DNA from: Heterodera schachtii
Taxonomy: Eukaryota; Nematoda; Chromadorea; Rhabditida; Heteroderidae
Length of the DNA stretch: 64,000 nt
NCBI GenBank assembly: GCA_023374025.1
Contig: SIJG01000012.1
Location: forward strand, 2,310,495 to 2,374,494
Direction: 5' to 3'
Shown: positions 1-64,000 of the stretch, one piece after another
Numbering within the stretch: position 1 is the stretch's first letter
How the letters are laid out: each line of letters starts with the position of its first letter
The notes under the pieces: model-generated
Database searches by the model: none
The model's input: only the letters and a program-made list of their open reading frames with translations
Told to the model about the DNA's origin: nothing
Translations under genes and position numbers: made by a program

Positions 1-500
1 TCTTAGTGTTTATTTATTTTATGTCCTTAGGATTTGATTTTGAATTTGTTATGCAATGTTTGAAAAGGTCAAGTAATTCGGATGAATTTGTTTATGATCG
101 TTAGTGGTAAATTCATTAAAAATAAATAAATAAATAAATTTTGTTTACTGATAAAAATGAGCCAAATAAATAACAAAATAAGTTAAAAAAGGTTAAGAAA
201 AAATTAATTTAGAATATTTAAAAATTTCTATGAAAATATTAAATATTAATGTTAAATAATTAATAAATAAATATCTTTTTAACTTTATTTAATTATACGT
301 TCCCCCGTTTCTTTTTCCCTTTAAAAACGTAAATTTGGGAAATTATTTAATTGATTTGTTTATTTGGCACCGTTCCAACACCCCCCGCCCCCTTCATAAT
401 TGATTTGTTTATTTGACCCCGCCCCCTTCTCGCCGCACGCTCTCGCCCCCTCCCCCCGCTGGTGACGTCATTTTTTCCCTTTATGAGAGCAAATTAATGT
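1..500. other. A+T-rich DNA with a C-rich patch, no gene seen
   Basis: The first 300 bases are A+T-rich with no coding potential that I can see. Between about 300 and 475 there are several C-runs, and the phrase attgatttgtttatttg occurs twice (near 350 and 398), so this is a small repeat rather than a gene. Confidence 0.5.
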
Positions 501-504
501 TTAT

Positions 505-582
505 GATCCATTGCCAATGTGGCCGAGTGGTTAGTGCGTCAGTCTGGCCGCCCCTCTGGGGTTCGGATCCGCTTGGTGCGGG
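505..582 (+). repeat. tRNA-like sequence with pol III A and B boxes
   Basis: An A-box-like tggccgagtgg lies at 520-530 and a B-box-like ggttcggatcc at 560-570, at normal tRNA spacing. When I fold it as a tRNA, the acceptor stem (513-519 against 574-580) mostly fails to pair and the T-stem has two mismatches. I therefore read it as a tRNA pseudogene or SINE head rather than a working tRNA. The A box resembles those of Leu/Ser-type tRNAs. Confidence 0.45.
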
Positions 583-685
583 GAATTTTTGATGAATTTT
601 AAATGAATTTAAAAACAGTGTCTTAAGATGTTTGACCTTTAAGATGTTTAAAAATTAATTAAAAATTAATTTAAATTCAATTAAA

Positions 686-900
686 AAATTTGCATAAAGT
701 CGCGCAGTAAGAAAAAAGTCGCGCACCCCTGCAATAGGTTTGGGTTTGCAAGAAAAAATCAATAAAAAATTTGCATAAAGTCGCGCACTTGAAAAAAGTC
801 GCGCAATAGGTTTTGGCTTCAGTACTGAAAATTTTGGCGCTCAAATGGCCCGCGCTCACTTGGCTGGCGCTCAGATGGCTGGCGCTCAAGCACCGCACAA
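686..900. repeat. Degenerate tandem repeats (gtcgcgca and ggcgctca units)
   Basis: The phrase aaaaaatttgcataaagtcgcgca occurs twice (near 686 and 766), each followed by further aaaaaagtcgcgca copies. From about 835 to 895 a second array of ggcgctcaNNtggc units follows. An open frame across it on the minus strand simply translates the repeat and is not a credible gene. Confidence 0.6.
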
Positions 901-1356
901 AACATGGATAAACAAAAGGGGGAGAGGAGGGGAAATCCCAAATTTCAAAGCAATTTATGCGAATTAAAAAGGCGACAAAAGGGCAAAATGTCCCATTAAG
1001 ACGCACAAAAAAAGAAAGAATAACAAGTGGTACAGTGTAATGGTAGAAATGTATTTAATATAAATATTATGGTTTTATGATACACGAATTACACAATAAT
1101 ATGTTGAGGGGTTCTCTTTTCGGGGGACAATCACAGTTTGGCCATGCACCCCTCCCACACCTATGGGAGGCTACCGTAATCCGGTGAAATCTGTGTCTCT
1201 AACTACTAGAAATCATTCTACGAAATTTTTTATATATAAATGTTAAAGAAAGGGTTCGGAATTTAAGAAACTCAAAATTCCAATAATTGTGAGAATTTTT
1301 GAACGAAAAACCCTCAAAAAGAAAAAAGCTCCAAAAAGAATATTTTAAATTGAAAA
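901..1356. other. 3' flank of the first sHTH gene; no gene seen
   Basis: A GC-richer stretch at 1100-1200 contains cacccctcccacacctatgg but no coding signal. From about 1210 the sequence is the shared 3' flank of the sHTH family (tatataaatgttaaagaaaggg and following), which is also found at 17226 and 34255. Confidence 0.5.
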
Positions 1357-2073
1357 TCACAATAAATCACTCTTCTTCTTCTGCTGTTCTCTGAAGATTT
1401 CTTCTCCAAATTGTTTCTTCCAATTGAAAATGCTATTTTGGTGGATTTTCAATTTTTTAGAAATTTCTTTGTCACTCATTTTTGGATTTTCCCTTTTTAT
1501 TTCCCAATAAATTTTCATTTTTTCCATTTTTTCTTTCTCAGTTATTCTTTTACTGCTTATGCCAAATTGTTTCTTCCATTTGTTAATTGTTCCATATCCA
1601 ATTCCAATTTTCTTACAAATTTCGGCATAATTTTGTTTCCATTCTTTTAATGAATATTTTCTTTTTTGCTTAAATTCATGTATCATTCCAATGAATTTTT
1701 GCACAATTTCACGTTTTTGTGAATCAGTTTTTGATTTATAGTTTTTCTGTATTTGTTGGTTAAGCCCCAATTCTTTAATCCATTGATAAATTGTCGTTCG
1801 ATTTGTCCCCAATTTTTTTGCTATTTTTCTTTCAATTTTAACCCATTCTTTTGTTGAGAATTTTCTTACTTTTTGCTTTATTTTTTCTTTTATTTTATAA
1901 TATTTTTCAGTTATTTCTCTTTTTTTCTTCTCATTTCGTTTTTCTTTTTCTTTTTCTTGCCATTTTTCTCCAAATATTTCATCAAATGATTTTTGTTGCA
2001 ACTTTTTCTTTTCTGATCCAACATAATTAATGTTAATTAGGACGATCAAAATTAAAATTAGGCATAATTTCAT
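1357..2073 (-). CDS. Secreted triple helix-turn-helix protein (sHTH copy 1, intact)
   Basis: The protein has 238 residues in a single exon. Residues 1-20 form a hydrophobic signal peptide (MKLCLILILIVLININYVGS). A conserved LQQKSFDEIFGEKW block follows at 25-38, then a highly charged Lys/Glu stretch. Three tandem homeodomain-like HTH units lie at about 53-104, 120-171 and 180-223. Their probable recognition helices are KKLGTNRTTIYQWIKE (86-101), KKIGIGYGTINKWKKQFG (154-171) and KKLKIHQNSIFNWKKQFG (206-223). The start is fixed by the signal peptide and by an acceptor-like TTTTAG 18 nt upstream. Known: HTH units of this shape are common in DNA-binding proteins and in transposase N-termini. Inference: a secreted, lysine-rich DNA-binding-like protein, possibly an effector or extracellular nucleic-acid binder. 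No catalytic domain is present, so it is not a transposase. I do not recognise a named family. Confidence 0.75.
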   Translation of the reverse strand: MKLCLILILIVLININYVGSEKKKLQQKSFDEIFGEKWQEKEKEKRNEKKKREITEKYYKIKEKIKQKVRKFSTKEWVKIERKIAKKLGTNRTTIYQWIKELGLNQQIQKNYKSKTDSQKREIVQKFIGMIHEFKQKRKYSLKEWKQNYAEICKKIGIGYGTINKWKKQFGISSKRITEKEKMEKMKIYWEIKRENPKMSDKEISKKLKIHQNSIFNWKKQFGEEIFREQQKKKSDLL

Positions 2074-2102
2074 TTTAAAGATGAGATATTTCTAAAACAA
2101 AT
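2074..2102 (-). promoter_or_regulatory. Likely trans-splice acceptor and short 5' leader
   Basis: On the minus strand, ttgttttag ends at 2092, followed by an 18-nt leader and the ATG. The same arrangement precedes every sHTH copy that keeps its 5' end. Nematode acceptors are short pyrimidine-rich tracts ending in AG, and no upstream coding exon is visible, so SL addition is the simplest reading. Confidence 0.5.
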
Positions 2103-4202
2103 TTAATTTAAAACATTAAAAAATGAATTTATTATTTTAATTTGACAGCATTTTCATTGCAAATACATATATAATTTATATATTTTCTCAGAATAAAAAT
2201 TTTAAGAAGATTATAAATAAACAGGGATTCCATTTTTATTTAAATACATATTTTTTTCCTGGATTCTCCATAGCCTAATTAGTGGGAAAAACACTTTCTT
2301 TTTTGTGTTTGCGAACAAAAATCGGGACTTTTATTTACATATTTTTACATATTTCGGGGTTTTTTACATATACATATTTGGTGATTTTTGTACATATTTG
2401 ATATATATTTTAGCATTTTTTATACATATTTTATTTACATATTTCGCGATTTTTCTTAAATAAAAATGGAATCCCTGTAAATAAATGAAAAAGTAAAATG
2501 ATTCCACGATTAAATAAACATTTTTATCCCTACTGCTCAAAAAATATTTGTTTTTCCCTACTTTCATTGCAACTTTGATGTTCAGTAGAGTATAAATATA
2601 ATTAAAAACTTTAATTAGCGCTTAATAATTTTATTTTACTTACAAAAAAATTTAAAATTGGTAAATAATGATGAAATTATAATTAATTGGTATGATGCCC
2701 AGAAATGACATTTTAGCGCCCGAAGAATTGAGGACACGACATTTGAAGACAATTTCAAAAAAGCAAAATAAAACCGAAATTTTATTTTATATTATTATAA
2801 AAAGAAAAAGCCCTCCCCAAGCGCAAACTTCATGACAATTACATATAAATAAATATATTTAATATATTTTCTCACTAATTATACAATAAATTTTTAATAA
2901 GATTGTTAATTAAAAAATAAAATTATTTTTGCGATTTAATAAACATTTTTATTCTACTGATGAAAAAATATTTTTTTAATTCATTACTTTCATTGCAATT
3001 TTGATGACAAAAGTAGAGTAGAAATATAATTATTCAAAAATTAATTCTTATTTTACAAAGGCCTAACATTTATTTTTAAAATATTCATTTAATAAATCGC
3101 CAAGTAAAAGAAAATTTTTTTTTATTAAAAACCGGATAATTTCCTGATTATGCAAAAATCGTGCACTAAACCTTATATCATTTTCTTTTAAAAAAAGAAA
3201 TAATTAAAAAAATTAGTTAATTTTTGCATGATTTTTTCAATGCATTTTAATTTTTCTTTTTACTTATAAAATAAAGTAAGAAATAAACGAATTAATTGTT
3301 AATGAAATACCATAATATAAAATTATACGATTTTATTTATGAATGAAGTTTTTGGAGTAAAAATAAGACTACAGAAAAATTGAAAAACTCTCGCCTCTCG
3401 TCCTCTCGCCAACTCTCGTGTTTTTGGGGACTCTCGCCGAACTCTCGCTCTCGTCTTTTCTGAGACAAGTCACACCCTGGTAAGTAGTTATCTGGACAAA
3501 AATTCAAAATTAGAAAAGAATAGGAAAATATGGAAAAATATAAGCTATGGGTAAAAAAATATAGAATATAGATCACATACACAGACGAAAGATGGACAAA
3601 AACAAATATATATACAATCAAATATGGACCCAGATTTTGCCAAAATGTTAAGTAATTTTTTTCGAAATAATAATACATGCATTTAGTGAGGGATAATCTC
3701 AAAAATTCTTGATACAACTTACTGTGGGTAAGATCGTCAATGAATATACTAACACCGACAAGTTAGCTGAAAGATTAGAAAAAGAATAATGCTGGATATA
3801 ACAGTAGAAAAATTATATATTTTTTTTGATGGATCAAATTATGGGAAAAAAGATAAAAAATTAATGATCACATAAAAATCAGGGCTAGCATTTTTAGGTT
3901 TTAACATATTATATATTTTTGCGAATGTACTATCGCATCAAAAGACCAAGAAAGAATAACATATAAGTGTTTTCTTATTGAGAGTTTTTAGCAAATAAAA
4001 AAAATATATTTTTGACTTTTCGCTCGCAAAATAATATTAGAAGTTTTGGTAGAAATTTGTGAATGCTAAATAAGTTCATCCTTTTTTCAATATTACAAAT
4101 TTCGGTATAATTTTGTTTTCAAAATCTTTCCTGATCCAATACAATTAATATTTATTAGGACGATCAAAAACCAAATTAAAGCGAATATTAGGCAAAATTT
4201 TT
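2103..4202. repeat. Segmental duplication unit: sHTH 5' flank and beyond
   Basis: This matches 24030-25740 and 35800-37340 almost base for base, and its first half matches 18060-18870 and 40450-42600. It holds the conserved sHTH upstream region and repeated tacatattt phrases (2330-2450). A ctctcg-rich patch (3388-3460) recurs near 24930 and 36530. At 4080-4200 there is a degraded minus-strand sHTH remnant, readable only as signal-peptide and AEIC-like pieces. No intact gene is present. Confidence 0.75.
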
Positions 4203-5183
4203 GGCGCTAGTTGCAAAGAGCGCTCTTTTGAAAATTTTTTCTCTTTTTTTGGAAAATTTTTTTTGATGTAGAATTTGTTTTTTAACAGATGGTACGCATT
4301 TCACGCTATTTAATAATTGATTATAACAATCTGCCGGTTCGGCCACCACCTTTGGACGAGATCAATTTACGTTGGATTTACAAGCAGAATTCTGAGGAAA
4401 TTCTACAATTTTTGGCTTACCATGGACTTATCAAACCAAATGGAGTGTCGGTCAGGAAATCCATTCGTGATGGCAGTTTTTTCCACAACAGCATTTTAAA
4501 TGTTGCTCAGATGTGGACTCTAATATACATGTGGACGGAGGACTTCAGAAACAAAAACGTCATCAAAGAATTGGGAATTGCAAAATCAACTTGCGTCAAT
4601 TGGTTCAATTATTGTCGCACACAATGTGTTCAACAACAAAAAATTGGCGGTGTGAACGACGTGGTGGAGATGGACGAGACGTGCTGGGTGAAGCAAAAAC
4701 ACAACCGTGGAAAGCCGAAAAAAGGCTGCAGCAAATGGTTTTTTGGGGCAATCGAACGTAAGAAAGGTAAAAAAATGACAAAAAAAACATTGTAAAATTT
4801 AATTTTAGGAGGCCAATCGTTTTGCGTAGCTGTGAAAGACCGAAAAAAGAACGTTGTACAAACTGATAAAGAAATGGATTCGTCCAGGATCAGTGATCAT
4901 CAGCGACGAGTGGCCGGCGTACCTGAAATTGTCTCTTCACTTACCACAATACGAACACATGCTCATCAGACACAAAAAATCGACTGGTGGTGGCTTCTCA
5001 AAAATTGTCATACCGGACGGCACCGAATTTCTGTGATCTTCTTCGCCATAATTATACTTTTATTCGCTATAATCATGCTGATAATGCTTAAATTTTTATT
5101 ATTTATATATAAAGAAAAAAAAATTTTTCCAAAAAAAAGAGAAAAAATTTTCAAAAGAGCGCTCGCTCTTTGCAACTAGCGCC
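4203..5183 (+). mobile_element. Merlin-type DNA transposon, defective, with 8-bp target duplication
   Basis: The ends are ggcgctagttgcaaagagcg and its inverse. Inverted homology runs about 65 bp, with a 4-bp difference in the left arm. The target duplication aaattttt flanks it at 4195-4202 and 5184-5191. The empty site is preserved in two paralogous segments, near 25735-25750 and 37330-37345. The encoded protein is IS1016/IS1595-like, which defines the eukaryotic Merlin superfamily, and Merlin elements make 8-9 bp duplications. At 981 bp with a broken transposase it is probably non-autonomous. Confidence 0.85.
4289..5035 (+). pseudogene. Merlin (IS1016/IS1595-like) DDE transposase, broken
   Basis: The first frame opens at 4289 and gives an N-terminal domain, then VVEMDETCWVKQKHNRGK, where DE carries the first catalytic aspartate. 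KWFFGAIERKKG follows. A short intron with GT at about 4767 and AG at 4807-4808 would join this to GQSFCVAVKDRKKN. After that the frame changes near 4850, and the adjacent frame continues with LIKKWIRPGS and VIISDEWPAY, which carries the second catalytic aspartate. The protein stops at about 5035 without the third acidic residue and the C-terminal part normally present. One indel and a 3' truncation therefore inactivate it. The family assignment rests on the VEMDET and SDEWPAY contexts and on the termini. Confidence 0.8.
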
Positions 5184-5191
5184 AAATTTTT

Positions 5192-5427
5192 GATTATATT
5201 TTATTTAAAAAAAATATAAACTTTCTTAGCGCCATAATTGGTCTTTTTTAGTTAAATACTTCAATTATTTGCATTTTTTAGTTTGCCAAGCTTCTTTAAA
5301 AATCTAATTTATATTGATTTCGTTGTCACCCCAGCTCCAAAAATGACCAATTGATTGTTTTATTTTGTTTTATTTCATTATTTCTTTATTTTTTGGCGTC
5401 ACGCTTTTGCGTATAAATGATGATGAT
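5192..5427. repeat. Continuation of the segmental duplication after the Merlin insertion
   Basis: Up to about 5330 this resumes the match to 25740-25880 and 37340-37480 exactly where the transposon interrupted it. The remainder shows no gene. Confidence 0.65.
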
Positions 5428-6177
5428 GGCCTAATTTAATTAATCAAAATATAGGTATGGTATTCATTTTGTATCTTTTATTATTAATGGATGATTTTAT
5501 ATTTATATAAAATTCCGAAATTTAATAAATAATATTCAAAAAGCCAAAATATTCTGAAAACATTAAAAAAGGAAAAAATATTTATGACAATATTAATAAA
5601 AATGAATAATGGTTGAAACTTTCTGATTTTTAGGCGTATTTTAAAAAAAAAAAAAGTCGAAAAGTTGTGTTTTTTTATAGGGAATATTCTATAAATTAAA
5701 TCCTTACAATATTTTATTAAAAATGTTTTAATTTGTTATTTGCGAAGAAAATTATATTTAAATCTAATCATTTTTTACTGATTCTTGTCAATATTTGTTC
5801 AGTTAAATAAAATTTATAAAATCTTAATATTGGTAATTTCCGATTAAGCAGGTTTTTGTGATTTGTAAAAAATCTATAGAATTTCAATTTTGTCATTTAT
5901 CAAAAATATATATTAATGTTAATATTATATTTTCGAGAAAAACCTATACAATTTTTTTTTGAATTTTTAAACAAAATGAAACTTCACCTATTACATTATT
6001 CATTTTTATTAATATTGTCATAAATATTTTTTCCTTTTTTAATGTTTTCAGAATATTTTGGCTTTTTGAATATTATTTATTAAATTTCGGAATTTTATAT
6101 AAATATAAAATCATCCATTAATAATAAAAGATACAAAATGAATACCATACCTATATTTTGATTAATTAAATTAGGCC
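5428..6177. repeat. Long inverted repeat with 184-bp arms
   Basis: The left arm 5428-5611 (starting ggcctaatttaattaatc) is the reverse complement of the right arm 5994-6177, with only scattered differences. The 380-bp loop includes sequence like the upstream region and first codons of an sHTH gene (aaaatgaaacttcaccta near 5973; compare 27600-27660). It could be a foldback element or the product of an inverted duplication of an sHTH promoter. Confidence 0.75.
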
Positions 6178-6524
6178 AAATTGGACTGCCCAGAGCCAAA
6201 AACTCACAAAAACACTTATAGGTTTTCTTAGGTGCTGAACACGATAGAACACTCAAAAAAGTCTGCGGCAACGCGTTTAAACCGGTTTTTGAACCGGTTA
6301 AAAATGCGGGAAAATAAGCAAAAAAGGGCGCCCTCCTAACATTTTAAAAAGGCCAAACATGGACAAATTTGGGTTCATTCAAAAGCACTTGATGAGTTAC
6401 GCTTAAAAACCCAAGAATTAAGTCAAATAGAACAATTGAGTCCCAGTGAAATTAGTCACTTCAGTACCAAAGAAATAAAAAAAAAAACTTTAATTTACGC
6501 AAAAGGGAGCATCGAGAAAACATA
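6178..6524. other. GC-mixed spacer with a short hairpin; no gene seen
   Basis: The sequence aaaccggtttttgaaccggtt (about 6279-6299) can form a small hairpin. I see no coding signal or recognisable repeat in the rest. Confidence 0.4.
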
Positions 6525-6740
6525 ATGCCAAACAAAAAGTTGAAACAAAAGTAATTTGAAGAAATATTTGGAGAAAAATGAAAACAAAAAGAAGAAAAAC
6601 AACGAAATGAGAAGAAAAAAAGAGAAATAATTGGAAAATTTTATAAAATAAAAGAAAAAATTAACAAAAAGGAAGAAAACATTCAGTTTAAGAATGGAAT
6701 AAACTTAATTCAAAAATAGCAAAAAAAACATAAAAATTGG
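6525..6740 (+). pseudogene. sHTH remnant, N-terminal part
   Basis: Degenerate plus-strand sequence still spells an LQQKSFDEIFGEKW-like block with stops inside (ttgaagaaatatttggagaa), then a Lys/Glu stretch and the beginning of the first HTH unit (aaaatagcaaaaaaaa). It has no start codon and several stops. Confidence 0.6.
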
Positions 6741-6822
6741 ATTTCATTAAAGCATTTTCATTTTCCACTTTATATTATTTCTATTTATTAAAAGAATAAT
6801 TTTTTAAATATAAAATTGAAAA

Positions 6823-7538
6823 ATGAATTTATTTATATTATTCTTTTTGAATATTATTTTATTTTTGATCATCGAATTTCATCAAATTAAAACGGAAAAT
6901 AAAAAATTGCAACAGAAATCATTTGACGAAATATTTGGAGAAAATTGGGAAGAAAAAGAAGAAACACAACGAAACGAAGAGAAGAAAACAGAAATAATCG
7001 AAAAATATTATAAAATAAAAGAGAAAATAAAGCAAAAAGGAAGAAAATATTCAGCAAAAGAATGGGATAAAATTAATTCGAAAATAGCGAAAAAATTAGG
7101 GACAAATCGCCAATTCATTTATAAATGGATTAAAGAATTTGGTCTTCAAAAACTAAAATCTTACAAATCAAAACTGATGATGAAAAATTAGAAATTATTC
7201 AAAAATTCATTGAAATGACAAATGAATTTAAACAAAAAAGAAAGTATTCGAAAAAAGAATGGCACCAAAATTATGCCGAAATTTGTAAGGAAATCGGAGT
7301 TAGCCAAGGTACAATTAACAAATGGAAAAAACAATTTGGCATTAGTTGTAAAAGAATGACGGAGGAACAAAAAATGGAGAAAATGAAAATGTATTGGCAA
7401 ATGAAAAAAGAAAATCCAAAAATGAGTGATCATAAAATTGCAAAAATATTGAAAATTCATCTAGATAGCATTTTAAGATGGAAGAAAAAATTTGGAGAAG
7501 AAATGTTTCAGAGAACAGCAGAAGAAGAAGAAGCATGA
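6823..7538 (+). pseudogene. sHTH copy with one frameshift
   Basis: The first segment (6823-7191) holds a signal peptide beginning MNLFILFFLNIILFLIIEFH, the conserved FDEIFGENW block and HTH unit 1 (KKLGTNRQFIYKWIKE). The next segment (to 7538) holds units 2 and 3 and the tail FQRTAEEEEA. They are joined by a single-base deletion in an A-run near 7172, where the other copies read KSKTDEEK. Apart from that base the whole gene is open. It is either a very young pseudogene or a sequencing error in a homopolymer. Confidence 0.7.
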
Positions 7539-7549
7539 TTTGCTTGGGA

Positions 7550-8350
7550 TTTTCAAATTAAAATATTATTTTTCTGCTTTTTTATTATTAATTAAGCTAA
7601 TTATATTTTTATGAATTTAATTATGATTTGTCCCCAATTTTTTACATAAATATGTTCAGTTGAAAATATGAAATCAGTTTTCAGTGTATTTAATTTCAGG
7701 ACTAATACCGAAAATGTCTTGTTTTATTTTATATGAAAATTATTTAAAAATAAGTTTTTGTTTGTGAAAAAGCAAGAGATCCAATAAATTCATTTAGAAA
7801 TTCTACATTTTTCCCCAGTCGGAGCTGACAAAAATCTTTAAACTTTCTTTTGAAAAAATTTACGACTTTTTTATGTACAATATTTTTTTCCTATACTTTT
7901 TTTTAGCTGTGGTGTTAATTTTCAAAGTTTTCCTAAATTTATATATCTATTAACTTTTTGAAGATAGAAAATTATAAAAAGTATTAAATTCTCTAGATTT
8001 CTCTATTTTTAGAGTTTTTTGCATTAGAATTGATCCACATTGAAGTAAGTTATGAATTTTCAAACACTTACGTAAATTTCCGAGGCTTAAAAAATCAATT
8101 TTTTTTTAATAATGTATTTTTACTCTTTTTTATGAACCTAATGCAAAAAAAATTTTGGAATTATTTTTGGGAATTTTTTTTTTGCGGGGTTTTATTGTGA
8201 TAACGAATATCTATTTCTACTCTACTTTTGTCATCAAAATTGCAAAGAAAGTAGGGAATAAAGAAAATGTTTTTTGATCAGTAGAATAAAAATGTTTATT
8301 TAATCGTAGAAATAATTTTATTTTTTATTTTACAATATTATTAAAAATAT
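7550..8350. repeat. Duplicated sHTH 3' flank and spacer
   Basis: Bases 7550-8210 match 58792-59460 closely, including the phrases agcaagagatccaataaattc and ttgcattagaattgatccac. From about 8215 the conserved upstream region of the next sHTH gene begins (tctactctacttttgtcatc). There is no gene here. Confidence 0.75.
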
Positions 8351-8692
8351 TTATTAAATAATTATTTAGAAAATATATTAATTATATATATGTATTTGCC
8401 ATGATAAATATTCTGTCAAATTAAATAATAAATCATTTTTAAATTTTAAATTTATATGTTTTTAGGAAATATCTCTTATTTAAAATGAAATTATTTCAAT
8501 ATTTTCTTTAATTTTATTTTTTATTAAATAATTATTTAGAAAATATATTAATTATATATATATGTATTTGCCATGATAAATATTCTGTCAAATTAAATAA
8601 TAAATCATTTTTAAATTTTAAATTTATATTTTTAGGAAATATCTCTTCTTTAAAATGAAATTATTTCAAATATTTTCTTTAATTTTATTTTT
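8351..8692. repeat. About 170-bp tandem duplication of an sHTH promoter and start
   Basis: 8351-8520 is repeated at 8521-8692. The first unit has its own TTTTTAG acceptor and an ATG at about 8484 that begins a signal-peptide-like MKLFQ. A base is missing soon after and the copy runs into the second unit, so the upstream start is a decoy. Confidence 0.75.
8626..8654 (+). promoter_or_regulatory. Acceptor-like TTTTTAG and 19-nt leader
   Basis: The sequence atatttttag ends at 8635, 19 nt before the ATG at 8655, matching the position seen upstream of the other family members. Confidence 0.5.
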
Positions 8693-9347
8693 GAGCTTCT
8701 TAATAAAAGTTAAATATGTTGAACCAAACAAAGAAAAGCTGCAACAAAAAACATTTGAGGAAATATTTGGAGAAAAATGGGAAGAAAAAGAAGAAAAAGA
8801 ACGAAATGAATTCAAAAAAAGAGAAATAATTGAAAAATTTTATAAAATAAAAGAGAAAATAAAGGAAAAAGGGAGGAAATACTCAACAAAAGAATGGAAT
8901 AAAATTAAATCGAAAATAGCAAAAAAATTGGGGACAAATCGCCAATATATTTATGAATGGATCAAAGAATTAGGATTAAATAAACAAATACATAAATGTC
9001 ATAAATCAAAAACTGATGAAGAAAAACTCGCAATTGTCCAAAAATTCATTAAAATGACTAATGAATTTAAACAAAAAGGAAAATATTCAAGAAAAGAATG
9101 GCGCCAAAATTATGCCGAAATTTGCAAGAAAATTGGAGTAAGCCATGGAACAATGTGTAAATGGAAGAAACAATTTGGGTTTTGTAGTAAAATAACGGAG
9201 AAAGAAAAAATAGAAAAAATGAAAATTTATTGGCAAATAAAAAGAAAAAACCCAAAAATGAATGATAATGAAATTGCAAAAATTGTGAACACTTCTCATC
9301 AGAATATTTCCAATTGGAAGAAGCAATTTGGAGAAGAAATGTTTTAG
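8655..9347 (+). CDS. Secreted triple-HTH protein (intact, 230 aa)
   Basis: The signal peptide is MKLFQIFSLILFLSFLIKV, with likely cleavage near residue 20-25. It is followed by KLQQKTFEEIFGEKW. Three HTH units end with KKLGTNRQYIYEWIKELG, KKIGVSHGTMCKWKKQFG and NTSHQNISNWKKQFG. The tail is truncated to GEEMF by a TAG where other copies continue QRTAEEEE; the following bases still encode a recognisable tail in frame (TTAEEEW). Loss of eight acidic residues probably does not affect the fold. Its nearest relative in the window is the frameshifted copy at 59932-60640, which shares the same signal peptide. Confidence 0.75.
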   Translation: MKLFQIFSLILFLSFLIKVKYVEPNKEKLQQKTFEEIFGEKWEEKEEKERNEFKKREIIEKFYKIKEKIKEKGRKYSTKEWNKIKSKIAKKLGTNRQYIYEWIKELGLNKQIHKCHKSKTDEEKLAIVQKFIKMTNEFKQKGKYSRKEWRQNYAEICKKIGVSHGTMCKWKKQFGFCSKITEKEKIEKMKIYWQIKRKNPKMNDNEIAKIVNTSHQNISNWKKQFGEEMF

Positions 9348-9659
9348 AAAACAACAGCAGAAGAAGAGTGGTTTTTTTGTGCTTTTTTAATTAACATATT
9401 ATTTTTGGAGCTTTTTATTAAATTTTGCGTCAATTTGTCCCTAATAAAATTAAGCAAATGATATTGAGATAAATAATTTTTAAATCAATATTCTTGTCTA
9501 AAAAAATAAGATCAGAATTTTTGAAAATTTTTCATTTGGGTGTATTTTTTCTTTTTATTGAATTTTCTTGACAAATTTTCGGCATAACGCCAACAAAATA
9601 GGCAAAATAAGTTTTTTCAAGTTTTTTTTGTTTTTAGGCTCAAAAACAAAAATCTATAA
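9348..9659. other. sHTH 3' flank, no gene seen
   Basis: The phrase ttttttaattaacatattatttttggag, common after sHTH stops, occurs near 9385. The rest is A+T-rich filler up to the GC-richer retrotransposon boundary near 9660. Confidence 0.4.
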
Positions 9660-9826
9660 AAACCTAAAATGCAGGGACCGAGTATCGCAATCGATCATAT
9701 TTTCCGCCCCGCCTCCCAATGCCATCCAAGTCGCCCCGTTCGGCATCGTATACCGTATTCCCCCGTCTCCGTCCCTCCTTCGCGCTTCCCCACTCCCCTC
9801 CACTTTGCGAAATTAACATGTCTTCG

Positions 9827-11446
9827 TCATGGATGTCTTTTGCATCTGGTCTGTATAAGGTGGCGGAGCTTCATTAGGCGAAAATTCCGTAGGAAGAGGT
9901 TGATTTGGCAAGCCCGTGCCCGTACCCTCTCCGTTTCCACTCCTCCATGCCGACAACCGAAAATCTCCGAACTCTTTGGAAGATCGGGATTTCCCATCGA
10001 TCTAATCAGAAATTTAATCGAATATTCGTCGCACAAATGGTTGGTCAAACCGGGATAAGCACTCTTTACTAGGCGAGAAATTCTTCCAGCCAACTCATCA
10101 ATGCTCTCATTTTGTCGTCTTCGAACGCCTAACATAAGGTCATCAAAAGCATTTAGTTGCTTTGAGTCGGTTTCTTCCAACTGCTGAATCATATCTTTGC
10201 GAATATGCTCGTATCGGTAGGGCTGCGTTGACTTTGCTGCCTCAAAAGCTCTTTCTGCTTTGTTGAAAACTTTGCTTTCTAACGCCGAAATTCGTTTCGT
10301 GTTTGGCCATCCGTCGGTGTATGCATTAAATTTTTTGAAAAAACGGCGCACGGAATCTGTACCCTCATTTCCATTTAGATCCGGAATTCTTTCCAAAATC
10401 AAATTGAATTCGAGGTTGCTTGGCGCAACACTCGGTTGGGATAGGTAGGGAAATGTCTAGGCTCTTGATTCGTTTCCGGAATTTGGAAAGGCCTGGCGAG
10501 TGAATTTTTGTTGATTTTGAGCCAAATTTGGTTGCTCGATCAGCACTTGTTGCTGTTGGTTTTGGGGGTAAAACAAAGGCATTTTTCCATCAGGGCCTTG
10601 CCAAAGCTGAGCCTGCATTGGAATGTTTTGAATAAGTCTACTTCCTGCTTTAATTTGTTGCGCGTTTGATGGCGCGGCGACAGGATTAGCAGCGGCGTAC
10701 TGAATGTCGCCATGAAACTGTACGTTTGGCGGTGCATTAACGCCATTATTTGGTAAATACTGAAAATCGATGTTGCGTTGCGAGTTAACCGACATTTGGT
10801 TAATGCTGTGTGCATTCAGTGGGATGGGATGGAAAATTTGTTGCCGCATATTTAAAGGTGGGGTTGGTGCTCTGTTGTTGTGGTCAACAACAAAAGGGAA
10901 TGGTCCTATTTGCTGTTGAAATTCAACATTTCGGGTTGGGGTTGAAGTGCGCGGTGCGTGGACAAAATTTTGAGGAAAATTTCCTATCCCATTATTCATC
11001 AAGTTTGACAAGAAAGTGTCATGCGGTCTCCTGTGGTGAAGAAATGTTTGACCATTTACTCCAAAATTCGGTCGCACATCATTTTCCCTAATTGCATTTC
11101 GCAAACCTTCGGCGTTTTGTCCATTTCCGGTGTTTCCGTTGGCCGGTGGCTGGCTGCGTTCAATGCTGACCACCAACAAGCGTCTGCGCAATTCTTCTTC
11201 GGTCATAATTGGTTCTAAAAGAAAATTGTCATCCTCATTTTCTCCATTAAAGCCCGAGAGTTCGGTGGGTGAGATTGGCGAGTTTTCAATTTGCTGATTT
11301 TGGAGAAAACTCTCTCCAGCATTTTGGCGTTGCGGAGCGTTCTGCTGATTTCCACCGACATTAATCTGATGTCCATTTCTGTCAACGGCAATCTCCAAAT
11401 TCAACGCTCGTTGCCGTGTCAAAATCGGACTGCGTGTGATGACCAT
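9827..11446 (-). pseudogene. Retrotransposon Gag with one in-frame stop
   Basis: The ATG at 11446 opens a frame of 329 codons. It is rich in Asn, Gln and Pro, as expected of a disordered Gag N-terminus. It ends at TAG (10459-10457). The same frame then continues without interruption to 9827, and contains IPDLNGNEGTDSVRRFFKKF and LESKVFNKAERAFEAA. ETDSKQLNAFDDLMLGVRRR and RRQNESIDELAGRISRLVKSAYPGL follow, a Retrotrans_gag-type capsid core. No zinc knuckle precedes the stop at 9827. The single amber codon could be a mutation or, less likely, a readthrough site. Part of an LTR retrotransposon, probably Ty3-like; the clade cannot be fixed without reverse transcriptase. Confidence 0.65.
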
Positions 11447-11778
11447 CCAGCGAAGTCAAATGTAAAAATTCGGCGAGAAGACGGAGAAAAACTAAGCACC
11501 GACCCGGTGTCAATAGTTTATACGGCGATGTAGACAGAAAAAAGGTTCGGCCCGAACTCAAATTTTCTGATAAACAATAATTTTTGTCGGTGCACTGGAG
11601 TTTTTGTCGCTTTTTTAACTTTCCGATCCGGAATAGTCAATTTCCACTTCACAAAATAAATATCGTCCGGTCCGGACTGATACTTAAAGCACTCGTCAAA
11701 TCAAAACCCGTCCGAAAAATTTTTTTTCCCGATCTCACCCTCAAACTCTTTTAAAAATCGCCGCTTTGGTACCTGTTT

Positions 11779-11792
11779 CCTCGGGAGCGCCA
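11779..11792 (-). promoter_or_regulatory. Putative primer-binding site
   Basis: On the minus strand tggcgctcccgagg follows a CA-containing LTR end (gtacaatt). A PBS begins with TGG, complementary to the tRNA CCA end. Its first nine bases match the PBS of the BEL-like element at 32126. Confidence 0.5.
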
Positions 11793-11895
11793 AATTGTAC
11801 TTTTCTCTTTGACTTAAGGCAGGGACGCAATTTGACCAAACACAGAATAGGCAAATGTCAAAACCAAACACTTTAATTCCAAAAGACAAATACCG

Positions 11896-12876
11896 ATGAG
11901 AAACAATTTAACGAATATCAATTTTAAAGTCAGAAGAAATTGGACGGCACAAAACAAGAAAAATTACCAGAATGAGAATAAATTGGAAAATGAAAGATGA
12001 AAAACAAAACAAAGAAAATAATTTAAATGAGAAGAAACGCGAAAAAGACATTATGACAAATTAATGAACACTAATGAGTCATTATAATTAAAATTCTACA
12101 ACAAATTCGCGGATGAAGAAGAAAACGGTTAAAATCCAATTTCAATCAGACAGCCAATTCCTCTTAATTCAACACCACTTTCGTTATGTTAGGGCATCAA
12201 ATTAACTAATTGCGTCAGAAGCAGATTTATATAGATAGAAAATTTTAAATTAGAAACTAAACACAAAATATGGACCTAATTATGGGCAAAAAATTAAAGG
12301 ATCACATGATAATCAGGGCTAATATTTTTTTGTTTTAACACATATTAGAGCGGAAATGAGATTCAAAAAGCCAATTCTCCAGTAAGCCAAAATGGGGCTC
12401 GAAAATCAGCGATCGCCAAGAGGACACCTCAGCATCCATCAAAGCCGAAGTGCATAATTCGTCCGGCCATGACATTTCGACCAGGGAGGCTTAAGGGCCG
12501 ATTTCCAGCTTTATTCACTTAAAATTTTTCGAATATTGCAGAAAATTTTATTTAATATTAATCAATTTTGATAAAAATAACAATGAAAGAATAATTTCAT
12601 TAATTCTAAAAAAATATATTTTATTTTTTATACACAGAAAAATAAAAAACAATTAGAAAATTGCTCTTGTTTTTTATACATGAAAAACGGTAAAACTATA
12701 TTTTTCTAAAAATAAATGTTGACACATAAGATCTTTTTTTCAATGAATGAAAATTTTTTGGACAAATAAATTCGATTTTTTTTTATTTCCGATTTTTTGT
12801 TGAAATAAAAATTCCAATTTTTGAAGGTGGTGATCAGGGAGGGACTCAAAAGGAATTTCTTAAAAAATCATCCATT
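11896..12876. other. Mixed repeats between retrotransposon and sHTH gene
   Basis: The phrases aattcgcggatgaagaagaaaac (about 12105) and caatcagacagccaattcctc recur near 19170, 22530 and 56240. The segment cagggaggcttaagggccg at 12483 recurs at 22706 and 44595. From about 12540 to 12850 the sequence resembles 23565-23830 and 45245-45510. These are dispersed repeats, and I see no gene. Confidence 0.5.
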
Positions 12877-13422
12877 TTAATCTTCCAAAATTTTTTCACC
12901 AAATTGTTTCTTCCAATTATTAATTATGAATTGGCTAACTCCGATTTTCTTACAAATTTTGGCATAATTTTGTTCCCATTCTTTTTTCGAATATTTTCCT
13001 TTTTGTTTATATTCATTTGTCATTTCAATAAATTTCTGCACAATTAAAATTTTTTGTTCCTCCGTTTTTGATTTATAGTTTTTATTTATTTTTTTATTTA
13101 ATCCCAATTCTTTAATCCATTCATAAATTTTGTTTCGATTTGTCCCCAATTTTTTTGCTATTTTTCTTTCAATTTTATCCCATTCTTTTGTTGAATATTT
13201 CTTTCCTTTCTCCTTTATTTTCTCTTTTATTTTATAATATTTTCCAATTATTTCTCTTTTTTTCTTCTCATTTCGTTGTTTTTCTTCTTTTTCTTCCCAT
13301 TTTTCTCCAAATATTTCATCAAATGATTTTTGTTGTAACATTTTCTTTTTTGGTTCAACATAATTAATATGAATTATGACGATCACAAATAAAAGAAAAG
13401 AAAAGATTAGGCATAATTTCAT
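12877..13422 (-). CDS. Secreted two-HTH protein (shortened sHTH, 181 aa)
   Basis: The signal peptide is MKLCLIFSFLLFVIVIIHIN and is followed by LQQKSFDEIFGEKW. HTH unit 1 ends KKLGTNRNKIYEWIKELG. Unit 2 (KKIGVSQFIINNWKKQFG) runs directly into GEKILED and a stop, so unit 3 is missing. Units 2 and 3 both end in WKKQFG, so the junction looks like unequal recombination or slippage between these repeated codons. The frame is fully open. The N-terminal half and upstream region closely match the broken copy at 45942-46549. Whether a two-unit protein is functional is unknown. Confidence 0.65.
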   Translation of the reverse strand: MKLCLIFSFLLFVIVIIHINYVEPKKKMLQQKSFDEIFGEKWEEKEEKQRNEKKKREIIGKYYKIKEKIKEKGKKYSTKEWDKIERKIAKKLGTNRNKIYEWIKELGLNKKINKNYKSKTEEQKILIVQKFIEMTNEYKQKGKYSKKEWEQNYAKICKKIGVSQFIINNWKKQFGEKILED

Positions 13423-14277
13423 TTTAAAGATGAGATATTTCTAAAACAAATTAAATTTAAATCATTAAAAAATGAATTAATTATTTAAATTAACAGTGAT
13501 TATTCGTGACAATTATATATTTAATTAATATACTTTCTTAATAATTATTTATTAATATTTTTAATAAGATTCTAAATAAAAATAAAATAAGTAATTCGAC
13601 GATTAAATATACATTTTTATTCTACTGATGAAAAAATATAATTTTTATTCTCTATTTTCATTGCAATCTTGATAACAAAAGAAGAGTAGAAATATAATTA
13701 ACAAATTTATTCTTATTTAAAAAATGCACTAATATTTATAATTTCCTGATTATGAAAAAATCGTGCACTAAACCTTATATCATTTTCTTTTAAAAAAACA
13801 AATAATTAAAAAATTTAATTAATTTTTGGATGATTTTGTTTAATGCATTTTAATTTTTCTTTTTACTTATAAAATAAAGTAAGAAATAAACAAATTAATT
13901 GTTAATTAAATCTTTGAATAAATTAATTTTATTTAGAATTTTTTTTATTGTGAAAAAGTGCCAAATTACTGTTTAGAATGACTAATATTTAATATTAAAT
14001 ATTTCATTAAATTTTATCCTACTGAACAAATATTGACAAGAATAAGAAAAATAATTATTAAATGGAAATATAATTGTCCTTCCAAAATAACAAATTAAAT
14101 ATTTGTAATAAAAAACCGAACAGTCATCCGAAAGATAAGAAACAGAAAAGATGATTTCGGCATTTTTTGCTGTACGCAATTAGACAGCAAAGCCGTCTGG
14201 AACTTATTGAAGGCAAAAGCAGACGTAAATTTGTCTAATTTAGGCATTAATTAAAATTTAAATTTTTTTTTGTTTTA
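13423..14277. repeat. Duplicated sHTH upstream region
   Basis: 13423-13900 matches 46550-47000 closely, including the motif pair ttctactgatgaaaaaat and gagtagaaatataatt. From 13980 to 14260 there is A+T-rich sequence like 15700-15800 in the opposite orientation. No gene is seen. Confidence 0.6.
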
Positions 14278-14480
14278 TTAAAAACCCAAATGTCGGGTTC
14301 CCAAACGTCGTGTTCCATAAGTGTTGGGTCCCCAAAAGTCGGGTCCCCAAATGTCGGGATCCCCAAGGCCAAGTCTCCATGTCGTGTTCCCTAAGTGTTG
14401 GGTCCCCAAATTCGGGTCCCCAAAAGTCGTGTCCCCAAATGTCGGGTCCTCAAGTTGCAAATCCCCAAAAGTCGGGTAGC
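14278..14480. repeat. 15-bp minisatellite (gtcgggtccccaaat unit)
   Basis: About a dozen imperfect copies of gtcgggtccccaaat/a are present. On the minus strand the 15-bp period gives an open frame of five-residue repeats (for example GDTTFGDPNL). The period and GC content differ from everything around it. Outside the repeat there is no start context or conserved extension, so I annotate it as a repeat only. Confidence 0.7.
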
Positions 14481-14519
14481 CGCAATGCCCGCCCGTCCGC
14501 TGCCCAACAAATTCGTTTT

Positions 14520-16199
14520 AAGCTAGGGCCCACAACTAAAATTTTCAAAATCAGCTTTGGTGCTTTGAACTCATAAATATAGGAGAAACGAATTAGTTAA
14601 TTACTTAATAAACAGCATGAGTAATAAAATTTCTAAGTAATAAAAATGCACAAAACAAATATCGCCATAAATTTGAAAACGCAAAAAGCAGCAAAAATCA
14701 GCAAGTCACCATCTCAAAAAAAAACTCAGTTTTAACCCTTTGAAAAGCAGCAAAGTGCTGATAAATCAGCAGAGTTGGGAGCCCTAATTTAAGCGTCTTC
14801 CGAATAATAATTCAAATGTATTATTAGCAAAAATAATCCCTCTGTTAGCAACATTTTGCTATTCTGATTTAGCATTTCTCCGTTCCAATTGGCAAATTTT
14901 TGACAAAGGAAATAATTTGAGTTTGTATTCGCCTTTCTCCTATAAAGCCAATAATGTCCTGCAAAATTTGGGTTTGTTTGGTTTAACAATTTTGATTGAC
15001 TTTTTGAAAAAAACCAGGACTTGTACTTTCTGTATAAAAGCACAGAAAAATATAGGCGCAGGAAAAATACAGGTCGCCAAAAATTAGAACTGTACATGTA
15101 CCTTTGTCGAGGAAAAATATAGGCCTGGATCGAGCGGTATAGGTCGATTCACAACAAAAAATTTTTGCCATTTTTGTGCCAAACATTCGACATCTGAAAT
15201 TGATTGCTGATCGTAACCGATCGACATTTTTTCCAACATTCCGCCGACAATTCTCTTCAATCTATGACATTATTTGAATCGAATCTGATCAATTGTAATT
15301 ATACTCCTAATGAACAATTAGCAAAATGCAACTGATCGGAAAACGGTGAACGAATGGTGGGTTGCACTCTCCGAGAAAAGATGGACAGCCGAACTATTTC
15401 GTTGCAGAGATTAGCATTCATTATCCATCAATTAACATCGATCGACGAATGGATCAACTATATCAAAAAAGTGTGGCCAAAGTGTTGTCAATGACTGATG
15501 CAAAAAAAACTTATGACCAAAGAAAAAAGCAAATACTTACGAAAAGATTAATAAAAATGAATAATGGTTGAAAACTTTCCAATTTTTAGGAATTTTTGTA
15601 ATAAATAAAAAAAAGCTGAAACATAATGTTTTATTTTGTTTTTACTGCGAGTTTTCTATAAATTAAATCTTTCAATATTTTTATTACAAATATTTAATTT
15701 GTTATTTATGAAGGAAATTATATTTAAATGTAATCATTATTTTAATTATTCTTGCCAATATTTGTTTAGTAGAATAAAATTTAACAAAATCATAAATTTA
15801 ATTATTTCCGATTATTAAGTTTTTTACATTTATAAGAAATTAATAGAATTAGGATTTTTGTCAGAATTAATGTTAAAAAAAAGCTCGAAACTTAATTTTC
15901 TTCTTTTTTATAGCGAATATTCTATAAATTAAATGCCTACAATATTAATTTTATTAATATTTAAATTGACTTTTTAATAAATAAATCACTATTCCTTTCA
16001 ATCAAATCACTCAAAAATTTCGGATTTTTGACCAAGTGTATTTATTTAGCAATTTATTATTAAAATTCAAGTTATAACAATCAAGAATTATGGAAAATTT
16101 CGAATGTTCATAAAAAAATCAGAGCACCGTTTGAGAAAAAATATATTCTGAAAAATAAAAATTCTAGAAAAGCCCTAATTTTTGTTCTATAAAAATCAA
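14520..16199. other. Spacer with possible gene debris; no supportable gene
   Basis: From 14520 to 15180 I find nothing convincing. Around 15200-15560 composition is more gene-like. A short plus-strand frame from 15362 to 15571 contains DGQPNYFVAEISIHYPSINI, but I recognise no family and find no start or partner exon. From 15560 to 16000 the sequence repeats the A+T-rich motif seen near 5600-5830 (ataaaaatgaataatggttg). Confidence 0.35.
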
Positions 16200-16878
16200 A
16201 GCGGAAGTGATTAATTTGAAGTGAAAATGGTGGAAACTTATAAAATTATTCAAAAATTTAATTTTTATTTACAAATGCCTAATTTTATTTTTTTTAAATG
16301 TTCCGATGTAAAGAAAATATTCAACAAAAAAAGATAACTTTTTAATTTTGAATACAGCCCTAGTGACTGTTTGCATCTGTACAGTGTCTGTCGCTGATCA
16401 GAGCTTTTATTTTTATATCTTTGATTTTTTCTGCTTAAATTTTGAATACATTTTATTTTTTAATTATTTAATTTGAAATATAAATTATTTTTAAAATATT
16501 GATACAAATGTATAAATAATAATGAAAATTGTTAGCAAATTGTTAATTTTCCTTGGTGACTTTTTTTATAAACTAAAAATTTAAAATTCCTGGCCGTTTT
16601 ACTAAAAATTTAGTTCAAGGATTTTTAACATTTTAAGTTCATATCTCAGGAAAAGCCTAAAATTTTTTTTTTTCAAAAAAAATCAAAAAAATAACGATTT
16701 GGACAGAAGCGGATTTATATATATAGAAAATTAAAATTAGAAAAAAGCACCGAATTATGGGCAAAAAAAAAAAAATTAAAAATTGGATCACAAAATAATA
16801 CGAAACGAAATAGAGACAATACGCCAAAAGATGGATAAAAAAAAACAAATTATGCACAAAATGAGTTTTGGAGGTTAC
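16200..16878. repeat. Copy of the 38.26-38.89 kb segment
   Basis: Sequence from gtgaaaatggtggaaact through ttgcatctgtacagtgtctg to acgccaaaagatggat matches 38257-38885, and its first half matches 26665-26890. No gene is seen. Confidence 0.7.
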
Positions 16879-16879
16879 C

Positions 16880-17142
16880 TAGCATTTCGTCACTGATCGT
16901 TTCGTCACTGAGATATAATTTTAAAAAATATTTAACAAATTTATTGCTGAATGCATGATCCCTGTTTTTTTGTCGGAGTTGAATCCAATCAATTGGTCAT
17001 TTTATGAAAATAAAACGGAAACTTAAGTCCACAATTTGCGAGAAAGCCAATGCAAGTATATAAAAATAGATAAAACAAAAAATTTCAATATTTAACTTTT
17101 TTTTTTTAAATTATTTCTCAGTGACGAAATGATCGGCCACCA
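16880..17142. mobile_element. Small inverted-repeat insertion (MITE-like)
   Basis: The left end gatcgtttcgtcactgagat (16895 on) and right end ctcagtgacgaaatgatc (ending 17134) are inverted copies, extending inward over about 40 bp. The paralogous segment at 38880-38900 reads straight through (gagttttgatggtccattta), so roughly 260 bp were inserted here. I could not define a clean target duplication. Confidence 0.55.
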
Positions 17143-17349
17143 GATGGCCCATTTAGGTAAATTCGAGCAAAAAAAAAGAAGAAGAAGAAAAAGCCGCAAT
17201 AGAAATCATTCTACGAAATTTTTTATATATAAATGTTAAAGAAAGGGTCCGGAATTTAAGAAATTCAAAATTCCAATAATTGTGAGAATTTTTGAACGAA
17301 AAACCCTCAAAAAGAAAAAAGCTCCAAAAAGAATATTTTAAATTGAAAA

Positions 17350-18066
17350 TCACAATAAATCACTCTTCTTCTTCTGCTGTTCTCTGAAGATTTCTTCTCC
17401 AAATTGTTTCTTCCAATTGAAAATGCTATTTTGGTGGATTTTCAATTTTTTAGAAATTTCTTTGTCATTCATTTTTGGATTTTCCCTTTTTATTTCCAAA
17501 TAAATTTTCATTTTTTCCATTTTTTCTTTCTCAGTTATTCTTTTACTGCTTATGCCAAATTGTTTCTTCCATTTGTTAATTGTTCCATATCCAATTCCAA
17601 TTTTCTTACAAATTTCGGCATAATTTTGTTTCCATTCTTTTAATGAATATTTTCTTTTTTGCTTAAATTCATGTATCATTCCAATGAATTTTTGCACAAT
17701 TTCACGTTTTTGTGAATCAGTTTTTGATTTATAGTTTTTCTGTATTTGTTGGTTAAGCCCCAATTCTTTAATCCATTGATAAATTGTCGTTCGATTTGTC
17801 CCCAATTTTTTTGCTATTTTTCTTTCAATTTTAACCCATTCTTTTGTTGAGAATTTTCTTACTTTTTGCTTTATTTTTTCTTTTATTTTATAATATTTTT
17901 CAGTTATTTCTCTTTTTTTCTTCTCATTTCGTTTTTCTTTTTCTTTTTCTTGCCATTTTTCTCCAAATATTTCATCAAATGATTTTTGTTGCAACTTTTT
18001 CTTTTCTGATCCAACATAATTAATGTTAATTAGGACGATCACAATTAAAATTAGGCATAATTTCAT
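17350..18066 (-). CDS. Secreted triple-HTH protein (intact, twin of 1357-2073)
   Basis: This 238-residue protein differs from the 1357-2073 protein at only three residues: Leu9Val in the signal peptide, Trp190Leu at the start of unit 3, and Ser200Asn. The three underlying base changes are the only coding differences I found. The flanks are duplicated too, so this is a recent segmental duplication rather than a convergent copy. The Trp-to-Leu change falls at a position that is Trp in nearly all other copies (KIYWQIK). Confidence 0.75.
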   Translation of the reverse strand: MKLCLILIVIVLININYVGSEKKKLQQKSFDEIFGEKWQEKEKEKRNEKKKREITEKYYKIKEKIKQKVRKFSTKEWVKIERKIAKKLGTNRTTIYQWIKELGLNQQIQKNYKSKTDSQKREIVQKFIGMIHEFKQKRKYSLKEWKQNYAEICKKIGIGYGTINKWKKQFGISSKRITEKEKMEKMKIYLEIKRENPKMNDKEISKKLKIHQNSIFNWKKQFGEEIFREQQKKKSDLL

Positions 18067-18623
18067 TTTAAAGATGAGATATTTCTAAAACAAATTAAAT
18101 TGAAAACATTAAAAAATGAATTTATTATTTTAATTTGACAGCATTTTCATTGCAAATACATATATAATATTTAAATATTTCGCATTTTTCTTAAATAAAA
18201 ATGGAATCCCTGTAAATAAATGAAAAAGCAAAATGCTTCCACGATTAAATAAACATTTTTATCCCTACTGCTCAAAAAAGATTTAATAAACATTTTTATT
18301 CTACTGATGAAAAAATATTTTTTTAATTCATTACTTTCATTGCAATGTTGATGACAAAAGTAGAGTAGAAATATAATTATTCAAAAATTAATTCTTATTT
18401 TACAAAGGCCTAACATTTATTTTTAAAATATTCATTTAATAAATCGCCAAGTAAAGGAAAATTTTTTTTATTAAAAACCGGATAATTTCCTGATTATGCA
18501 AAAATCGTGCACAAAAACCTTATATCATTTTCTTTTAAAAAAATAAATAATTAAAAAAATTAGTTAATTTTTGCATGATTTTTTCAATGCATTTTAATTT
18601 TTCTTTTTACTTATAAAATAAAG
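18067..18623. repeat. sHTH upstream region, shortened relative to copy 1
   Basis: It matches 2074-3260 but lacks about 700 bases in the middle. The junction is near 18280, where the text jumps between two similar ttaataaacatttttat phrases, consistent with deletion between short repeats. Confidence 0.65.
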
Positions 18624-18784
18624 TAGAGTTGAGCGGGACCGGGAATTTTGACAAAAACCGGGACCGGGAATTTTCGGGCTGAAAAACCGGGACCTTTTGG
18701 CTGGGAAAACCGGGAAAAAACCCGGGAATTTCCCGGTCCCGGTCAAAATTGGTCAAAAACGGGACTGGGTCCCGCTCAACTCTA
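18624..18784. mobile_element. hAT-like MITE, 161 bp, 8-bp target duplication
   Basis: The ends are tagagttgagc and gctcaactcta. The target duplication aaataaag lies at 18616-18623 and 18785-18792, and intact empty sites read ttataaaataaagtaagaaa near 3262 and 36400. The interior is almost entirely degenerate gggaccggg / cccggtccc. It sits at exactly the same position as the 42276-42475 copy, of which it is a shortened version. Confidence 0.8.
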
Positions 18785-18792
18785 AAATAAAG

Positions 18793-20451
18793 TAAGAAAT
18801 AAACGAATTAATTGTTAATGAAATCTTTGAATAAATTAATTTTATTTAAAATTTTTTATTATGAAAAAGTGCCAAGTGCCAAATTACTGTTTATTAACTT
18901 GATCAATAATAGAAAAAAATTTTTTTTTATACAAATATATATTAAATAAACATGGTTATATTTGAATTGTGATTTCTTATTTATTTATTTATTCAAAAAT
19001 AAAAATAACCAAAAGAAGGGCATTGCTGCCGCTCACACTTGAGGTGGAAATACGAGTGGTCAAATAGGTAGAGGTGAAAAAGACAATTTATGGTAATGAA
19101 GAAATGAGGTCAATGGGTAGTTGTGACATGAACAATTTAAATTATATAATATTAAAATTTAAAAAAATTGCCAACTTCACGGATGAAGAAAAAGACGGAA
19201 AAAAAAACAAAAGCTAACGGTTTGGGCGGAAAATGAATTATATAGACAGAAACTGCAAAATTAGAAACAAAATATGATATCGAAGAAAACATATCGATGA
19301 AGAAATTTATTATTTATTTAGATTTTTTTTCTATTTTAAACCAATTTTTTTAAAATAAATTTTCAACAATTTTGAGATTTCCTAAGTTACTACGAGTTTC
19401 TCAAATTTTCGCATAATTTTATTGCCTTTCTTTAAAAAAATATTGAAATTGTTTCCCAAAAAAATTTTCGCCGGAGGGTCTCTAACTTTCTCCGTGTACC
19501 ACGCTCCTCGACATTTTGTACGGTTCGGCCTTCAAGTAGACCCAATAAAGCCGTGCACACAAGAATATGTATGATTCGTGCTGACGATTTTCTTAAAAAC
19601 TACCACCCATGCGCGTTTCTTAAAACTGCCATCCTTGAAAATTGAATTTTTTTTTTAAATTTCGATATTAGTTTCAAATAATTTTCAGAAATTAATTTTT
19701 TTTAAAACATAAGGAAAATTTTCAATGAAAAATTCTAAAAGAAAATAAGAATTTCTGAAGAAATATTTCTAAAATAAAAAATGTAAAAATTCATAACTTT
19801 ATTCAACTGCAACCAATATTTTATGGTATTTTCATTCAATAGCTTTAAGTGTTGTCTATCAGAATAGTAATGCTTAAATTTTTTACAAAGTATAAAAAAA
19901 TTATTGTCTTAAAATTTAAAAATTTTAAGTTAAATTTTTTTGCCATGACGTTTTTGAAAATCATTGAAATTTTGAAATTCTAGTGTTAATAAATTGTAAG
20001 AAAGGTTTTACCCCAAAAATAAATTTTAATTTTCCCGGAATTTTTATAGTTTTCCCAAAATTAAAAAAAATATTTTTTAAGTTTTCAAAATTTTTTAAGA
20101 ATCTTCTTAAAATGAGGGGGGTGGCAGTTTAAGAAACAAAATGAGATTAGGTTTTTTGCACGATTTTTGCCCAATCATGAAATTACCAGGTTTTTTATTA
20201 AAAAAATTTTCTTCTTTACTTCGCGATATAAGGAAAAACAAATAATTTTTTATCAGTAGAATAAAAATATATTTAATCGTCGAATTACTTTATTTTTTTA
20301 TTTAATAATAATGTTCATAAAATTATTTATTCTGAGAAAATATATTAATTATTGTGTATTTGCCATGAAAATATTCTGTCATATTAAAATAGTAAATTCA
20401 TTTTATAATCTTTCAAATTTAATTTGTTTTTAGAAATATATCATTTTAAAA
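18793..20451. other. A+T-rich spacer with one GC-rich island
   Basis: Most is A+T-rich with homopolymers. A GC-rich island at about 19445-19580 reads on the minus strand as RLYWVYLKAEPYKMSRSVV in one frame, which looks coding-like, but it is short and I cannot name it. From 20160 the sHTH upstream region of the next copy begins (tttgcacgatttttgcccaatcatg). Confidence 0.4.
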
Positions 20452-21056
20452 ATGAAATTATGCTTATTATCCTCTTTAATTTTATTTTTGATCGTCCTAA
20501 TTAATTTTAATTATCTTGAACCAAAAAAAGAAAATGTTGCAACAGAAATCCTTTGATGAAATATTTGGAGAAAAATGGGAAAAAAAGAAGACGAAAATTT
20601 GGAAGAACAGAAAAGAAGAGAAATAATTCAAAAATATTATAAAATCAAAGAGAAAATAAAGCAAAAAGGAAGAAAATTTTCAACAAAAGAAAGGACTAAA
20701 AACAAAAAATTTAATTGTGCATAAATTTATTCAAATGACAGAAGAATATAAACAAAAAAGAAAATATTCAAAAATGAATGGCAAAATAATTATGCCGAAA
20801 TTTGTAAGAAAATTGGAGTTAGCAAAACTACAATTATAAAATGGAAGAAACAATTTGCAATTAGCAAGAAAAGAATTACTAAGAAAGAAAAAATGGAAAA
20901 GTGAAAATTTATTGGCAAATAAAAAGAGAAAATCCAAAAATGAGTGATAATGAAATTGCAAAAATTGTGAACACTTCAAATGCGAATATTTGTAATTGGA
21001 AGAAACAATTTGTAGAAGAAATGTTTTAGAGAAGAACAGAAGAAGAAGAAGAGTGA
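20452..21056 (+). pseudogene. sHTH pseudogene, multiply frameshifted
   Basis: It begins MKLCLLSSLILFLIVLIN after a TTTTTAG acceptor. A base insertion after ccaaaaaaagaaa breaks the frame before QQKSFDEIFGEKW. HTH unit 1 is cut by a deletion (jump from aaaggactaaa to aacaaaaaattt near 20700). Unit 2 (KKIGVSKTTIIKWKKQF) and unit 3 survive in different frames, with TGA for TGG and TAG for CAG codons. It is clearly inactive. Confidence 0.75.
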
Positions 21057-21298
21057 TTTGCTTGTGCTTTTTCAATTAACATATTATTTTGTGCTTTTTT
21101 CATTATTAATTATGCTAATTTATTTATTCATTTATTTCTGATTTGTCCCCAATTTTTGCATAAAGTATTTTAAGTTTAAAATATGTAATCAGTCTTAGTG
21201 TTTGTTTTTTTAAATTTTTGATAATTTAAAAAAATGAAAAAGAACATAAAAGAAAATTGGAAAAGAATATTAAGTATTATTATTATTATTAATAGATG
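21057..21298. other. sHTH 3' flank
   Basis: The usual post-stop phrase cattattaattatgctaattta is followed by A-rich sequence and attattattatt microsatellite. No gene is seen. Confidence 0.4.
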
Positions 21299-22030
21299 CT
21301 CCCTCCCCCCCCCCCCAATAAGATTTTGGTGTCGGAATTCCGATTTCCAAAATTTTGGGGCCTCGAATGCCATCCCTGGGGTGAAAGAATCAGGGGTCGG
21401 GATCTCAAAAATTAAAAAAAAACAAATTTTTTCATTAAGGCATAGAAAAAACGATTGATTCCACTGGGTTATCAGACGAACAAATTAAGGTTAATGGTAC
21501 TTGGAGGGAATATGGCACTCAAAAATTTTAAACTTTTCTTAACAAATACTATTAAAAGTCCTATTTTTCTCCCAGCGGCGGTTATCGGTACTCTGGGCCC
21601 ATAATTTTCTCAAATTTATATTTTCAGCAAAAAATGACTACAAATTAAAATAATATTTTTAAGATAGTGCAGCTGACTAACCCGACGACGAATTTGACTT
21701 TAATTTATATATTTTAAATAATCGGCATAAGCCATTTGTTAAGGCGTAAGCCATTTGTTAAGACATAAGACATTTGTCAAATTTAATTAAATTTTGCAGG
21801 AGTAAGCTTTAATGGTTTTTTAACTAAATCTTTTTGAACATTCAAGGAATAGGACGCCGGGAAGGGTCAATGTGGTACAATCGACTCAAGCATCCATGTT
21901 GGTTCGGCTTCTTGTGAATATATTCAACGATTGAGACTATTGACTGGCGCGAAAGGAGCATCCAAACACCCGATTCGGAACCCATCCTGCCGGTTCGGCT
22001 TCTTTTGAGGTGCATGCAACTGACTAACCA
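21299..22030 (+). repeat. Dispersed repeat family R1, copy 1
   Basis: The markers are ccccaataagattttggtgtcg, ttaaggttaatggtac, ctcccagcggcggttatcgg, aataggacgccgggaaggg and ctgccggttcggcttctttt. The same order occurs at 42980-43900, and inverted at 29610-30170. This copy lacks about 190 internal bases present at 43285-43500. It looks like a transposon family, but no coding region or clear termini are seen. Confidence 0.65.
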
Positions 22031-22065
22031 TAATTTATTATTAATCTGTTTATTTTTACAATATA

Positions 22066-22357
22066 GAAACGCACTAGTGTATAACTATTGTGAGAGGCTT
22101 CACACAAATGTGTGCTCAAGTGAACCCGAGAATTTTTAGCTTCCTGTGATCACCCCTCCTCTCCTGATCAGTTGAATTATGATCTGATCGCCAGTGAACA
22201 CATATTTGTTGTTTTAAATGTATGTTTTGTTGAAATAAATTTTATGTAACTCTTTTCTTTCCCGTATATAATATCACACATATGAGCTCCGGTTGGTTCA
22301 CAGGGCAACACACTTGTGTGTTCCCTCTCACAATAATTACACACTAGTGCGTTCATA
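22066..22357. repeat. Foldback repeat with about 65-bp inverted arms, copy 1
   Basis: gaacgcactagtgtgtaa on the minus strand at the right end (22357 inward) mirrors gaaacgcactagtgtataac at 22066. Homology continues through tgtgagagg, cacacaaatgtgtg and gtgaac. A second copy is at 43950-44238. Any open frame across it only translates the arms. Confidence 0.65.
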
Positions 22358-23279
22358 TAGTCGATTAAAAATTTTAGGTCATTAAAATGCATTTAACCAT
22401 ATATTAATTGATATATTTGATAGGCCCTAAAATGGTTTAATTTTTGGAAATCACAGAAAATTATTTACCTATTCCTTCCAATTCTTTTCTTCCATCGAGA
22501 AATGGTCGATTTATCAACTTTTAAATTTCCGCAATTGACAGCCAATTCCTCTCAATTCAACACTTTCGTTAACAAATTAACTAATTGGGTCACAAGCGGA
22601 TTATACTGATAAAAAATTCAAAATTCAAAACACAAAATATGGACCCAATTATGGGCAAAAAATTAAAAATATGGATCACATAATAATCAGTGCTAGGCTT
22701 TTAGGCAGGGAGGCTTAAGGGCCGTTTCCAGCTTTATTCACTTTCTATTAATTCCAAACTTTACATGTATTTATTTATTTATTTTTTGCTTATTTTACTA
22801 AAGAAAACTATCATAATTTTTTTAGTCAAAAAATTATCTATTAATTATTTAATTCTATTATACATTAATTAAAATTTATTGATTTTTATTTTGGATTTGG
22901 ACCCGAGCTCCAAAAATGCGAATTTAACCAATTGAGCCACCAATTTTAACTGAAAAAACACCCAAAATTTCGATTTTCGAGGCCCTATAACTCACTGAAA
23001 AATTTTTCGGCACCTAAAATTAAAAATTAATAACAAATCGACCCTTATCTATCATCCAATGGTTTATAACACATATGCATTTTCCGAGTTACAGTTTGCG
23101 AGGTTCGCCTTGTGAGACTATTTTCGGGTCGACCTAGCGTTTTCTTTTCTTAAGTCGAATTTCCATCAATCCTTTTTTTATCTTTTTTTGAGCCATGCCG
23201 ATCTTGACTTACATATATTCGGAATTAACAAAGTAAAAAAAAAATTTCAAGTGCCGGCTGAAAGAATATGTAGGGCTTA
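22358..23279. repeat. Duplicated spacer (matches 44239-44950)
   Basis: It is nearly identical to the later segment except for a block at about 22870-23070 (ttggacccgagctccaaaaatg to cacatatg) absent from the later copy. It contains the dispersed phrase ggcagggaggcttaagggcc. No gene is seen. Confidence 0.6.
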
Positions 23280-23292
23280 GCCCTCGCGAGCA

Positions 23293-23459
23293 GGGGATGC
23301 TTGTCGATCTTTATCCAATCGAATTGGTCAACATCCGAAACCGTGTCGGAGTTGCCTGGAGAGCGCTTGCAGTGGTTGAGGAACCTCACGCTCCTCCACG
23401 TGACCGAGCACAGCTACCAGAGGTGGGCGTTTGTAGAATCATCCCCCGAGGATGACTAG
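23293..23459 (+). other. Coding-like island, copy 1 (function unknown)
   Basis: A GC-rich island can be read on the plus strand as SNWSTSETVSELPGERLQWL, then RNLTLLHVTEHSYQRWAF and ESSPEDD before TAG. Compared with the duplicate at 44960-45140 there are five base changes. In this frame three are third-position synonymous changes, while in the alternative plus-strand frame four of five change the residue. That hints this was once a constrained reading frame. I recognise no family; it may be the end of a transposon or host gene. Confidence 0.35.
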
Positions 23460-23916
23460 TCGACTTCTGATGGACCGATGATGAAAAAATTTTTTTTTGA
23501 TCTTTTCGACGATCAATTTCTACTTTCGCTCGCTTCTTTGAATTATGACTGATCCTTTTTCCCTCCATTTTTGATAAAAATAACAATGAAAGAAATTTCA
23601 TTAAAATGTGTTTTATTTTTTATTCATAGAAAAAAATATAAAATTGCTCACGTTTTTATACATGAAAAAACGGTAAAACTATATTTTTCTGAAAATGAAT
23701 GTTCACATATAAAATCTTTTTTTTCAATGAATGAAAATTTTTTGGACAAATAAATTCGATTTTTCTTTATTTCCGATTTTTTGTTGAAACAAAAATTCCA
23801 ATTTTGAAGGTGGTGATCGGGGAGGGGAACCAACGCAATTACTTAAAATCATCCGTTTTTAATTCTCAAACATTTCTTCCCCATATTTAAAAACAAATTA
23901 AATTAAAAACATTAAA
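23460..23916. repeat. Duplicated spacer (matches 45140-45590)
   Basis: It resembles the spacer beside the 12877 gene as well (ttttcaatgaatgaaaatttttt, gaaggtggtgatc). No gene is seen. Confidence 0.55.
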
Positions 23917-24022
23917 CTCCAAATATTTCATCAAATGATTTCTGTTGCAACTTTTTCTTTTTTGCTTCAGAATAATTAATTTTTATTAAGATGATCAAAA
24001 TTAAAATTAGGCATAATTTCAT
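23917..24022 (-). pseudogene. sHTH remnant, first ~35 codons only
   Basis: The minus strand starts MKLCLILILIILIKINYSEA and reaches QQKSFDEIFG, then jumps into flanking sequence (aattaaattaaaaacattaa). The body of the gene has been deleted. Confidence 0.65.
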
Positions 24023-26280
24023 TTTAAAGATGGTATATTTCTAAAAACAAATTAAATTGAAAACATTAAAAAATGAATTTATTATTTTAATTTGACAGCA
24101 TTTCCATTGCAAATACATATATAATTTATATATTTTCTCAGAATAAAAATTTTAAGAAGATTATAAATAAATGAAAAAGCAAAATGATTCCACGATTAAA
24201 TAAACATTTTTATCCCTACTGCTCAAAAAATATTTGTTTTTCCCTACTTTCATTGCAATTTTGATGTTCAGTAGAGTATAAATATAATTAAAAACTTTAA
24301 TTACTGCTTAATAATTTTATTTTACTTACAAAAAAATTTAAAATTGGTAAATAATGATGAAATTATAATTAATTGGTATGATGCCCAGAAATGACATTTT
24401 AGCGCCCGAAGAATTGAGGACACGACATTTGAAGACAATTTCAAAAAAGCAAAATAAAATCGAATTTTTATTATTATAAAAAGAAAAAGCCTTCCCCAAG
24501 AGCAAACTTCATGACAATTACATATAAATAAATATATTTAATATTTTCTCACTAATTATACAATAAATTTTTAATAAGATTGTAAATTAAGAAATAAAAT
24601 TATTTTTACGATTTAATAAACATTTTTATTCTACTGATGAAAAAATATTTTTTTAATTCATTACTTTCATTGCATTTTGATGACAAAAGTAGAGTAGATC
24701 TTAAATCGTGCACTAAACCTTATATCATTTTCTTTTAAAAAAAGAAATAATTAAAAAAATTAGTTAATTTTTGCATGATTTTTCAATGCATTTTAATTTT
24801 TCTTTTTACTTATAAATAAAGTAAGAAATAAACGAATTAATTGTTAATGAAATACCATAAAATAAAATTATACGATTTTATTTATGAATGAAGTTTTTGG
24901 AGTAAAATAAGACTACAGAAAAATTGAAAAACTCTCGCCTCTCGTCCTCTCGCCAACTCTCGTGTTTTTGGGGACTCTCGCCGAACTCTCGCTCTCGTCT
25001 TTTCTGAGACAAGTCACACCCCTGGTCAGTAGTTATCTGGACAAAAATTCAAAATTAGAAAAGAATATGAAAATATGGAAAAATATAAGCTATGGGTAAA
25101 AAAAATATAGAATATAGATCACATACACAGACGATAGATGGACAAAAACAAATATATATACAATCAAATATGGACCCAGATTTGCCAAAATGTTATGTAA
25201 TTTTTTTCGAAATAATAATAAATGCATTTAGTGAGGGATAATCTCAAAAATTCTTGATACAACTTAATGTGGGTAAGATCGTCAATGAATATACTAACAC
25301 CGACAAGTTAGCTGAAAGATTAGAAAAAGAATAATGCTGGATATAACAGTAGAAAAATTATATATTTTTTTTGATGGATCAATTATGGGAAAAAAAGATA
25401 AAAAAATTAATGATCACATAAAAATTAGGGCTAGCATTTTAGGTTTTAACATATTATATATTTTTGCGAATGTACTATCGCATCAAAAGACCAAGAAAGA
25501 ATAACATATAAGTGTTTTCTTATTGAGAGTTTTTAGCAAATAAAAAAAATATATTTTTGACTTTTCGCTCGCAAAATAATATTAGGAGTTTTGTAGAAAT
25601 TTGTGAATGCTAAATAAGTTCATCCTTTTTTCAATATTACAAATTTCGGTATAATTTTGTTTTCAATCTCTTTCCTGATCCAATACAATTAATATTTATT
25701 AGGACGATCAAAAACCAAATTAAAGCGAATATTAGGCAAAATTTTTTGATTATATTTTATTTAAAAAAAATATAATACTTTCTTAGCGCCATAATTGGTC
25801 TTTTTTAGTTAAATACTTCAATTATTTGCATTTTTTAGTTTGCCAAGCTTCTTTAAAGATCTAATTTAAATTTATTGATTTTTTTGTATCTTTTATTATT
25901 AATGGATGATTTTATATTTATATAAATTCCGAAATTTAATAAATAAATATTCAAAAAGCCTAAAATATTCTGAAATCATTAAAAAAGGAAAACATATTTA
26001 TGATTACAATTAAAAACGTTTTAATTTGTTATTTGCAAGGAAATTATATTTAAATCTAATCATTATTTTACTGATTCTTGTCAATATTTGTTCAGTTAGA
26101 TAAAATCTTAATATTAGTAATTTCCGATTAAGGAGGTATTTGTGATTTGTAAAAAATCTATAGAATTTCAATTTTGTCATTTATCAAAAAATATATATTA
26201 ATGTTAATATTATATTTTTCGAGGAAAACATATACATTTTTTTAGAATTTTTAAACAAAATGAAACTTCACCTATTATTC
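24023..26280. repeat. Segmental duplication unit, copy 2
   Basis: It matches 2074-4200 plus 5192-5330 without the Merlin insertion, and 35800-37877 almost perfectly. It includes the ctctcg-rich patch at 24930-25010 and the empty Merlin target near 25740. A degraded sHTH signal-peptide remnant lies at 25625-25745. It also lacks the hAT-like insert found at 18624 and 42276. Confidence 0.8.
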
Positions 26281-26665
26281 GTTTTAATTAAGAAAAATAT
26301 TATAAAATAAAAGAAAAAATAAAGCAAAAAGGAAAGAAATATTCATCAAAAGAATGGAATAAAATTGAAGGAAAATTAGAAAAAAAAAAAATAGGAACAA
26401 ATCGTCTGAAAATTTATGAATGATTAAAGAATTTGGTCTTCAAAAAAATAAAAACCATAAATCAAAAACTGATGAACAAAAGTTGAAAGTGTGCAAAAAT
26501 TCATTATGAATTTTTGTAAAATTTCTACTTTCACCATTAGTTTTTAATTTGTAATTTTTATATATTTGTTTATTTAATCGCAATTCTTTAATCAATATAA
26601 ATATATTGGCGATTTGTCGCCAATTTTTTCGCTATTTTTCTTAAATTTTCCCCCATTCTTTGAAG
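26281..26665. pseudogene. Composite of two opposed sHTH fragments
   Basis: 26281-26500 reads on the plus strand as the first HTH unit (KYSSKEWNKIEGKLEKK, then GTNRLKIYE and a stop). 26520-26665 reads on the minus strand as the corresponding piece of another copy (LNKQIYKNYKLKTNGE region, as at 50269-50470). The same chimera occurs at 37877-38255, so it predates that duplication. Confidence 0.65.
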
Positions 26666-26931
26666 TGAAAATGGTGGAAACTTAATAATAAAAAATTATT
26701 CAAAAATTTAATTTTTATTTACAAATGCCAAATATTATTATTTTTTTAAATGTTCCGATGTAAAGAAAATATTCAACAAAAAAGATAACTTTTTAATTTT
26801 GAATACAGCCCTAGTGACTGTTTGCATCTGTACAGTGTCTGTCGCTGATCAGAACTTTTATTTTTATATCTTTGATTTTTTCTGCTTAAATTTTTTTTTA
26901 GCAATTTTTTCATGAAAATACAAATTGTCTT
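26666..26931. repeat. Shared spacer before the next sHTH gene
   Basis: It matches 16210-16450 and 38257-38480. The match ends at 26897 (tctgcttaaattt), where this copy moves straight into the 3' end of an sHTH gene. Confidence 0.6.
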
Positions 26932-27618
26932 CTAAGAGTGAATAGTTTCTTCTCCAAATTTGGCTTTCCATCTTTGAATGTTCTTTGCCGAAGTGTTTAT
27001 CATTTCAGCAATTTCCTTGTCACTCATTTTTGGATTTTCTTTTTTAATTTGCCAATAAATTTTCATTTTTTCCATTTTCTCATTCTCCGTTATAAATTTA
27101 CTCATTCCAAATTGTTTCTTCCATCTCTTAATTGTTGCAAGGCTAACTCCAATTTTCTTGCAAATTTCGATATAAATTTGGCGCCATTCTTTTCTTGAAT
27201 ATTTTCCTTTTTTCTTATATTCATTTGTCATTTTAATGAATTTTTGAACAATTTCGAACTTTTCTTCATCAGTTTTTGATTTGTGACATTTAATTTTTTG
27301 AAGACAAAATTCTTTAATCCATTCATAAATATATTGTCGATTTGTCCCCAATTTTTTTGCTAATTTTCTTTCAATTTTACTCCATTCTTTTGTTGAATAT
27401 TTTCTTCCTTTTTGCTTTATTTTTTCTTTTATTTTATAATATTTTTCGATTATTTCTGTTTTCTTCTCTTCGTTTCGTTGTGTTTCTTCTTTTTCTTCCC
27501 AATTTTCTCCAAATATTTCATCAAATGATTTTTCTTTCAATTTTTTCTTTTCTGTTCCGATTTGTTTAATTTGGATGATAAAAAATATAATTAAAACGAA
27601 TAATAGGTGAAGTTTCAT
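26932..27618 (-). CDS. Secreted triple-HTH protein (intact, 228 aa, divergent)
   Basis: The frame extends upstream to 27702, but the first 28 codons there lack a signal peptide and are not conserved. I start at 27618, where MKLHLLFVLIIFFIIQIKQI is a good signal peptide in the family context. KKLKEKSFDEIFGENW follows, then three HTH units with helices KKLGTNRQYIYEWIKEF, KKIGVSLATIKRWKKQFG and NTSAKNIQRWKAKFG. The tail is GEETIHS rather than QRTAEEEE. With 51681-52259 it forms a subgroup marked by the MKxHLL signal peptide and the IKQIGTEKKKL junction. Confidence 0.75.
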   Translation of the reverse strand: MKLHLLFVLIIFFIIQIKQIGTEKKKLKEKSFDEIFGENWEEKEETQRNEEKKTEIIEKYYKIKEKIKQKGRKYSTKEWSKIERKLAKKLGTNRQYIYEWIKEFCLQKIKCHKSKTDEEKFEIVQKFIKMTNEYKKKGKYSRKEWRQIYIEICKKIGVSLATIKRWKKQFGMSKFITENEKMEKMKIYWQIKKENPKMSDKEIAEMINTSAKNIQRWKAKFGEETIHS

Positions 27619-27689
27619 TTTGTTTAAAAATTCAAAAAAAATTGTATAGGTTTTTCTCGAAAATATAATATTAACCTCTTTTCTTAAAA

Positions 27690-28582
27690 TTATGGCACTC
27701 AAATGCCGAAATTGGTAAGCAAGTCGGAGTTTACCGTTCAGTTATTGAAAAATGGAAAACAATTGAAAAATGAAAGAACCATTTTGGCATTCGCGCATAT
27801 ATGCATTTTCAGAAGATTATTTAGTATGAAAGTTGAATTTGTTCTTGAAAAATGCTATCTGATTGTAAATTTGTCATTAATTTCTTAAACAATCTTTTTA
27901 TGTCATTAAAAAAACATAAATTAAGTTTATAAAATGTGGCGAAAAAAAAATAAATAAAAGCGCAAAGATAATAATTTAAAAATAGAAGAAAACATATATA
28001 GAATTGATAATCAAATATTTACAAAGAAGAAAAGTCAATTTATCACTGAGAAAGAAAAGGAAAAAACGAAAATTTATTTGGGCAATAATTTCAATATTTA
28101 TTTTAAAGAAAGGCAATAAAATTATGCAAAAATTTGAGAAACTCGTAGTAACTTCGGAAATCGCAAAATTTTTGAAAATTAAAAAAATACCATTAAAATA
28201 GCAGAAAAAAATAGGCTCATTATTTTATAAAAAATTCTAAATAAAAAATAATTTCTTCAGCACTAAGTTTTCGTCCATATTTTCTTTTATGGTTTTTCAT
28301 ATAATTGGTGCACAATAATTTGTAATTATTTATCAAATCATATTATTTTGTGATCCATATTTTTAAGAATTCTGCTTGCTTTCAATTTTTAATTAGAAAA
28401 AAATAATAATTTTGATCAGTAGTATAAAAATGTTTATTAATCGTGGAATTATTTTATTTAATAATTTATTTACAATCTTCTTAAAATTATTTAATTATTT
28501 ATTCAGAAAAATATATCAATTGTATATGTATTTTCGATGAATAATATGCTGTTAAATTAAATAATAAATTCATTTTTTAATG
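27690..28582. repeat. Segment with inverted copy at 47255-48010
   Basis: 27690-28440 is the reverse complement of the later segment, with small indels. It begins with an sHTH unit 2 remnant (aaatgccgaaattggtaagc, reading AEIGKQVGVYRSVIEKW on the plus strand). Short open frames inside are not family-like. From 28400 it enters an sHTH upstream region. Confidence 0.65.
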
Positions 28583-28590
28583 TTTTAAAT

Positions 28591-29531
28591 TAGAGTTGCA
28601 CGAGACCGGGAATTTTGACAAAAACCGGGACCGGGACTTATCGGGACCAGAAAAATCGGGACCGGGACCTCGATTTTTGTCCGGGATCGGGACCGGGACC
28701 GCAAGAAAAGCCGGGGCCGGGACCAACCGGGAATTTTCCCAAGAGAAAATTTTTTTGAAAAAAAATTTGAAAATTTGAGTGCACTTTGTTACGGAAATTG
28801 CCTATATTCAAAAATGTACCCATAAAATTTGGTATTTTCGTTTTGGGGGACGAATTCGAGGAAAATTTTTAAAAATCTATTTCAGGGTGGGGAAATCTTG
28901 GAATTTTCTGATTCCCAAAATTCTGGATTTTTTAAAATAATTTGAAATCTCTTAAATTTTTGTTTTTAAATGGCTCTTTTTGTTGCGCTGTTTTTTCAAA
29001 AAACTTTTTGGGAACATTGGGGGCGGGGTATGGCGGTGCCGGTAGGTGCCGCCGGAAAATTTTTGAAATTTTGAGTGAAATATGTTAACAGAATCTGCCA
29101 AAAAATGACTAAATATTTGGTTAATTGTGGGTTTTAGGATGTTTAAAATTAAAGAAAAATAAAAGTTGGAATATTTATTAATTAAATTTCAATTATAATA
29201 ATGTAAAGAAAACATGAAAAAAGTTTCTGTTTAGCTGGGTAACTGAACCCATGAGACAAACAGTGAAGGGCAAAAGGTTTAGCCACTAGACCACATTTGA
29301 ATTTGAATAGATGCTCTAAATGAAATAAAAAATCAAAAATTTCTCCTTCACCAATTCCCCTCTTTTCTCAGCTAGACCCCCATTCTTACCAGTGCTAATT
29401 TAGTCCCGCCGGGACCGGGACTGGCAAAACCGGGACGGGATTTCGTTTTTTTCAAAAACCGGGACCGGGATCGGACCGGGACCTGAAAACCCCGGGAATT
29501 CCCGACCCGGTCCCGGTCCCGTGCAACTCTA
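28591..29531. mobile_element. hAT-like element, 941 bp, with tRNA-like internal module
   Basis: The ends are tagagttgcac and gtgcaactcta. The target duplication ttttaaat is at 28583-28590 and 29532-29539. The terminal thirds are degenerate gggaccggg repeats in the same orientation on both sides. The interior contains a GC hairpin (gtgccggtaggtgccgccgg, about 29036-29055) and minus-strand A/B boxes. No transposase is encoded. The host sequence resumes inside an sHTH upstream region, and the following copy is itself cut by repeat R1. Confidence 0.8.
29225..29305 (-). repeat. tRNA-like A/B boxes inside the hAT-like element
   Basis: On the minus strand, tggtctagtggctaaacc (A box) is followed about 35 nt later by atgggttcagttaccc (B box with a GGG/CCC stem). 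The stems do not close into a full cloverleaf. It reads as the head of a tRNA-derived SINE. Confidence 0.45.
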
Positions 29532-29565
29532 TTTTAAATTTAATTTGTTTTTAGAAATATATCAT

Positions 29566-29612
29566 TTAAAAAATGAAACTATGCATAATTTTAATTTTGA
29601 TCCTCCTAATTA
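29566..29612 (+). pseudogene. sHTH start fragment cut by repeat R1
   Basis: After a TTTTTAG acceptor the plus strand reads atgaaactatgcataattttaa and a few signal-peptide codons, then joins R1 at about 29613. Only the 5' end survives. Confidence 0.55.
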
Positions 29613-30175
29613 ATCAAAAGAAGCCGAACCGGCAGGGATGGGAACCAACATGGATGCTTGAGTCGATTGTACCACATTGACCCTTCCCGGCGTCCTATTC
29701 CTTGAATGTTCAAAAAGATTTAGTTAAAAAACCATTAAAGCTGCAGGGGTGCAGCGTTGGTGCCGATTGTATTGGTGATGGGTGCAGTGTTGGTGCCGGG
29801 TGTCCAGAGTAAGCAGCTTTGGTGACGAGATTTTATGTGTTTTTAGGCCAAAATATGTGTAATTTGAGAGAATTATGGGCCCAGGGTACCGATAACCGCT
29901 GGGAGAAAAATAGGACTTTTAATAGTATTTGTTAAGAAAAGTTTAAAATTTTTGAATGCCATATTCCCTCCACATACCATTAACCTTAATTTGTTCGTCT
30001 GATAACCCGGTGGAATCAATCGTTTTTCTATGCCTTAATGAATAAAATTTTTTTTTTAAATTTTCGAGATCCAGACCCCTGATTCTTTCACCCCAGGGAT
30101 GGCATTTCGAGGCCCCAAAATTTCGGAAATCGGAATTCCGACCCCAAAATCGAAAAAAATGACCAATTTAGCGAT
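29613..30175 (-). repeat. Dispersed repeat family R1, inverted copy 3
   Basis: Reverse complement of the order seen at 42980-43900: aaaagaagccgaaccggcagg, cttcccggcgtcctattcc, ataaccgctgggag, then the cggaattccgaccccaaaa end. It keeps part of the 190-base segment missing from the 21.3 kb copy (gtgccgggtgtcc, ggtgacgagattttatgtg). Confidence 0.6.
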
Positions 30176-30603
30176 TTTAATAATTTTTGAAAAAAATTTC
30201 TGAAAATTTTGAAAATTTCGAGTTTTATAAGAAACTTCGGAATTTGATTTCCGAGAAAAAAAATACCGGAAATCCCTGTTTCAGATCATTGATCCCATAA
30301 AAGGGTAAAATATTAATTTACTTAAGGGTTTTTTAGTTAGCCGTTCACGAATGCAAATTAATTTAGACCAATTATTCAGACTTTTGTTCCTGATTGAACA
30401 AAAAAAAAGCTAAATTTAGTCAAACATGATTGCAACACCAAACATAGTAACATTCTGTGCAGTTACATAAAAGTGAATTCTGAAATTTTTAATTTCTGAC
30501 TTTTTGTTCGAAATTGGACTAAATAAATATCAATTTTTTCTAATTTTTGTTATTTATCACAAAATCCTTAAGCACATGGCACAATAACTTAAAATGGACA
30601 TTT
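30176..30603. other. A+T-rich spacer, no gene seen
   Basis: I see only homopolymer-rich sequence and no family repeats. Confidence 0.35.
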
Positions 30604-30786
30604 TTACCCATTTTTGTTGGACCAATGATCCAGAGTTTTACTTGAAACATCTTTGTGGACATAGTTAATATGTTTTATTATAGAAGGTGTTGAGCCATTT
30701 TTATAGCTAATTTTCGAACCACAGATATTACATAAAACTGAGTCGCTCCCACTTTTAGAGAAATGTTGCCAAACTTTAGTTGGCAT
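30604..30786 (-). CDS. BED-type zinc finger exon or fragment (60 aa)
   Basis: The minus strand from the ATG at 30786 gives MPTKVWQHFSKSGSD, then a CxxC pair (LCNICG), then IIKHINYVHK. The aromatic W-x-HF start, CxxC and HxxxxH spacing match the BED zinc finger, a DNA-binding module typical of hAT transposases and some transcription factors. It ends SNKNG with a stop. No DDE or dimerisation domain follows, so it is an exon of a larger gene or a transposase fragment. Confidence 0.6.
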   Translation of the reverse strand: MPTKVWQHFSKSGSDSVLCNICGSKISYKNGSTPSIIKHINYVHKDVSSKTLDHWSNKNG

Positions 30787-30939
30787 TTTTCTTAAATTTA
30801 TTTAAAAAATTGTTATTTTACTAAAAGAAAATATTCCAATTATTGTGAAAACATATAAATTTATATTTTAAAGTTTTTAAGAACCAAATAATCAAAAAGA
30901 AATGAATGACGAGAACAATGATAAAAACACATTCCATGG
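30787..30939. other. A+T-rich spacer
   Basis: Nothing is visible between the BED fragment and the coiled-coil fragment. Confidence 0.3.
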
Positions 30940-31115
30940 ATTGGATCTGTTCCATCTCCTCACACAATTTCTCATGGTCAGCCTTCAGCCGCTGGTAGAC
31001 ATTGTACAACGCGTTGATGTTGCTCTACAGCGATTTGACCTCGGCGAGTGCCTTGTCACGGTCTCCAGACGACTGGCTGAGATTGGCTTGGAAAAGAATG
31101 CAAATTCAAAATATC
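30940..31115 (-). pseudogene. Coiled-coil protein fragment with an in-frame stop
   Basis: GC-normal coding-like sequence reads on the minus strand SGDRDKALAEVKSL, then TAG, then SNINALYNVYQRLKADHEKL and CEEMEQIQSM. Heptad-like spacing and charge suggest a coiled coil. It lacks start, end and splice partners, so it is probably a captured or decayed exon. I cannot name the parent gene. Confidence 0.45.
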
Positions 31116-31619
31116 GAACAAATACAATGTCGGAACTTTACGGTTCCGACTGCTGACCAAATTGTTCAGCAGTGAGGGAAGAAGTGGGAATTGATCGGGG
31201 TTGATGATCATTTTGCATTTCCACTCGTTCCACCCAATTTATCCCCCTCACTCATTTGTTCATATGTTTTTTGCCCCAATTTCCCCCCTCTCCCGCCACA
31301 CAACATGTTTTCCGCCCAAATTAGTAGTTTTTTACCGTAAAATAGAGGGCAGCAAAGAACACTCCAATGGCCCATCCCACTTTTTGTCCACTTTCGTCAG
31401 TTGTTTGTTTGTAATTTTGGCCCAAATGGCCCAATTTTCCTCACGACCCATCAAGTTTTGTAAATCGTCCCACCGCACGCCCCAGCCAATTTTCGATATA
31501 AATGGGGCCCCCAATTGCCACTTAAATCATCTGCCAAGCATTTCCAAAGGCGTTCCTGCCTGCCTTCAGCACCTGTCCTCCTCCAATCAATGTGCCTCTC
31601 TCCATTTGGCCCCAACTGA

Positions 31620-31862
31620 CCAATGCCGCCCAAATTCATTCATCTGACCACCCCCCCATTTGCTCTGTCTGTCCCTCCTTTGTCTGACCCTTTGTCTGAC
31701 CCAATTCATATGTCCTTTTGGCTCTGTCCCCCCATTGTCTGTCACTTTGGCTCTGTCTGACCCTTTGTCTGGCCCAATTCATTTGTCCATTTCCCTTCAT
31801 TGGCTCTGTCTGTCCCAATTCATCTGACCATTTCTCCCATTGGCTCTGTCTGCCTCAAATGT
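31620..31862. repeat. Tandem repeats in the LTR region (ggctctgtctgNccc)
   Basis: Imperfect repeats of ttggctctgtctg, cccaattcatNtg and ccatttcNcccatt lie upstream of the SL1 match. Frames across them on either strand are translations of the repeat. Confidence 0.6.
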
Positions 31863-31965
31863 CTGTCCGGGTCCATGTTCAATTGACCCGGTCCCATTTT
31901 CCCCCCATTCGTAGGGCCACGATCCCGGTGGCACATTTTTGTTGTATTTCCTGGGTCTAGCCCAG

Positions 31966-31987
31966 GGTTTAATTACCCAAGTTTGAG
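31966..31987 (+). promoter_or_regulatory. Exact nematode SL1 spliced-leader sequence within the LTR
   Basis: The 22 bases start ggtttaattaccc and end aagtttgag, identical to the nematode SL1 exon. They are followed by gtccccgaataaac, giving an AATAAA 9 bases later and then a GT-rich tract, as in an LTR R/poly(A) region. The rest of an SL RNA gene (Sm site, stem-loops) is not visible downstream, so it is not a normal SL1 RNA gene. It probably serves as, or was captured at, the 5' end of the retrotransposon transcript. Confidence 0.85.
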
Positions 31988-32125
31988 GTCCCCGAATAAA
32001 CATTATTTAATTGTGTGTGTTTGTGATCGTCCATTGCACCCCGACCCACCGACCGAGCCCGAACATCCCCTGACCGGACCCCGTGGCACTACCTTGTGTA
32101 AATTTTGTGGATACTCTTCCACAAG

Positions 32126-32138
32126 TGGCGCTCCTGGG
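32126..32138 (+). promoter_or_regulatory. Putative primer-binding site
   Basis: tggcgctcctggg follows an LTR-like end (cttccacaag). The first nine bases are shared with the PBS candidate at 11779-11792. Confidence 0.5.
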
Positions 32139-32249
32139 TGGATACTTCTTCCGCCAGCAACAGCAACAGCAACCGGTGACAAAGGGGGGTGGGAAGCATT
32201 CGAAACTGGATAAGTTCGTGCTCTTCGTGGCCGGACTTAGACACATAGA

Positions 32250-32460
32250 AAGGGAAGGGGGGAAGCAAAATTTGGGCTTTGTTGGGCACTGTTCGGTCTC
32301 CGTGCCAACAGTGACTCGACCAATTACAGTTCGGTCTCCGTGCCAACTGTAATTTGACTTTGGGGGTTGTAAGCGTAGGTCTAGGAATAACTGCCTGGTC
32401 TCCGTGCCGGTAGTTGTTCAGTTACTGGGCGACCTCCGTGTCCCCAATGACAAAGTACTG
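32250..32460. repeat. Leader repeats (cggtctccgtgcca)
   Basis: Four imperfect copies of ttcggtctccgtgccaac/cgacctccgtg occur between the PBS and gag, at about 32289, 32330, 32395 and 32429. A further gag leader follows with no gene. Confidence 0.55.
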
Positions 32461-32627
32461 CTTGCTCTCGGTGGCAGCAGTACTTCGTCGGCGCAGACAA
32501 GTCAAACGGCCGACAACGACAAACTGCTCGAACGAAAAGCAGTTGCCAACAAAGCGCAGCGAAACGCAAACTGAACAGCAGCAGCAGAACAACTGAACAG
32601 CGCAAAGCCCACGGCAAACAACCCACA

Positions 32628-33479
32628 ATGGCAAGCCTGATCCAGAAATGCATCACATTCACACTCAAGGCGCTGGATAGTGCCAGAACGACCACGGCAC
32701 TTTCACTACATCCAGACGCCGACCTCTCAAACTGGGAAAATGCAGTCAAATTGGAGTCTCAATGCAGTCGCGTCATCAGAGAAGTCCAAACAATGGAGGC
32801 ACAACTGGACAATCTGTGCGATCTCTCCAACAATTGGATTGACCTGCTAAACCGTCTTGAAGGAGCTGAAAAAGACAAAGGCGAGAAAGAATACGTCAAA
32901 TTCGACACGCATGAGAAAATTGCCGAACGTCATGACGCAGCCACAACCAAACTCCGGGATCTGAGGGATCTCGAAGCAAAGCTCAGTGCCGATGCCAAAC
33001 TGTGCCGAGGCAGAGCAGAGAGAGAAGCAAGGGCGGATCAGCAGGCAAATCCGCCACCACAAGCAGCAATGCCACAAATTGCAGCACCAACATTCACGGC
33101 ACCGCTCTATCAATTCCAGCCAATCCAGCTGAACAAATTCTTCGGCCAAAAGCGAAAGTGGCCTGAATTCTACGAGACCTTCAAATCGGCCATCGGCAGC
33201 CAATCAATCAGCAAAGCACAGAAGCTGAACTTGCTCCGCAATCTTCTGGGCGGAGAAGCACGGGAACTCATTGCTGGGTTCCGCTTGGAGGACCAAAACT
33301 ACGAGACGGTCCTCCAGCTGCTGAAAGACACTTACGGCGCCCCTGAAGAGCACATCAGGGCGCTACACTTTGAGCTCGCCAATCTCAAAACGTGCCGAAG
33401 TCTCCGAGACACAAAAGACTTCCTGCTTCAGCTCGAGGCGGCATCCCACAGAACTTTGCAGAGATCAGTGCAAATCTGA
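32628..33479 (+). CDS. BEL/Pao Gag, C-terminally truncated (283 aa)
   Basis: The ATG at 32628 gives a Gag with a coiled-coil N-terminus (about 30-140) and a Pro/Gln linker (about 140-165). A DUF1759-like core follows, with QPIQLNKFFGQKRKWPEFYE and KAQKLNLLRNLLGGEARELI, which is typical of BEL/Pao polyproteins. After LLQLEAAS the frame ends at TGA (33479). The CCHC zinc-knuckle region expected next is missing, and the sequence passes almost directly into the protease region in another frame. An internal deletion and frameshift near 33440-33480 therefore make this copy defective. Confidence 0.7.
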   Translation: MASLIQKCITFTLKALDSARTTTALSLHPDADLSNWENAVKLESQCSRVIREVQTMEAQLDNLCDLSNNWIDLLNRLEGAEKDKGEKEYVKFDTHEKIAERHDAATTKLRDLRDLEAKLSADAKLCRGRAEREARADQQANPPPQAAMPQIAAPTFTAPLYQFQPIQLNKFFGQKRKWPEFYETFKSAIGSQSISKAQKLNLLRNLLGGEARELIAGFRLEDQNYETVLQLLKDTYGAPEEHIRALHFELANLKTCRSLRDTKDFLLQLEAASHRTLQRSVQI

Positions 33480-34254
33480 GAATGGCATCAACATGCCTGG
33501 CACCTCTTACAGTGAAGAGAAGCCAAACGACCAAAACTGCAAGCGATCAACAGCGATCGAACCGCAGCAGATGTGCAATACCCTCAAAAGCAGGGACACC
33601 AGAGCATTGCTAATGACAACAAAGGCCACGATTTTCAATCCGGCACAACCAGGCCTCAGTATGATGGCAACGGTGTTCATTGACCCTGGGAGCCACCGCT
33701 CATTCATCTCAAACAGTGCAGCCAAGCAGTTGGAGCTGACCAACCTTGGAACAGAAGAATGCTTCCTCACAAGCTTTGGCGAAAGAGAGCCAAAGAGATA
33801 CGTAAGCGACCGCGTCGCAATCGGCATTCATTGTCCTGACAAAGACAGATTCATCTTCAACCTGAACGCGTTGAAGTTCCTACTCAACGAAATGCCGGTA
33901 CTACAACTGAATGCGGAGGACCACGATGAACTTCAACAGAAGAAGCTTAACCTGCCAAACGAGCCACGGCAACCGGACATCTTGCTAGGAATGGACGTTT
34001 GGCACGAGCTGCATATTCAACCAATTAAACAGTTGCCAAGCGGCTTTACAATTTGCCAATCCAAAATTGGCAACATCATCAGCGGAAAAGGACGAATCGA
34101 ACTCAGCCAACCATCCAACGTCTCTTTCGTGATGATGGTCACCATCGAAGAATCGCCAAGCAGTAAACCGACACACAAGCAGAAATGCAAACAACATCGA
34201 GAGAGTAATGCATTGAGAAGGCACCAAATCAACAAGCTCTTGTCCAGCGCAGCA
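33480..34254 (+). pseudogene. BEL/Pao aspartic protease region, truncated
   Basis: The open frame contains LLMTTKATIFNPAQPGLSMM, then ATVFIDPGSHRSFISNSAA, and later PDILLGMDVWHEL, the layout of a DUF1758-type retropepsin. The active site reads DPG where aspartic proteases normally have DTG or DSG, which would be expected to impair catalysis. The frame then runs across the truncation point into sHTH flank and stops at 34308, so the last residues are foreign. Confidence 0.65.
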
Positions 34255-34474
34255 AATATAAATGTTAAAGAAAGGGTCCGGAATTTAAGAAATTCAAAAT
34301 TCCAATAATTGTGAGAATTTTTGAACGAAAAACCCTCAAAAATTGTGTCAGTCTCATGTTCGGTTTGTTTTTTTAATGACATTTTTTGAAAAAAATAGGG
34401 AAATTTATAATAATTAGCATAATTAATAAAAAAAACCGACAAAAAGAATATTTTAAATTGAAAATCACAATAAA
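34255..34474. repeat. sHTH 3' flank (matches 17226-17349 and 38985-39199)
   Basis: It contains the sequence attgtgtcagtctcatgttcgg, shared with 39064 but replaced by a shorter version at 1320 and 17310. That groups the 34.5 and 39.2 kb genes. Confidence 0.65.
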
Positions 34475-35178
34475 TCATTCTTCTGCTGTTCTCTGAAACA
34501 TTTCTTCTCCAAATTGTTTCTTCCAATAATGAATATTCTGTTTTGATATGTTCACAATTTTGGCAATTGCATTATCATTCATTTTTGGATTTTCACTTTT
34601 AATTTGCCAATAAATTTTCATTTTTTCGCTTTTTTCTTTCTCCGTTATTCTTTTAGTGCAAATGCCAAATTGTTTCTTCCATTTGTAAATTATGTCTCGG
34701 CTTACTCCAATTTTCTTACAAATTTTGGCATAATTTTGTTGCCATTCATCATGTGAATATTTCCTTTTTTGCTTATATTCATTTATCATTTCAATGTATT
34801 TTTGTACAATTTCTAATTTTTCTTCATCAGTTTTTGATTTGTAACTTCTATTATTTTTTGCTTATTCAAGCCCAATTCTTTAATCCATTTATAAATATAT
34901 TGGCGATTTGTCCCCAATTTTTTTGCTATTTTCACTTCAATTTTACTCCATTCTTTTCTTGGATATTTTCTTCCTTTTTGTTTGATTTTTTCTTTTATTT
35001 TAAGATATTTTCTGATTATTCCTCTTTTATTCTCTTCATTTCGTTGATTTTCTTCTTTTTCTTCCCATTTTTCTCCAAATATTTCATCGAATGTTTTCTG
35101 TTGCAATTTTTTATCCACTGATCCAACATAATTAATACTAATTAGGACGATCAAAATTAAAATTAGGCATAATTTCAT
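34475..35178 (-). pseudogene. sHTH copy with one frameshift
   Basis: Signal peptide MKLCLILILIVLISINYVGS, then KLQQKTFDEIFGEKW and HTH unit 1 (KKLGTNRQYIYKWIKELG) are open from 35178 to about 34840. A one-base loss around the LNKQKI codons shifts the frame. Units 2 (KKIGVSRDIIYKWKKQFG) and 3 (NISKQNIHYWKKQFG) and the tail EEMFQRTAEE are open in the next frame. It is the closest relative of the intact 39200-39901 gene, so it may be a recent loss. Confidence 0.7.
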
Positions 35179-35800
35179 TTTAAAGATGAGATATTTCTAA
35201 AACAAATTAAATTTAAAACTTAAAAATTAAAATTAATTTATTATTTTAATATGACAGAATATTTTCGGGGTTTTTCTACATATTACATATGTACATATTT
35301 TTTATACATATTTTGGACTTATTGGAATTTTTTTTGTACATATTTTCCAATTTTTGAGGGTTTTTAAGCAAATTTTTAGATACCCCCAAAAAAGTCCAAA
35401 ATTTTGTAATTTTTTTTTCATATTTTGAAAATTTAGAAAAAAATTTTTTGAAATATACTCCAAAATCGGTTTTTTTCCAAAAATGAGATATCAAAAATTA
35501 ATATTTAAAATATTAAAATGTGATTCTAAGCCTATTTTGGTCATTTTTATGGCATTTTGTGCCTATTTCACTTTTTACGAGGAATTTTTTTCCAAAAAAT
35601 AACCATTTCAAAAATTTTTATTTACATATTTTAGTACATATTTGGTGATTTTTGTACATATTTGATATATATTTTAGCATTTTTTATACATATTTTATTT
35701 ACATATTTCGCGATTTTTCTTAAATAAAAATGGAATCCCTGTAAATAAATGAAAAAGCAAAATGCTTCCACGATTAAATAAACATTTTTATCCCTACTGC
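35179..35800. repeat. sHTH upstream region with tacatattt-rich block
   Basis: Repeated tacatatt and acatatttt phrases with long T-runs (35270-35720) match 39990-40450 and partly 2333-2450. An open frame on the minus strand here is repeat translation. Confidence 0.6.
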
Positions 35801-37876
35801 TCAAAAAATATTTGTTTTTCCCTACTTTCATTGCAATTTTGATGTTCAGTAGAGTATAAATATAATTAAAAACTTTAATTACCGCTTAATAATTTTATTT
35901 TACTTACAAAAAAAATTTAAAATTGGTAAATAAGATGAAATTATAATTAATTGGTATGATGCCCAGAAATGACATTTTAGCGCCCGAAGAATTGAGGACA
36001 CGACATTTGAAGACAATTTCAAAAAAGCAAAATAAAACCGAAATTTTATTTTATATTATTATAAAAAGAAAAAGCCTTCCCCAAGAGCAAATTTCATGAC
36101 AATTACATATAAATAAATATATTTAATATATTTTCTCACTAATTATACAATAAAATTTTAATAAGATTGTAAATTAAAAAATAAAATTATTTTTACGATT
36201 TAATAAACATTTTTATTCTACTGATGAAAAAATATTTTTTTAATTCATTACTTTCATTGCATTTTGATGACAAAAGTAGAGTAGATCTTAAATCGTGCAC
36301 TAAACCTTATATCATTTTCTTTTAAAAAAAGAAATAATTAAAAAAATTAGTTAATTTTTGCATGATTTTTTCAATGCATTTTAATTTTTCTTTTTACTTA
36401 TAAAATAAAGTAAGAAATAAACGAATTAATTGTTAATGAAATACCATAAAATAAAATTATACGATTTTATTTATGAATGAAGTTTTTGGAGTAAAAATAA
36501 GACTACAGAAAAATTGAAAAACTCTCGCCTCTCGTCATCTCGCCAACTCTCGTGTTTTTGGGGACTCTCGCCGAACTCTCGCTCTCGTCTTTTCTGAGAC
36601 AAGTCACACCCCTGGTCAGTAGTTATCTGGACAAAAATTCAAAATTAGAAAAGAATATGAAAATATGGAAAAATATAAGCTATGGGTAAAAAAAATATAG
36701 AATATAGATCACATACACAGACGATAGATGGACAAAAACAAATATATATACAATCAAATATGGACCCAGATTTTGCCAAAATGTTATGTAATTTTTTTCG
36801 AAATAATAATAAATGCATTTAGTGAGGGATAATCTCAAAAATTCTTGATACAACTTAATGTGGGTAAGATCGTCAATGAATATACTAACACCGACAAGTT
36901 AGCTGAAAGATTAGAAAAAGAATAATGCTGGATATAACAGTAGAAAAATTATATATTTTTTTTGATGGATCAAATTATGGGAAAAAAAGATAAAAAAATT
37001 AATGATCACATAAAAATTAGGGCTAGCATTTTTAGGTTTTAACATATTATATATTTTTGCGAATGTACTATCGCATCAAAAGACCAAGAAAGAATAACAT
37101 ATAAGTGTTTTCTTATTGAGAGTTTTTAGCAAATAAAAAAAATATATTTTTGACTTTTCGCTCGCAAAATAATATTAGGAGTTTTTGTAGAAATTTGTGA
37201 ATGCTAAATAAGTTCATCCTTTTTTCAATATTACAAATTTCGGTATAATTTTGTTTTCAATCTCTTTCCTGATCCAATACAATTAATATTTATTAGGACG
37301 ATCAAAAACCAAATTAAAGCGAATATTAGGCAAAATTTTTTGATTATATTTTATTTAAAAAAAATATAAACTTTCTTAGCGCCATAATTGGTCTTTTTTA
37401 GTTAAATACTTCAATTATTTGCATTTTTTAGTTTGCCAAGCTTCTTTAAAGATCTAATTTAAATTTATTGATTTTTTTGTATCTTTTATTATTAATGGAT
37501 GATTTTATATTTATATAAATTCCGAAATTTAATAAATAAATATTCAAAAAGCCTAAAATATTCTGAAATCATTAAAAAAGGAAAACATATTTATGATTAC
37601 AATTAAAACGTTTTAATTTGTTATTTGCAAGGAAATTATATTTAAATCTAATCATTATTTTACTGATTCTTGTCAATATTTGTTCAGTTAGATAAAATCT
37701 TAATATTAGTAATTTCCGATTAAGGAGGTATTTGTGATTTGTAAAAAATCTATAGAATTTCAATTTTGTCATTTATCAAAAAATATATATTAATGTTAAT
37801 ATTATATTTTTCGAGGAAAACATATACATTTTTTTAGAATTTTTAAACAAAATGAAACTTCACCTATTATTCGTTT
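35801..37876. repeat. Segmental duplication unit, copy 3
   Basis: It is nearly identical to 24190-26280. It includes the ctctcg patch (36520-36595), the empty Merlin target (near 37338) and a degraded sHTH remnant (37205-37345). Confidence 0.8.
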
Positions 37877-38255
37877 TAATTAAGAAAAATATTATAAAAT
37901 AAAAGAAAAAATAAAGCAAAAAGGAAAGAAATATTCATCAAAAGAATGGAATAAAATTGAAGGAAAATTAGAAAAAAAAAAAATAGGAACAAATCGTCTG
38001 AAAATTTATGAATGATTAAAGAATTTGGTCTTCAAAAAAATAAAAACCATAAATCAAAAACTGATGAACAAAAGTTGAAAGTGTGCAAAAATTCATTATG
38101 AATTTTTGTAAAATTTCTACTTTCACCATTAGTTTTTAATTTGTAATTTTTATATATTTGTTTATTTAATCGCAATTCTTTAATCAATATAAATATATTG
38201 GCGATTTGTCGCCAATTTTTTCGCTATTTTTCTTAAATTTTCCCCCATTCTTTGA
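37877..38255. pseudogene. Composite of two opposed sHTH fragments, second copy
   Basis: Same chimera as 26281-26665, with the same stops and the same junction. Confidence 0.65.
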
Positions 38256-39199
38256 AGTGAAAATGGTGGAAACTTAATAATAAAAAATTATTCAAAAATT
38301 TAATTTTTATTTACAAATGCCAAATATTATTATTTTTTTAAATGTTCCGATGTAAAGAAAATATTCAACAAAAAAGATAACTTTTTAATTTTGAATACAG
38401 CCCTAGTGACTGTTTGCATCTGTACAGTGTCTGTCGCTGATCAGAACTTTTATTTTTATATCTTTGATTTTTTCTGCTTAAATTTTGAATACATTTTATT
38501 TTTTAATTATTTAATTTGAAATATAAATTATTTTTAAAATATTGATACAAATGTATAAATAATAATGAAAATTGTTAGCAAATTGTTAATTTTCCTTAGT
38601 GACTTTTTTATAAATTAAAAATTTAAAATTCCTGGCCGTTTTACTAAAAATTTAGTTCAAGGATTTTTAACATTTTGAGTTCATATCTCAGGAAAAGCCT
38701 AAAATAATTTTTTTTTTTTCAAAAAAATCAAAAAATAACGATTTGGACAGAAGCGGAAATTAGAAAAAGCACGGAATTATGGCAAAAAAAAAAAAAAAAT
38801 TAAAAATTGGATCACAAAATAATACGAAAAGAAATAGAGACAATACGCCAAAAGATGGATAAAAAAACAAATTATGCACAAATGAGTTTTGATGGTCCAT
38901 TTAGGTAAATTCGAGCAAAAAAAAAAGAAGAAGAAAAAAAAGGCGCAATAAAAATCATTCTACGAAATTTTTTTATATATAAATATTAAAGAAAGGGTTC
39001 GGAATTTAAGAAACTCAAAATTCCAATAATTGTGAGAATTTTTGAACGAAAAACCCTCAAAAATTGTGTCAGTCTCATGTTCGGTTTGTTTTTTTTAATG
39101 ACATTTTTTGAAAAAAAATAGGGAAATTTATAATAATTAGCATAATTAATAAAAAAAAAACCGACAAAAAGAATATTTTAAATTGAAAATCACAATAAA
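38256..39199. repeat. Shared spacer and sHTH 3' flank
   Basis: 38257-38885 matches 16210-16878. At 38890 it lacks the 260-bp insertion seen at 16880-17142. 38985-39199 is the sHTH 3' flank. Confidence 0.65.
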
Positions 39200-39901
39200 T
39201 CATTCTTCTGCTGTTCTCTGAAACATTTCTTCTCCAAATTGTTTCTTCCAATAATGAATATTCTGTTTTGAAGTGTTCACAATTTTAGCAATTTCCGTGT
39301 CATTCATTTTTGGATTTTCACTTTTAATTTGCCAATAAATTTTCATTTTTTCGCTTTTTTCTTTCTCCGTTATTCTTTTAGTGCAAATGCCAAATTGTTT
39401 CTTCCATTTTGTAATTGTAGTTTTGCTAACTCCAATTTTCTTACAAATTTCGTCATAATTTTTTTGCCATTCTTTTAATGAATATTTCCTTTTTTGCTTA
39501 TATTCATTTATCATTTCAATGTATTTTTGCACAATTTCAATTTTTTCTTCATCACTTTTTGATTTATAGCGATTATTTATTTTTTGATTAAGCCCAAATT
39601 CTTTGATCCATTTATAAATTTTCTTTTGATTTGTCCCCAATTTTTTCGCTATTTTTATTTCAATTTTATTCCATTCTTTTGCTGAAAATTTTCTTCCTTT
39701 TTGCTTTATTTTCTCTTTGATTTTATAGAATTTGCCAATTATTTCTCTTCTTTTCTGTTCTTCATGAATTTGTTCTTCTTTTTCTTCCCATTTTTCTCCA
39801 AATATTTCATCGAATGTTTTCTGTTGCAATTTTTTATCAACTGATCCAACGTAATTGATATTAATTAGGACGATCAAAATTAAAATTAGGCATAATTTCA
39901 T
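39200..39901 (-). CDS. Secreted triple-HTH protein (intact, 233 aa)
   Basis: The signal peptide is MKLCLILILIVLININYVGS, followed by VDKKLQQKTFDEIFGEKW. The recognition-helix signatures are KKLGTNQKKIYKWIKEFG, KKIGVSKTTITKWKKQFG and NTSKQNIHYWKKQFG, and the tail is GEEMFQRTAEE. It differs from the 34475 copy mainly in and around the presumed recognition helices of units 1 and 2, while unit 3 is the same. The acceptor-like TTTTAG is at the usual place upstream of 39901. Confidence 0.75.
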   Translation of the reverse strand: MKLCLILILIVLININYVGSVDKKLQQKTFDEIFGEKWEEKEEQIHEEQKRREIIGKFYKIKEKIKQKGRKFSAKEWNKIEIKIAKKLGTNQKKIYKWIKEFGLNQKINNRYKSKSDEEKIEIVQKYIEMINEYKQKRKYSLKEWQKNYDEICKKIGVSKTTITKWKKQFGICTKRITEKEKSEKMKIYWQIKSENPKMNDTEIAKIVNTSKQNIHYWKKQFGEEMFQRTAEE

Positions 39902-40831
39902 TTTAAAGATGAGTTATTTCTAAAACAAATTAAATTTAAAACAAAAATTAATTTATTATTTTAATATGACAGAATATTTTCGGTGTTTTTCTACATATTA
40001 CATATGTACATATTTTTTATACATATTTTGGACTTATTGGAATTTTTTGTACATATTTTCCAATTTTTGAGGGTTTTTTAAGCAATTTTTTTAGATACCC
40101 CAAAAAAAAGTCCAAAATTTTGCAATTTTTTTTTCATATTTTCAAAATTTAGAAAAACATCTTCTAAAAAATTTGAAAAAATTTTTTTGAAAATATACTC
40201 CAAAAAATCGGTTTTTTTTTTTCCAAAAATGAGATATCAAAAATTAATATTTAAAATATTAAAATGTGATTCTAAGCCTATTTTGGTCATTTTTATGGCA
40301 TTTTGTGCCTATTTCACTTTTTACGAAGAATTTTTTTCCAAAAAATAACCATTTCAAAAATTTTTATTTACATATTTTAGTACATATTTGGTGATTTTTG
40401 TACATATTTGATATATATTTTAGCATTTTTTATACATATTTTATTTACATATTTCGCGATTTTTCTTAAATAAAAATGGAATCCCTGTAAATAAATGAAA
40501 AAGCAAAATGATTCCACGATTAAATAAACATTTTTATCCCTACTGCTCAAAAAATATTTGTTTTTCCCTACTTTCATTGCAATTTTGATGTTCAGTAGAG
40601 TATAAATATAATTAAAAACTTTAATTACCGCTTAATAATTTTATATTACTTACAAAAAAAATTTAAAATTGGTAAATAATGATGAAATTATAATTAATTG
40701 GTATGATGCCCAGAAATGACATTTTAGCGCCCGAAGAATTGAAGACACGACATTTGAAGACAATTTCAAAAAAGCAAAATAAAATCGAATTTTTATTTTA
40801 TATTATTATAAAAAGAAAAAGCCCTCCCCAA
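39902..40831. repeat. sHTH upstream region (matches 35179-36090 and 2330-2830)
   Basis: It includes the tacatattt block and the phrase agcgcccgaagaattg. It ends at the target duplication of the next element. Confidence 0.65.
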
Positions 40832-41917
40832 CAGGGCTGGACGAAATTTCGTGTCGTTTTCGTTTCGTCCTACATTTTCGGCACTTTTTTAGTTTCGTTT
40901 TCGTGTTTCGTTTTCGTCCGCTAAAGTTTTTTCGTTTCGTTTTCGGTTTCGGTTTTCAAAATTTTGTTTTTCGTTTCGTGTTTCGTTTTCGGTTTTTAAA
41001 ATTTTGGATTTTCGTTTCGTTTTCGTTTTCGTCAGAGCAATATTTTACGAAAAAGACGAAAATATTTACACCCTTAAGAATGACTTTTTTGCTAAGAAAT
41101 AATAAGTTTTATTATTTAAGTATTGTAGTTTAGTGGTGAAAACATCAGGTTTATTTTATGCTGTGCATTAATGTTCGATCCCGCATGACCGCACTTTATT
41201 TTACCGATTTTTTAATCATGTTTTTACCGATTTTAATAGAAAATCTGCTATGAAATAGCACTCAAATTTTCAAAAATTTTCCCGGCGTCGCCTATCGGCG
41301 CCGCCGGACCCACTTCCCATTCACCAACTTGTAAAAAAAAAATACACCGCAAAAAAATGTTTGAAAATCTTTTTTTTCAGCACGGTTTCACCGAAATGGA
41401 CGATTTGCTATTTCTTCCCCAAAAATTGTTAAAATCCATAATAGGATGTGAAAAACATAACATTTTAATACATTTTTTTATCGAAAAAATTATAAACTGA
41501 TTCGAACCAATTTTGCAAGATTGCCTTTTTTGACCCTAAATCTTATTTTTTGTCATTGATGTCCTTTATTTAAAAATTTTTTGGTCGCGCCCCTGTCCTA
41601 GAGCCACATTAGCTTTTCCACCTACTAGGATCTTCATTCCTTCAGTTAGAGGATACAATTTTAAAGTTTTATGTTTCTTAATTATGATTGAAATAAGTTC
41701 AAAAAATTTTCGGTTTTTTCGTTTCGTTTCGTACGAAAATGGTTATTTTTTCGTTTTCGTGTTTCGTTTTCGTCCGTCAAAATTTTTTCGTTTCGTGTTT
41801 CGTTTTCGGTTTTCAAAATATTTTTTTTCGTTTCGTGTTTCGTTTTCGTATCGAATTCACTTTTCCGTTTCGTTTTCGTATACGAAAAATTTTTTTTGTG
41901 ATTTTCGCACAGCCCTG
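40832..41917. mobile_element. hAT-like element, 1086 bp, with tRNA-like internal module
   Basis: The terminal repeats are cagggctg and cagccctg. The target duplication ctccccaa lies at 40824-40831 and 41918-41925. The empty site gccctccccaagcgc is preserved near 2811-2825. The outer parts (40850-41035 and 41690-41880) are tttcgttttcg-type simple repeats, in direct orientation to each other. The interior has tRNA-like boxes and a GC hairpin. Frames rich in FRF/VFV are repeat translations. No transposase is encoded. Confidence 0.85.
41112..41200 (+). repeat. tRNA-like A/B boxes inside the hAT-like element
   Basis: tagtttagtggtgaaaacat resembles the 5' half of Asp/Val-type tRNAs (A box), and atgttcgatcccgcat (about 41171-41186) is a good B box. 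About 90 bases downstream are the body motif cactcaaattttcaaaaatt and the hairpin cggcgtcgcctatcggcgcc. Confidence 0.5.
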
Positions 41918-42275
41918 CTCCCCAAGCGCAAACTTCATGACAATTACATATAAATAAATATATTTAATATATTTTCTCACTAATTATACAATAAAATTTA
42001 ATAAGATTGTAAATTAAAAAATAAAATTATTTTTACGATTTAATAAACATTTTTATTCTACTGATGAAAAAATATTTTTTTAATTCATTACTTTCATAGG
42101 CAATTTTGATGACAAAAGTAGAGTAGAAATATAATTATTCAAAAATTAATTCTTAAATCGTGCACTAAACCTTATATCATTTTCTTTTAAAAAAAGAAAT
42201 AATTAAAAAAATTAGTTAATTTTTGCATGATTTTTTCAATGCATTTTAATTTTACTTTTTACTTATAAAATAAAG
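41918..42275. repeat. sHTH upstream region resumed
   Basis: It continues the match to 2816-3260 directly after the insertion. Confidence 0.6.
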
Positions 42276-42475
42276 TAGAGTTGAGCGGGACCGGGAATTT
42301 TGACAAAAACCGGGACCGGGAATTTTCGGGCTGAAAAACCGGGACCTTTTGGCTGGGAAAACCGGGAAAAAACCCGGGAATTTCCCGGTCCCGGTCAAAA
42401 TTGGTCAAAAACGGGACTGGGTACTCAGTTGTACCCGTTTTTTTTCAGTACCAGTCCCGGTCCCGCTCAACTCTA
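42276..42475. mobile_element. hAT-like MITE, 200 bp, same insertion site as 18624
   Basis: Ends tagagttgagc / gctcaactcta; target duplication aaataaag at 42268-42275 and 42476-42483. It contains about 39 bases (around actcagttgtacccg) missing from the 18624 copy. The shared insertion site shows both segments descend from one filled ancestor. Confidence 0.8.
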
Positions 42476-42670
42476 AAATAAAGTAAGAAATAAACGAATT
42501 AATTGTTAATAAATCTTTGAATAAATTAATTTTTTTAAAATTTTTTATTATGAAATAGTGCCAAGTGCCAAATTACTGTTTATTAACTTGATCAATAATA
42601 GAAAAAAAAAATTTTTTTTATGCAAATATATATTAAATAAACATGGTTTATATTTGAATTGTGATTTCTT

Positions 42671-42883
42671 ATAAGAAACAATTTGCAATTAGCAAGAAAA
42701 GAATTACTAAGAAAGAAAAAATGGAAAAGTGAAAATTTATTGGCAAATAAAAAGAGAAAATCCAAAAATGAATGATAATGAAATTACAAAAATTGTGAAC
42801 ACTTCAAGTGCGAATATTTGTAATTGGAAGAAACAATTTGTAGAAGAAATGTTTTAGAGAAGAACAGAAGAAGAAGAAGAGTG
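42671..42883 (+). pseudogene. sHTH 3' fragment (units 2/3 boundary to tail)
   Basis: It matches 20841-21056 closely, including the same TGA and TAG defects, and starts abruptly after an upstream region, so the first two thirds are deleted. It reads KKQFAISKKRITKKEKMEK, stop, then KIYWQIKRENPKMND and NTSSANICNWKKQF. Confidence 0.7.
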
Positions 42884-42977
42884 ATTTGCTTGTGCTTTTT
42901 CAATTAACATATTATTTTGAGCTTTTTTCATTATTAATTATGCTAATTTATTTATTCATTTATTTCTGATTTGTCCC

Positions 42978-43915
42978 CTGCTCCCCCCCCCAATAAGTTT
43001 TTGGTGTCGGAATTCCGATTTTCAAAAATTTGGGGCCTCGAAATGCCATCCCTGGGGTGAAAGAATCAGGAGTCGGGATCTCAAAAATTTAAAAAAACAA
43101 AATTTTATTCATTAAGGCATAGAAAAACGATTGATTCCACTGGGTTATCAGACGAACAAATTAAGGTTAATGGTACGTGGAGGGAATATGGCACTCAAAA
43201 ATTTTAAACTTTTCTTAACAAATACTATTAAAAGTCCTATTTTTCTCCCAGCGGCGGTTATCGGTACTCTGGGCCCATAATTTTCTCAAATTACACATAT
43301 TCTGGCCTAAAAACACATAAAACCTCGTCACCAAAGCTGCTTACCTGGACACCCGGCACCAACACTGCACCCATCACCTTTACACTCGGCACCAATACAG
43401 CACCCATCACCTGGGCAGCCAACACGTCTTTACGGCACACCCAACGCACACCAGGTAAAAGAGGCGACACCGGGGAAATTTTTTGAGTATAATTTGTTAA
43501 TATATTTTCAGCAAAAAATGACTACAAATTAAAATAATATTTTTAAGATAGTGCAGCTGACGAACCCGACGACGAATTTGACTTTAATTTATATATTTTA
43601 AATAATCGGCATAAGCCATTTGTTAAGGCGTAAGCCATTTGTTAAGACATAAGACATTTGTTAAATTTAATTAAATTTTGCAGGAGTAAGCTTTAATGGT
43701 TTTTTAACTAAATCTTTTTGAACATTCAAGGAATAGGACGCCGGGAAGGGTCAATGTGGTACAATCGACTCAAGCATCCATGTTGGTTCGGCTTCTTGTG
43801 AATATATTCAACGATTGAGACTATTGACTGGCGCGAAAGGAGCATCCAAACACCCGATCCGGAACCCATCCTGCCGGTTCGGCTTCTTTTGAGGTGCATG
43901 CAACTGACTAACCAT
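42978..43915 (+). repeat. Dispersed repeat family R1, longest copy
   Basis: It carries the full order of markers described at 21299, plus a segment at 43285-43500 containing cacccggcaccaacactgcacccatcacc repeats. No coding region is recognised. Termini are unclear. Confidence 0.65.
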
Positions 43916-43949
43916 AATTTATTATTAATCTGTTTATTTTTACAATATA

Positions 43950-44238
43950 GAAACGCACTAGTTTATAACTATTGTGAGAGGCTTCACAGAAATGTGTGCT
44001 CAAGTGAACGCGAGCATTTTTAGCTTCCTGTGATCACCCCTCCTCTCCTGATCAGTTGAATTATGACCTGATCGCCAGTGAACACATATTTGTTGTTTTA
44101 AATGTATGTTTTGTTGAAATAAATTTTATGTAACTCTTTTCTTTCCCGTATATAATATCACACACATGAGCTCCGGTTGGTTCACAGGGCAACACACTTG
44201 TGTGTTGCCTCTCACAATAGTTACACACTAGTACGTTC
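43950..44238. repeat. Foldback repeat, copy 2
   Basis: It has inverted arms as at 22066-22357, with a few substitutions (for example cactagtttataac on the left). Confidence 0.65.
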
Positions 44239-44955
44239 ATATAGTCGATTAAAAATTTTAGGTCATTAAAATGCATTTAACCATATATTAATTGATATAT
44301 TTGATAGGCCCTAAAATGGTTTAATTTTTGGAAATCACAGAAAATTATTTACCTATTCCTTCCCAATTCTTTTCTTCCATCGAGAAATGGTCGATTTATC
44401 AACTTTTAAATTTCCGCAATTGACAGCTAATTCCTCTCAATTCAACACTTTCGTTACATCAAATTAACTAATTGGGTCACAAGCGGATTTATACAGATAA
44501 AAAATTCAAAATTTAAAACACAAAATATGGACTCAATTATGGGCAAAAAATTAAAAATATGGATCACATAATAATCAGTGCTAGGCTTTTAGGCAGGGAG
44601 GCTTATGGGCCGATTTCCAGCTTTATTCACTTTCTATTAATTCCAAACTTTACATGTATTTATTTATTTATTTTTTGCTTATTTTTACTAAAGAAAATTA
44701 TCACATTTTTTGTCAAAAAATTATCTTTTAATTATTTAATTCTATTATACATTAATATGCATTTTCCGAGTTACAGTTCGCGAGGTTCGCCTTGTGAGAC
44801 TATTTCCGGGTCGACCTAGCGTTTTCTTTTCTTAAGTCGAATTTCCATCAATCCTTTTTTTATCTTTTTTTGAGCCATGCCGATCTTGACTTACATATAT
44901 TCGGAATTAACAAAGTAAAAAAAAAATTTCAAGGGCCGGCTGCAAGAATATGTAG
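44239..44955. repeat. Duplicated spacer (matches 22358-23279)
   Basis: No gene is seen. About 200 bases present at 22870-23070 are missing here. Confidence 0.55.
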
Positions 44956-44959
44956 GGTT

Positions 44960-45140
44960 TAGCCCTCGCGAGCAGGGGATGCTTGTCGATCTTTATCCAA
45001 TCGAATTGGTCAACATCCGAAACCGTGTCCGAGTTGCCTGGAGAGCGCTTGCAGTGGCTGAGGAACCTCACCCTCCTCCACGTGACCGAGCACAGCTACC
45101 AGAGGTGGGCGTTTGGAGAATCATCCCCCGAGGGTGACTA
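44960..45140 (+). other. Coding-like island, copy 2
   Basis: Duplicate of 23280-23459. In the frame containing QWLRNLTLLHVTEHSYQRW it differs by synonymous changes at Ser, Leu and Thr codons and by Val-to-Gly and Asp-to-Gly near the end. Confidence 0.35.
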
Positions 45141-45941
45141 GTCGACTTCTGATGGACCGATGATGAAAAAATTTTTTTTTGATCTTTTCGACGATCAATT
45201 TCTACTTTCGCTCGCTTCTTTGAATTATGACTGATCCCTTTTCCCTCCATTTTTGATAAAAATAACAATGAAAGAAATTTCATTAAAATGTATTTTATTT
45301 TTTATTCATAGAAGAAAATAGAAAATTGCTCGTGTTTTTATACATGAAAAACGGTAAAACTATATTTTTCTGAAAATGATTGCTCACATATAAGATCTTT
45401 TTTTCAATGAATGAAAATTTTTTGGACAAATAAATTCGATTTTTCCTTATTTCCGATTTTTTGTTGAAACAAAAAATTCCAATTTTGAAGGTGGTGATCG
45501 GGGAGGGGAACCAACGCAATTACTTAAAATCATCCGTTTTTAATTCTCAAACATTTCTTCCCCATATTTAAAAACAAATTAAATTAAAAACATTAAAAAT
45601 GAATTTATTATTTTCTTTTGATCCAAATAATTTAAAATACTTTAATAATATGTTAAAGAAAAAGCACAAGCAAATCACTTTTCATCTTCTTCTGCTCTCT
45701 ATAAATCAACTAGTAGGGTTTAATATAGCAATTAAAAGATAACAATTCACTGAATTACTATAAATGTTGAAAAATCCTTGTGTGTGAATGCCAAATTAGT
45801 TCATCCATTTTTCAATAACTAAACGACTAACCTAATTTTCTTACCAACTTCGGCATTTGAAGAAATTGAAAAAAATATGGAAATTTATAATTTGCATAAT
45901 TAATAAAGAAAAAAAGCAACAAAAATAATATTTAAAACAAT
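45141..45941. repeat. Spacer with small sHTH scraps
   Basis: 45141-45590 matches 23460-23890. At 45680-45715 there is a tail-like remnant (ttcatcttcttctgctctct). At 45790-45860 a minus-strand unit 2 scrap reads NAEVGKKI and VIEKWMN. 45760-45941 matches 62820-63025. Confidence 0.55.
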
Positions 45942-46549
45942 TCATTCTTCTTTTTCGGCTGTTCTCTGAAACATTTGTTCAACAAATTGTTTCTTCCATT
46001 TTGAAATGCTCCTTAGATGAATTTTCAATATTTTTGCAATTTCCTTATCACTCATTTTTGGATTTTCACGTTTTATTCTCCAATATTCTTTCATTTTTTC
46101 CATTTTTTTCTTTCTCCGTTAATCAGAATGTCAAATTGTTTCTTCCATTTGTTAATTGTTACATAGCCAACTCCAATTTTCTTACAAATTTCGGCATAAT
46201 TTTTATTCCATTCTTTTGGCGAATATTTTCTTCCTTTTTGTTTAAATTCATTTGTCATTTCAATGAATTTTCGAACAATTTCAATTTTTTGTTCATCAGT
46301 TTTTGATTTATGACATTTATTTATTTTTTGATTAAGCCCCAATTCTTTAATTCATTCATAAATTTTGATTCGATTTGTCCCCAATTTTTTCGCTATTTTT
46401 CGAATTAATTTTAGTTTTTCTTCCCGTTTTTCTCCAAATATTTCATCAAATGATTTTTGTTGTAACATTTTCTTTTTTGGTTCAACATAATTAATATAAA
46501 TTATGACGATCACAAATAAAAGAAAAGAAAAGATTAGGCATAATTTCAT
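45942..46549 (-). pseudogene. sHTH pseudogene with deletion, nonsense and frameshift
   Basis: The signal peptide MKLCLIFSFLLFVIVIIYIN and QQKSFDEIFGEK are followed by a deletion that removes the start of unit 1, rejoining at KLIRKIAKKLGTNRIKIYE. The next codon is TGA where Trp is expected. The same frame then continues LGLNQKINKCHKSKTDEQK through unit 2 (KKIGVGYVTINKWKKQF). A frameshift near 46105 puts unit 3 (KILKIHLRSISKWKKQF) and the tail FQRTAEKEE in another frame. Confidence 0.75.
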
Positions 46550-47254
46550 TTTAAAGATGAGATATTTCTAAAAACAAATTAAATTTAAATCATTAAAAAA
46601 TGAATTAATTATTTAAATTAACAGTGATTATTCGTGGCAATTATATATTTAATTAATATATTTTCTTAATAATTATTTATTAATATTTTTAATAAGATTC
46701 TAAATAAAAATAAAATAAGTAATTCGACGATTAAATATACATTTTTATTCTACTGATGAAAAAATATAATTTTTATTCTCTATTTTCATTGCAATCTTGA
46801 TAACAAAAGTAGAGTAGAAATATAATTAACAAATTTATTCTTATTTAAAAATGCACTAATATGTATAATTTCCTGATTATGAAAAAACGTGCACTAAACC
46901 TTATACCATTTTCTTTTAAAAAAAGAAAACTCAATTAATTTTTGGATGATTTTTTTTAATGCATTTTAATTTTTCTTTTTACATGACGATCAAAAATAAA
47001 AGAAAAGAAAAGATTAGGCATAATTTCATTTTAAAGATGAGATATTTCTAAAAACAAATTGAATTTAAATCATTAAAAAATGAATTAATTTTTAAATTAA
47101 CAGTGATTATTCGTGACAATTATATATTTAATTAATATGTTTTAATAATTGATTTGTGCAGAAGCGGATTTATATAGACAGAAAATGCAAAATTAGAACA
47201 AAACACCAAAATATGGACCAATTATATGTAAAAACTAAATATGGTTTTATCCTA
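46550..47254. repeat. sHTH upstream region with a repeated start fragment
   Basis: It matches 13423-13900. At 46984-47060 the gene start recurs on the minus strand (signal-peptide codons plus leader), a truncated second copy of the promoter and start. No complete gene is seen. Confidence 0.6.
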
Positions 47255-48050
47255 CTGATCAAAATTATTATTTTTTTCTAATTAAAAATTGAAAGCAAGC
47301 ATAATTCTTAAAAATATGGATCACATAATAATACGATTTGATAAATAATTACAAATTATTGTGCACCAATTATATTAACTAAAATTTTTTTTTTGAAAAT
47401 CTAACAAAAAGAAGAAGAAAATATGGACGAAAACTTATTGCTGAAGAAATTTTTTTTTATTTAGAATTTTTTATAAAATAATGAGCCTATTTTTTTTTCT
47501 GCTATTTTAATGGTATTTTTTTAATTTTCAAAAATTTTGCGATTTCCGAAGTTACTACGAGTTTCTCAAATTTTTGCATAATTTTTTTGCCTTTCTTTCA
47601 AATAAATATTGAAATTATTTCCCAAATAAATTTTCGTTTTTTCAATCTTTTCTTTCTCAGTCATAAATTGACTTTTCTTCTTTCTAAATATTTGATTATC
47701 AATTCTATATACGTTTTCTTCTATTTTAAATTATTATCTTTGTGCTTTTATTTATTCATTTTTTCGCCACATTTTATAAACTTAATTTATGTTTTTTAAT
47801 GACATAAAAAAGATTGTTTAAGAAAATTAATGACAAATTTACAATCAGATAGCATTTTTCAAGAACAAATTCAACTTTCATACTAAATAATCTTCGGAAA
47901 ATGCATATATGCGCGAATGCCAAAATGGCTCTTTCATTTTTCAATTGTTTTCCATTTTTCAATAACTGAACGGTAAACTCCGACTTGCTTACCAGTTTCG
48001 GCATTTGAGTGCCATAATTTAAGAAAACAGTAGAAAAATTATATATTTTT
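47255..48050. repeat. Inverted copy of 27690-28440
   Basis: It ends with the minus-strand unit 2 scrap AETGKQVGVYRSVIEKW (47935-48005). The short open frames are not family-like. Confidence 0.6.
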
Positions 48051-48064
48051 TTGATGGATCAAAT

Positions 48065-48744
48065 TCAGGAGGCGATGCCAATGTGAGCGCGCTGTCCTTC
48101 ACCAGCTGGATGGTCCTTAACTCCTCTTCAATTTGCTTGAGCGTGATTTTGCGTGCCATTTTTCTGTGCTTCTTCGAGCATTTTTAGGCACTTTGGCGCA
48201 AATCGTGGTGCTCGTCGCGAAGTGCAATCACAAGAATGATGCACTTTAGCTGCTCCTTCGTCAAGCTGAGGTTGGCATTTTCACAAGCGGCATTGATATG
48301 TGCCACGAAAGATGTGATGTCTTGGCTTTTGTCGAATTTGAAAACATTCGAAGCGGCGGACGAAAAGAGAGCGGGTTTCGGCGAACAAATCCTTGAACTT
48401 TGTAAGCGAGTCGCCCCATTTAACCTGGTCCGGTTGGGTCGGGCTGATGCTGTCTCTGTATTTGTTATACTCGGCGTCTCCCAACTTGCAAAGAAGAAGC
48501 CGAACTTTGGTCTGTTCGGGGAGTTCCTTTCCGTCCTCTTCAATTAGAACTCCAAATCTCTTGAACCACCGATCAAATGTGTTGCCGCATTCCGAATCGT
48601 AGTGGAATTGGTGATTCGGTTGTCCAAGGAGCTGGCCAGAGTCGCGTGTGCCAGTGAGGATGAGGCCGCCTTTGCAGGTGCCGCATTTCCGGCAAATCGT
48701 GCAAAAACTGCGTCAAGCACTTGCTGCAGTTGGGTGGCGTCCAT
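48065..48744 (-). pseudogene. Retrotransposon Gag, at least two frameshifts
   Basis: It starts MDATQLQQVLDAVFARFAGN. After a frame change it continues GNTFDRWFKRFGVLIEEDGK, then KVRLLLCKLGDAEYNKYRDS and DSLTKFKDLFAETRSLFVRR, the Gag core layout common in nematode Ty3-like elements. After another change it reads DITSFVAHINAACENANLSL and LTKEQLKCIILVIALRD. The last part continues toward 48065 (LKQIEEELRTIQLVKDS). Confidence 0.65.
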
Positions 48745-48972
48745 TGGCCTTGACTCGTCCGACGATCAGCGATTAACCACGCAGATGGCTCCTCACACCA
48801 CAGAGGTGCTATTGGATGATGAAATTGAAGAAAACCGCATCTTGCGGAACCTCACCCGCCTAGGGACTTTTGGTTTTTTGTCGAATTTAACCGCTAAATT
48901 TAGCGGATGGGTCTATTGGTTTTGTTGAGGTTGAGTTGCAGTCCGGTGTGTCTTCGTTTGGGTGAAGAACGG

Positions 48973-48987
48973 CTGCTGACTGCGCCA
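48973..48987 (-). promoter_or_regulatory. Putative primer-binding site
   Basis: On the minus strand tggcgcagtcagcag follows the LTR end acaacaac. It differs from the other two PBS candidates after TGGCGC. Confidence 0.5.
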
Positions 48988-48989
48988 GT

Positions 48990-49161
48990 TGTTGTGTCTC
49001 TACGCCGGACACACAATAAAATAATAAAACACAATTTATTGGTCGGAGGACAATTGGAGACAAAATATAAAATAAGCAAATGACTGGGAGAAGGAACATA
49101 ATGAGAAGGGAGAACTTAAATAACAAGTGAATGAGGGGGGAGTGGGGTTGGACACGTCACA
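48990..49161 (-). repeat. Probable LTR (about 172 bp)
   Basis: On the minus strand it begins tgtgacgtgtccaacc and ends gtagagacacaaca, with TG...CA ends, and contains an AATAAA (ccaataaattg). The other LTR is not in the window, so the boundaries are inferred. Confidence 0.5.
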
Positions 49162-49626
49162 AACAATCGATAAATCAAAACGCGCCAAATTCAAATGTTG
49201 TCACTCCAACAAAAATAATTTCCAATATAAATATTTTTAATAAGATTGTAAAATAAAAAATAAAATTAAAGAAAATATTGAAATAATTTCATTTTAAAGA
49301 AGAGATATTTCCTAAAAACAAATAAATTTAAAACATTTAAAAATGATTTATTATTTAATTTGACAGAATATTTATCATAGCAAATACATATATATATAAT
49401 TAATATATTTTCTAAATAATTATTTAATAAATATTTTTAATAAGAATGTAAAATAAAAAATAAAATTATTTCTACGATTAAATAAACATTTTTATTCTAC
49501 TGATCAAAAAAAATTTTCTTTATTTCCTACATTCATTGCAATTTTGATGACAAAAGTAGAGTAGAAATAAAAAATTCATTTTAATGCTTTAAATTAAATT
49601 TGTTTTAGAAATATTTCGTATTTGAA
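49162..49626. repeat. sHTH upstream region, partly duplicated
   Basis: Two overlapping versions of the conserved 5' flank occur (49225-49350 and 49420-49610), including tcattgcaattttgatgac and the acceptor ttgttttagaaatattt just before the ATG. Confidence 0.55.
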
Positions 49627-50249
49627 ATGAAATTATGCCTAATTTTAATTTTGGTCACCCTAATGAATATTGAAGAAAAAGAACGAAATGAACAGAAAAA
49701 AAGAGAAATAATTGTAAAATTTTATAAATTAAAAGAAAAAATAAAAGGAAAAGGATGGAAACATTCAGAGAAAGAACGGAATAAAATTGAAATAAAAATA
49801 GCAAAAAATTGGGGACAAATCGCAAAAATATTTTTAAATGGATTAAAGAATTTGGTCTTCAAAAAGGCAAATCTTACAAATTAGCAACTGATAAAGAAAA
49901 AATTGAAATTTTACAAAAATCCATTGAAATGAAAAATGAATATAAGCAAAATGGAATAAAATATTCGACAAAAGAATGGGACCAAAATTATACCGAAATT
50001 GGCAACACAATTGGTGTTGGCTATGGAACAATTAAGAAATGGAAGAAACAATTTGCATTTGCTAGTAAAATAACGGAGAAAGAAAAATAAAAGAAAATGA
50101 ACATTTATTGGAAAAGAAAAAAAGAAAACCCAAAAATGAGTGACAAAGAAATTGCTAAAATGACGAAAATTAACAAATATAGTCTCATAAAATGGAAGAA
50201 ACAATTTGGAGAAGAAATCCATCAGAGAATAGCAGAAGAAGAAGAGTGA
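49627..50249 (+). pseudogene. sHTH pseudogene, deletion plus two frameshifts
   Basis: The start MKLCLILILVTLMNI runs straight into EEKERNEQKKREI, so the QQKSFDEIFGEKW block is deleted. A lost base near 49808 shifts the frame inside unit 1 (GTNRKNIFKWIKEFG is in the next frame). Unit 2 reads TIGVGYGTIKKWKKQF, then TAA after KITEKEK. Unit 3 (KINKYSLIKWKKQFG) and the tail EEIHQRIAEEEE lie beyond. Confidence 0.7.
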
Positions 50250-50268
50250 TTTATTTGTGATTTCAATT

Positions 50269-50712
50269 TTAAATATTAGAATGTTTTCTGTTTTCCTTAT
50301 ATTCTTTTGTCATTCTAATGAATTTTTGTAAAATTTCTATTTTTTCTCCATTAGTTTTTAATTTGTAATTTTTATATATTTGTTTATTTAATCGCAATTC
50401 TTTAATCCATTCATAAATATATTGGCGATTTGTCGCCAATTTTTTCACTATTTTTCTTAAATTTTCCCCCATTCTTTTGAGTTATTTTTATTCCATTTTT
50501 ATTTGAGTATTTCTTTCTTTTTTCTTTAATTTTATAGAATTTTCCAATTATTTGTCTTTTCCTTCCAAATTTTCGTCTTCTTTTTCTTCCCATTTTTCTC
50601 CAAATATTTCATCAAATGTTTTTTGCTAGAGTTTTTTTTCTTCTCCGTTTTGGTTTGATTAATTATGGCAATTAAAATTAAAATTGAACAAAATAATAAT
50701 AAAAATTTTTTT
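50269..50712 (-). pseudogene. sHTH pseudogene, first half, frameshifted
   Basis: It converges tail to tail with the previous copy. A degenerate signal peptide without ATG is followed by FDEIFGEKW-like codons (50590-50610), broken Lys/Glu sequence, then KKLATNRQYIYEWIKELRLN and KEYKENRKHS. Units 2 and 3 are absent. It supplied, or shares origin with, the minus-strand half of the chimeras at 26.5 and 38.1 kb. Confidence 0.6.
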
Positions 50713-51009
50713 TCTTAAAATCTCCTATAATAAATTGGTTTATTTATTTTTCTCAAAAATATAATTTTGCATTAATAAATTCAAATTTTTTCCAATTATT
50801 TTAAAATCATAAGGGTTAATTTTTAAGTAATCCTTTTTTATGTTTGACAAAACTTAGAACTGATTAGTGCGACAATTATTGCCAATTTTCGGAAGCGCTC
50901 GGATGTTTGTTATCTTGGCCAATGTGGGAATTTTCGAAGATTTGTTGTGCTTTTTTATTCAATTACTATAAAAAAATTGTATGTTATGTATTAAATGGGT
51001 ATGAAAAAT
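50713..51009. other. A+T-rich spacer, no gene seen
   Basis: A short mixed-composition patch (gcgctcggatgtttgttatcttgg, near 50895) is unassigned. Confidence 0.35.
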
Positions 51010-51120
51010 TCTAAAATCATCCGTTTTTCAATTCTCAAACAATTCTTCCCTAAATTGTTTCTTCCAATTAATAATTGTTCCATAACCAACTCCAATTTTC
51101 TTACAATTTCGGCATAATTT
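51010..51120 (-). pseudogene. sHTH fragment: unit 2 fused to tail
   Basis: The minus strand reads AEI, a lost base, then KKIGVGYGTIINWKKQF followed at once by REELFEN and a stop. As in the 12877 gene, unit 3 is absent and WKKQF is joined directly to a tail. Confidence 0.6.
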
Positions 51121-51680
51121 TGGTAAGTGCCAAGAACGCAGCCGAAAATTTCAGATTTCAATATTAAAAAACAGGTTGTAAATAAATTACTTTTTCCTAA
51201 TTCTTTTATTAAATAATTTAATTTTATATAATTTTTATTTACACAAATTTTGGGTTGTCTCAATTTGCAAAAATTCACAAAAATTTAAAATTTCCCGTGG
51301 CTTAGCTTATGAAAAGGTCCCGTAAATCTAACACTATCATATTTTTTGTGTTACTCGGTTTGTCTTTTTTTTTGAAAAAAGGGAAATTTATAATTAAAAT
51401 AATTAATAAAGGAAAAAACATCAAAAATAATTTTGTTGCAAAAAATTTTTTTATCATTCCCGTTGAATTTTTTTCCTTTTTGCATTAGTCAGAAGTAGGG
51501 ATTTAACTTTAACATAATTTAATATAATGATTTACGATTTTAATCATTTCCAGTGACCACTCCAATAAAATGTGAATTAATGGAAAATATTTAAAAATTA
51601 ATCATTAAAGAAAATTGATAGTATTTGGTTAGTGAAAAGTGAACACAAAAATGGATGGTGTTTGCCAATTTCCGTGTCAC
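51121..51680. repeat. Repeat shared with 57360-57670, then sHTH 3' flank
   Basis: gtgccaagaacgcagccgaaaatttcag and the following 280 bases match 57361-57660. The rest is an A+T-rich spacer. Confidence 0.65.
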
Positions 51681-52259
51681 TCATTTTGGATTTTCACTTT
51701 TTATTTGCAAATAAATTTTCATTTTTTCTTTTTCGGTTATTCTTTTCTTGCTAATTCCAAATTGTTTCTTCCAATTATCAATTGTTCCATAACCAACTCC
51801 AATTTTCTTGCAAATTTCGGCATAATTTTGGCGCCATTCTTTTCTTGAATATTTTCCTTTTTTCTTATATTCATTTGTCATTTTAATGAATTTTTGAACA
51901 ATTTCGAACTTTTCTTCATCACTTTTTGATTTGTAAGATTTGATCCTTTGAAGACCAAATTCTTTAATCCACTGGTAAATATATTTGCGATTTGTCCCCA
52001 ATTTTTTTGCTATTTTTATTTCAATTTTACTCCTTTCTTTTGCTGAGTATTTTCTTTCTTTTTCCTTTATTTTTTCTTTTATTTTATAATATTTTCCAAT
52101 TATTTCTCTTTTTTCTTCCAATTTTTCTTCTTTTTCTTCCCATTTTTCTCCAAATATTTCGCCAAATGACTTTTGTTCCAATTTTTTCTTTTCTGTTCCG
52201 ATTTGATTAATTTGTGTGATAAAAAATATAATAAAAACTAATAATAGGTGGGGTTTCAT
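51681..52259 (-). CDS. sHTH protein truncated in unit 3 (192 aa)
   Basis: The signal peptide is MKPHLLLVFIIFFITQINQI, then KKLEQKSFGEIFGEKW. Unit 1 has KKLGTNRKYIYQWIKEFG and unit 2 has KKIGVGYGTIDNWKKQFG. Translation ends LQIKSENPK and stops, because one A is missing from the usual ccaaaaatgagtgac. Only about 30 bases of unit 3 follow. It is probably a pseudogene, but could yield a two-HTH secreted protein. It belongs to the MKxHLL subgroup with 26932-27618. Confidence 0.55.
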   Translation of the reverse strand: MKPHLLLVFIIFFITQINQIGTEKKKLEQKSFGEIFGEKWEEKEEKLEEKREIIGKYYKIKEKIKEKERKYSAKERSKIEIKIAKKLGTNRKYIYQWIKEFGLQRIKSYKSKSDEEKFEIVQKFIKMTNEYKKKGKYSRKEWRQNYAEICKKIGVGYGTIDNWKKQFGISKKRITEKEKMKIYLQIKSENPK

Positions 52260-52806
52260 TTTTTCATAAATTAAAAAAATAATTTGATATTTATTTTTAT
52301 AAAAAAATTATGTTAACAATTTTTATTTTATAAATAATAAAAAATTAAATCTAATGATTTCTTATAAATGAGAAAAACCTATTTAATTGAAATAAAAAAT
52401 AATAATATTTTAATAAATTTTGTTCAACTGAATAAATTATTGGCAAGAATAAGTAAAATAATGATTAATTTTTATATATTTTTTCCATTAATTTACATTT
52501 TATTAAAGCGGTCACCGGAAATAATTAAAATCGTAAATTAATTCATCAAATGATGTTACATTAAGGCTTTACTCCTGGCTAATGCAAAAAAGAAATCATA
52601 TTTAAAAAAGCGATAAAATGTTTAAAGTTTTAATCATTTAAACATTCTTTGTCTATTTATTTGCCTAGGAATTCACCATTAGGAAAATCATATTCATAAA
52701 TTCAAAAAACGATATTTCAGAATTTTATGGCAATAAAATTTTAAGATATTTTATTAGCATCTTTTTAACGTTATTTTCTCTTAGCAAACATAGTTTTAAT
52801 AAATAT
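52260..52806. other. A+T-rich spacer, no gene seen
   Basis: Upstream region of the MKxHLL subgroup (compare 27620-27680), then A+T-rich DNA with no recognisable content. Confidence 0.35.
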
Positions 52807-53300
52807 TAGAATTGAGCGGGACCGGGAATTTTGGGCAAAACCGGGACCGGGACTTGCCGGGACCTGAGAAGCCGGGATCGGGACCGGGACCTCGGTTTTT
52901 GTCCGGGATCGGCAACCGGGACCAACCGGGAATTTTTAAAAATTCAAAAAATAAAAAAAATAAAAAAAATAAAAAATTTTAATTTATTTCAAGTGAAAAT
53001 AATACAAAATTAAATTTTTGTTTTGTTTTTTATTTTATAAAAACCAAAAGTTAAAGCTAAACTAAATTAATGAAAATTTTCAAACAAATTTATTTCAATT
53101 ATTTCAATCATTTTTTGACTAAATGATCGAATATAATTAGAAATTCAGATTTGCTTTTGGCATCAATTTTTTCGGCGCGCTTTTCGCAAAAGACTTTTGG
53201 TAAATTAAGGTGGTCCGGCGGTGCCGATAGTTTGCCGTCGGGATAAATTTTGAAAATTTGAGGGTAGTTTGTTAACAGATTTTCACAAAAAAAGGCTGGC
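52807..53300. mobile_element. 5' part of an hAT-like element related to 28591-29531
   Basis: It begins tagaattgagcgggaccggg and continues with gggaccggg repeats to about 52935. After an A-rich stretch it reaches the conserved body motif (ggcggtgccgatagtttgcc at 53219, aatttgagggtagtttgttaac). No right arm or terminal repeat is found, so it is truncated. A degraded B-box-like aaacccatgag is near 53402. Confidence 0.6.
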
Positions 53301-53804
53301 TTTTGAGATTACTAGGCTCAATTTGTACTGCATTTTATTTAAAAATGATAAAATATGTGTCAATTAAAAAAAACTATGAGGAATCATATTTTGTCGATAG
53401 GAAACCCATGAGTATACAAAAAGACAATCAAAATATTTTAATTTCTGTTTATGCCATTAACTTTAATACCAATGCTATTTTTAAAATTTAGATAATTTTT
53501 AAATTTTTAAAGCAATTTTTTTTCAAATGATTTTTGGCGGAAAATAAAATTAAATCAGAAACAAAATAAAATTAATTAAAACTTTTTGAAAATTTAAAAT
53601 TATTTGCATCATAATTGATTTTTTTTTACATGAATTAAATCTTAAAAAATGAGAAAGATCATTTTTAAAAATAAAACAAAATAATATACAAAAAAAATAG
53701 TAGTATTAAAATTAAAGTTTGCTTAAAGTCAGCAAGACAAATCAAAATTTTTTTACAGTATCAATCCACTTGAAAAGGTCATCCTTCCACACATGGAGGC
53801 AAAT
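53301..53804. other. A+T-rich spacer, no gene seen
   Basis: A short frame at 53303-53491 has no family features. The rest is A+T-rich. Confidence 0.35.
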
Positions 53805-53812
53805 GTGATCAG

Positions 53813-54045
53813 TAGAGACCGACTAAAAAGGCACCAAAAATCCCGAAAAAGACACTTTAAGGCACGAAAAAATTAAAAAAAAGACATGAAAAAGCACGAA
53901 AATCCCGAAAAAGGCAAAAAAAAAAAAAAGGCTTAATAAAAGTCAACGTAGAAGCCTCAAACCAAGTGGAAAATGCGTTTTTTATGCTTAATATATCGGA
54001 ACTAGTGCGCAGAAAAAAAGGCATATGCCTAAAAGTCGGTCTCTA
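53813..54045. mobile_element. hAT-like MITE, 233 bp, 8-bp target duplication
   Basis: The ends are tagagaccgact and agtcggtctcta. The target duplication gtgatcag is perfect at 53805-53812 and 54046-54053. Inside are several aaaaaggca and cacgaaaa motifs, as in subterminal transposase-binding repeats. No coding capacity. Confidence 0.8.
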
Positions 54046-54053
54046 GTGATCAG

Positions 54054-54299
54054 AAATGAAAATGTCAGGGGTATATTCGTGTGTTGGAATCGACTTGCAA
54101 CATAATTCCAAATTGGCTCCGGGAAGAGTAATGTGTGATTTTGAAGCCACCGAACTCTCTGCTATCCGGCAAATATTCCCCCAGACAATCATTACAGGTT
54201 TCGGTAATCAACAAATCGTTTAATAAACCAATTGTATAAGCGTGCTCCTTTCACCTCGGAAATGAAATTCACAAACACAACCATTTTGTCAAAGCAGCC
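54054..54299. other. Mixed-composition spacer, no gene seen
   Basis: GC is nearer that of genes here (attccaaattggctccggg, tgaagccaccgaactctctgc), but I find no convincing frame. Confidence 0.35.
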
Positions 54300-54870
54300 A
54301 ACCGAATTAAACATTTTTGGTATTATTTGATAGCCCTAACATTTCTCTATTAGCTCACCTAAATTTCAAAAAAATTGGCCAAGATTGATCAAAGTTATGG
54401 CCAAGAGTACCCAAGGAACCTGATTTTCAAACATTTTTGGCCATAACTTTTGAATCCCCTATGAAATTTTTTAAAATTTTGCAGGCTAATAGAGGAAACA
54501 TAGGGCTAGCGAATGGTATCAAAGCCACTTTATTTTGTTCGTTCTAAGAATGTGTTGATCAGAATTTTTGATCATCAAAATTTTTTTATGCCAAATGAAA
54601 AATTTACGTTATAAATTGTTAAGATTTTTTGGTTTCTTGATATCATTCTATAGCCCTAATTGTTCTCTATTAGCTTACCGAAGTTTCAAAAAATTTCGTC
54701 GTTTCAAAAAAGTTATGACCAAAAATGTCTGAAAAACTGGTTCCTTGACTACTTTTGCCATAACTTTGCTCAAACTTGGCCAAATTTTTTGAAATTTAGG
54801 CAAGCTAATAAGAAATTTTAGGGCTATCGAATAATACCAAGAATGTTTAATTCAGTTTGCTTTGACAAAA
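54300..54870. repeat. Two consecutive palindromic units with shared motifs
   Basis: Unit A (about 54310-54535) and unit B (about 54640-54855) are each imperfect palindromes. Their outer motif is ggtattatttgatagccctaa, followed by ctctattagct, aaatttcaaaaaa and aaagttatggcc. The inverse order follows after a short centre. The units are similar to each other as well, so the whole can fold in two alternative ways. Confidence 0.65.
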
Positions 54871-55329
54871 GTTATGGGCAATTTTTGGTTGGAAATTTTC
54901 ATTTGATGTTTTTTTATATAACGACTCAGCACAAATATTTAAAAAATTCAAAGTAAACTGGTTAAATATTTTGTTTAATATTAATTAAATTTTAATTATT
55001 CTTTTATTCGAAATCCAACAACATTTTTAGAAGAATGTGTATTTAAGCATCAATTTAATAATTTTAACATATTTATACTTGAAAAATTGACAAAAAATCA
55101 GAGAAAAAAAAAAATTAATTTTTTAATATTTTCACGTGAAATAAATCAAAAATTTGAATTTTTTTCACGGTTCTTATTCAATCCCTACCTATAAAAAAGA
55201 ATTAAGGATTTGTCGTAAAAACTCAAATTTTTAACAACATTAATATAAAAAAAAAACCCAAAGAATTTCTTTTATATCTATAAAAATTTGGATTTTCCTC
55301 TTAATCATCCGTTTTCATCTCTCATTTAT
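54871..55329. other. A+T-rich spacer, no gene seen
   Basis: Homopolymer-rich sequence before the 3' end of the next sHTH copy. Confidence 0.35.
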
Positions 55330-55867
55330 TTCTTCTCCAATTTTGTTCTTCCATTTTTGAATTGCTCGTTAAATTGTTTCTTCCATTTTTCAATTGTTGT
55401 TTGACTTACTCCAATTTTCTTACAAATTTCGGCATAATTTTGGTTCCATTCTTTTTTCAATATTTTTTTTGTTTATATTTATTTGTCATTTCAATGAATT
55501 TTTGAACAATTTCAATTTTTTCTTCATCAGTTTTTGATTTGTAGCTTTTATTTGGTCTTTGATTTAGCTTCAATTCTTTAATCCATTCATAAATATAATT
55601 TCGATTTGTTCCCAATTTTTTGGCTATTTTCGAATTAATTTTATCCCATTCTTTTGTTGAATATTTTCTTCCTTTTTGCTTTATTTTTTCTTTTATTTTA
55701 TAATATTTTTCAATTATTTCTCTTGTTTTCTTCTCATTTCGTTGTTTTTCTTCCCATTTTTCTCCAAATATTTCATCAAATGATTTCTGTTGCAATTTTT
55801 TAGTCACTGATCCAGCATAATTAATATTAATTAGGACGATCAAAATTAAAATTAGATATATTTTCAT
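55330..55867 (-). pseudogene. sHTH pseudogene, frameshifted, unit 2 spliced to unit 3 end
   Basis: The signal peptide MKIYLILILIVLININYAGS and KLQQKSFDEIFGEKW are intact. Unit 1 has KKLGTNRNYIYEWIKEL. A base loss after KYKQKK near 55457 ends the frame. Unit 2 (KKIGVSQTTIEKWKKQF) follows in another frame, then directly a piece of unit 3's end (KWKNKIGEEI) in yet another. It is a deletion between the repeated WKKQF codons plus small indels. Confidence 0.7.
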
Positions 55868-57360
55868 TTTAAAATGATATATTTCTAAACAAATTAAATT
55901 TAAAACATTAAAAAATTAATTTATTATTTTAATATGACAGAATATTTTTCATGGCAAATACATATATAATTGATGTATTTTCTCAGAATAAAAATTTTAA
56001 GAAGATTATAAATAAATGAAAAGTAAAATGATTCCTCGATTAAATAAACATTTTTCTCCTAATCCCTACTTTCATTGCAATTTTGATGACAAAAGTAGAG
56101 TAGAAATATCATTATTCAAAAATTAATGTAATTACTAATTATCTTGATCAGTATTAGAAAATTTATGATTATATTTGAATAGTGATTTCTCATAATAATT
56201 AGAATTCTGTAATATGAAAATTTACAAAAAAAAAACTTGCCACCTTCGCGGATGACGAAAAATGCGGAAAAGTGAATTTCAATCAGACATCCAAATCCTC
56301 TTATTCTACAGTTTGGTTATGTTAAGATAACCCAAAGTTTTAGTGTAAAAGTTTTTTAAAAAGATTTGGGCAGAAGCAGATTTATCTAGAAAGAAAATAC
56401 AAAATTAGAACAAAAACACAAAAAATTTTTGGGAAAGTTTTCCAAACCTTAGGGGTGTATTTTCAGAATTTTTTACGGGTTATTTCTTTTTATCAGCACC
56501 GGTGGTGTTTTGAAATTAAAAATAAATGCAAAATTAATTCAAACTTAATTTTCTTCTTATTGAAAGCCTAAAACTAATCCGACATGGATAATTAATTAAC
56601 CATTATATAAACCACCGATAAGCCGATAACTTTAATAAAAATGTTTTATAGATGAATTTTTTTTAATTAAAGTTTATGAAAAGCTTTTTAAAAACGAAAA
56701 ACCTTCCAAAATAGTGGCAGTCTCACATTCTCATGTTACTCAGTTTGTATTAATTCTCGTGGAGCTGGAATTGAAAAAAATATATAATTAATAAAATTAA
56801 ACATTTTTTTAATTAAAAAAAAGCATTGGTGATTTAGTAGAAGAGATTTTTGGAAATTGAATAAAACCCGAAAATTTACATCTTAGCGACCGAAGAATGT
56901 TGTTGATATTTGCTAAATGATAGAAATTTTTAGAAATGTCGCCTGGATAAGAAATGAATATTTGAATTTGTAAATAAATTAATATTTAATATACACTTTG
57001 CATATACAAAATTATAATTTACGTAAATGATAAAAACAAATTGTATGCTTATTTTTTACTGTCAGAACCAACACTGTCGAAATCGTGGTACGTTATTTGA
57101 GGATTAGATATTTGAGGACATACACAATTTAAAAAAATAAAACAAAATGAAAATTTTATTTTATATCATTATAAAAAAGAAAAAGCCTTCCCCAAGGGTC
57201 AACAAATTGTCAAAAAGGCTATTAGGGCAATCGAATAATCATTATTTTTTTACAGCACAAAAATGAATACAAAGTTCTAGTCAGGAGCTTAAAAAATGCC
57301 ATTAATTGTGTTCAAAATGGCACACAAAAGGCGCGCCACACGAGGCACAACTGGACGAAA
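55868..57360. repeat. sHTH upstream region and dispersed repeats
   Basis: 55868-56130 is the conserved upstream region. 56230-56340 repeats the motif of 12105-12190 (ttcgcggatgacgaaaaatg). 57110-57200 resembles the agcgcccgaag segment of 2700-2830. No gene is seen. Confidence 0.5.
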
Positions 57361-57689
57361 GTGCCAAGAACGCAGCCGAAAATTTCAGATTTTAATATTA
57401 AAAAACAGGTTGTAAATAAATCACTTTTTCCTAATTCTTTTATTAAATAATTTAATTTTATATAATTTTTATTTACACAAATTTTGGGTTGTCTCAATTT
57501 GCAAAAATTCACAAAAATTTAAAATTTCCCGTGGCTTAGCTTATGAAAAGGTCCCGTAAATCTAACACTATCATATTTTTTGTGTTACTCGGTTTGTCTT
57601 TTTTTTTTTTTGAAAAAAGGGAAATTTATTATTTAAAATAATTAATAAAGGAAAAACATCAAAAATAATATTTTAAATTGAAAATCAAC
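57361..57689. repeat. Repeat shared with 51121-51440
   Basis: gtgccaagaacgcagccg through tgttactcggtttgtc, nearly identical in both places. Confidence 0.65.
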
Positions 57690-57803
57690 AAACAAATCAC
57701 TCTTCTTCTTCTGCTGTTCTCTGAAAAATTTCTTCTCCAAATTGTTTCTTCCATTTAGAAATATTCGATTGATAAATTTTCATCATTTTGCCAATTTCCG
57801 TTT
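57690..57803 (-). pseudogene. sHTH tail fragment joined to an upstream region
   Basis: The minus strand reads GKMMKIYQSNISKWKKQFG and EEIFQRTAEEEE before the stop. At 57803 it is joined to sequence normally found upstream of the ATG (ttttaaagcattaaaatg). The whole body of the gene has been lost between these points. Confidence 0.65.
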
Positions 57804-58476
57804 TAAAGCATTAAAATGAATTTTTTATTTTAATTTGACAGCATATTATTCATAGCAATACATATATACATACATATATATATATATATATAATGTGAAT
57901 AAATTTTCTCACTAATTATTTAATAAATAATTTTAAATAAATTATTGAAATAAAAAATAAGGTAATTTCATTCACGATTAAATAAACATTTTTATCCCTA
58001 CTGATCAAAAAATATTTATTTAAAATAATAAAAATGAATAATAGTAATAATTTAAATTGGCATTTATTTTTTTCGATAATATAATTTTAACATTAATATG
58101 TTTTTTTATACATAACAAAAATCACAACTCTACTGATTTCTTAGAAATAACAAATACCTATTTAATCGGAAATAATAAATATTTGAGATTTTATTAAATG
58201 TTATTATACTGAACAAATAATGGCAAGAAAAATAAAATAATGAATAGATTTAAATATAATTTCCTTCCTAAATAACAAAATATGCAAAATCATAATTTAT
58301 ATGGACATTCCAATAGGGAAGAGCCTCTCCTTTCCAATAACCATCCAATCCGCAGCCGAGACCCGAATCCCGGCTTGGCTTACACCTCCACCTCAGGGCT
58401 GTCAGGAAGCGTCCCCGGTTCCCAATTTGTTTTTTTTAATAAAAAATTATAAATAAATAATAAAATTTTGAAAAAA
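57804..58476. other. Upstream-like sequence, TA microsatellite, GC island
   Basis: A tatata run lies at 57860-57890. A GC-rich island at 58315-58425 (ccgagacccgaatcccggc) has no assignable function. No gene is seen. Confidence 0.4.
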
Positions 58477-58791
58477 AATTTAAACAAAAAGGAAAATATT
58501 CGCCAAAAGAATGGCAGCAAAATTATGCCGAAATTTGCAAGAAAATTGGAGTAAGCCATTTCATAATTAACAAATGGAAGAAACAATTAAGCATTAGCAA
58601 GAAAAAGATAACGGAGAAAGAAAAATGGAAAAAATAAAAAATATTGGGGAAATAAAAAAAAGAAAATCCAAAAATGAGTGATCCGAAAATTGCAAAAACA
58701 TTGAAAATTCATCAAAATAGCATTTTAAGATGGAAGAAAAAATTTGGAGTGTAGAAATGTTTCAGAGAATAGCAGAAGAAGAAGAAGCATG
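58477..58791 (+). pseudogene. sHTH fragment, units 2 and 3, with stops
   Basis: It starts abruptly at FKQKGKYSPKEWQQNYAEIC, then KKIGVSHFIINKWKKQ. A base loss near 58626 and TAA and TAG codons interrupt unit 3 (KTLKIHQNSILRWKKKFG). The tail FQRIAEEEEA matches the 6823-7538 copy, and the 3' flanks are duplicated too. Confidence 0.65.
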
Positions 58792-59931
58792 ATTTGCTTG
58801 GGATTTTCAAATTAAAATATTATTTTTCTGCTTTTTTATTATTAATTAAGCTAATTATATTTTAATGAATTTAATTATGATTTGTCCCCAATTTTTTGCA
58901 TAAATAAGTTCAATTGAAAATATGAAATCAGTTTTCAGTGTATTTAGTTTCAGGACTAATACCGAAAATGTCTTGTTTTATTTTATATGAAAATTATTTA
59001 AAAATAAGTTTTTGTTTGTGAAAAAGCAAGAGATCCAATAAATTCATTTAGAAATTCTACATTTTTCCCCAGTCGGAGCTGACAAAAATCTTTAAACTTT
59101 CTTTTGAAAAAATTTACGACTTTTTTATGTACAATATTTTTTTTCCTATACTTTTTTTTAGCTGTGGAGCTAATTTTCAAAGTTTTCCAAAATTTATATA
59201 TCTATTAACTTTTTGAAGATAGAAAATTATATAAAGTATTAAATTCTCTAGATTTTCTCTATTTTTAGAGTTTTTTGCATTAGAATTGATCCACATTGAA
59301 GTAAGTTATGAATTTTCAAACACTTACGTAAATTTCCGAGGCTTAAAAAATCAATTTTTTTTTAATAATGTATTTTTACTCTTTTTTATGAACCTAATGC
59401 AAAAAAAATTTGGAATTATTTTTGGGAATTTTTTTTTTGCGGGGCTTTAATTCAGAGAACACAGAAGAAGATGAACAAGAGTGGTTGCTTATGCTTTTAA
59501 GAGAAATGTGTAACATTTTTTGCACATTTGCATAATCAGGAAATTTTCCGGTTTTTTCTAAAAAAAGTTTCCTTTTTTACTTCGCGATTGTTATTTGAAA
59601 ATTTTTAAAATAAATGTTAGGCATTTGTAAAATAAGAATGAATTTTTGAATAATTATATTTCTACTCTACTTTTGCATCAAAATTGCAATGAAAGTAGGG
59701 AATAAAGAAAATGATCAGTAGAATAAAAATGTTTATTTAATCGTAGAAATAATTTTATTTTTTATTTTACAATCTTATTAAAAATATTTATTAAATAATT
59801 ATTTAGAAAATATATTAATTATATATATATATATATATGTATTTGCCATGATAAAAATTCTGTCAAATTAAATAATAAATCATTTAAATGTTTTAAATTT
59901 ATTTGTTTTTAGGAAATATCTCTTCTTTAAA
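58792..59931. repeat. Duplicated 3' flank, then an sHTH upstream region
   Basis: 58792-59450 matches 7540-8200. At 59455-59480 a scrap of sHTH tail (agagaacacagaagaagatg) marks the breakpoint. 59500-59931 is the conserved upstream region with ttttacttcgcga, tctactctacttttg and a TTTTTAG acceptor at 59912-59918. Confidence 0.65.
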
Positions 59932-60640
59932 ATGAAATTATTTCAAATATTTTCTTTAATTTTATTTTTGAGCTTCTTAATAAAAGTTAAATATGTTGAA
60001 CCAAACAAAGAAAAGCTGCAACAAAAAACATTTGAGGAAATATTTGGAGAAAAATTGGAAGAAAAAGAAGAAGAAAAATTGGAAGAAAAAAGAGAAATAA
60101 TTGGAAAATTCAACAAAATAAAAGAAAAAATAAAGGGAAAAGGAAGAAAATACTCAAAAAAAGAATGGAACAAAATTGAACAGAAAATAGTTAAAAAATT
60201 GGGGACAAATCGGAAAATATATTTATGAATGGATCAAAGAATTGAGGCTTAATCAAAAAATACAAAAAAGCTACAAATCAAAAACTGATGAACAAAAATT
60301 AGAAATTGTGCAAAAATGCATTGAAATGACAAATGAATATAAACAAAAAGGAAAATATTCGAAAAAAGAATGGAACCAAAATTATGCCGAAATCTGTAAG
60401 AAAATTGGAGTTAACCAATTCACAATTAACAAATGGAAAAAACAATTTAGCATTAGTCGTAAAAGAATAACGGAAGAAGAAAAAATGGAAAAAAAGAAAA
60501 TTTATTGGCAAATAAAAAGTGAAAATCCAAAAATGAATGATAATGCAATTGCAAAAATTGTGAACACTTCAAATGCGAATATTTCCAATTGGAAGAAACA
60601 ATATGGGGAAGAATTGTTTGAGAGAACAGCAGAAGATTAA
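59932..60640 (+). pseudogene. sHTH copy with a single 1-base insertion
   Basis: The signal peptide is identical to that of 8655-9347 (MKLFQIFSLILFLSFLIKVK). KLQQKTFEEIFGEKLEEKEE leads to unit 1. In KKLGTNRK an extra A (cggaaaatat for cggaaatat) shifts the frame near 60212. After that, unit 1's end, unit 2 (KKIGVNQFTINKWKKQF), unit 3 (NTSNANISNWKKQYG) and the tail FERTAED are open to 60640. With one base removed it would be a full member, so this needs read-level verification. Confidence 0.7.
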
Positions 60641-61075
60641 AATTATTTGTTTGTGCTTTTTTAATTAACATATTATTTTTGGAGCTTTTTTCTTTTTTAA
60701 TTATGCTAATTACATTATTCATATATTTTTGATTTGTCCACAATTTTTTGCATAAAGTATTTTAAGTTAAAAATGTTTAATTTAACCTTCACTCATTTTT
60801 AAAGTTGTCGTAAATATTTTTTTGTTTTTTAATTTTTTCATAATATTTTGACTTTTCGAATATTTATTTAAATATTTCGAAAGTTAAAACAAATACAAAA
60901 ACCTCCATTAATAATAAAAACAAATTTGACCCATTTACTTTTTTCGACGATAAACGACCATTTTATGTATAAAAATATAATCGGGAAGAAAATAAAATTA
61001 AGGCATTTAAAATAATTTTTTTAAATAGAAATACAAAAATTTATTTAAAAAAAACTAAGAATTGATCACTGTTTT
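60641..61075. other. sHTH 3' flank and A+T-rich spacer
   Basis: It starts with the common post-stop phrase tttttaattaacatattattttt. 60830-60920 resembles the arm of the inverted repeat at 5428-6177. No gene is seen. Confidence 0.4.
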
Positions 61076-61340
61076 TTGGATAATTTTTTTGGCAAATTTA
61101 TCCAATTTTCTTATAATCATCCATATAAATCCTCCAAAATTTCTTTTTGGGTGAATTTTCAATATTTTTGCAAAAATTCATCACTCATTTTTTGGGTTTC
61201 TTTTTTTATTTTCCAATACATTTTCATTTTTCCATTTTCTCTTTCGCTGTTATTTTACAACCAATTCCAAATTGTTTCTTCCAATTAATAATTGTCCTAT
61301 AGCTAACTCCGATTCTCGTAAAATTTATTCGTTTTTGATT
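61076..61340 (-). pseudogene. Degraded sHTH fragment (units 2-3)
   Basis: The minus strand retains TRIGVSYRTIINWKKQFG at 61255-61320 and MKMYWKIKKETQKM-like codons at 61170-61230, with indels. A distorted unit 3 (FAKILKIHPKRNF) follows. There is no start or stop of its own. Confidence 0.55.
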
Positions 61341-61419
61341 TCTAGCTTTTTTGTAATTTTTGATTGAAGCCCAATAAAATATCTATTAAATTTTGAAAAA
61401 TATAAGGATAAAAAAAACA

Positions 61420-62668
61420 CTAGACTGATTACATATTGGCCGAAAAAAGAATCGGTACCGAACAGCTTCGCCCAACTCATCACAGAACTCGCGTGATTGA
61501 CATAAACGGAAAAGCAGTTGAGTGTATTGGGCTTGTCTCTCTTCCAATTGTCAGGAAAGGCAAATGTGTGTGGATTCGTTTCCACGTTTCGCACGCGTCT
61601 TTTGGCTATGAATTTGTTTTTGGGACAAATGCATTGGCTCGGTCATTTATCATGCGACCGTACCATCTCCCAAAGAAAAATTGGTTAAATCGGCCGAACA
61701 AAAGAAATTTGAGAGCAAAAAGACGGCAGTTTTTCCAAATTCGGGCACCAAAAGTGAAGTGACAAGCAAACGGACGTCGGAATTTTGTGCCACCAAAATC
61801 AGCCATCGGCCAAATTTTCATCAAAAGTGGAAGAAAGTTGAAAGGACACCAAAGAACATCGCGCCCAAAGTGGAGAATCGAATTATAAGAAATTATGGTG
61901 AGAAACAGCACAAAAAGTTCGGCCCAAAGGAAAAAGTGGGAAAGAACATTGAAGTGAAAAAAGGCGGTGGTGAAAATTCGGAAAAATGTGGACGAATTTT
62001 TCTGGGCAAAAATTCTGAAGTTCAATTAGGGACAATTGAAATTTTGGAAGGCCGGGAGGAGTTTGAGAGAAAAAGATTGAAGTTGGGCAGAAACTCTCAA
62101 CGAGAAAAGGTTGGACGAAATGTCTCACTTGATGGAAATGGCCCACGAACGAATTATGGAACAAATTTGAATTCGTTTCGACAAAAATGTGTTTTCTGGC
62201 CAAGGAGAGCGAATGCAGACCAGATGAGCCATGGAACTTTGCCATTTGATCGGGGTTGGGTCGAGTTGACCGCCTCGTGTCGAGGTTCAATTTCGCCTTC
62301 TGCTGATGGACAACAAAAGAGGCGCGGACTTCAACGCAATGGCAGTGAGCTGGACCCAAACGGACATCACCTTTCGACAGCCGGATGCGGGATGTGCAGC
62401 TGATCGGCAGGGACGCCTCTCGTCAGCGGCCGGGGATGTGTTAATATTTAAATTAGTGCTTAATTGTTTGGCGTTTTGACCATTTATTGATATTTGTTTT
62501 ATTCATTCTCATTTCATTTGTACTTTTCTCCCATCTTAAAGTTTTGTTATGTTTTGCCCTTCTCCGTAATTTTGGATTTGTGATTGTTTTGTTCCCCCTC
62601 GTCTTGATTTTGTTTTGTGTTGGATTTTAATAAAGTGAAAGCCTAATTGGTTGTATGTTCGCGAGTGT
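61420..62668 (+). mobile_element. Retroelement fragment with protease-like sequence and a 3' end
   Basis: A GC-richer insert lies between sHTH scraps (up to about 61340 and from 62702). It contains a protease-like frame, a lysine-rich frame and, near its end, ggattttaataaagtgaaagc (an AATAAA within an LTR-like or 3'UTR-like context). No second terminal repeat is visible, so the class is uncertain. Confidence 0.5.
61436..62403 (+). pseudogene. Retropepsin-like C-terminal half followed by a Lys-rich tail, frameshifted
   Basis: The first frame (to 61762) reads RVIDINGKAVECIGLVSLPI, then WIRFHVSHASFGYEFVFGTN and ALARSF. This resembles the second half of a retroviral-type aspartic protease, with the active-site DTG half missing. 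The adjacent frame takes over near 61640, where ATVPSPKEKLVKSAEQKK would follow naturally. It continues as a 240-residue basic, low-complexity stretch to TGA at 62403, with no recognised domain. Most likely it is a broken polyprotein, though a domesticated gene cannot be excluded. Confidence 0.45.
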
Positions 62669-62701
62669 TCTTCGAGTGCGGTGGACCAAATAATTATTAC
62701 G

Positions 62702-63025
62702 GTTCTCTAAAACATTTCTTCTCCAAATTGTTTCTTCCAATTGGAAATAAAAAAATTTATGAAACACTTTTAAATTTTTTGAGATAAAATCATTTGTTTT
62801 TTTTAAAACATTTTTAAAATAGATAAAAATTCACTGAATGACTATAAATTTTGAAAAATCCATGTGTGTGAATGCCAAATTAGTTCATCCATTTTTCAAT
62901 AACTGAACGACTAACTCCAATTTTCTTACCAACTTCGGCATTTGAAGAAATTGAAAAAAATATGGAAATTTATAATTTGCATAATTAATAAAGAAAAAAA
63001 GCAACAAAAATAATATTTAAAACAA
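62702..63025 (-). pseudogene. Scraps of sHTH copies
   Basis: 62702-62750 encodes a tail piece (WKKQFGEEMF) and 62875-62945 a unit 2 piece (AEVGKKIGVSRSVIEKW). Both are on the minus strand, and the segment from 62820 on matches 45760-45941. Confidence 0.55.
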
Positions 63026-63252
63026 TTCATTCTTCTTTTTCGGCTGTTCTCTGAAACATTTGTTCTCCAAATTGTTTCTTCCATTTTGAAATGCTCCTTA
63101 GATGAATTTTCAATTTTTTGGAAATTTCTTTGTCACTCATTTTTGGATTTTCACTTTTTATTTTCCAATAAATTTTCATTTTATTTTCTTTCTCGGTTAT
63201 TTTACAGGTAATGTAAAATTGTTTCTTCCATATTTCATTTGTTCTATGGTTA
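63026..63252 (-). pseudogene. sHTH copy interrupted by the assembly gap
   Basis: The minus strand ends in EQMFQRTAEKEE and contains unit 3 (KKLKIHLRSISKWKKQFG) and the end of unit 2 (WKKQF). Frame slips are present near 63185-63215. The rest of the gene lies in, or beyond, the run of Ns. Unit 3 is the same type as in 45942-46549. Confidence 0.6.
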
Positions 63253-63582
63253 NNNNNNNNNNNNNNNNNNNNNNNNNNNNNNNNNNNNNNNNNNNNNNNN
63301 NNNNNNNNNNNNNNNNNNNNNNNNNNNNNNNNNNNNNNNNNNNNNNNNNNNNNNNNNNNNNNNNNNNNNNNNNNNNNNNNNNNNNNNNNNNNNNNNNNNN
63401 NNNNNNNNNNNNNNNNNNNNNNNNNNNNNNNNNNNNNNNNNNNNNNNNNNNNNNNNNNNNNNNNNNNNNNNNNNNNNNNNNNNNNNNNNNNNNNNNNNNN
63501 NNNNNNNNNNNNNNNNNNNNNNNNNNNNNNNNNNNNNNNNNNNNNNNNNNNNNNNNNNNNNNNNNNNNNNNNNNNNNNNNNN
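63253..63582. other. Assembly gap (330 Ns)
   Basis: A run of N. Sequence after it (63583 on) does not continue the gene before it, so the true missing length may not be 330. Confidence 0.98.
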
Positions 63583-63894
63583 ACCTTGTTGATAATTTAA
63601 TTAAAATAAAAAATGTAAAAAATTTAAAATAATTTTGATTTCATTATTAAGGACAATAATTTTATTAGAGTCCAATATTTTGAAAAATTTTTCGTTCAAG
63701 TATTTGGGCCAAGACCAGGATAGAATTCGGGAGAGTGTTAATTACATAATTTTATATTGGTGGTCTACATAGAACAGAAATGATAGAAAAAAGGAAAATA
63801 TATTAGAAAATAAGTCCAAAAAATTTCGTTGAAAATGAATAGACAAATTAAAATTCACAAATAAAAAATTTTATTTAGATGTCGATTTAAAATT
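63583..63894. other. Spacer after the gap, no gene seen
   Basis: A+T-rich sequence with no recognised repeat. Confidence 0.35.
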
Positions 63895-64000
63895 CTTGTT
63901 TATAGATTTTTGCAATTTTCTTATCACTCATTTTAGGATTTTCTCTTGATTTTATTCCAATAAACTTTCATTTTCTCAATTTTTTCATTCTTCGTTAATG
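63895..64000 (-). pseudogene. Start of another sHTH unit 3, cut by the window edge
   Basis: The minus strand reads through TNEEKIEKMKVYWNKIKREN-like codons and PKMSDKKIAKIY. A base insertion near 63955 shifts the frame. The beginning of the gene would be beyond 64000. Confidence 0.55.

What the first reader, a model, noticed from the sequence alone, without database searches (positions are those of the whole stretch)
1357..64000. A clustered, rapidly evolving family of secreted triple helix-turn-helix proteins
At least twenty copies or fragments of one intronless gene occur in 64 kb, five of them open over all three units. Each full copy pairs a strong signal peptide with three tandem homeodomain-like HTH units and a Lys-rich body, with no catalytic domain. 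Secretion plus a DNA-binding-like fold is an unusual pairing. It would suit an effector delivered into another organism's nucleus, an extracellular DNA binder, or a gland product. The presumed recognition helices vary between copies (for example GTNRTTIYQW, GTNQKKIYKW, GTNRQYIYEW) while the scaffold residues are constant, which would fit diversification of binding. I know of no named family matching it.
Basis: partly seen in the sequence, partly recalled or inferred. Interest (0 to 1): 0.88.

Follow-up and report, generated by a model that had tools for sequence, protein, structure and literature searches.

The report
Giant secreted triple-HTH family, cyst nematodes
A plant-parasitic cyst nematode carries roughly a thousand or more clustered copies, many of them broken, of a gene for a probably secreted protein built from three DNA-binding-type modules whose likely contact points differ from copy to copy; it is probably a very large gene family already counted in print, whose design and purpose can now be tested.

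Summary
The window has 23 places of the family by tblastn and 31 by profile; five are intact 228-238 aa ORFs with a hydrophobic N-terminus, an FDEIFGEKW-type motif and three predicted HTH units. The assembly is very probably Heterodera schachtii. The genome holds 980 exact motif matches (reversed control 0); relatives fill Globodera under the label 'Transposase'. It behaves as a gene family, not a transposon: median dN/dS 0.38, no catalytic domain, no fixed ends, carried by segmental duplications. Recognition-helix positions 1,2,5,6 run at dN/dS about 1.1 against 0.37 elsewhere (0.75 with position 9 added), but not significantly above matched exposed columns. It is probably the 3,094-gene 'ADI82807.1-like' family of the H. 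schachtii genome paper, which supplies 860 of 2,881 male-specific genes; that identity could not be tested. The plant-nucleus effector idea stays open but is weakened: reported male expression, in situ outside the glands, no DOG-box enrichment. Best reading: secreted, diversifying DNA-binding-type proteins, a sizeable part of them used by adult males.

The parts
1357..2073 (-). intact copy, 238 aa: N-terminal hydrophobic stretch, FDEIFGEKW motif, three HTH units
8655..9347 (+). intact copy, 230 aa
17350..18066 (-). intact copy, 238 aa; 99% identical over 981 nt to the copy at 1357-2073
26932..27618 (-). intact copy, 228 aa
39200..39901 (-). intact copy, 233 aa; reference for residue numbering
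39842..39901 (-). signal-peptide-like N-terminus, residues 1-20 of the reference copy
   Evidence: hydropathy rule
39782..39823 (-). FDEIFGEKW motif region, residues 27-40; dN/dS 0.16, shared with subfamily B and Globodera
39596..39730 (-). HTH unit 1, residues 58-102; recognition helix 92-101
39392..39553 (-). HTH unit 2, residues 117-170; recognition helix 160-169
39236..39367 (-). HTH unit 3, residues 179-222; recognition helix 212-221
12877..13422 (-). shortened copy, 181 aa, units 1-2
51681..52259 (-). shortened copy, 192 aa, ends inside unit 3
55353..55867 (-). shortened or broken copy, 136 aa ORF
34475..35178 (-). broken copy in two open pieces
6585..7538 (+). broken copy in several open pieces
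59932..60640 (+). broken copy in two open pieces
20452..21063 (+). decayed copy
45951..46549 (-). decayed copy
49627..50243 (+). decayed copy
50275..50706 (-). decayed copy
58470..58799 (+). 3' fragment
62886..63251 (-). 3' fragment beside the N run
42661..42854 (+). 3' fragment
26292..26500 (+). internal fragment; a second copy lies at 37884-38092. Further small fragments are listed

Best explanation
This is a cyst-nematode family of lysine-rich proteins with a signal-peptide-like N-terminus and three tandem HTH DNA-binding-type domains, spread to a thousand places or more by segmental and local duplication plus sequence exchange. Shown: intact reading frames under purifying selection, a conserved hydrophobic N-terminus followed by an F-D-E-I-F-G-x-x-W type motif, predicted HTH folds, and high variation at the DNA-facing residues of the recognition helices (in subfamily A and in Globodera). 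Inferred: the protein leaves the cell that makes it, copies bind DNA with differing preference, and the conserved acidic-aromatic motif docks a shared partner. Inferred from the literature, if the family is the ADI82807.1-like one: a sizeable part of the copies is specific to adult males, so an important site of action is the male secretory or reproductive system or what the male transfers, rather than the feeding site alone.
Confidence: 0.45

Rival explanations
1. Effectors injected into plant cells that enter the nucleus and act like the Pantoea HTH effectors HsvG and HsvB or like GLAND4, with copies diversified by host or target promoter.
For: Signal-peptide-like N-terminus, basic Cys-poor HTH body, recognition-helix variation, listed relatives only in cyst nematodes apart from one short metagenome contig. 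Plant parasitism: 27 pectate-lyase stretches in the genome. Precedents: HsvG/HsvB and GLAND4 (passages of PMC12886408; PMC6804341). The H. avenae relative is named for dorsal-gland expression.
Against: DOG box (recalled, ATGCCA) not enriched in 500 bp upstream of 31 copies: 4 seen, 4.8 expected, 12 downstream. The gland effectorome paper's main text has no helix-turn-helix, HTH, DNA-binding or transposase (its supplements were not seen). If the family is the ADI82807.1-like one, 860 of its 3,094 genes are male-specific, and of the G. pallida members tested by in situ some stained the digestive system, none the glands.
Confidence: 0.2
2. The HTH folds no longer bind DNA; they are a helical scaffold of cationic secreted proteins (seminal, antimicrobial or structural), and the variable surface binds proteins.
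For: Helix-2 columns 74, 78, 82, 142, 146, 150 vary about as much as recognition positions and helix-2 polar columns have dN/dS 0.83, so variation is not confined to helix 3. Sister-pair counts do not separate recognition from matched polar columns. A secreted location is unusual for DNA binding.
Against: Core Trp/Ile of each recognition helix and several following Lys are constant or nearly so; the two most variable free positions of the unit in the Globodera set are recognition positions 1 and 2.
Confidence: 0.2
3. Transposase pieces or a mobile element.
For: Pfam HTH_Tnp_1 above cut-off; UniRef names many relatives 'Transposase'; a 99% identical pair shares only 981 nt with sharp ends.
Against: No catalytic domain in the Pfam or NCBIfam matches; NCBIfam transposase models stay far below cut-off in the 4 proteins scanned (best 29.1 of 224 bits and 28.2 of 100). 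In the seven pairs at 88% identity or more the shared segment ends anywhere from 112 to 909 nt upstream and 134 to 608 nt downstream of the ORF (some of these ORFs are shortened, so downstream figures are rough). Purifying selection with a conserved N-terminus. Copies group by contig (20 of 32 rows in seven contigs: 9 changes, shuffled mean 13.5, 0 of 200 as low, where near-copies drive such grouping).
Confidence: 0.05
4. Male germline conflict genes: secreted or transferred DNA-binding proteins that favour one parental genome, which would explain copy-number races.
For: Male-specific expression of 860 of 3,094 genes in print, if the family is the same; clusters and many dead copies.
Against: No distortion, sperm or seminal localisation evidence of any kind; not testable here.
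Confidence: 0.05

Closest known systems
[quoted passage not shown] 474 or 295 genes in G. pallida by paper, 3,094 in H. schachtii)
   Same: Same lineage; exceptional size; clustered, largely in segmental duplications; divergent, consensus without C. elegans homolog
   Different: Sequence not compared here; no passage I saw describes HTH domains, the motif or recognition-helix variation in it
Globodera rostochiensis 'Transposase' / uncharacterised proteins such as A0A914H824 and A0A914H822
   Same: Signal-peptide-like N-terminus, FDEIFGEGW motif, HTH units; E down to 9e-59 by profile; homologous
   Different: Acidic Gln/Asn-rich stretches, repeated in some, between motif and HTHs, varying unit number, often longer chains
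HsvG / HsvB, Pantoea agglomerans type III effectors
   Same: Exported proteins with several HTH motifs; nuclear in the host (reported; passages)
   Different: Bacterial, type III secreted, two single genes; homology not tested
GLAND4 (Gr-1106) cyst-nematode effector
   Same: Cyst nematode, secreted, reported DNA-binding protein
   Different: 9, 10 and 15 paralogues in three species; sequence not compared here
HTH_Tnp_1 / HTH_23 domains of transposases (IS3, IS630, mariner)
   Same: Same small domain by profile
   Different: No DDE or other catalytic domain found; three HTHs; signal-peptide-like N-terminus

Membership tests
Homeodomain-like HTH (PF13384/PF13518/PF01527) | score above curated cut-off | tested here: met
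   all five intact copies; 13, 14 and 12 of 17 members at E 0.001 or better
Transposase (IS3/IS630/IS481/mariner) | catalytic domain present | tested here: not met
   (sequence profiles): matches cover the HTH region; far below NCBIfam cut-offs
Transposable element | fixed element ends shared by copies | tested here: not met
   ends vary among the seven pairs at 88% identity or more
Globodera FDEIFG-HTH family | signal-peptide-like N-terminus, then F.EIFG..W, then HTH units | tested here: met
   of 120 Globodera proteins 104 have the hydrophobic N-terminus, 88 the strict motif, 78 both
ADI82807.1-like family | sequence similarity to ADI82807.1 | not testable with these tools
   sequence not held; size, clustering and species agree
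Cyst-nematode gland effector | secretion signal | tested here: met
   hydropathy rule only: 32 of 32 A copies, 9 of 10 B
Cyst-nematode gland effector | dorsal-gland DOG box (ATGCCA, recalled) enriched upstream | tested here: not met
   4 observed, 4.8 shuffled mean, n = 31; PMC10946958 reports that not all effector families carry it
Cyst-nematode gland effector | gland-cell expression | not testable with these tools
   no transcript data; the literature points to males and digestive system for part of the likely family
HsvG/HsvB-type effector | homology to HsvG | not tested
   resemblance in architecture only
Sequence-specific DNA-binding protein | DNA binding | not testable with these tools
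   predicted fold and constant basic residues only

The most novel reading that the evidence does not exclude
Cyst nematodes carry an arsenal of a thousand or so secreted DNA-binding proteins whose recognition helices are diversified copy by copy, exported in good part by males (or into the plant) to bind the DNA of another cell or organism: an animal counterpart, at gene-family scale, of TAL-effector or zinc-finger-array diversification.
Probability: 0.17. Interest if true: 0.95.

Novelty: new variant of a known kind. Interest (0 to 1): 0.72.

Why it matters
If this is the ADI82807.1-like family, its 3,094 genes are about a tenth of the H. schachtii gene set (from the paper's 18,575 genes = 69%) and include 30% of the male-specific genes. 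The authors wrote that the link to DNA transposition is unclear. The HTH identity suggests a plain answer: Pfam models named Transposase, Terminase_5 and Phage_terminase match the HTH domains of these genes (12, 6 and 3 of 17 at E 0.001; Terminase_5 above its own cut-off in 2 of the 5 intact window copies), so the reported enrichment of transposition and viral-packaging terms in segmental duplications may be partly an annotation artefact (inference). It also turns a nameless family into a testable one: probably secreted, DNA-binding-type, with defined variable residues.

Tried and rejected
Single-sequence protein search found only two Globodera proteins; an alignment query was needed. COX1 was searched to name the species and gave 3 short matches, two with stops; scaffold statistics were used instead: contig C153 is 281,465 bp against the published N90 scaffold of 281,463 bp, n = 154, about 179 Mbp in 395 scaffolds; here 178.49 Mb in 356 contigs. 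A strong but not exact match.

DOG-box and Mel-DOG motifs (recalled) are not enriched upstream; a neighbouring hexamer, TGCCAT, is (11 seen, 4.9 shuffled mean, 3 of 200 shuffles as high), mostly from a conserved stretch near -80 to -90 in related copies. Rfam found nothing in the window. PDB sequence search gave no meaningful relative (TNFAIP8-like, E 0.007 over a helical stretch, judged chance). Fold searches gave weak HTH matches, with unit 3 alone well tested. A transposable element with fixed ends was looked for and not found. Flank homology decays within about 250 bp upstream (198 of 992 ordered pairs with any hit; downstream 68 of 930), but at these divergences that test is weak. The subfamily-B recognition columns were off by one in unit 2; one search replaces them.

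Papers. PMC4901422, PMC4213498, PMC4054857, PMC8359618 and PMC6367775: searched for helix-turn-helix, homeodomain, transposase, DNA-binding and HTH, no occurrence. PMC10946958: helix, homeobox and transposase absent, DNA-binding once, in a reference title. PMC11309470: helix-turn-helix, HTH, DNA-binding, transposase, homeo absent. PMC9582021: helix-turn-helix, transposase, DNA-binding absent. PMC6555003, PMC4011697, PMC11228951: passages only, nothing on HTH. Read: section 8 and part 1 of 2 of section 9 of PMC9582021, section 7 of PMC11309470; passages of the rest, PMC12886408 and PMC6804341 included. No supplements were seen. Ten library searches listed no title or abstract start about a secreted HTH family in nematodes; most listed papers were not opened, and the library lacks most subscription papers. 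The primary GLAND4 paper is not held and is known to me only through citations.
Full report
WHAT IS THERE. The window is part of a 178.49 Mb, 356-contig eukaryotic assembly. Contig C153 is 281,465 bp; the H. schachtii genome paper gives 281,463 bp as its N90 scaffold (n = 154) and about 179 Mbp in 395 scaffolds (PMC9582021 passages). A Heterodera trifolii protein is 84% identical over 16% of a subfamily-B query, and the genome has 27 pectate-lyase stretches. I take the window as H. schachtii, very probably.

COPIES. tblastn with 7 window ORFs finds 23 places; a profile over stop-free segments finds 31. Five are open over all three units. Genome-wide, one window copy has 3,739 first-look candidates, of which only 150 were scored; 151 matches were reported, and 99 of the 150 rows listed have no stop inside. 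These are the best-scoring places, so the share is biased towards intact ones. Hard counts: the F.EIFG[EQ].W pattern matches 482 + 498 times, WKK[EQ]FG 535 + 580 times, both 0 in the reversed control. A second subfamily (B), mostly on other contigs, has 3,212 first-look candidates, overlapping the first set to an unknown degree.

ARCHITECTURE. A hydrophobic N-terminus (32 of 32 A copies; 9 of 10 B), a (-3,-1) cleavage-like site (30 of 32; 9 of 10), no second hydrophobic stretch up to residue 195, and over residues 26-195 26% Lys, pI 9.9 and 1.6 Cys on average. Then FDEIFGEKW, then three HTH units. The A set is 32 of the 62 family ORFs of 90 aa or more (profile score above 270 bits and 195 aa or more); the other 30 (shorter, lower-scoring or subfamily B) were left out of the A statistics. 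AlphaFold2 with 30 sequences: mean pLDDT 82, pTM 0.38, recognition helices 92-101, 160-169, 212-221. The low pTM means the relative placing of the units is unknown. Subfamily B shows an intron-like break between HTH 2 and 3 (GTAAAT-like donors, T-rich AG acceptors) where A is continuous; the third HTH was located downstream in 3 of 10 B copies by a strict pattern, in two of them in the same open frame. An intron is likely, not proven.

RELATIVES. A profile of 17 sequences finds 341 proteins; the 120 listed are all Globodera, 117 of them G. rostochiensis, many named 'Transposase'. The other 221 are not listed, so wider relatives are not excluded. Of these 120, 104 have the hydrophobic N-terminus, 88 the strict motif, 78 both. 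A subfamily-B profile finds 12 proteins: ten Globodera, one H. trifolii, one from a short metagenome contig. N-terminus, motif and HTH together therefore look older than the split of Heterodera and Globodera.

SELECTION. Median pairwise dN/dS is 0.38 (495 of 496 pairs with dS above 0.1). The motif region is at 0.16. They are at 1.10 (bootstrap 0.91-1.33): units 0.69, 1.19, 1.68. With position 9 added the value is 0.75. Core positions 4 and 7: 0.19. Other polar helix columns 0.51 (helix 1 0.34, helix 2 0.83); 0 of 20,000 column permutations reach the observed pN. In 16 disjoint nearest pairs: 1.14 against 0.37 for the rest (p 1.7e-5), but against polar helix columns (0.54) p = 0.20, and the unit order changes (2.10, 0.91, 0.96). 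Subfamily B: 0.51 against 0.46 elsewhere, unit 1 0.26, unit 2 0.85. In 197 units from 115 of 121 proteins (120 Globodera, one metagenomic) the search pattern left 8 of 19 positions free; of these, recognition positions 2 and 1 have the highest entropy (3.33, 3.01 bits), then position 6 (2.41), one helix-2 position (2.29) and position 5 (1.89). I read this as relaxed or diversifying change on the DNA-facing surface, not as proven positive selection.

HOW IT SPREADS. The window carries direct duplications at offsets near 11.6, 33.1 and 21.9 kb with pieces 93-100% identical. Shared segments of the seven closest pairs end at different places; one 99% pair shares only 981 nt, which looks like conversion or a short dispersed copy. 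Copies group by contig. A mobile element with its own ends is not supported.

WHAT IS KNOWN. PMC9582021 section 9: 3,094 genes resemble ADI82807.1, 2,235 of them lie in segmental duplications, and they supply 860 of 2,881 male-specific genes; 'DNA transposition may be implicated', details unclear. PMC4054857: 474 such genes in G. pallida, some highly expressed exclusively in males, in situ signal in the digestive system for some and in glands for none of those tested, and such genes in J2 in one figure legend. PMC4213498: 295 members, 180 of them clustered. PMC4011697: the H. avenae namesake is higher in FF than in J2. In the H. schachtii passages I saw, no second family of this size is named, and the HTH family here has the size, species and clustering. 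I put the identity at about 0.8; it is not tested. Against it: secreted genes are reported not to be generally more duplicated.

FUNCTION. The most likely account is a secreted DNA-binding-type family of which a sizeable part works in males. The plant-nucleus effector account stays open (precedents HsvG/HsvB and GLAND4), but no gland-programme signal was found: DOG box 4 observed against 4.8 expected in 31 upstream regions, 12 downstream; the effectorome main text is silent. The FDEIFG motif, acidic and aromatic, could be an activation- or docking-type motif; this is speculation.

Noticed in passing
window 32628-34308 (+): Two neighbouring ORFs with DUF1759 and DUF1758 (retropepsin-like) matches: gag/protease part of a BEL/Pao-type retrotransposon (type recalled), in different frames.
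   Followed up: no
window 4289-4795 (+): 168 aa ORF that looks like a piece of an ISXO2-like DDE transposase (recalled motif); Pfam gave no supporting match.
   Followed up: no
window 10457-11446 (-): 329 aa Asn/Gln/Pro-rich ORF without any Pfam match.
   Followed up: no
window 24.5-26.3 kb vs 36.1-37.9 kb; 2.4-4.1 kb vs 35.6-37.3 kb; 20.8-21.9 kb vs 42.7-43.8 kb: Recent segmental duplications (pieces 93-100% identical) that carry family fragments along.
   Followed up: partly
L036-L040 and L031:4879-5481 (subfamily B): Sister subfamily with an intron-like break between HTH 2 and HTH 3 and a conserved unit-1 recognition helix (R-x-K-I-Y-K-W type).
   Followed up: partly
Globodera proteins such as P0007, P0008, P0017: Tandem repeats of the GQIEPNSTDQNPPLTESDHS type, of varying number, between the motif and the HTH units.
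   Followed up: no
PMC9582021 section 8: Family members match PF06056 Terminase_5 (6 of 17) and PF10668 Phage_terminase (3 of 17) at E 0.001, a possible source of the reported 'viral DNA genome packing' enrichment in segmental duplications (Pfam-to-GO link recalled, not checked).
   Followed up: partly
32 A-subfamily upstream regions: A T-rich AG acceptor-like site within about 45 nt of the ATG in 22 of 32 copies, fitting trans-splicing or a 5' UTR intron.
   Followed up: partly
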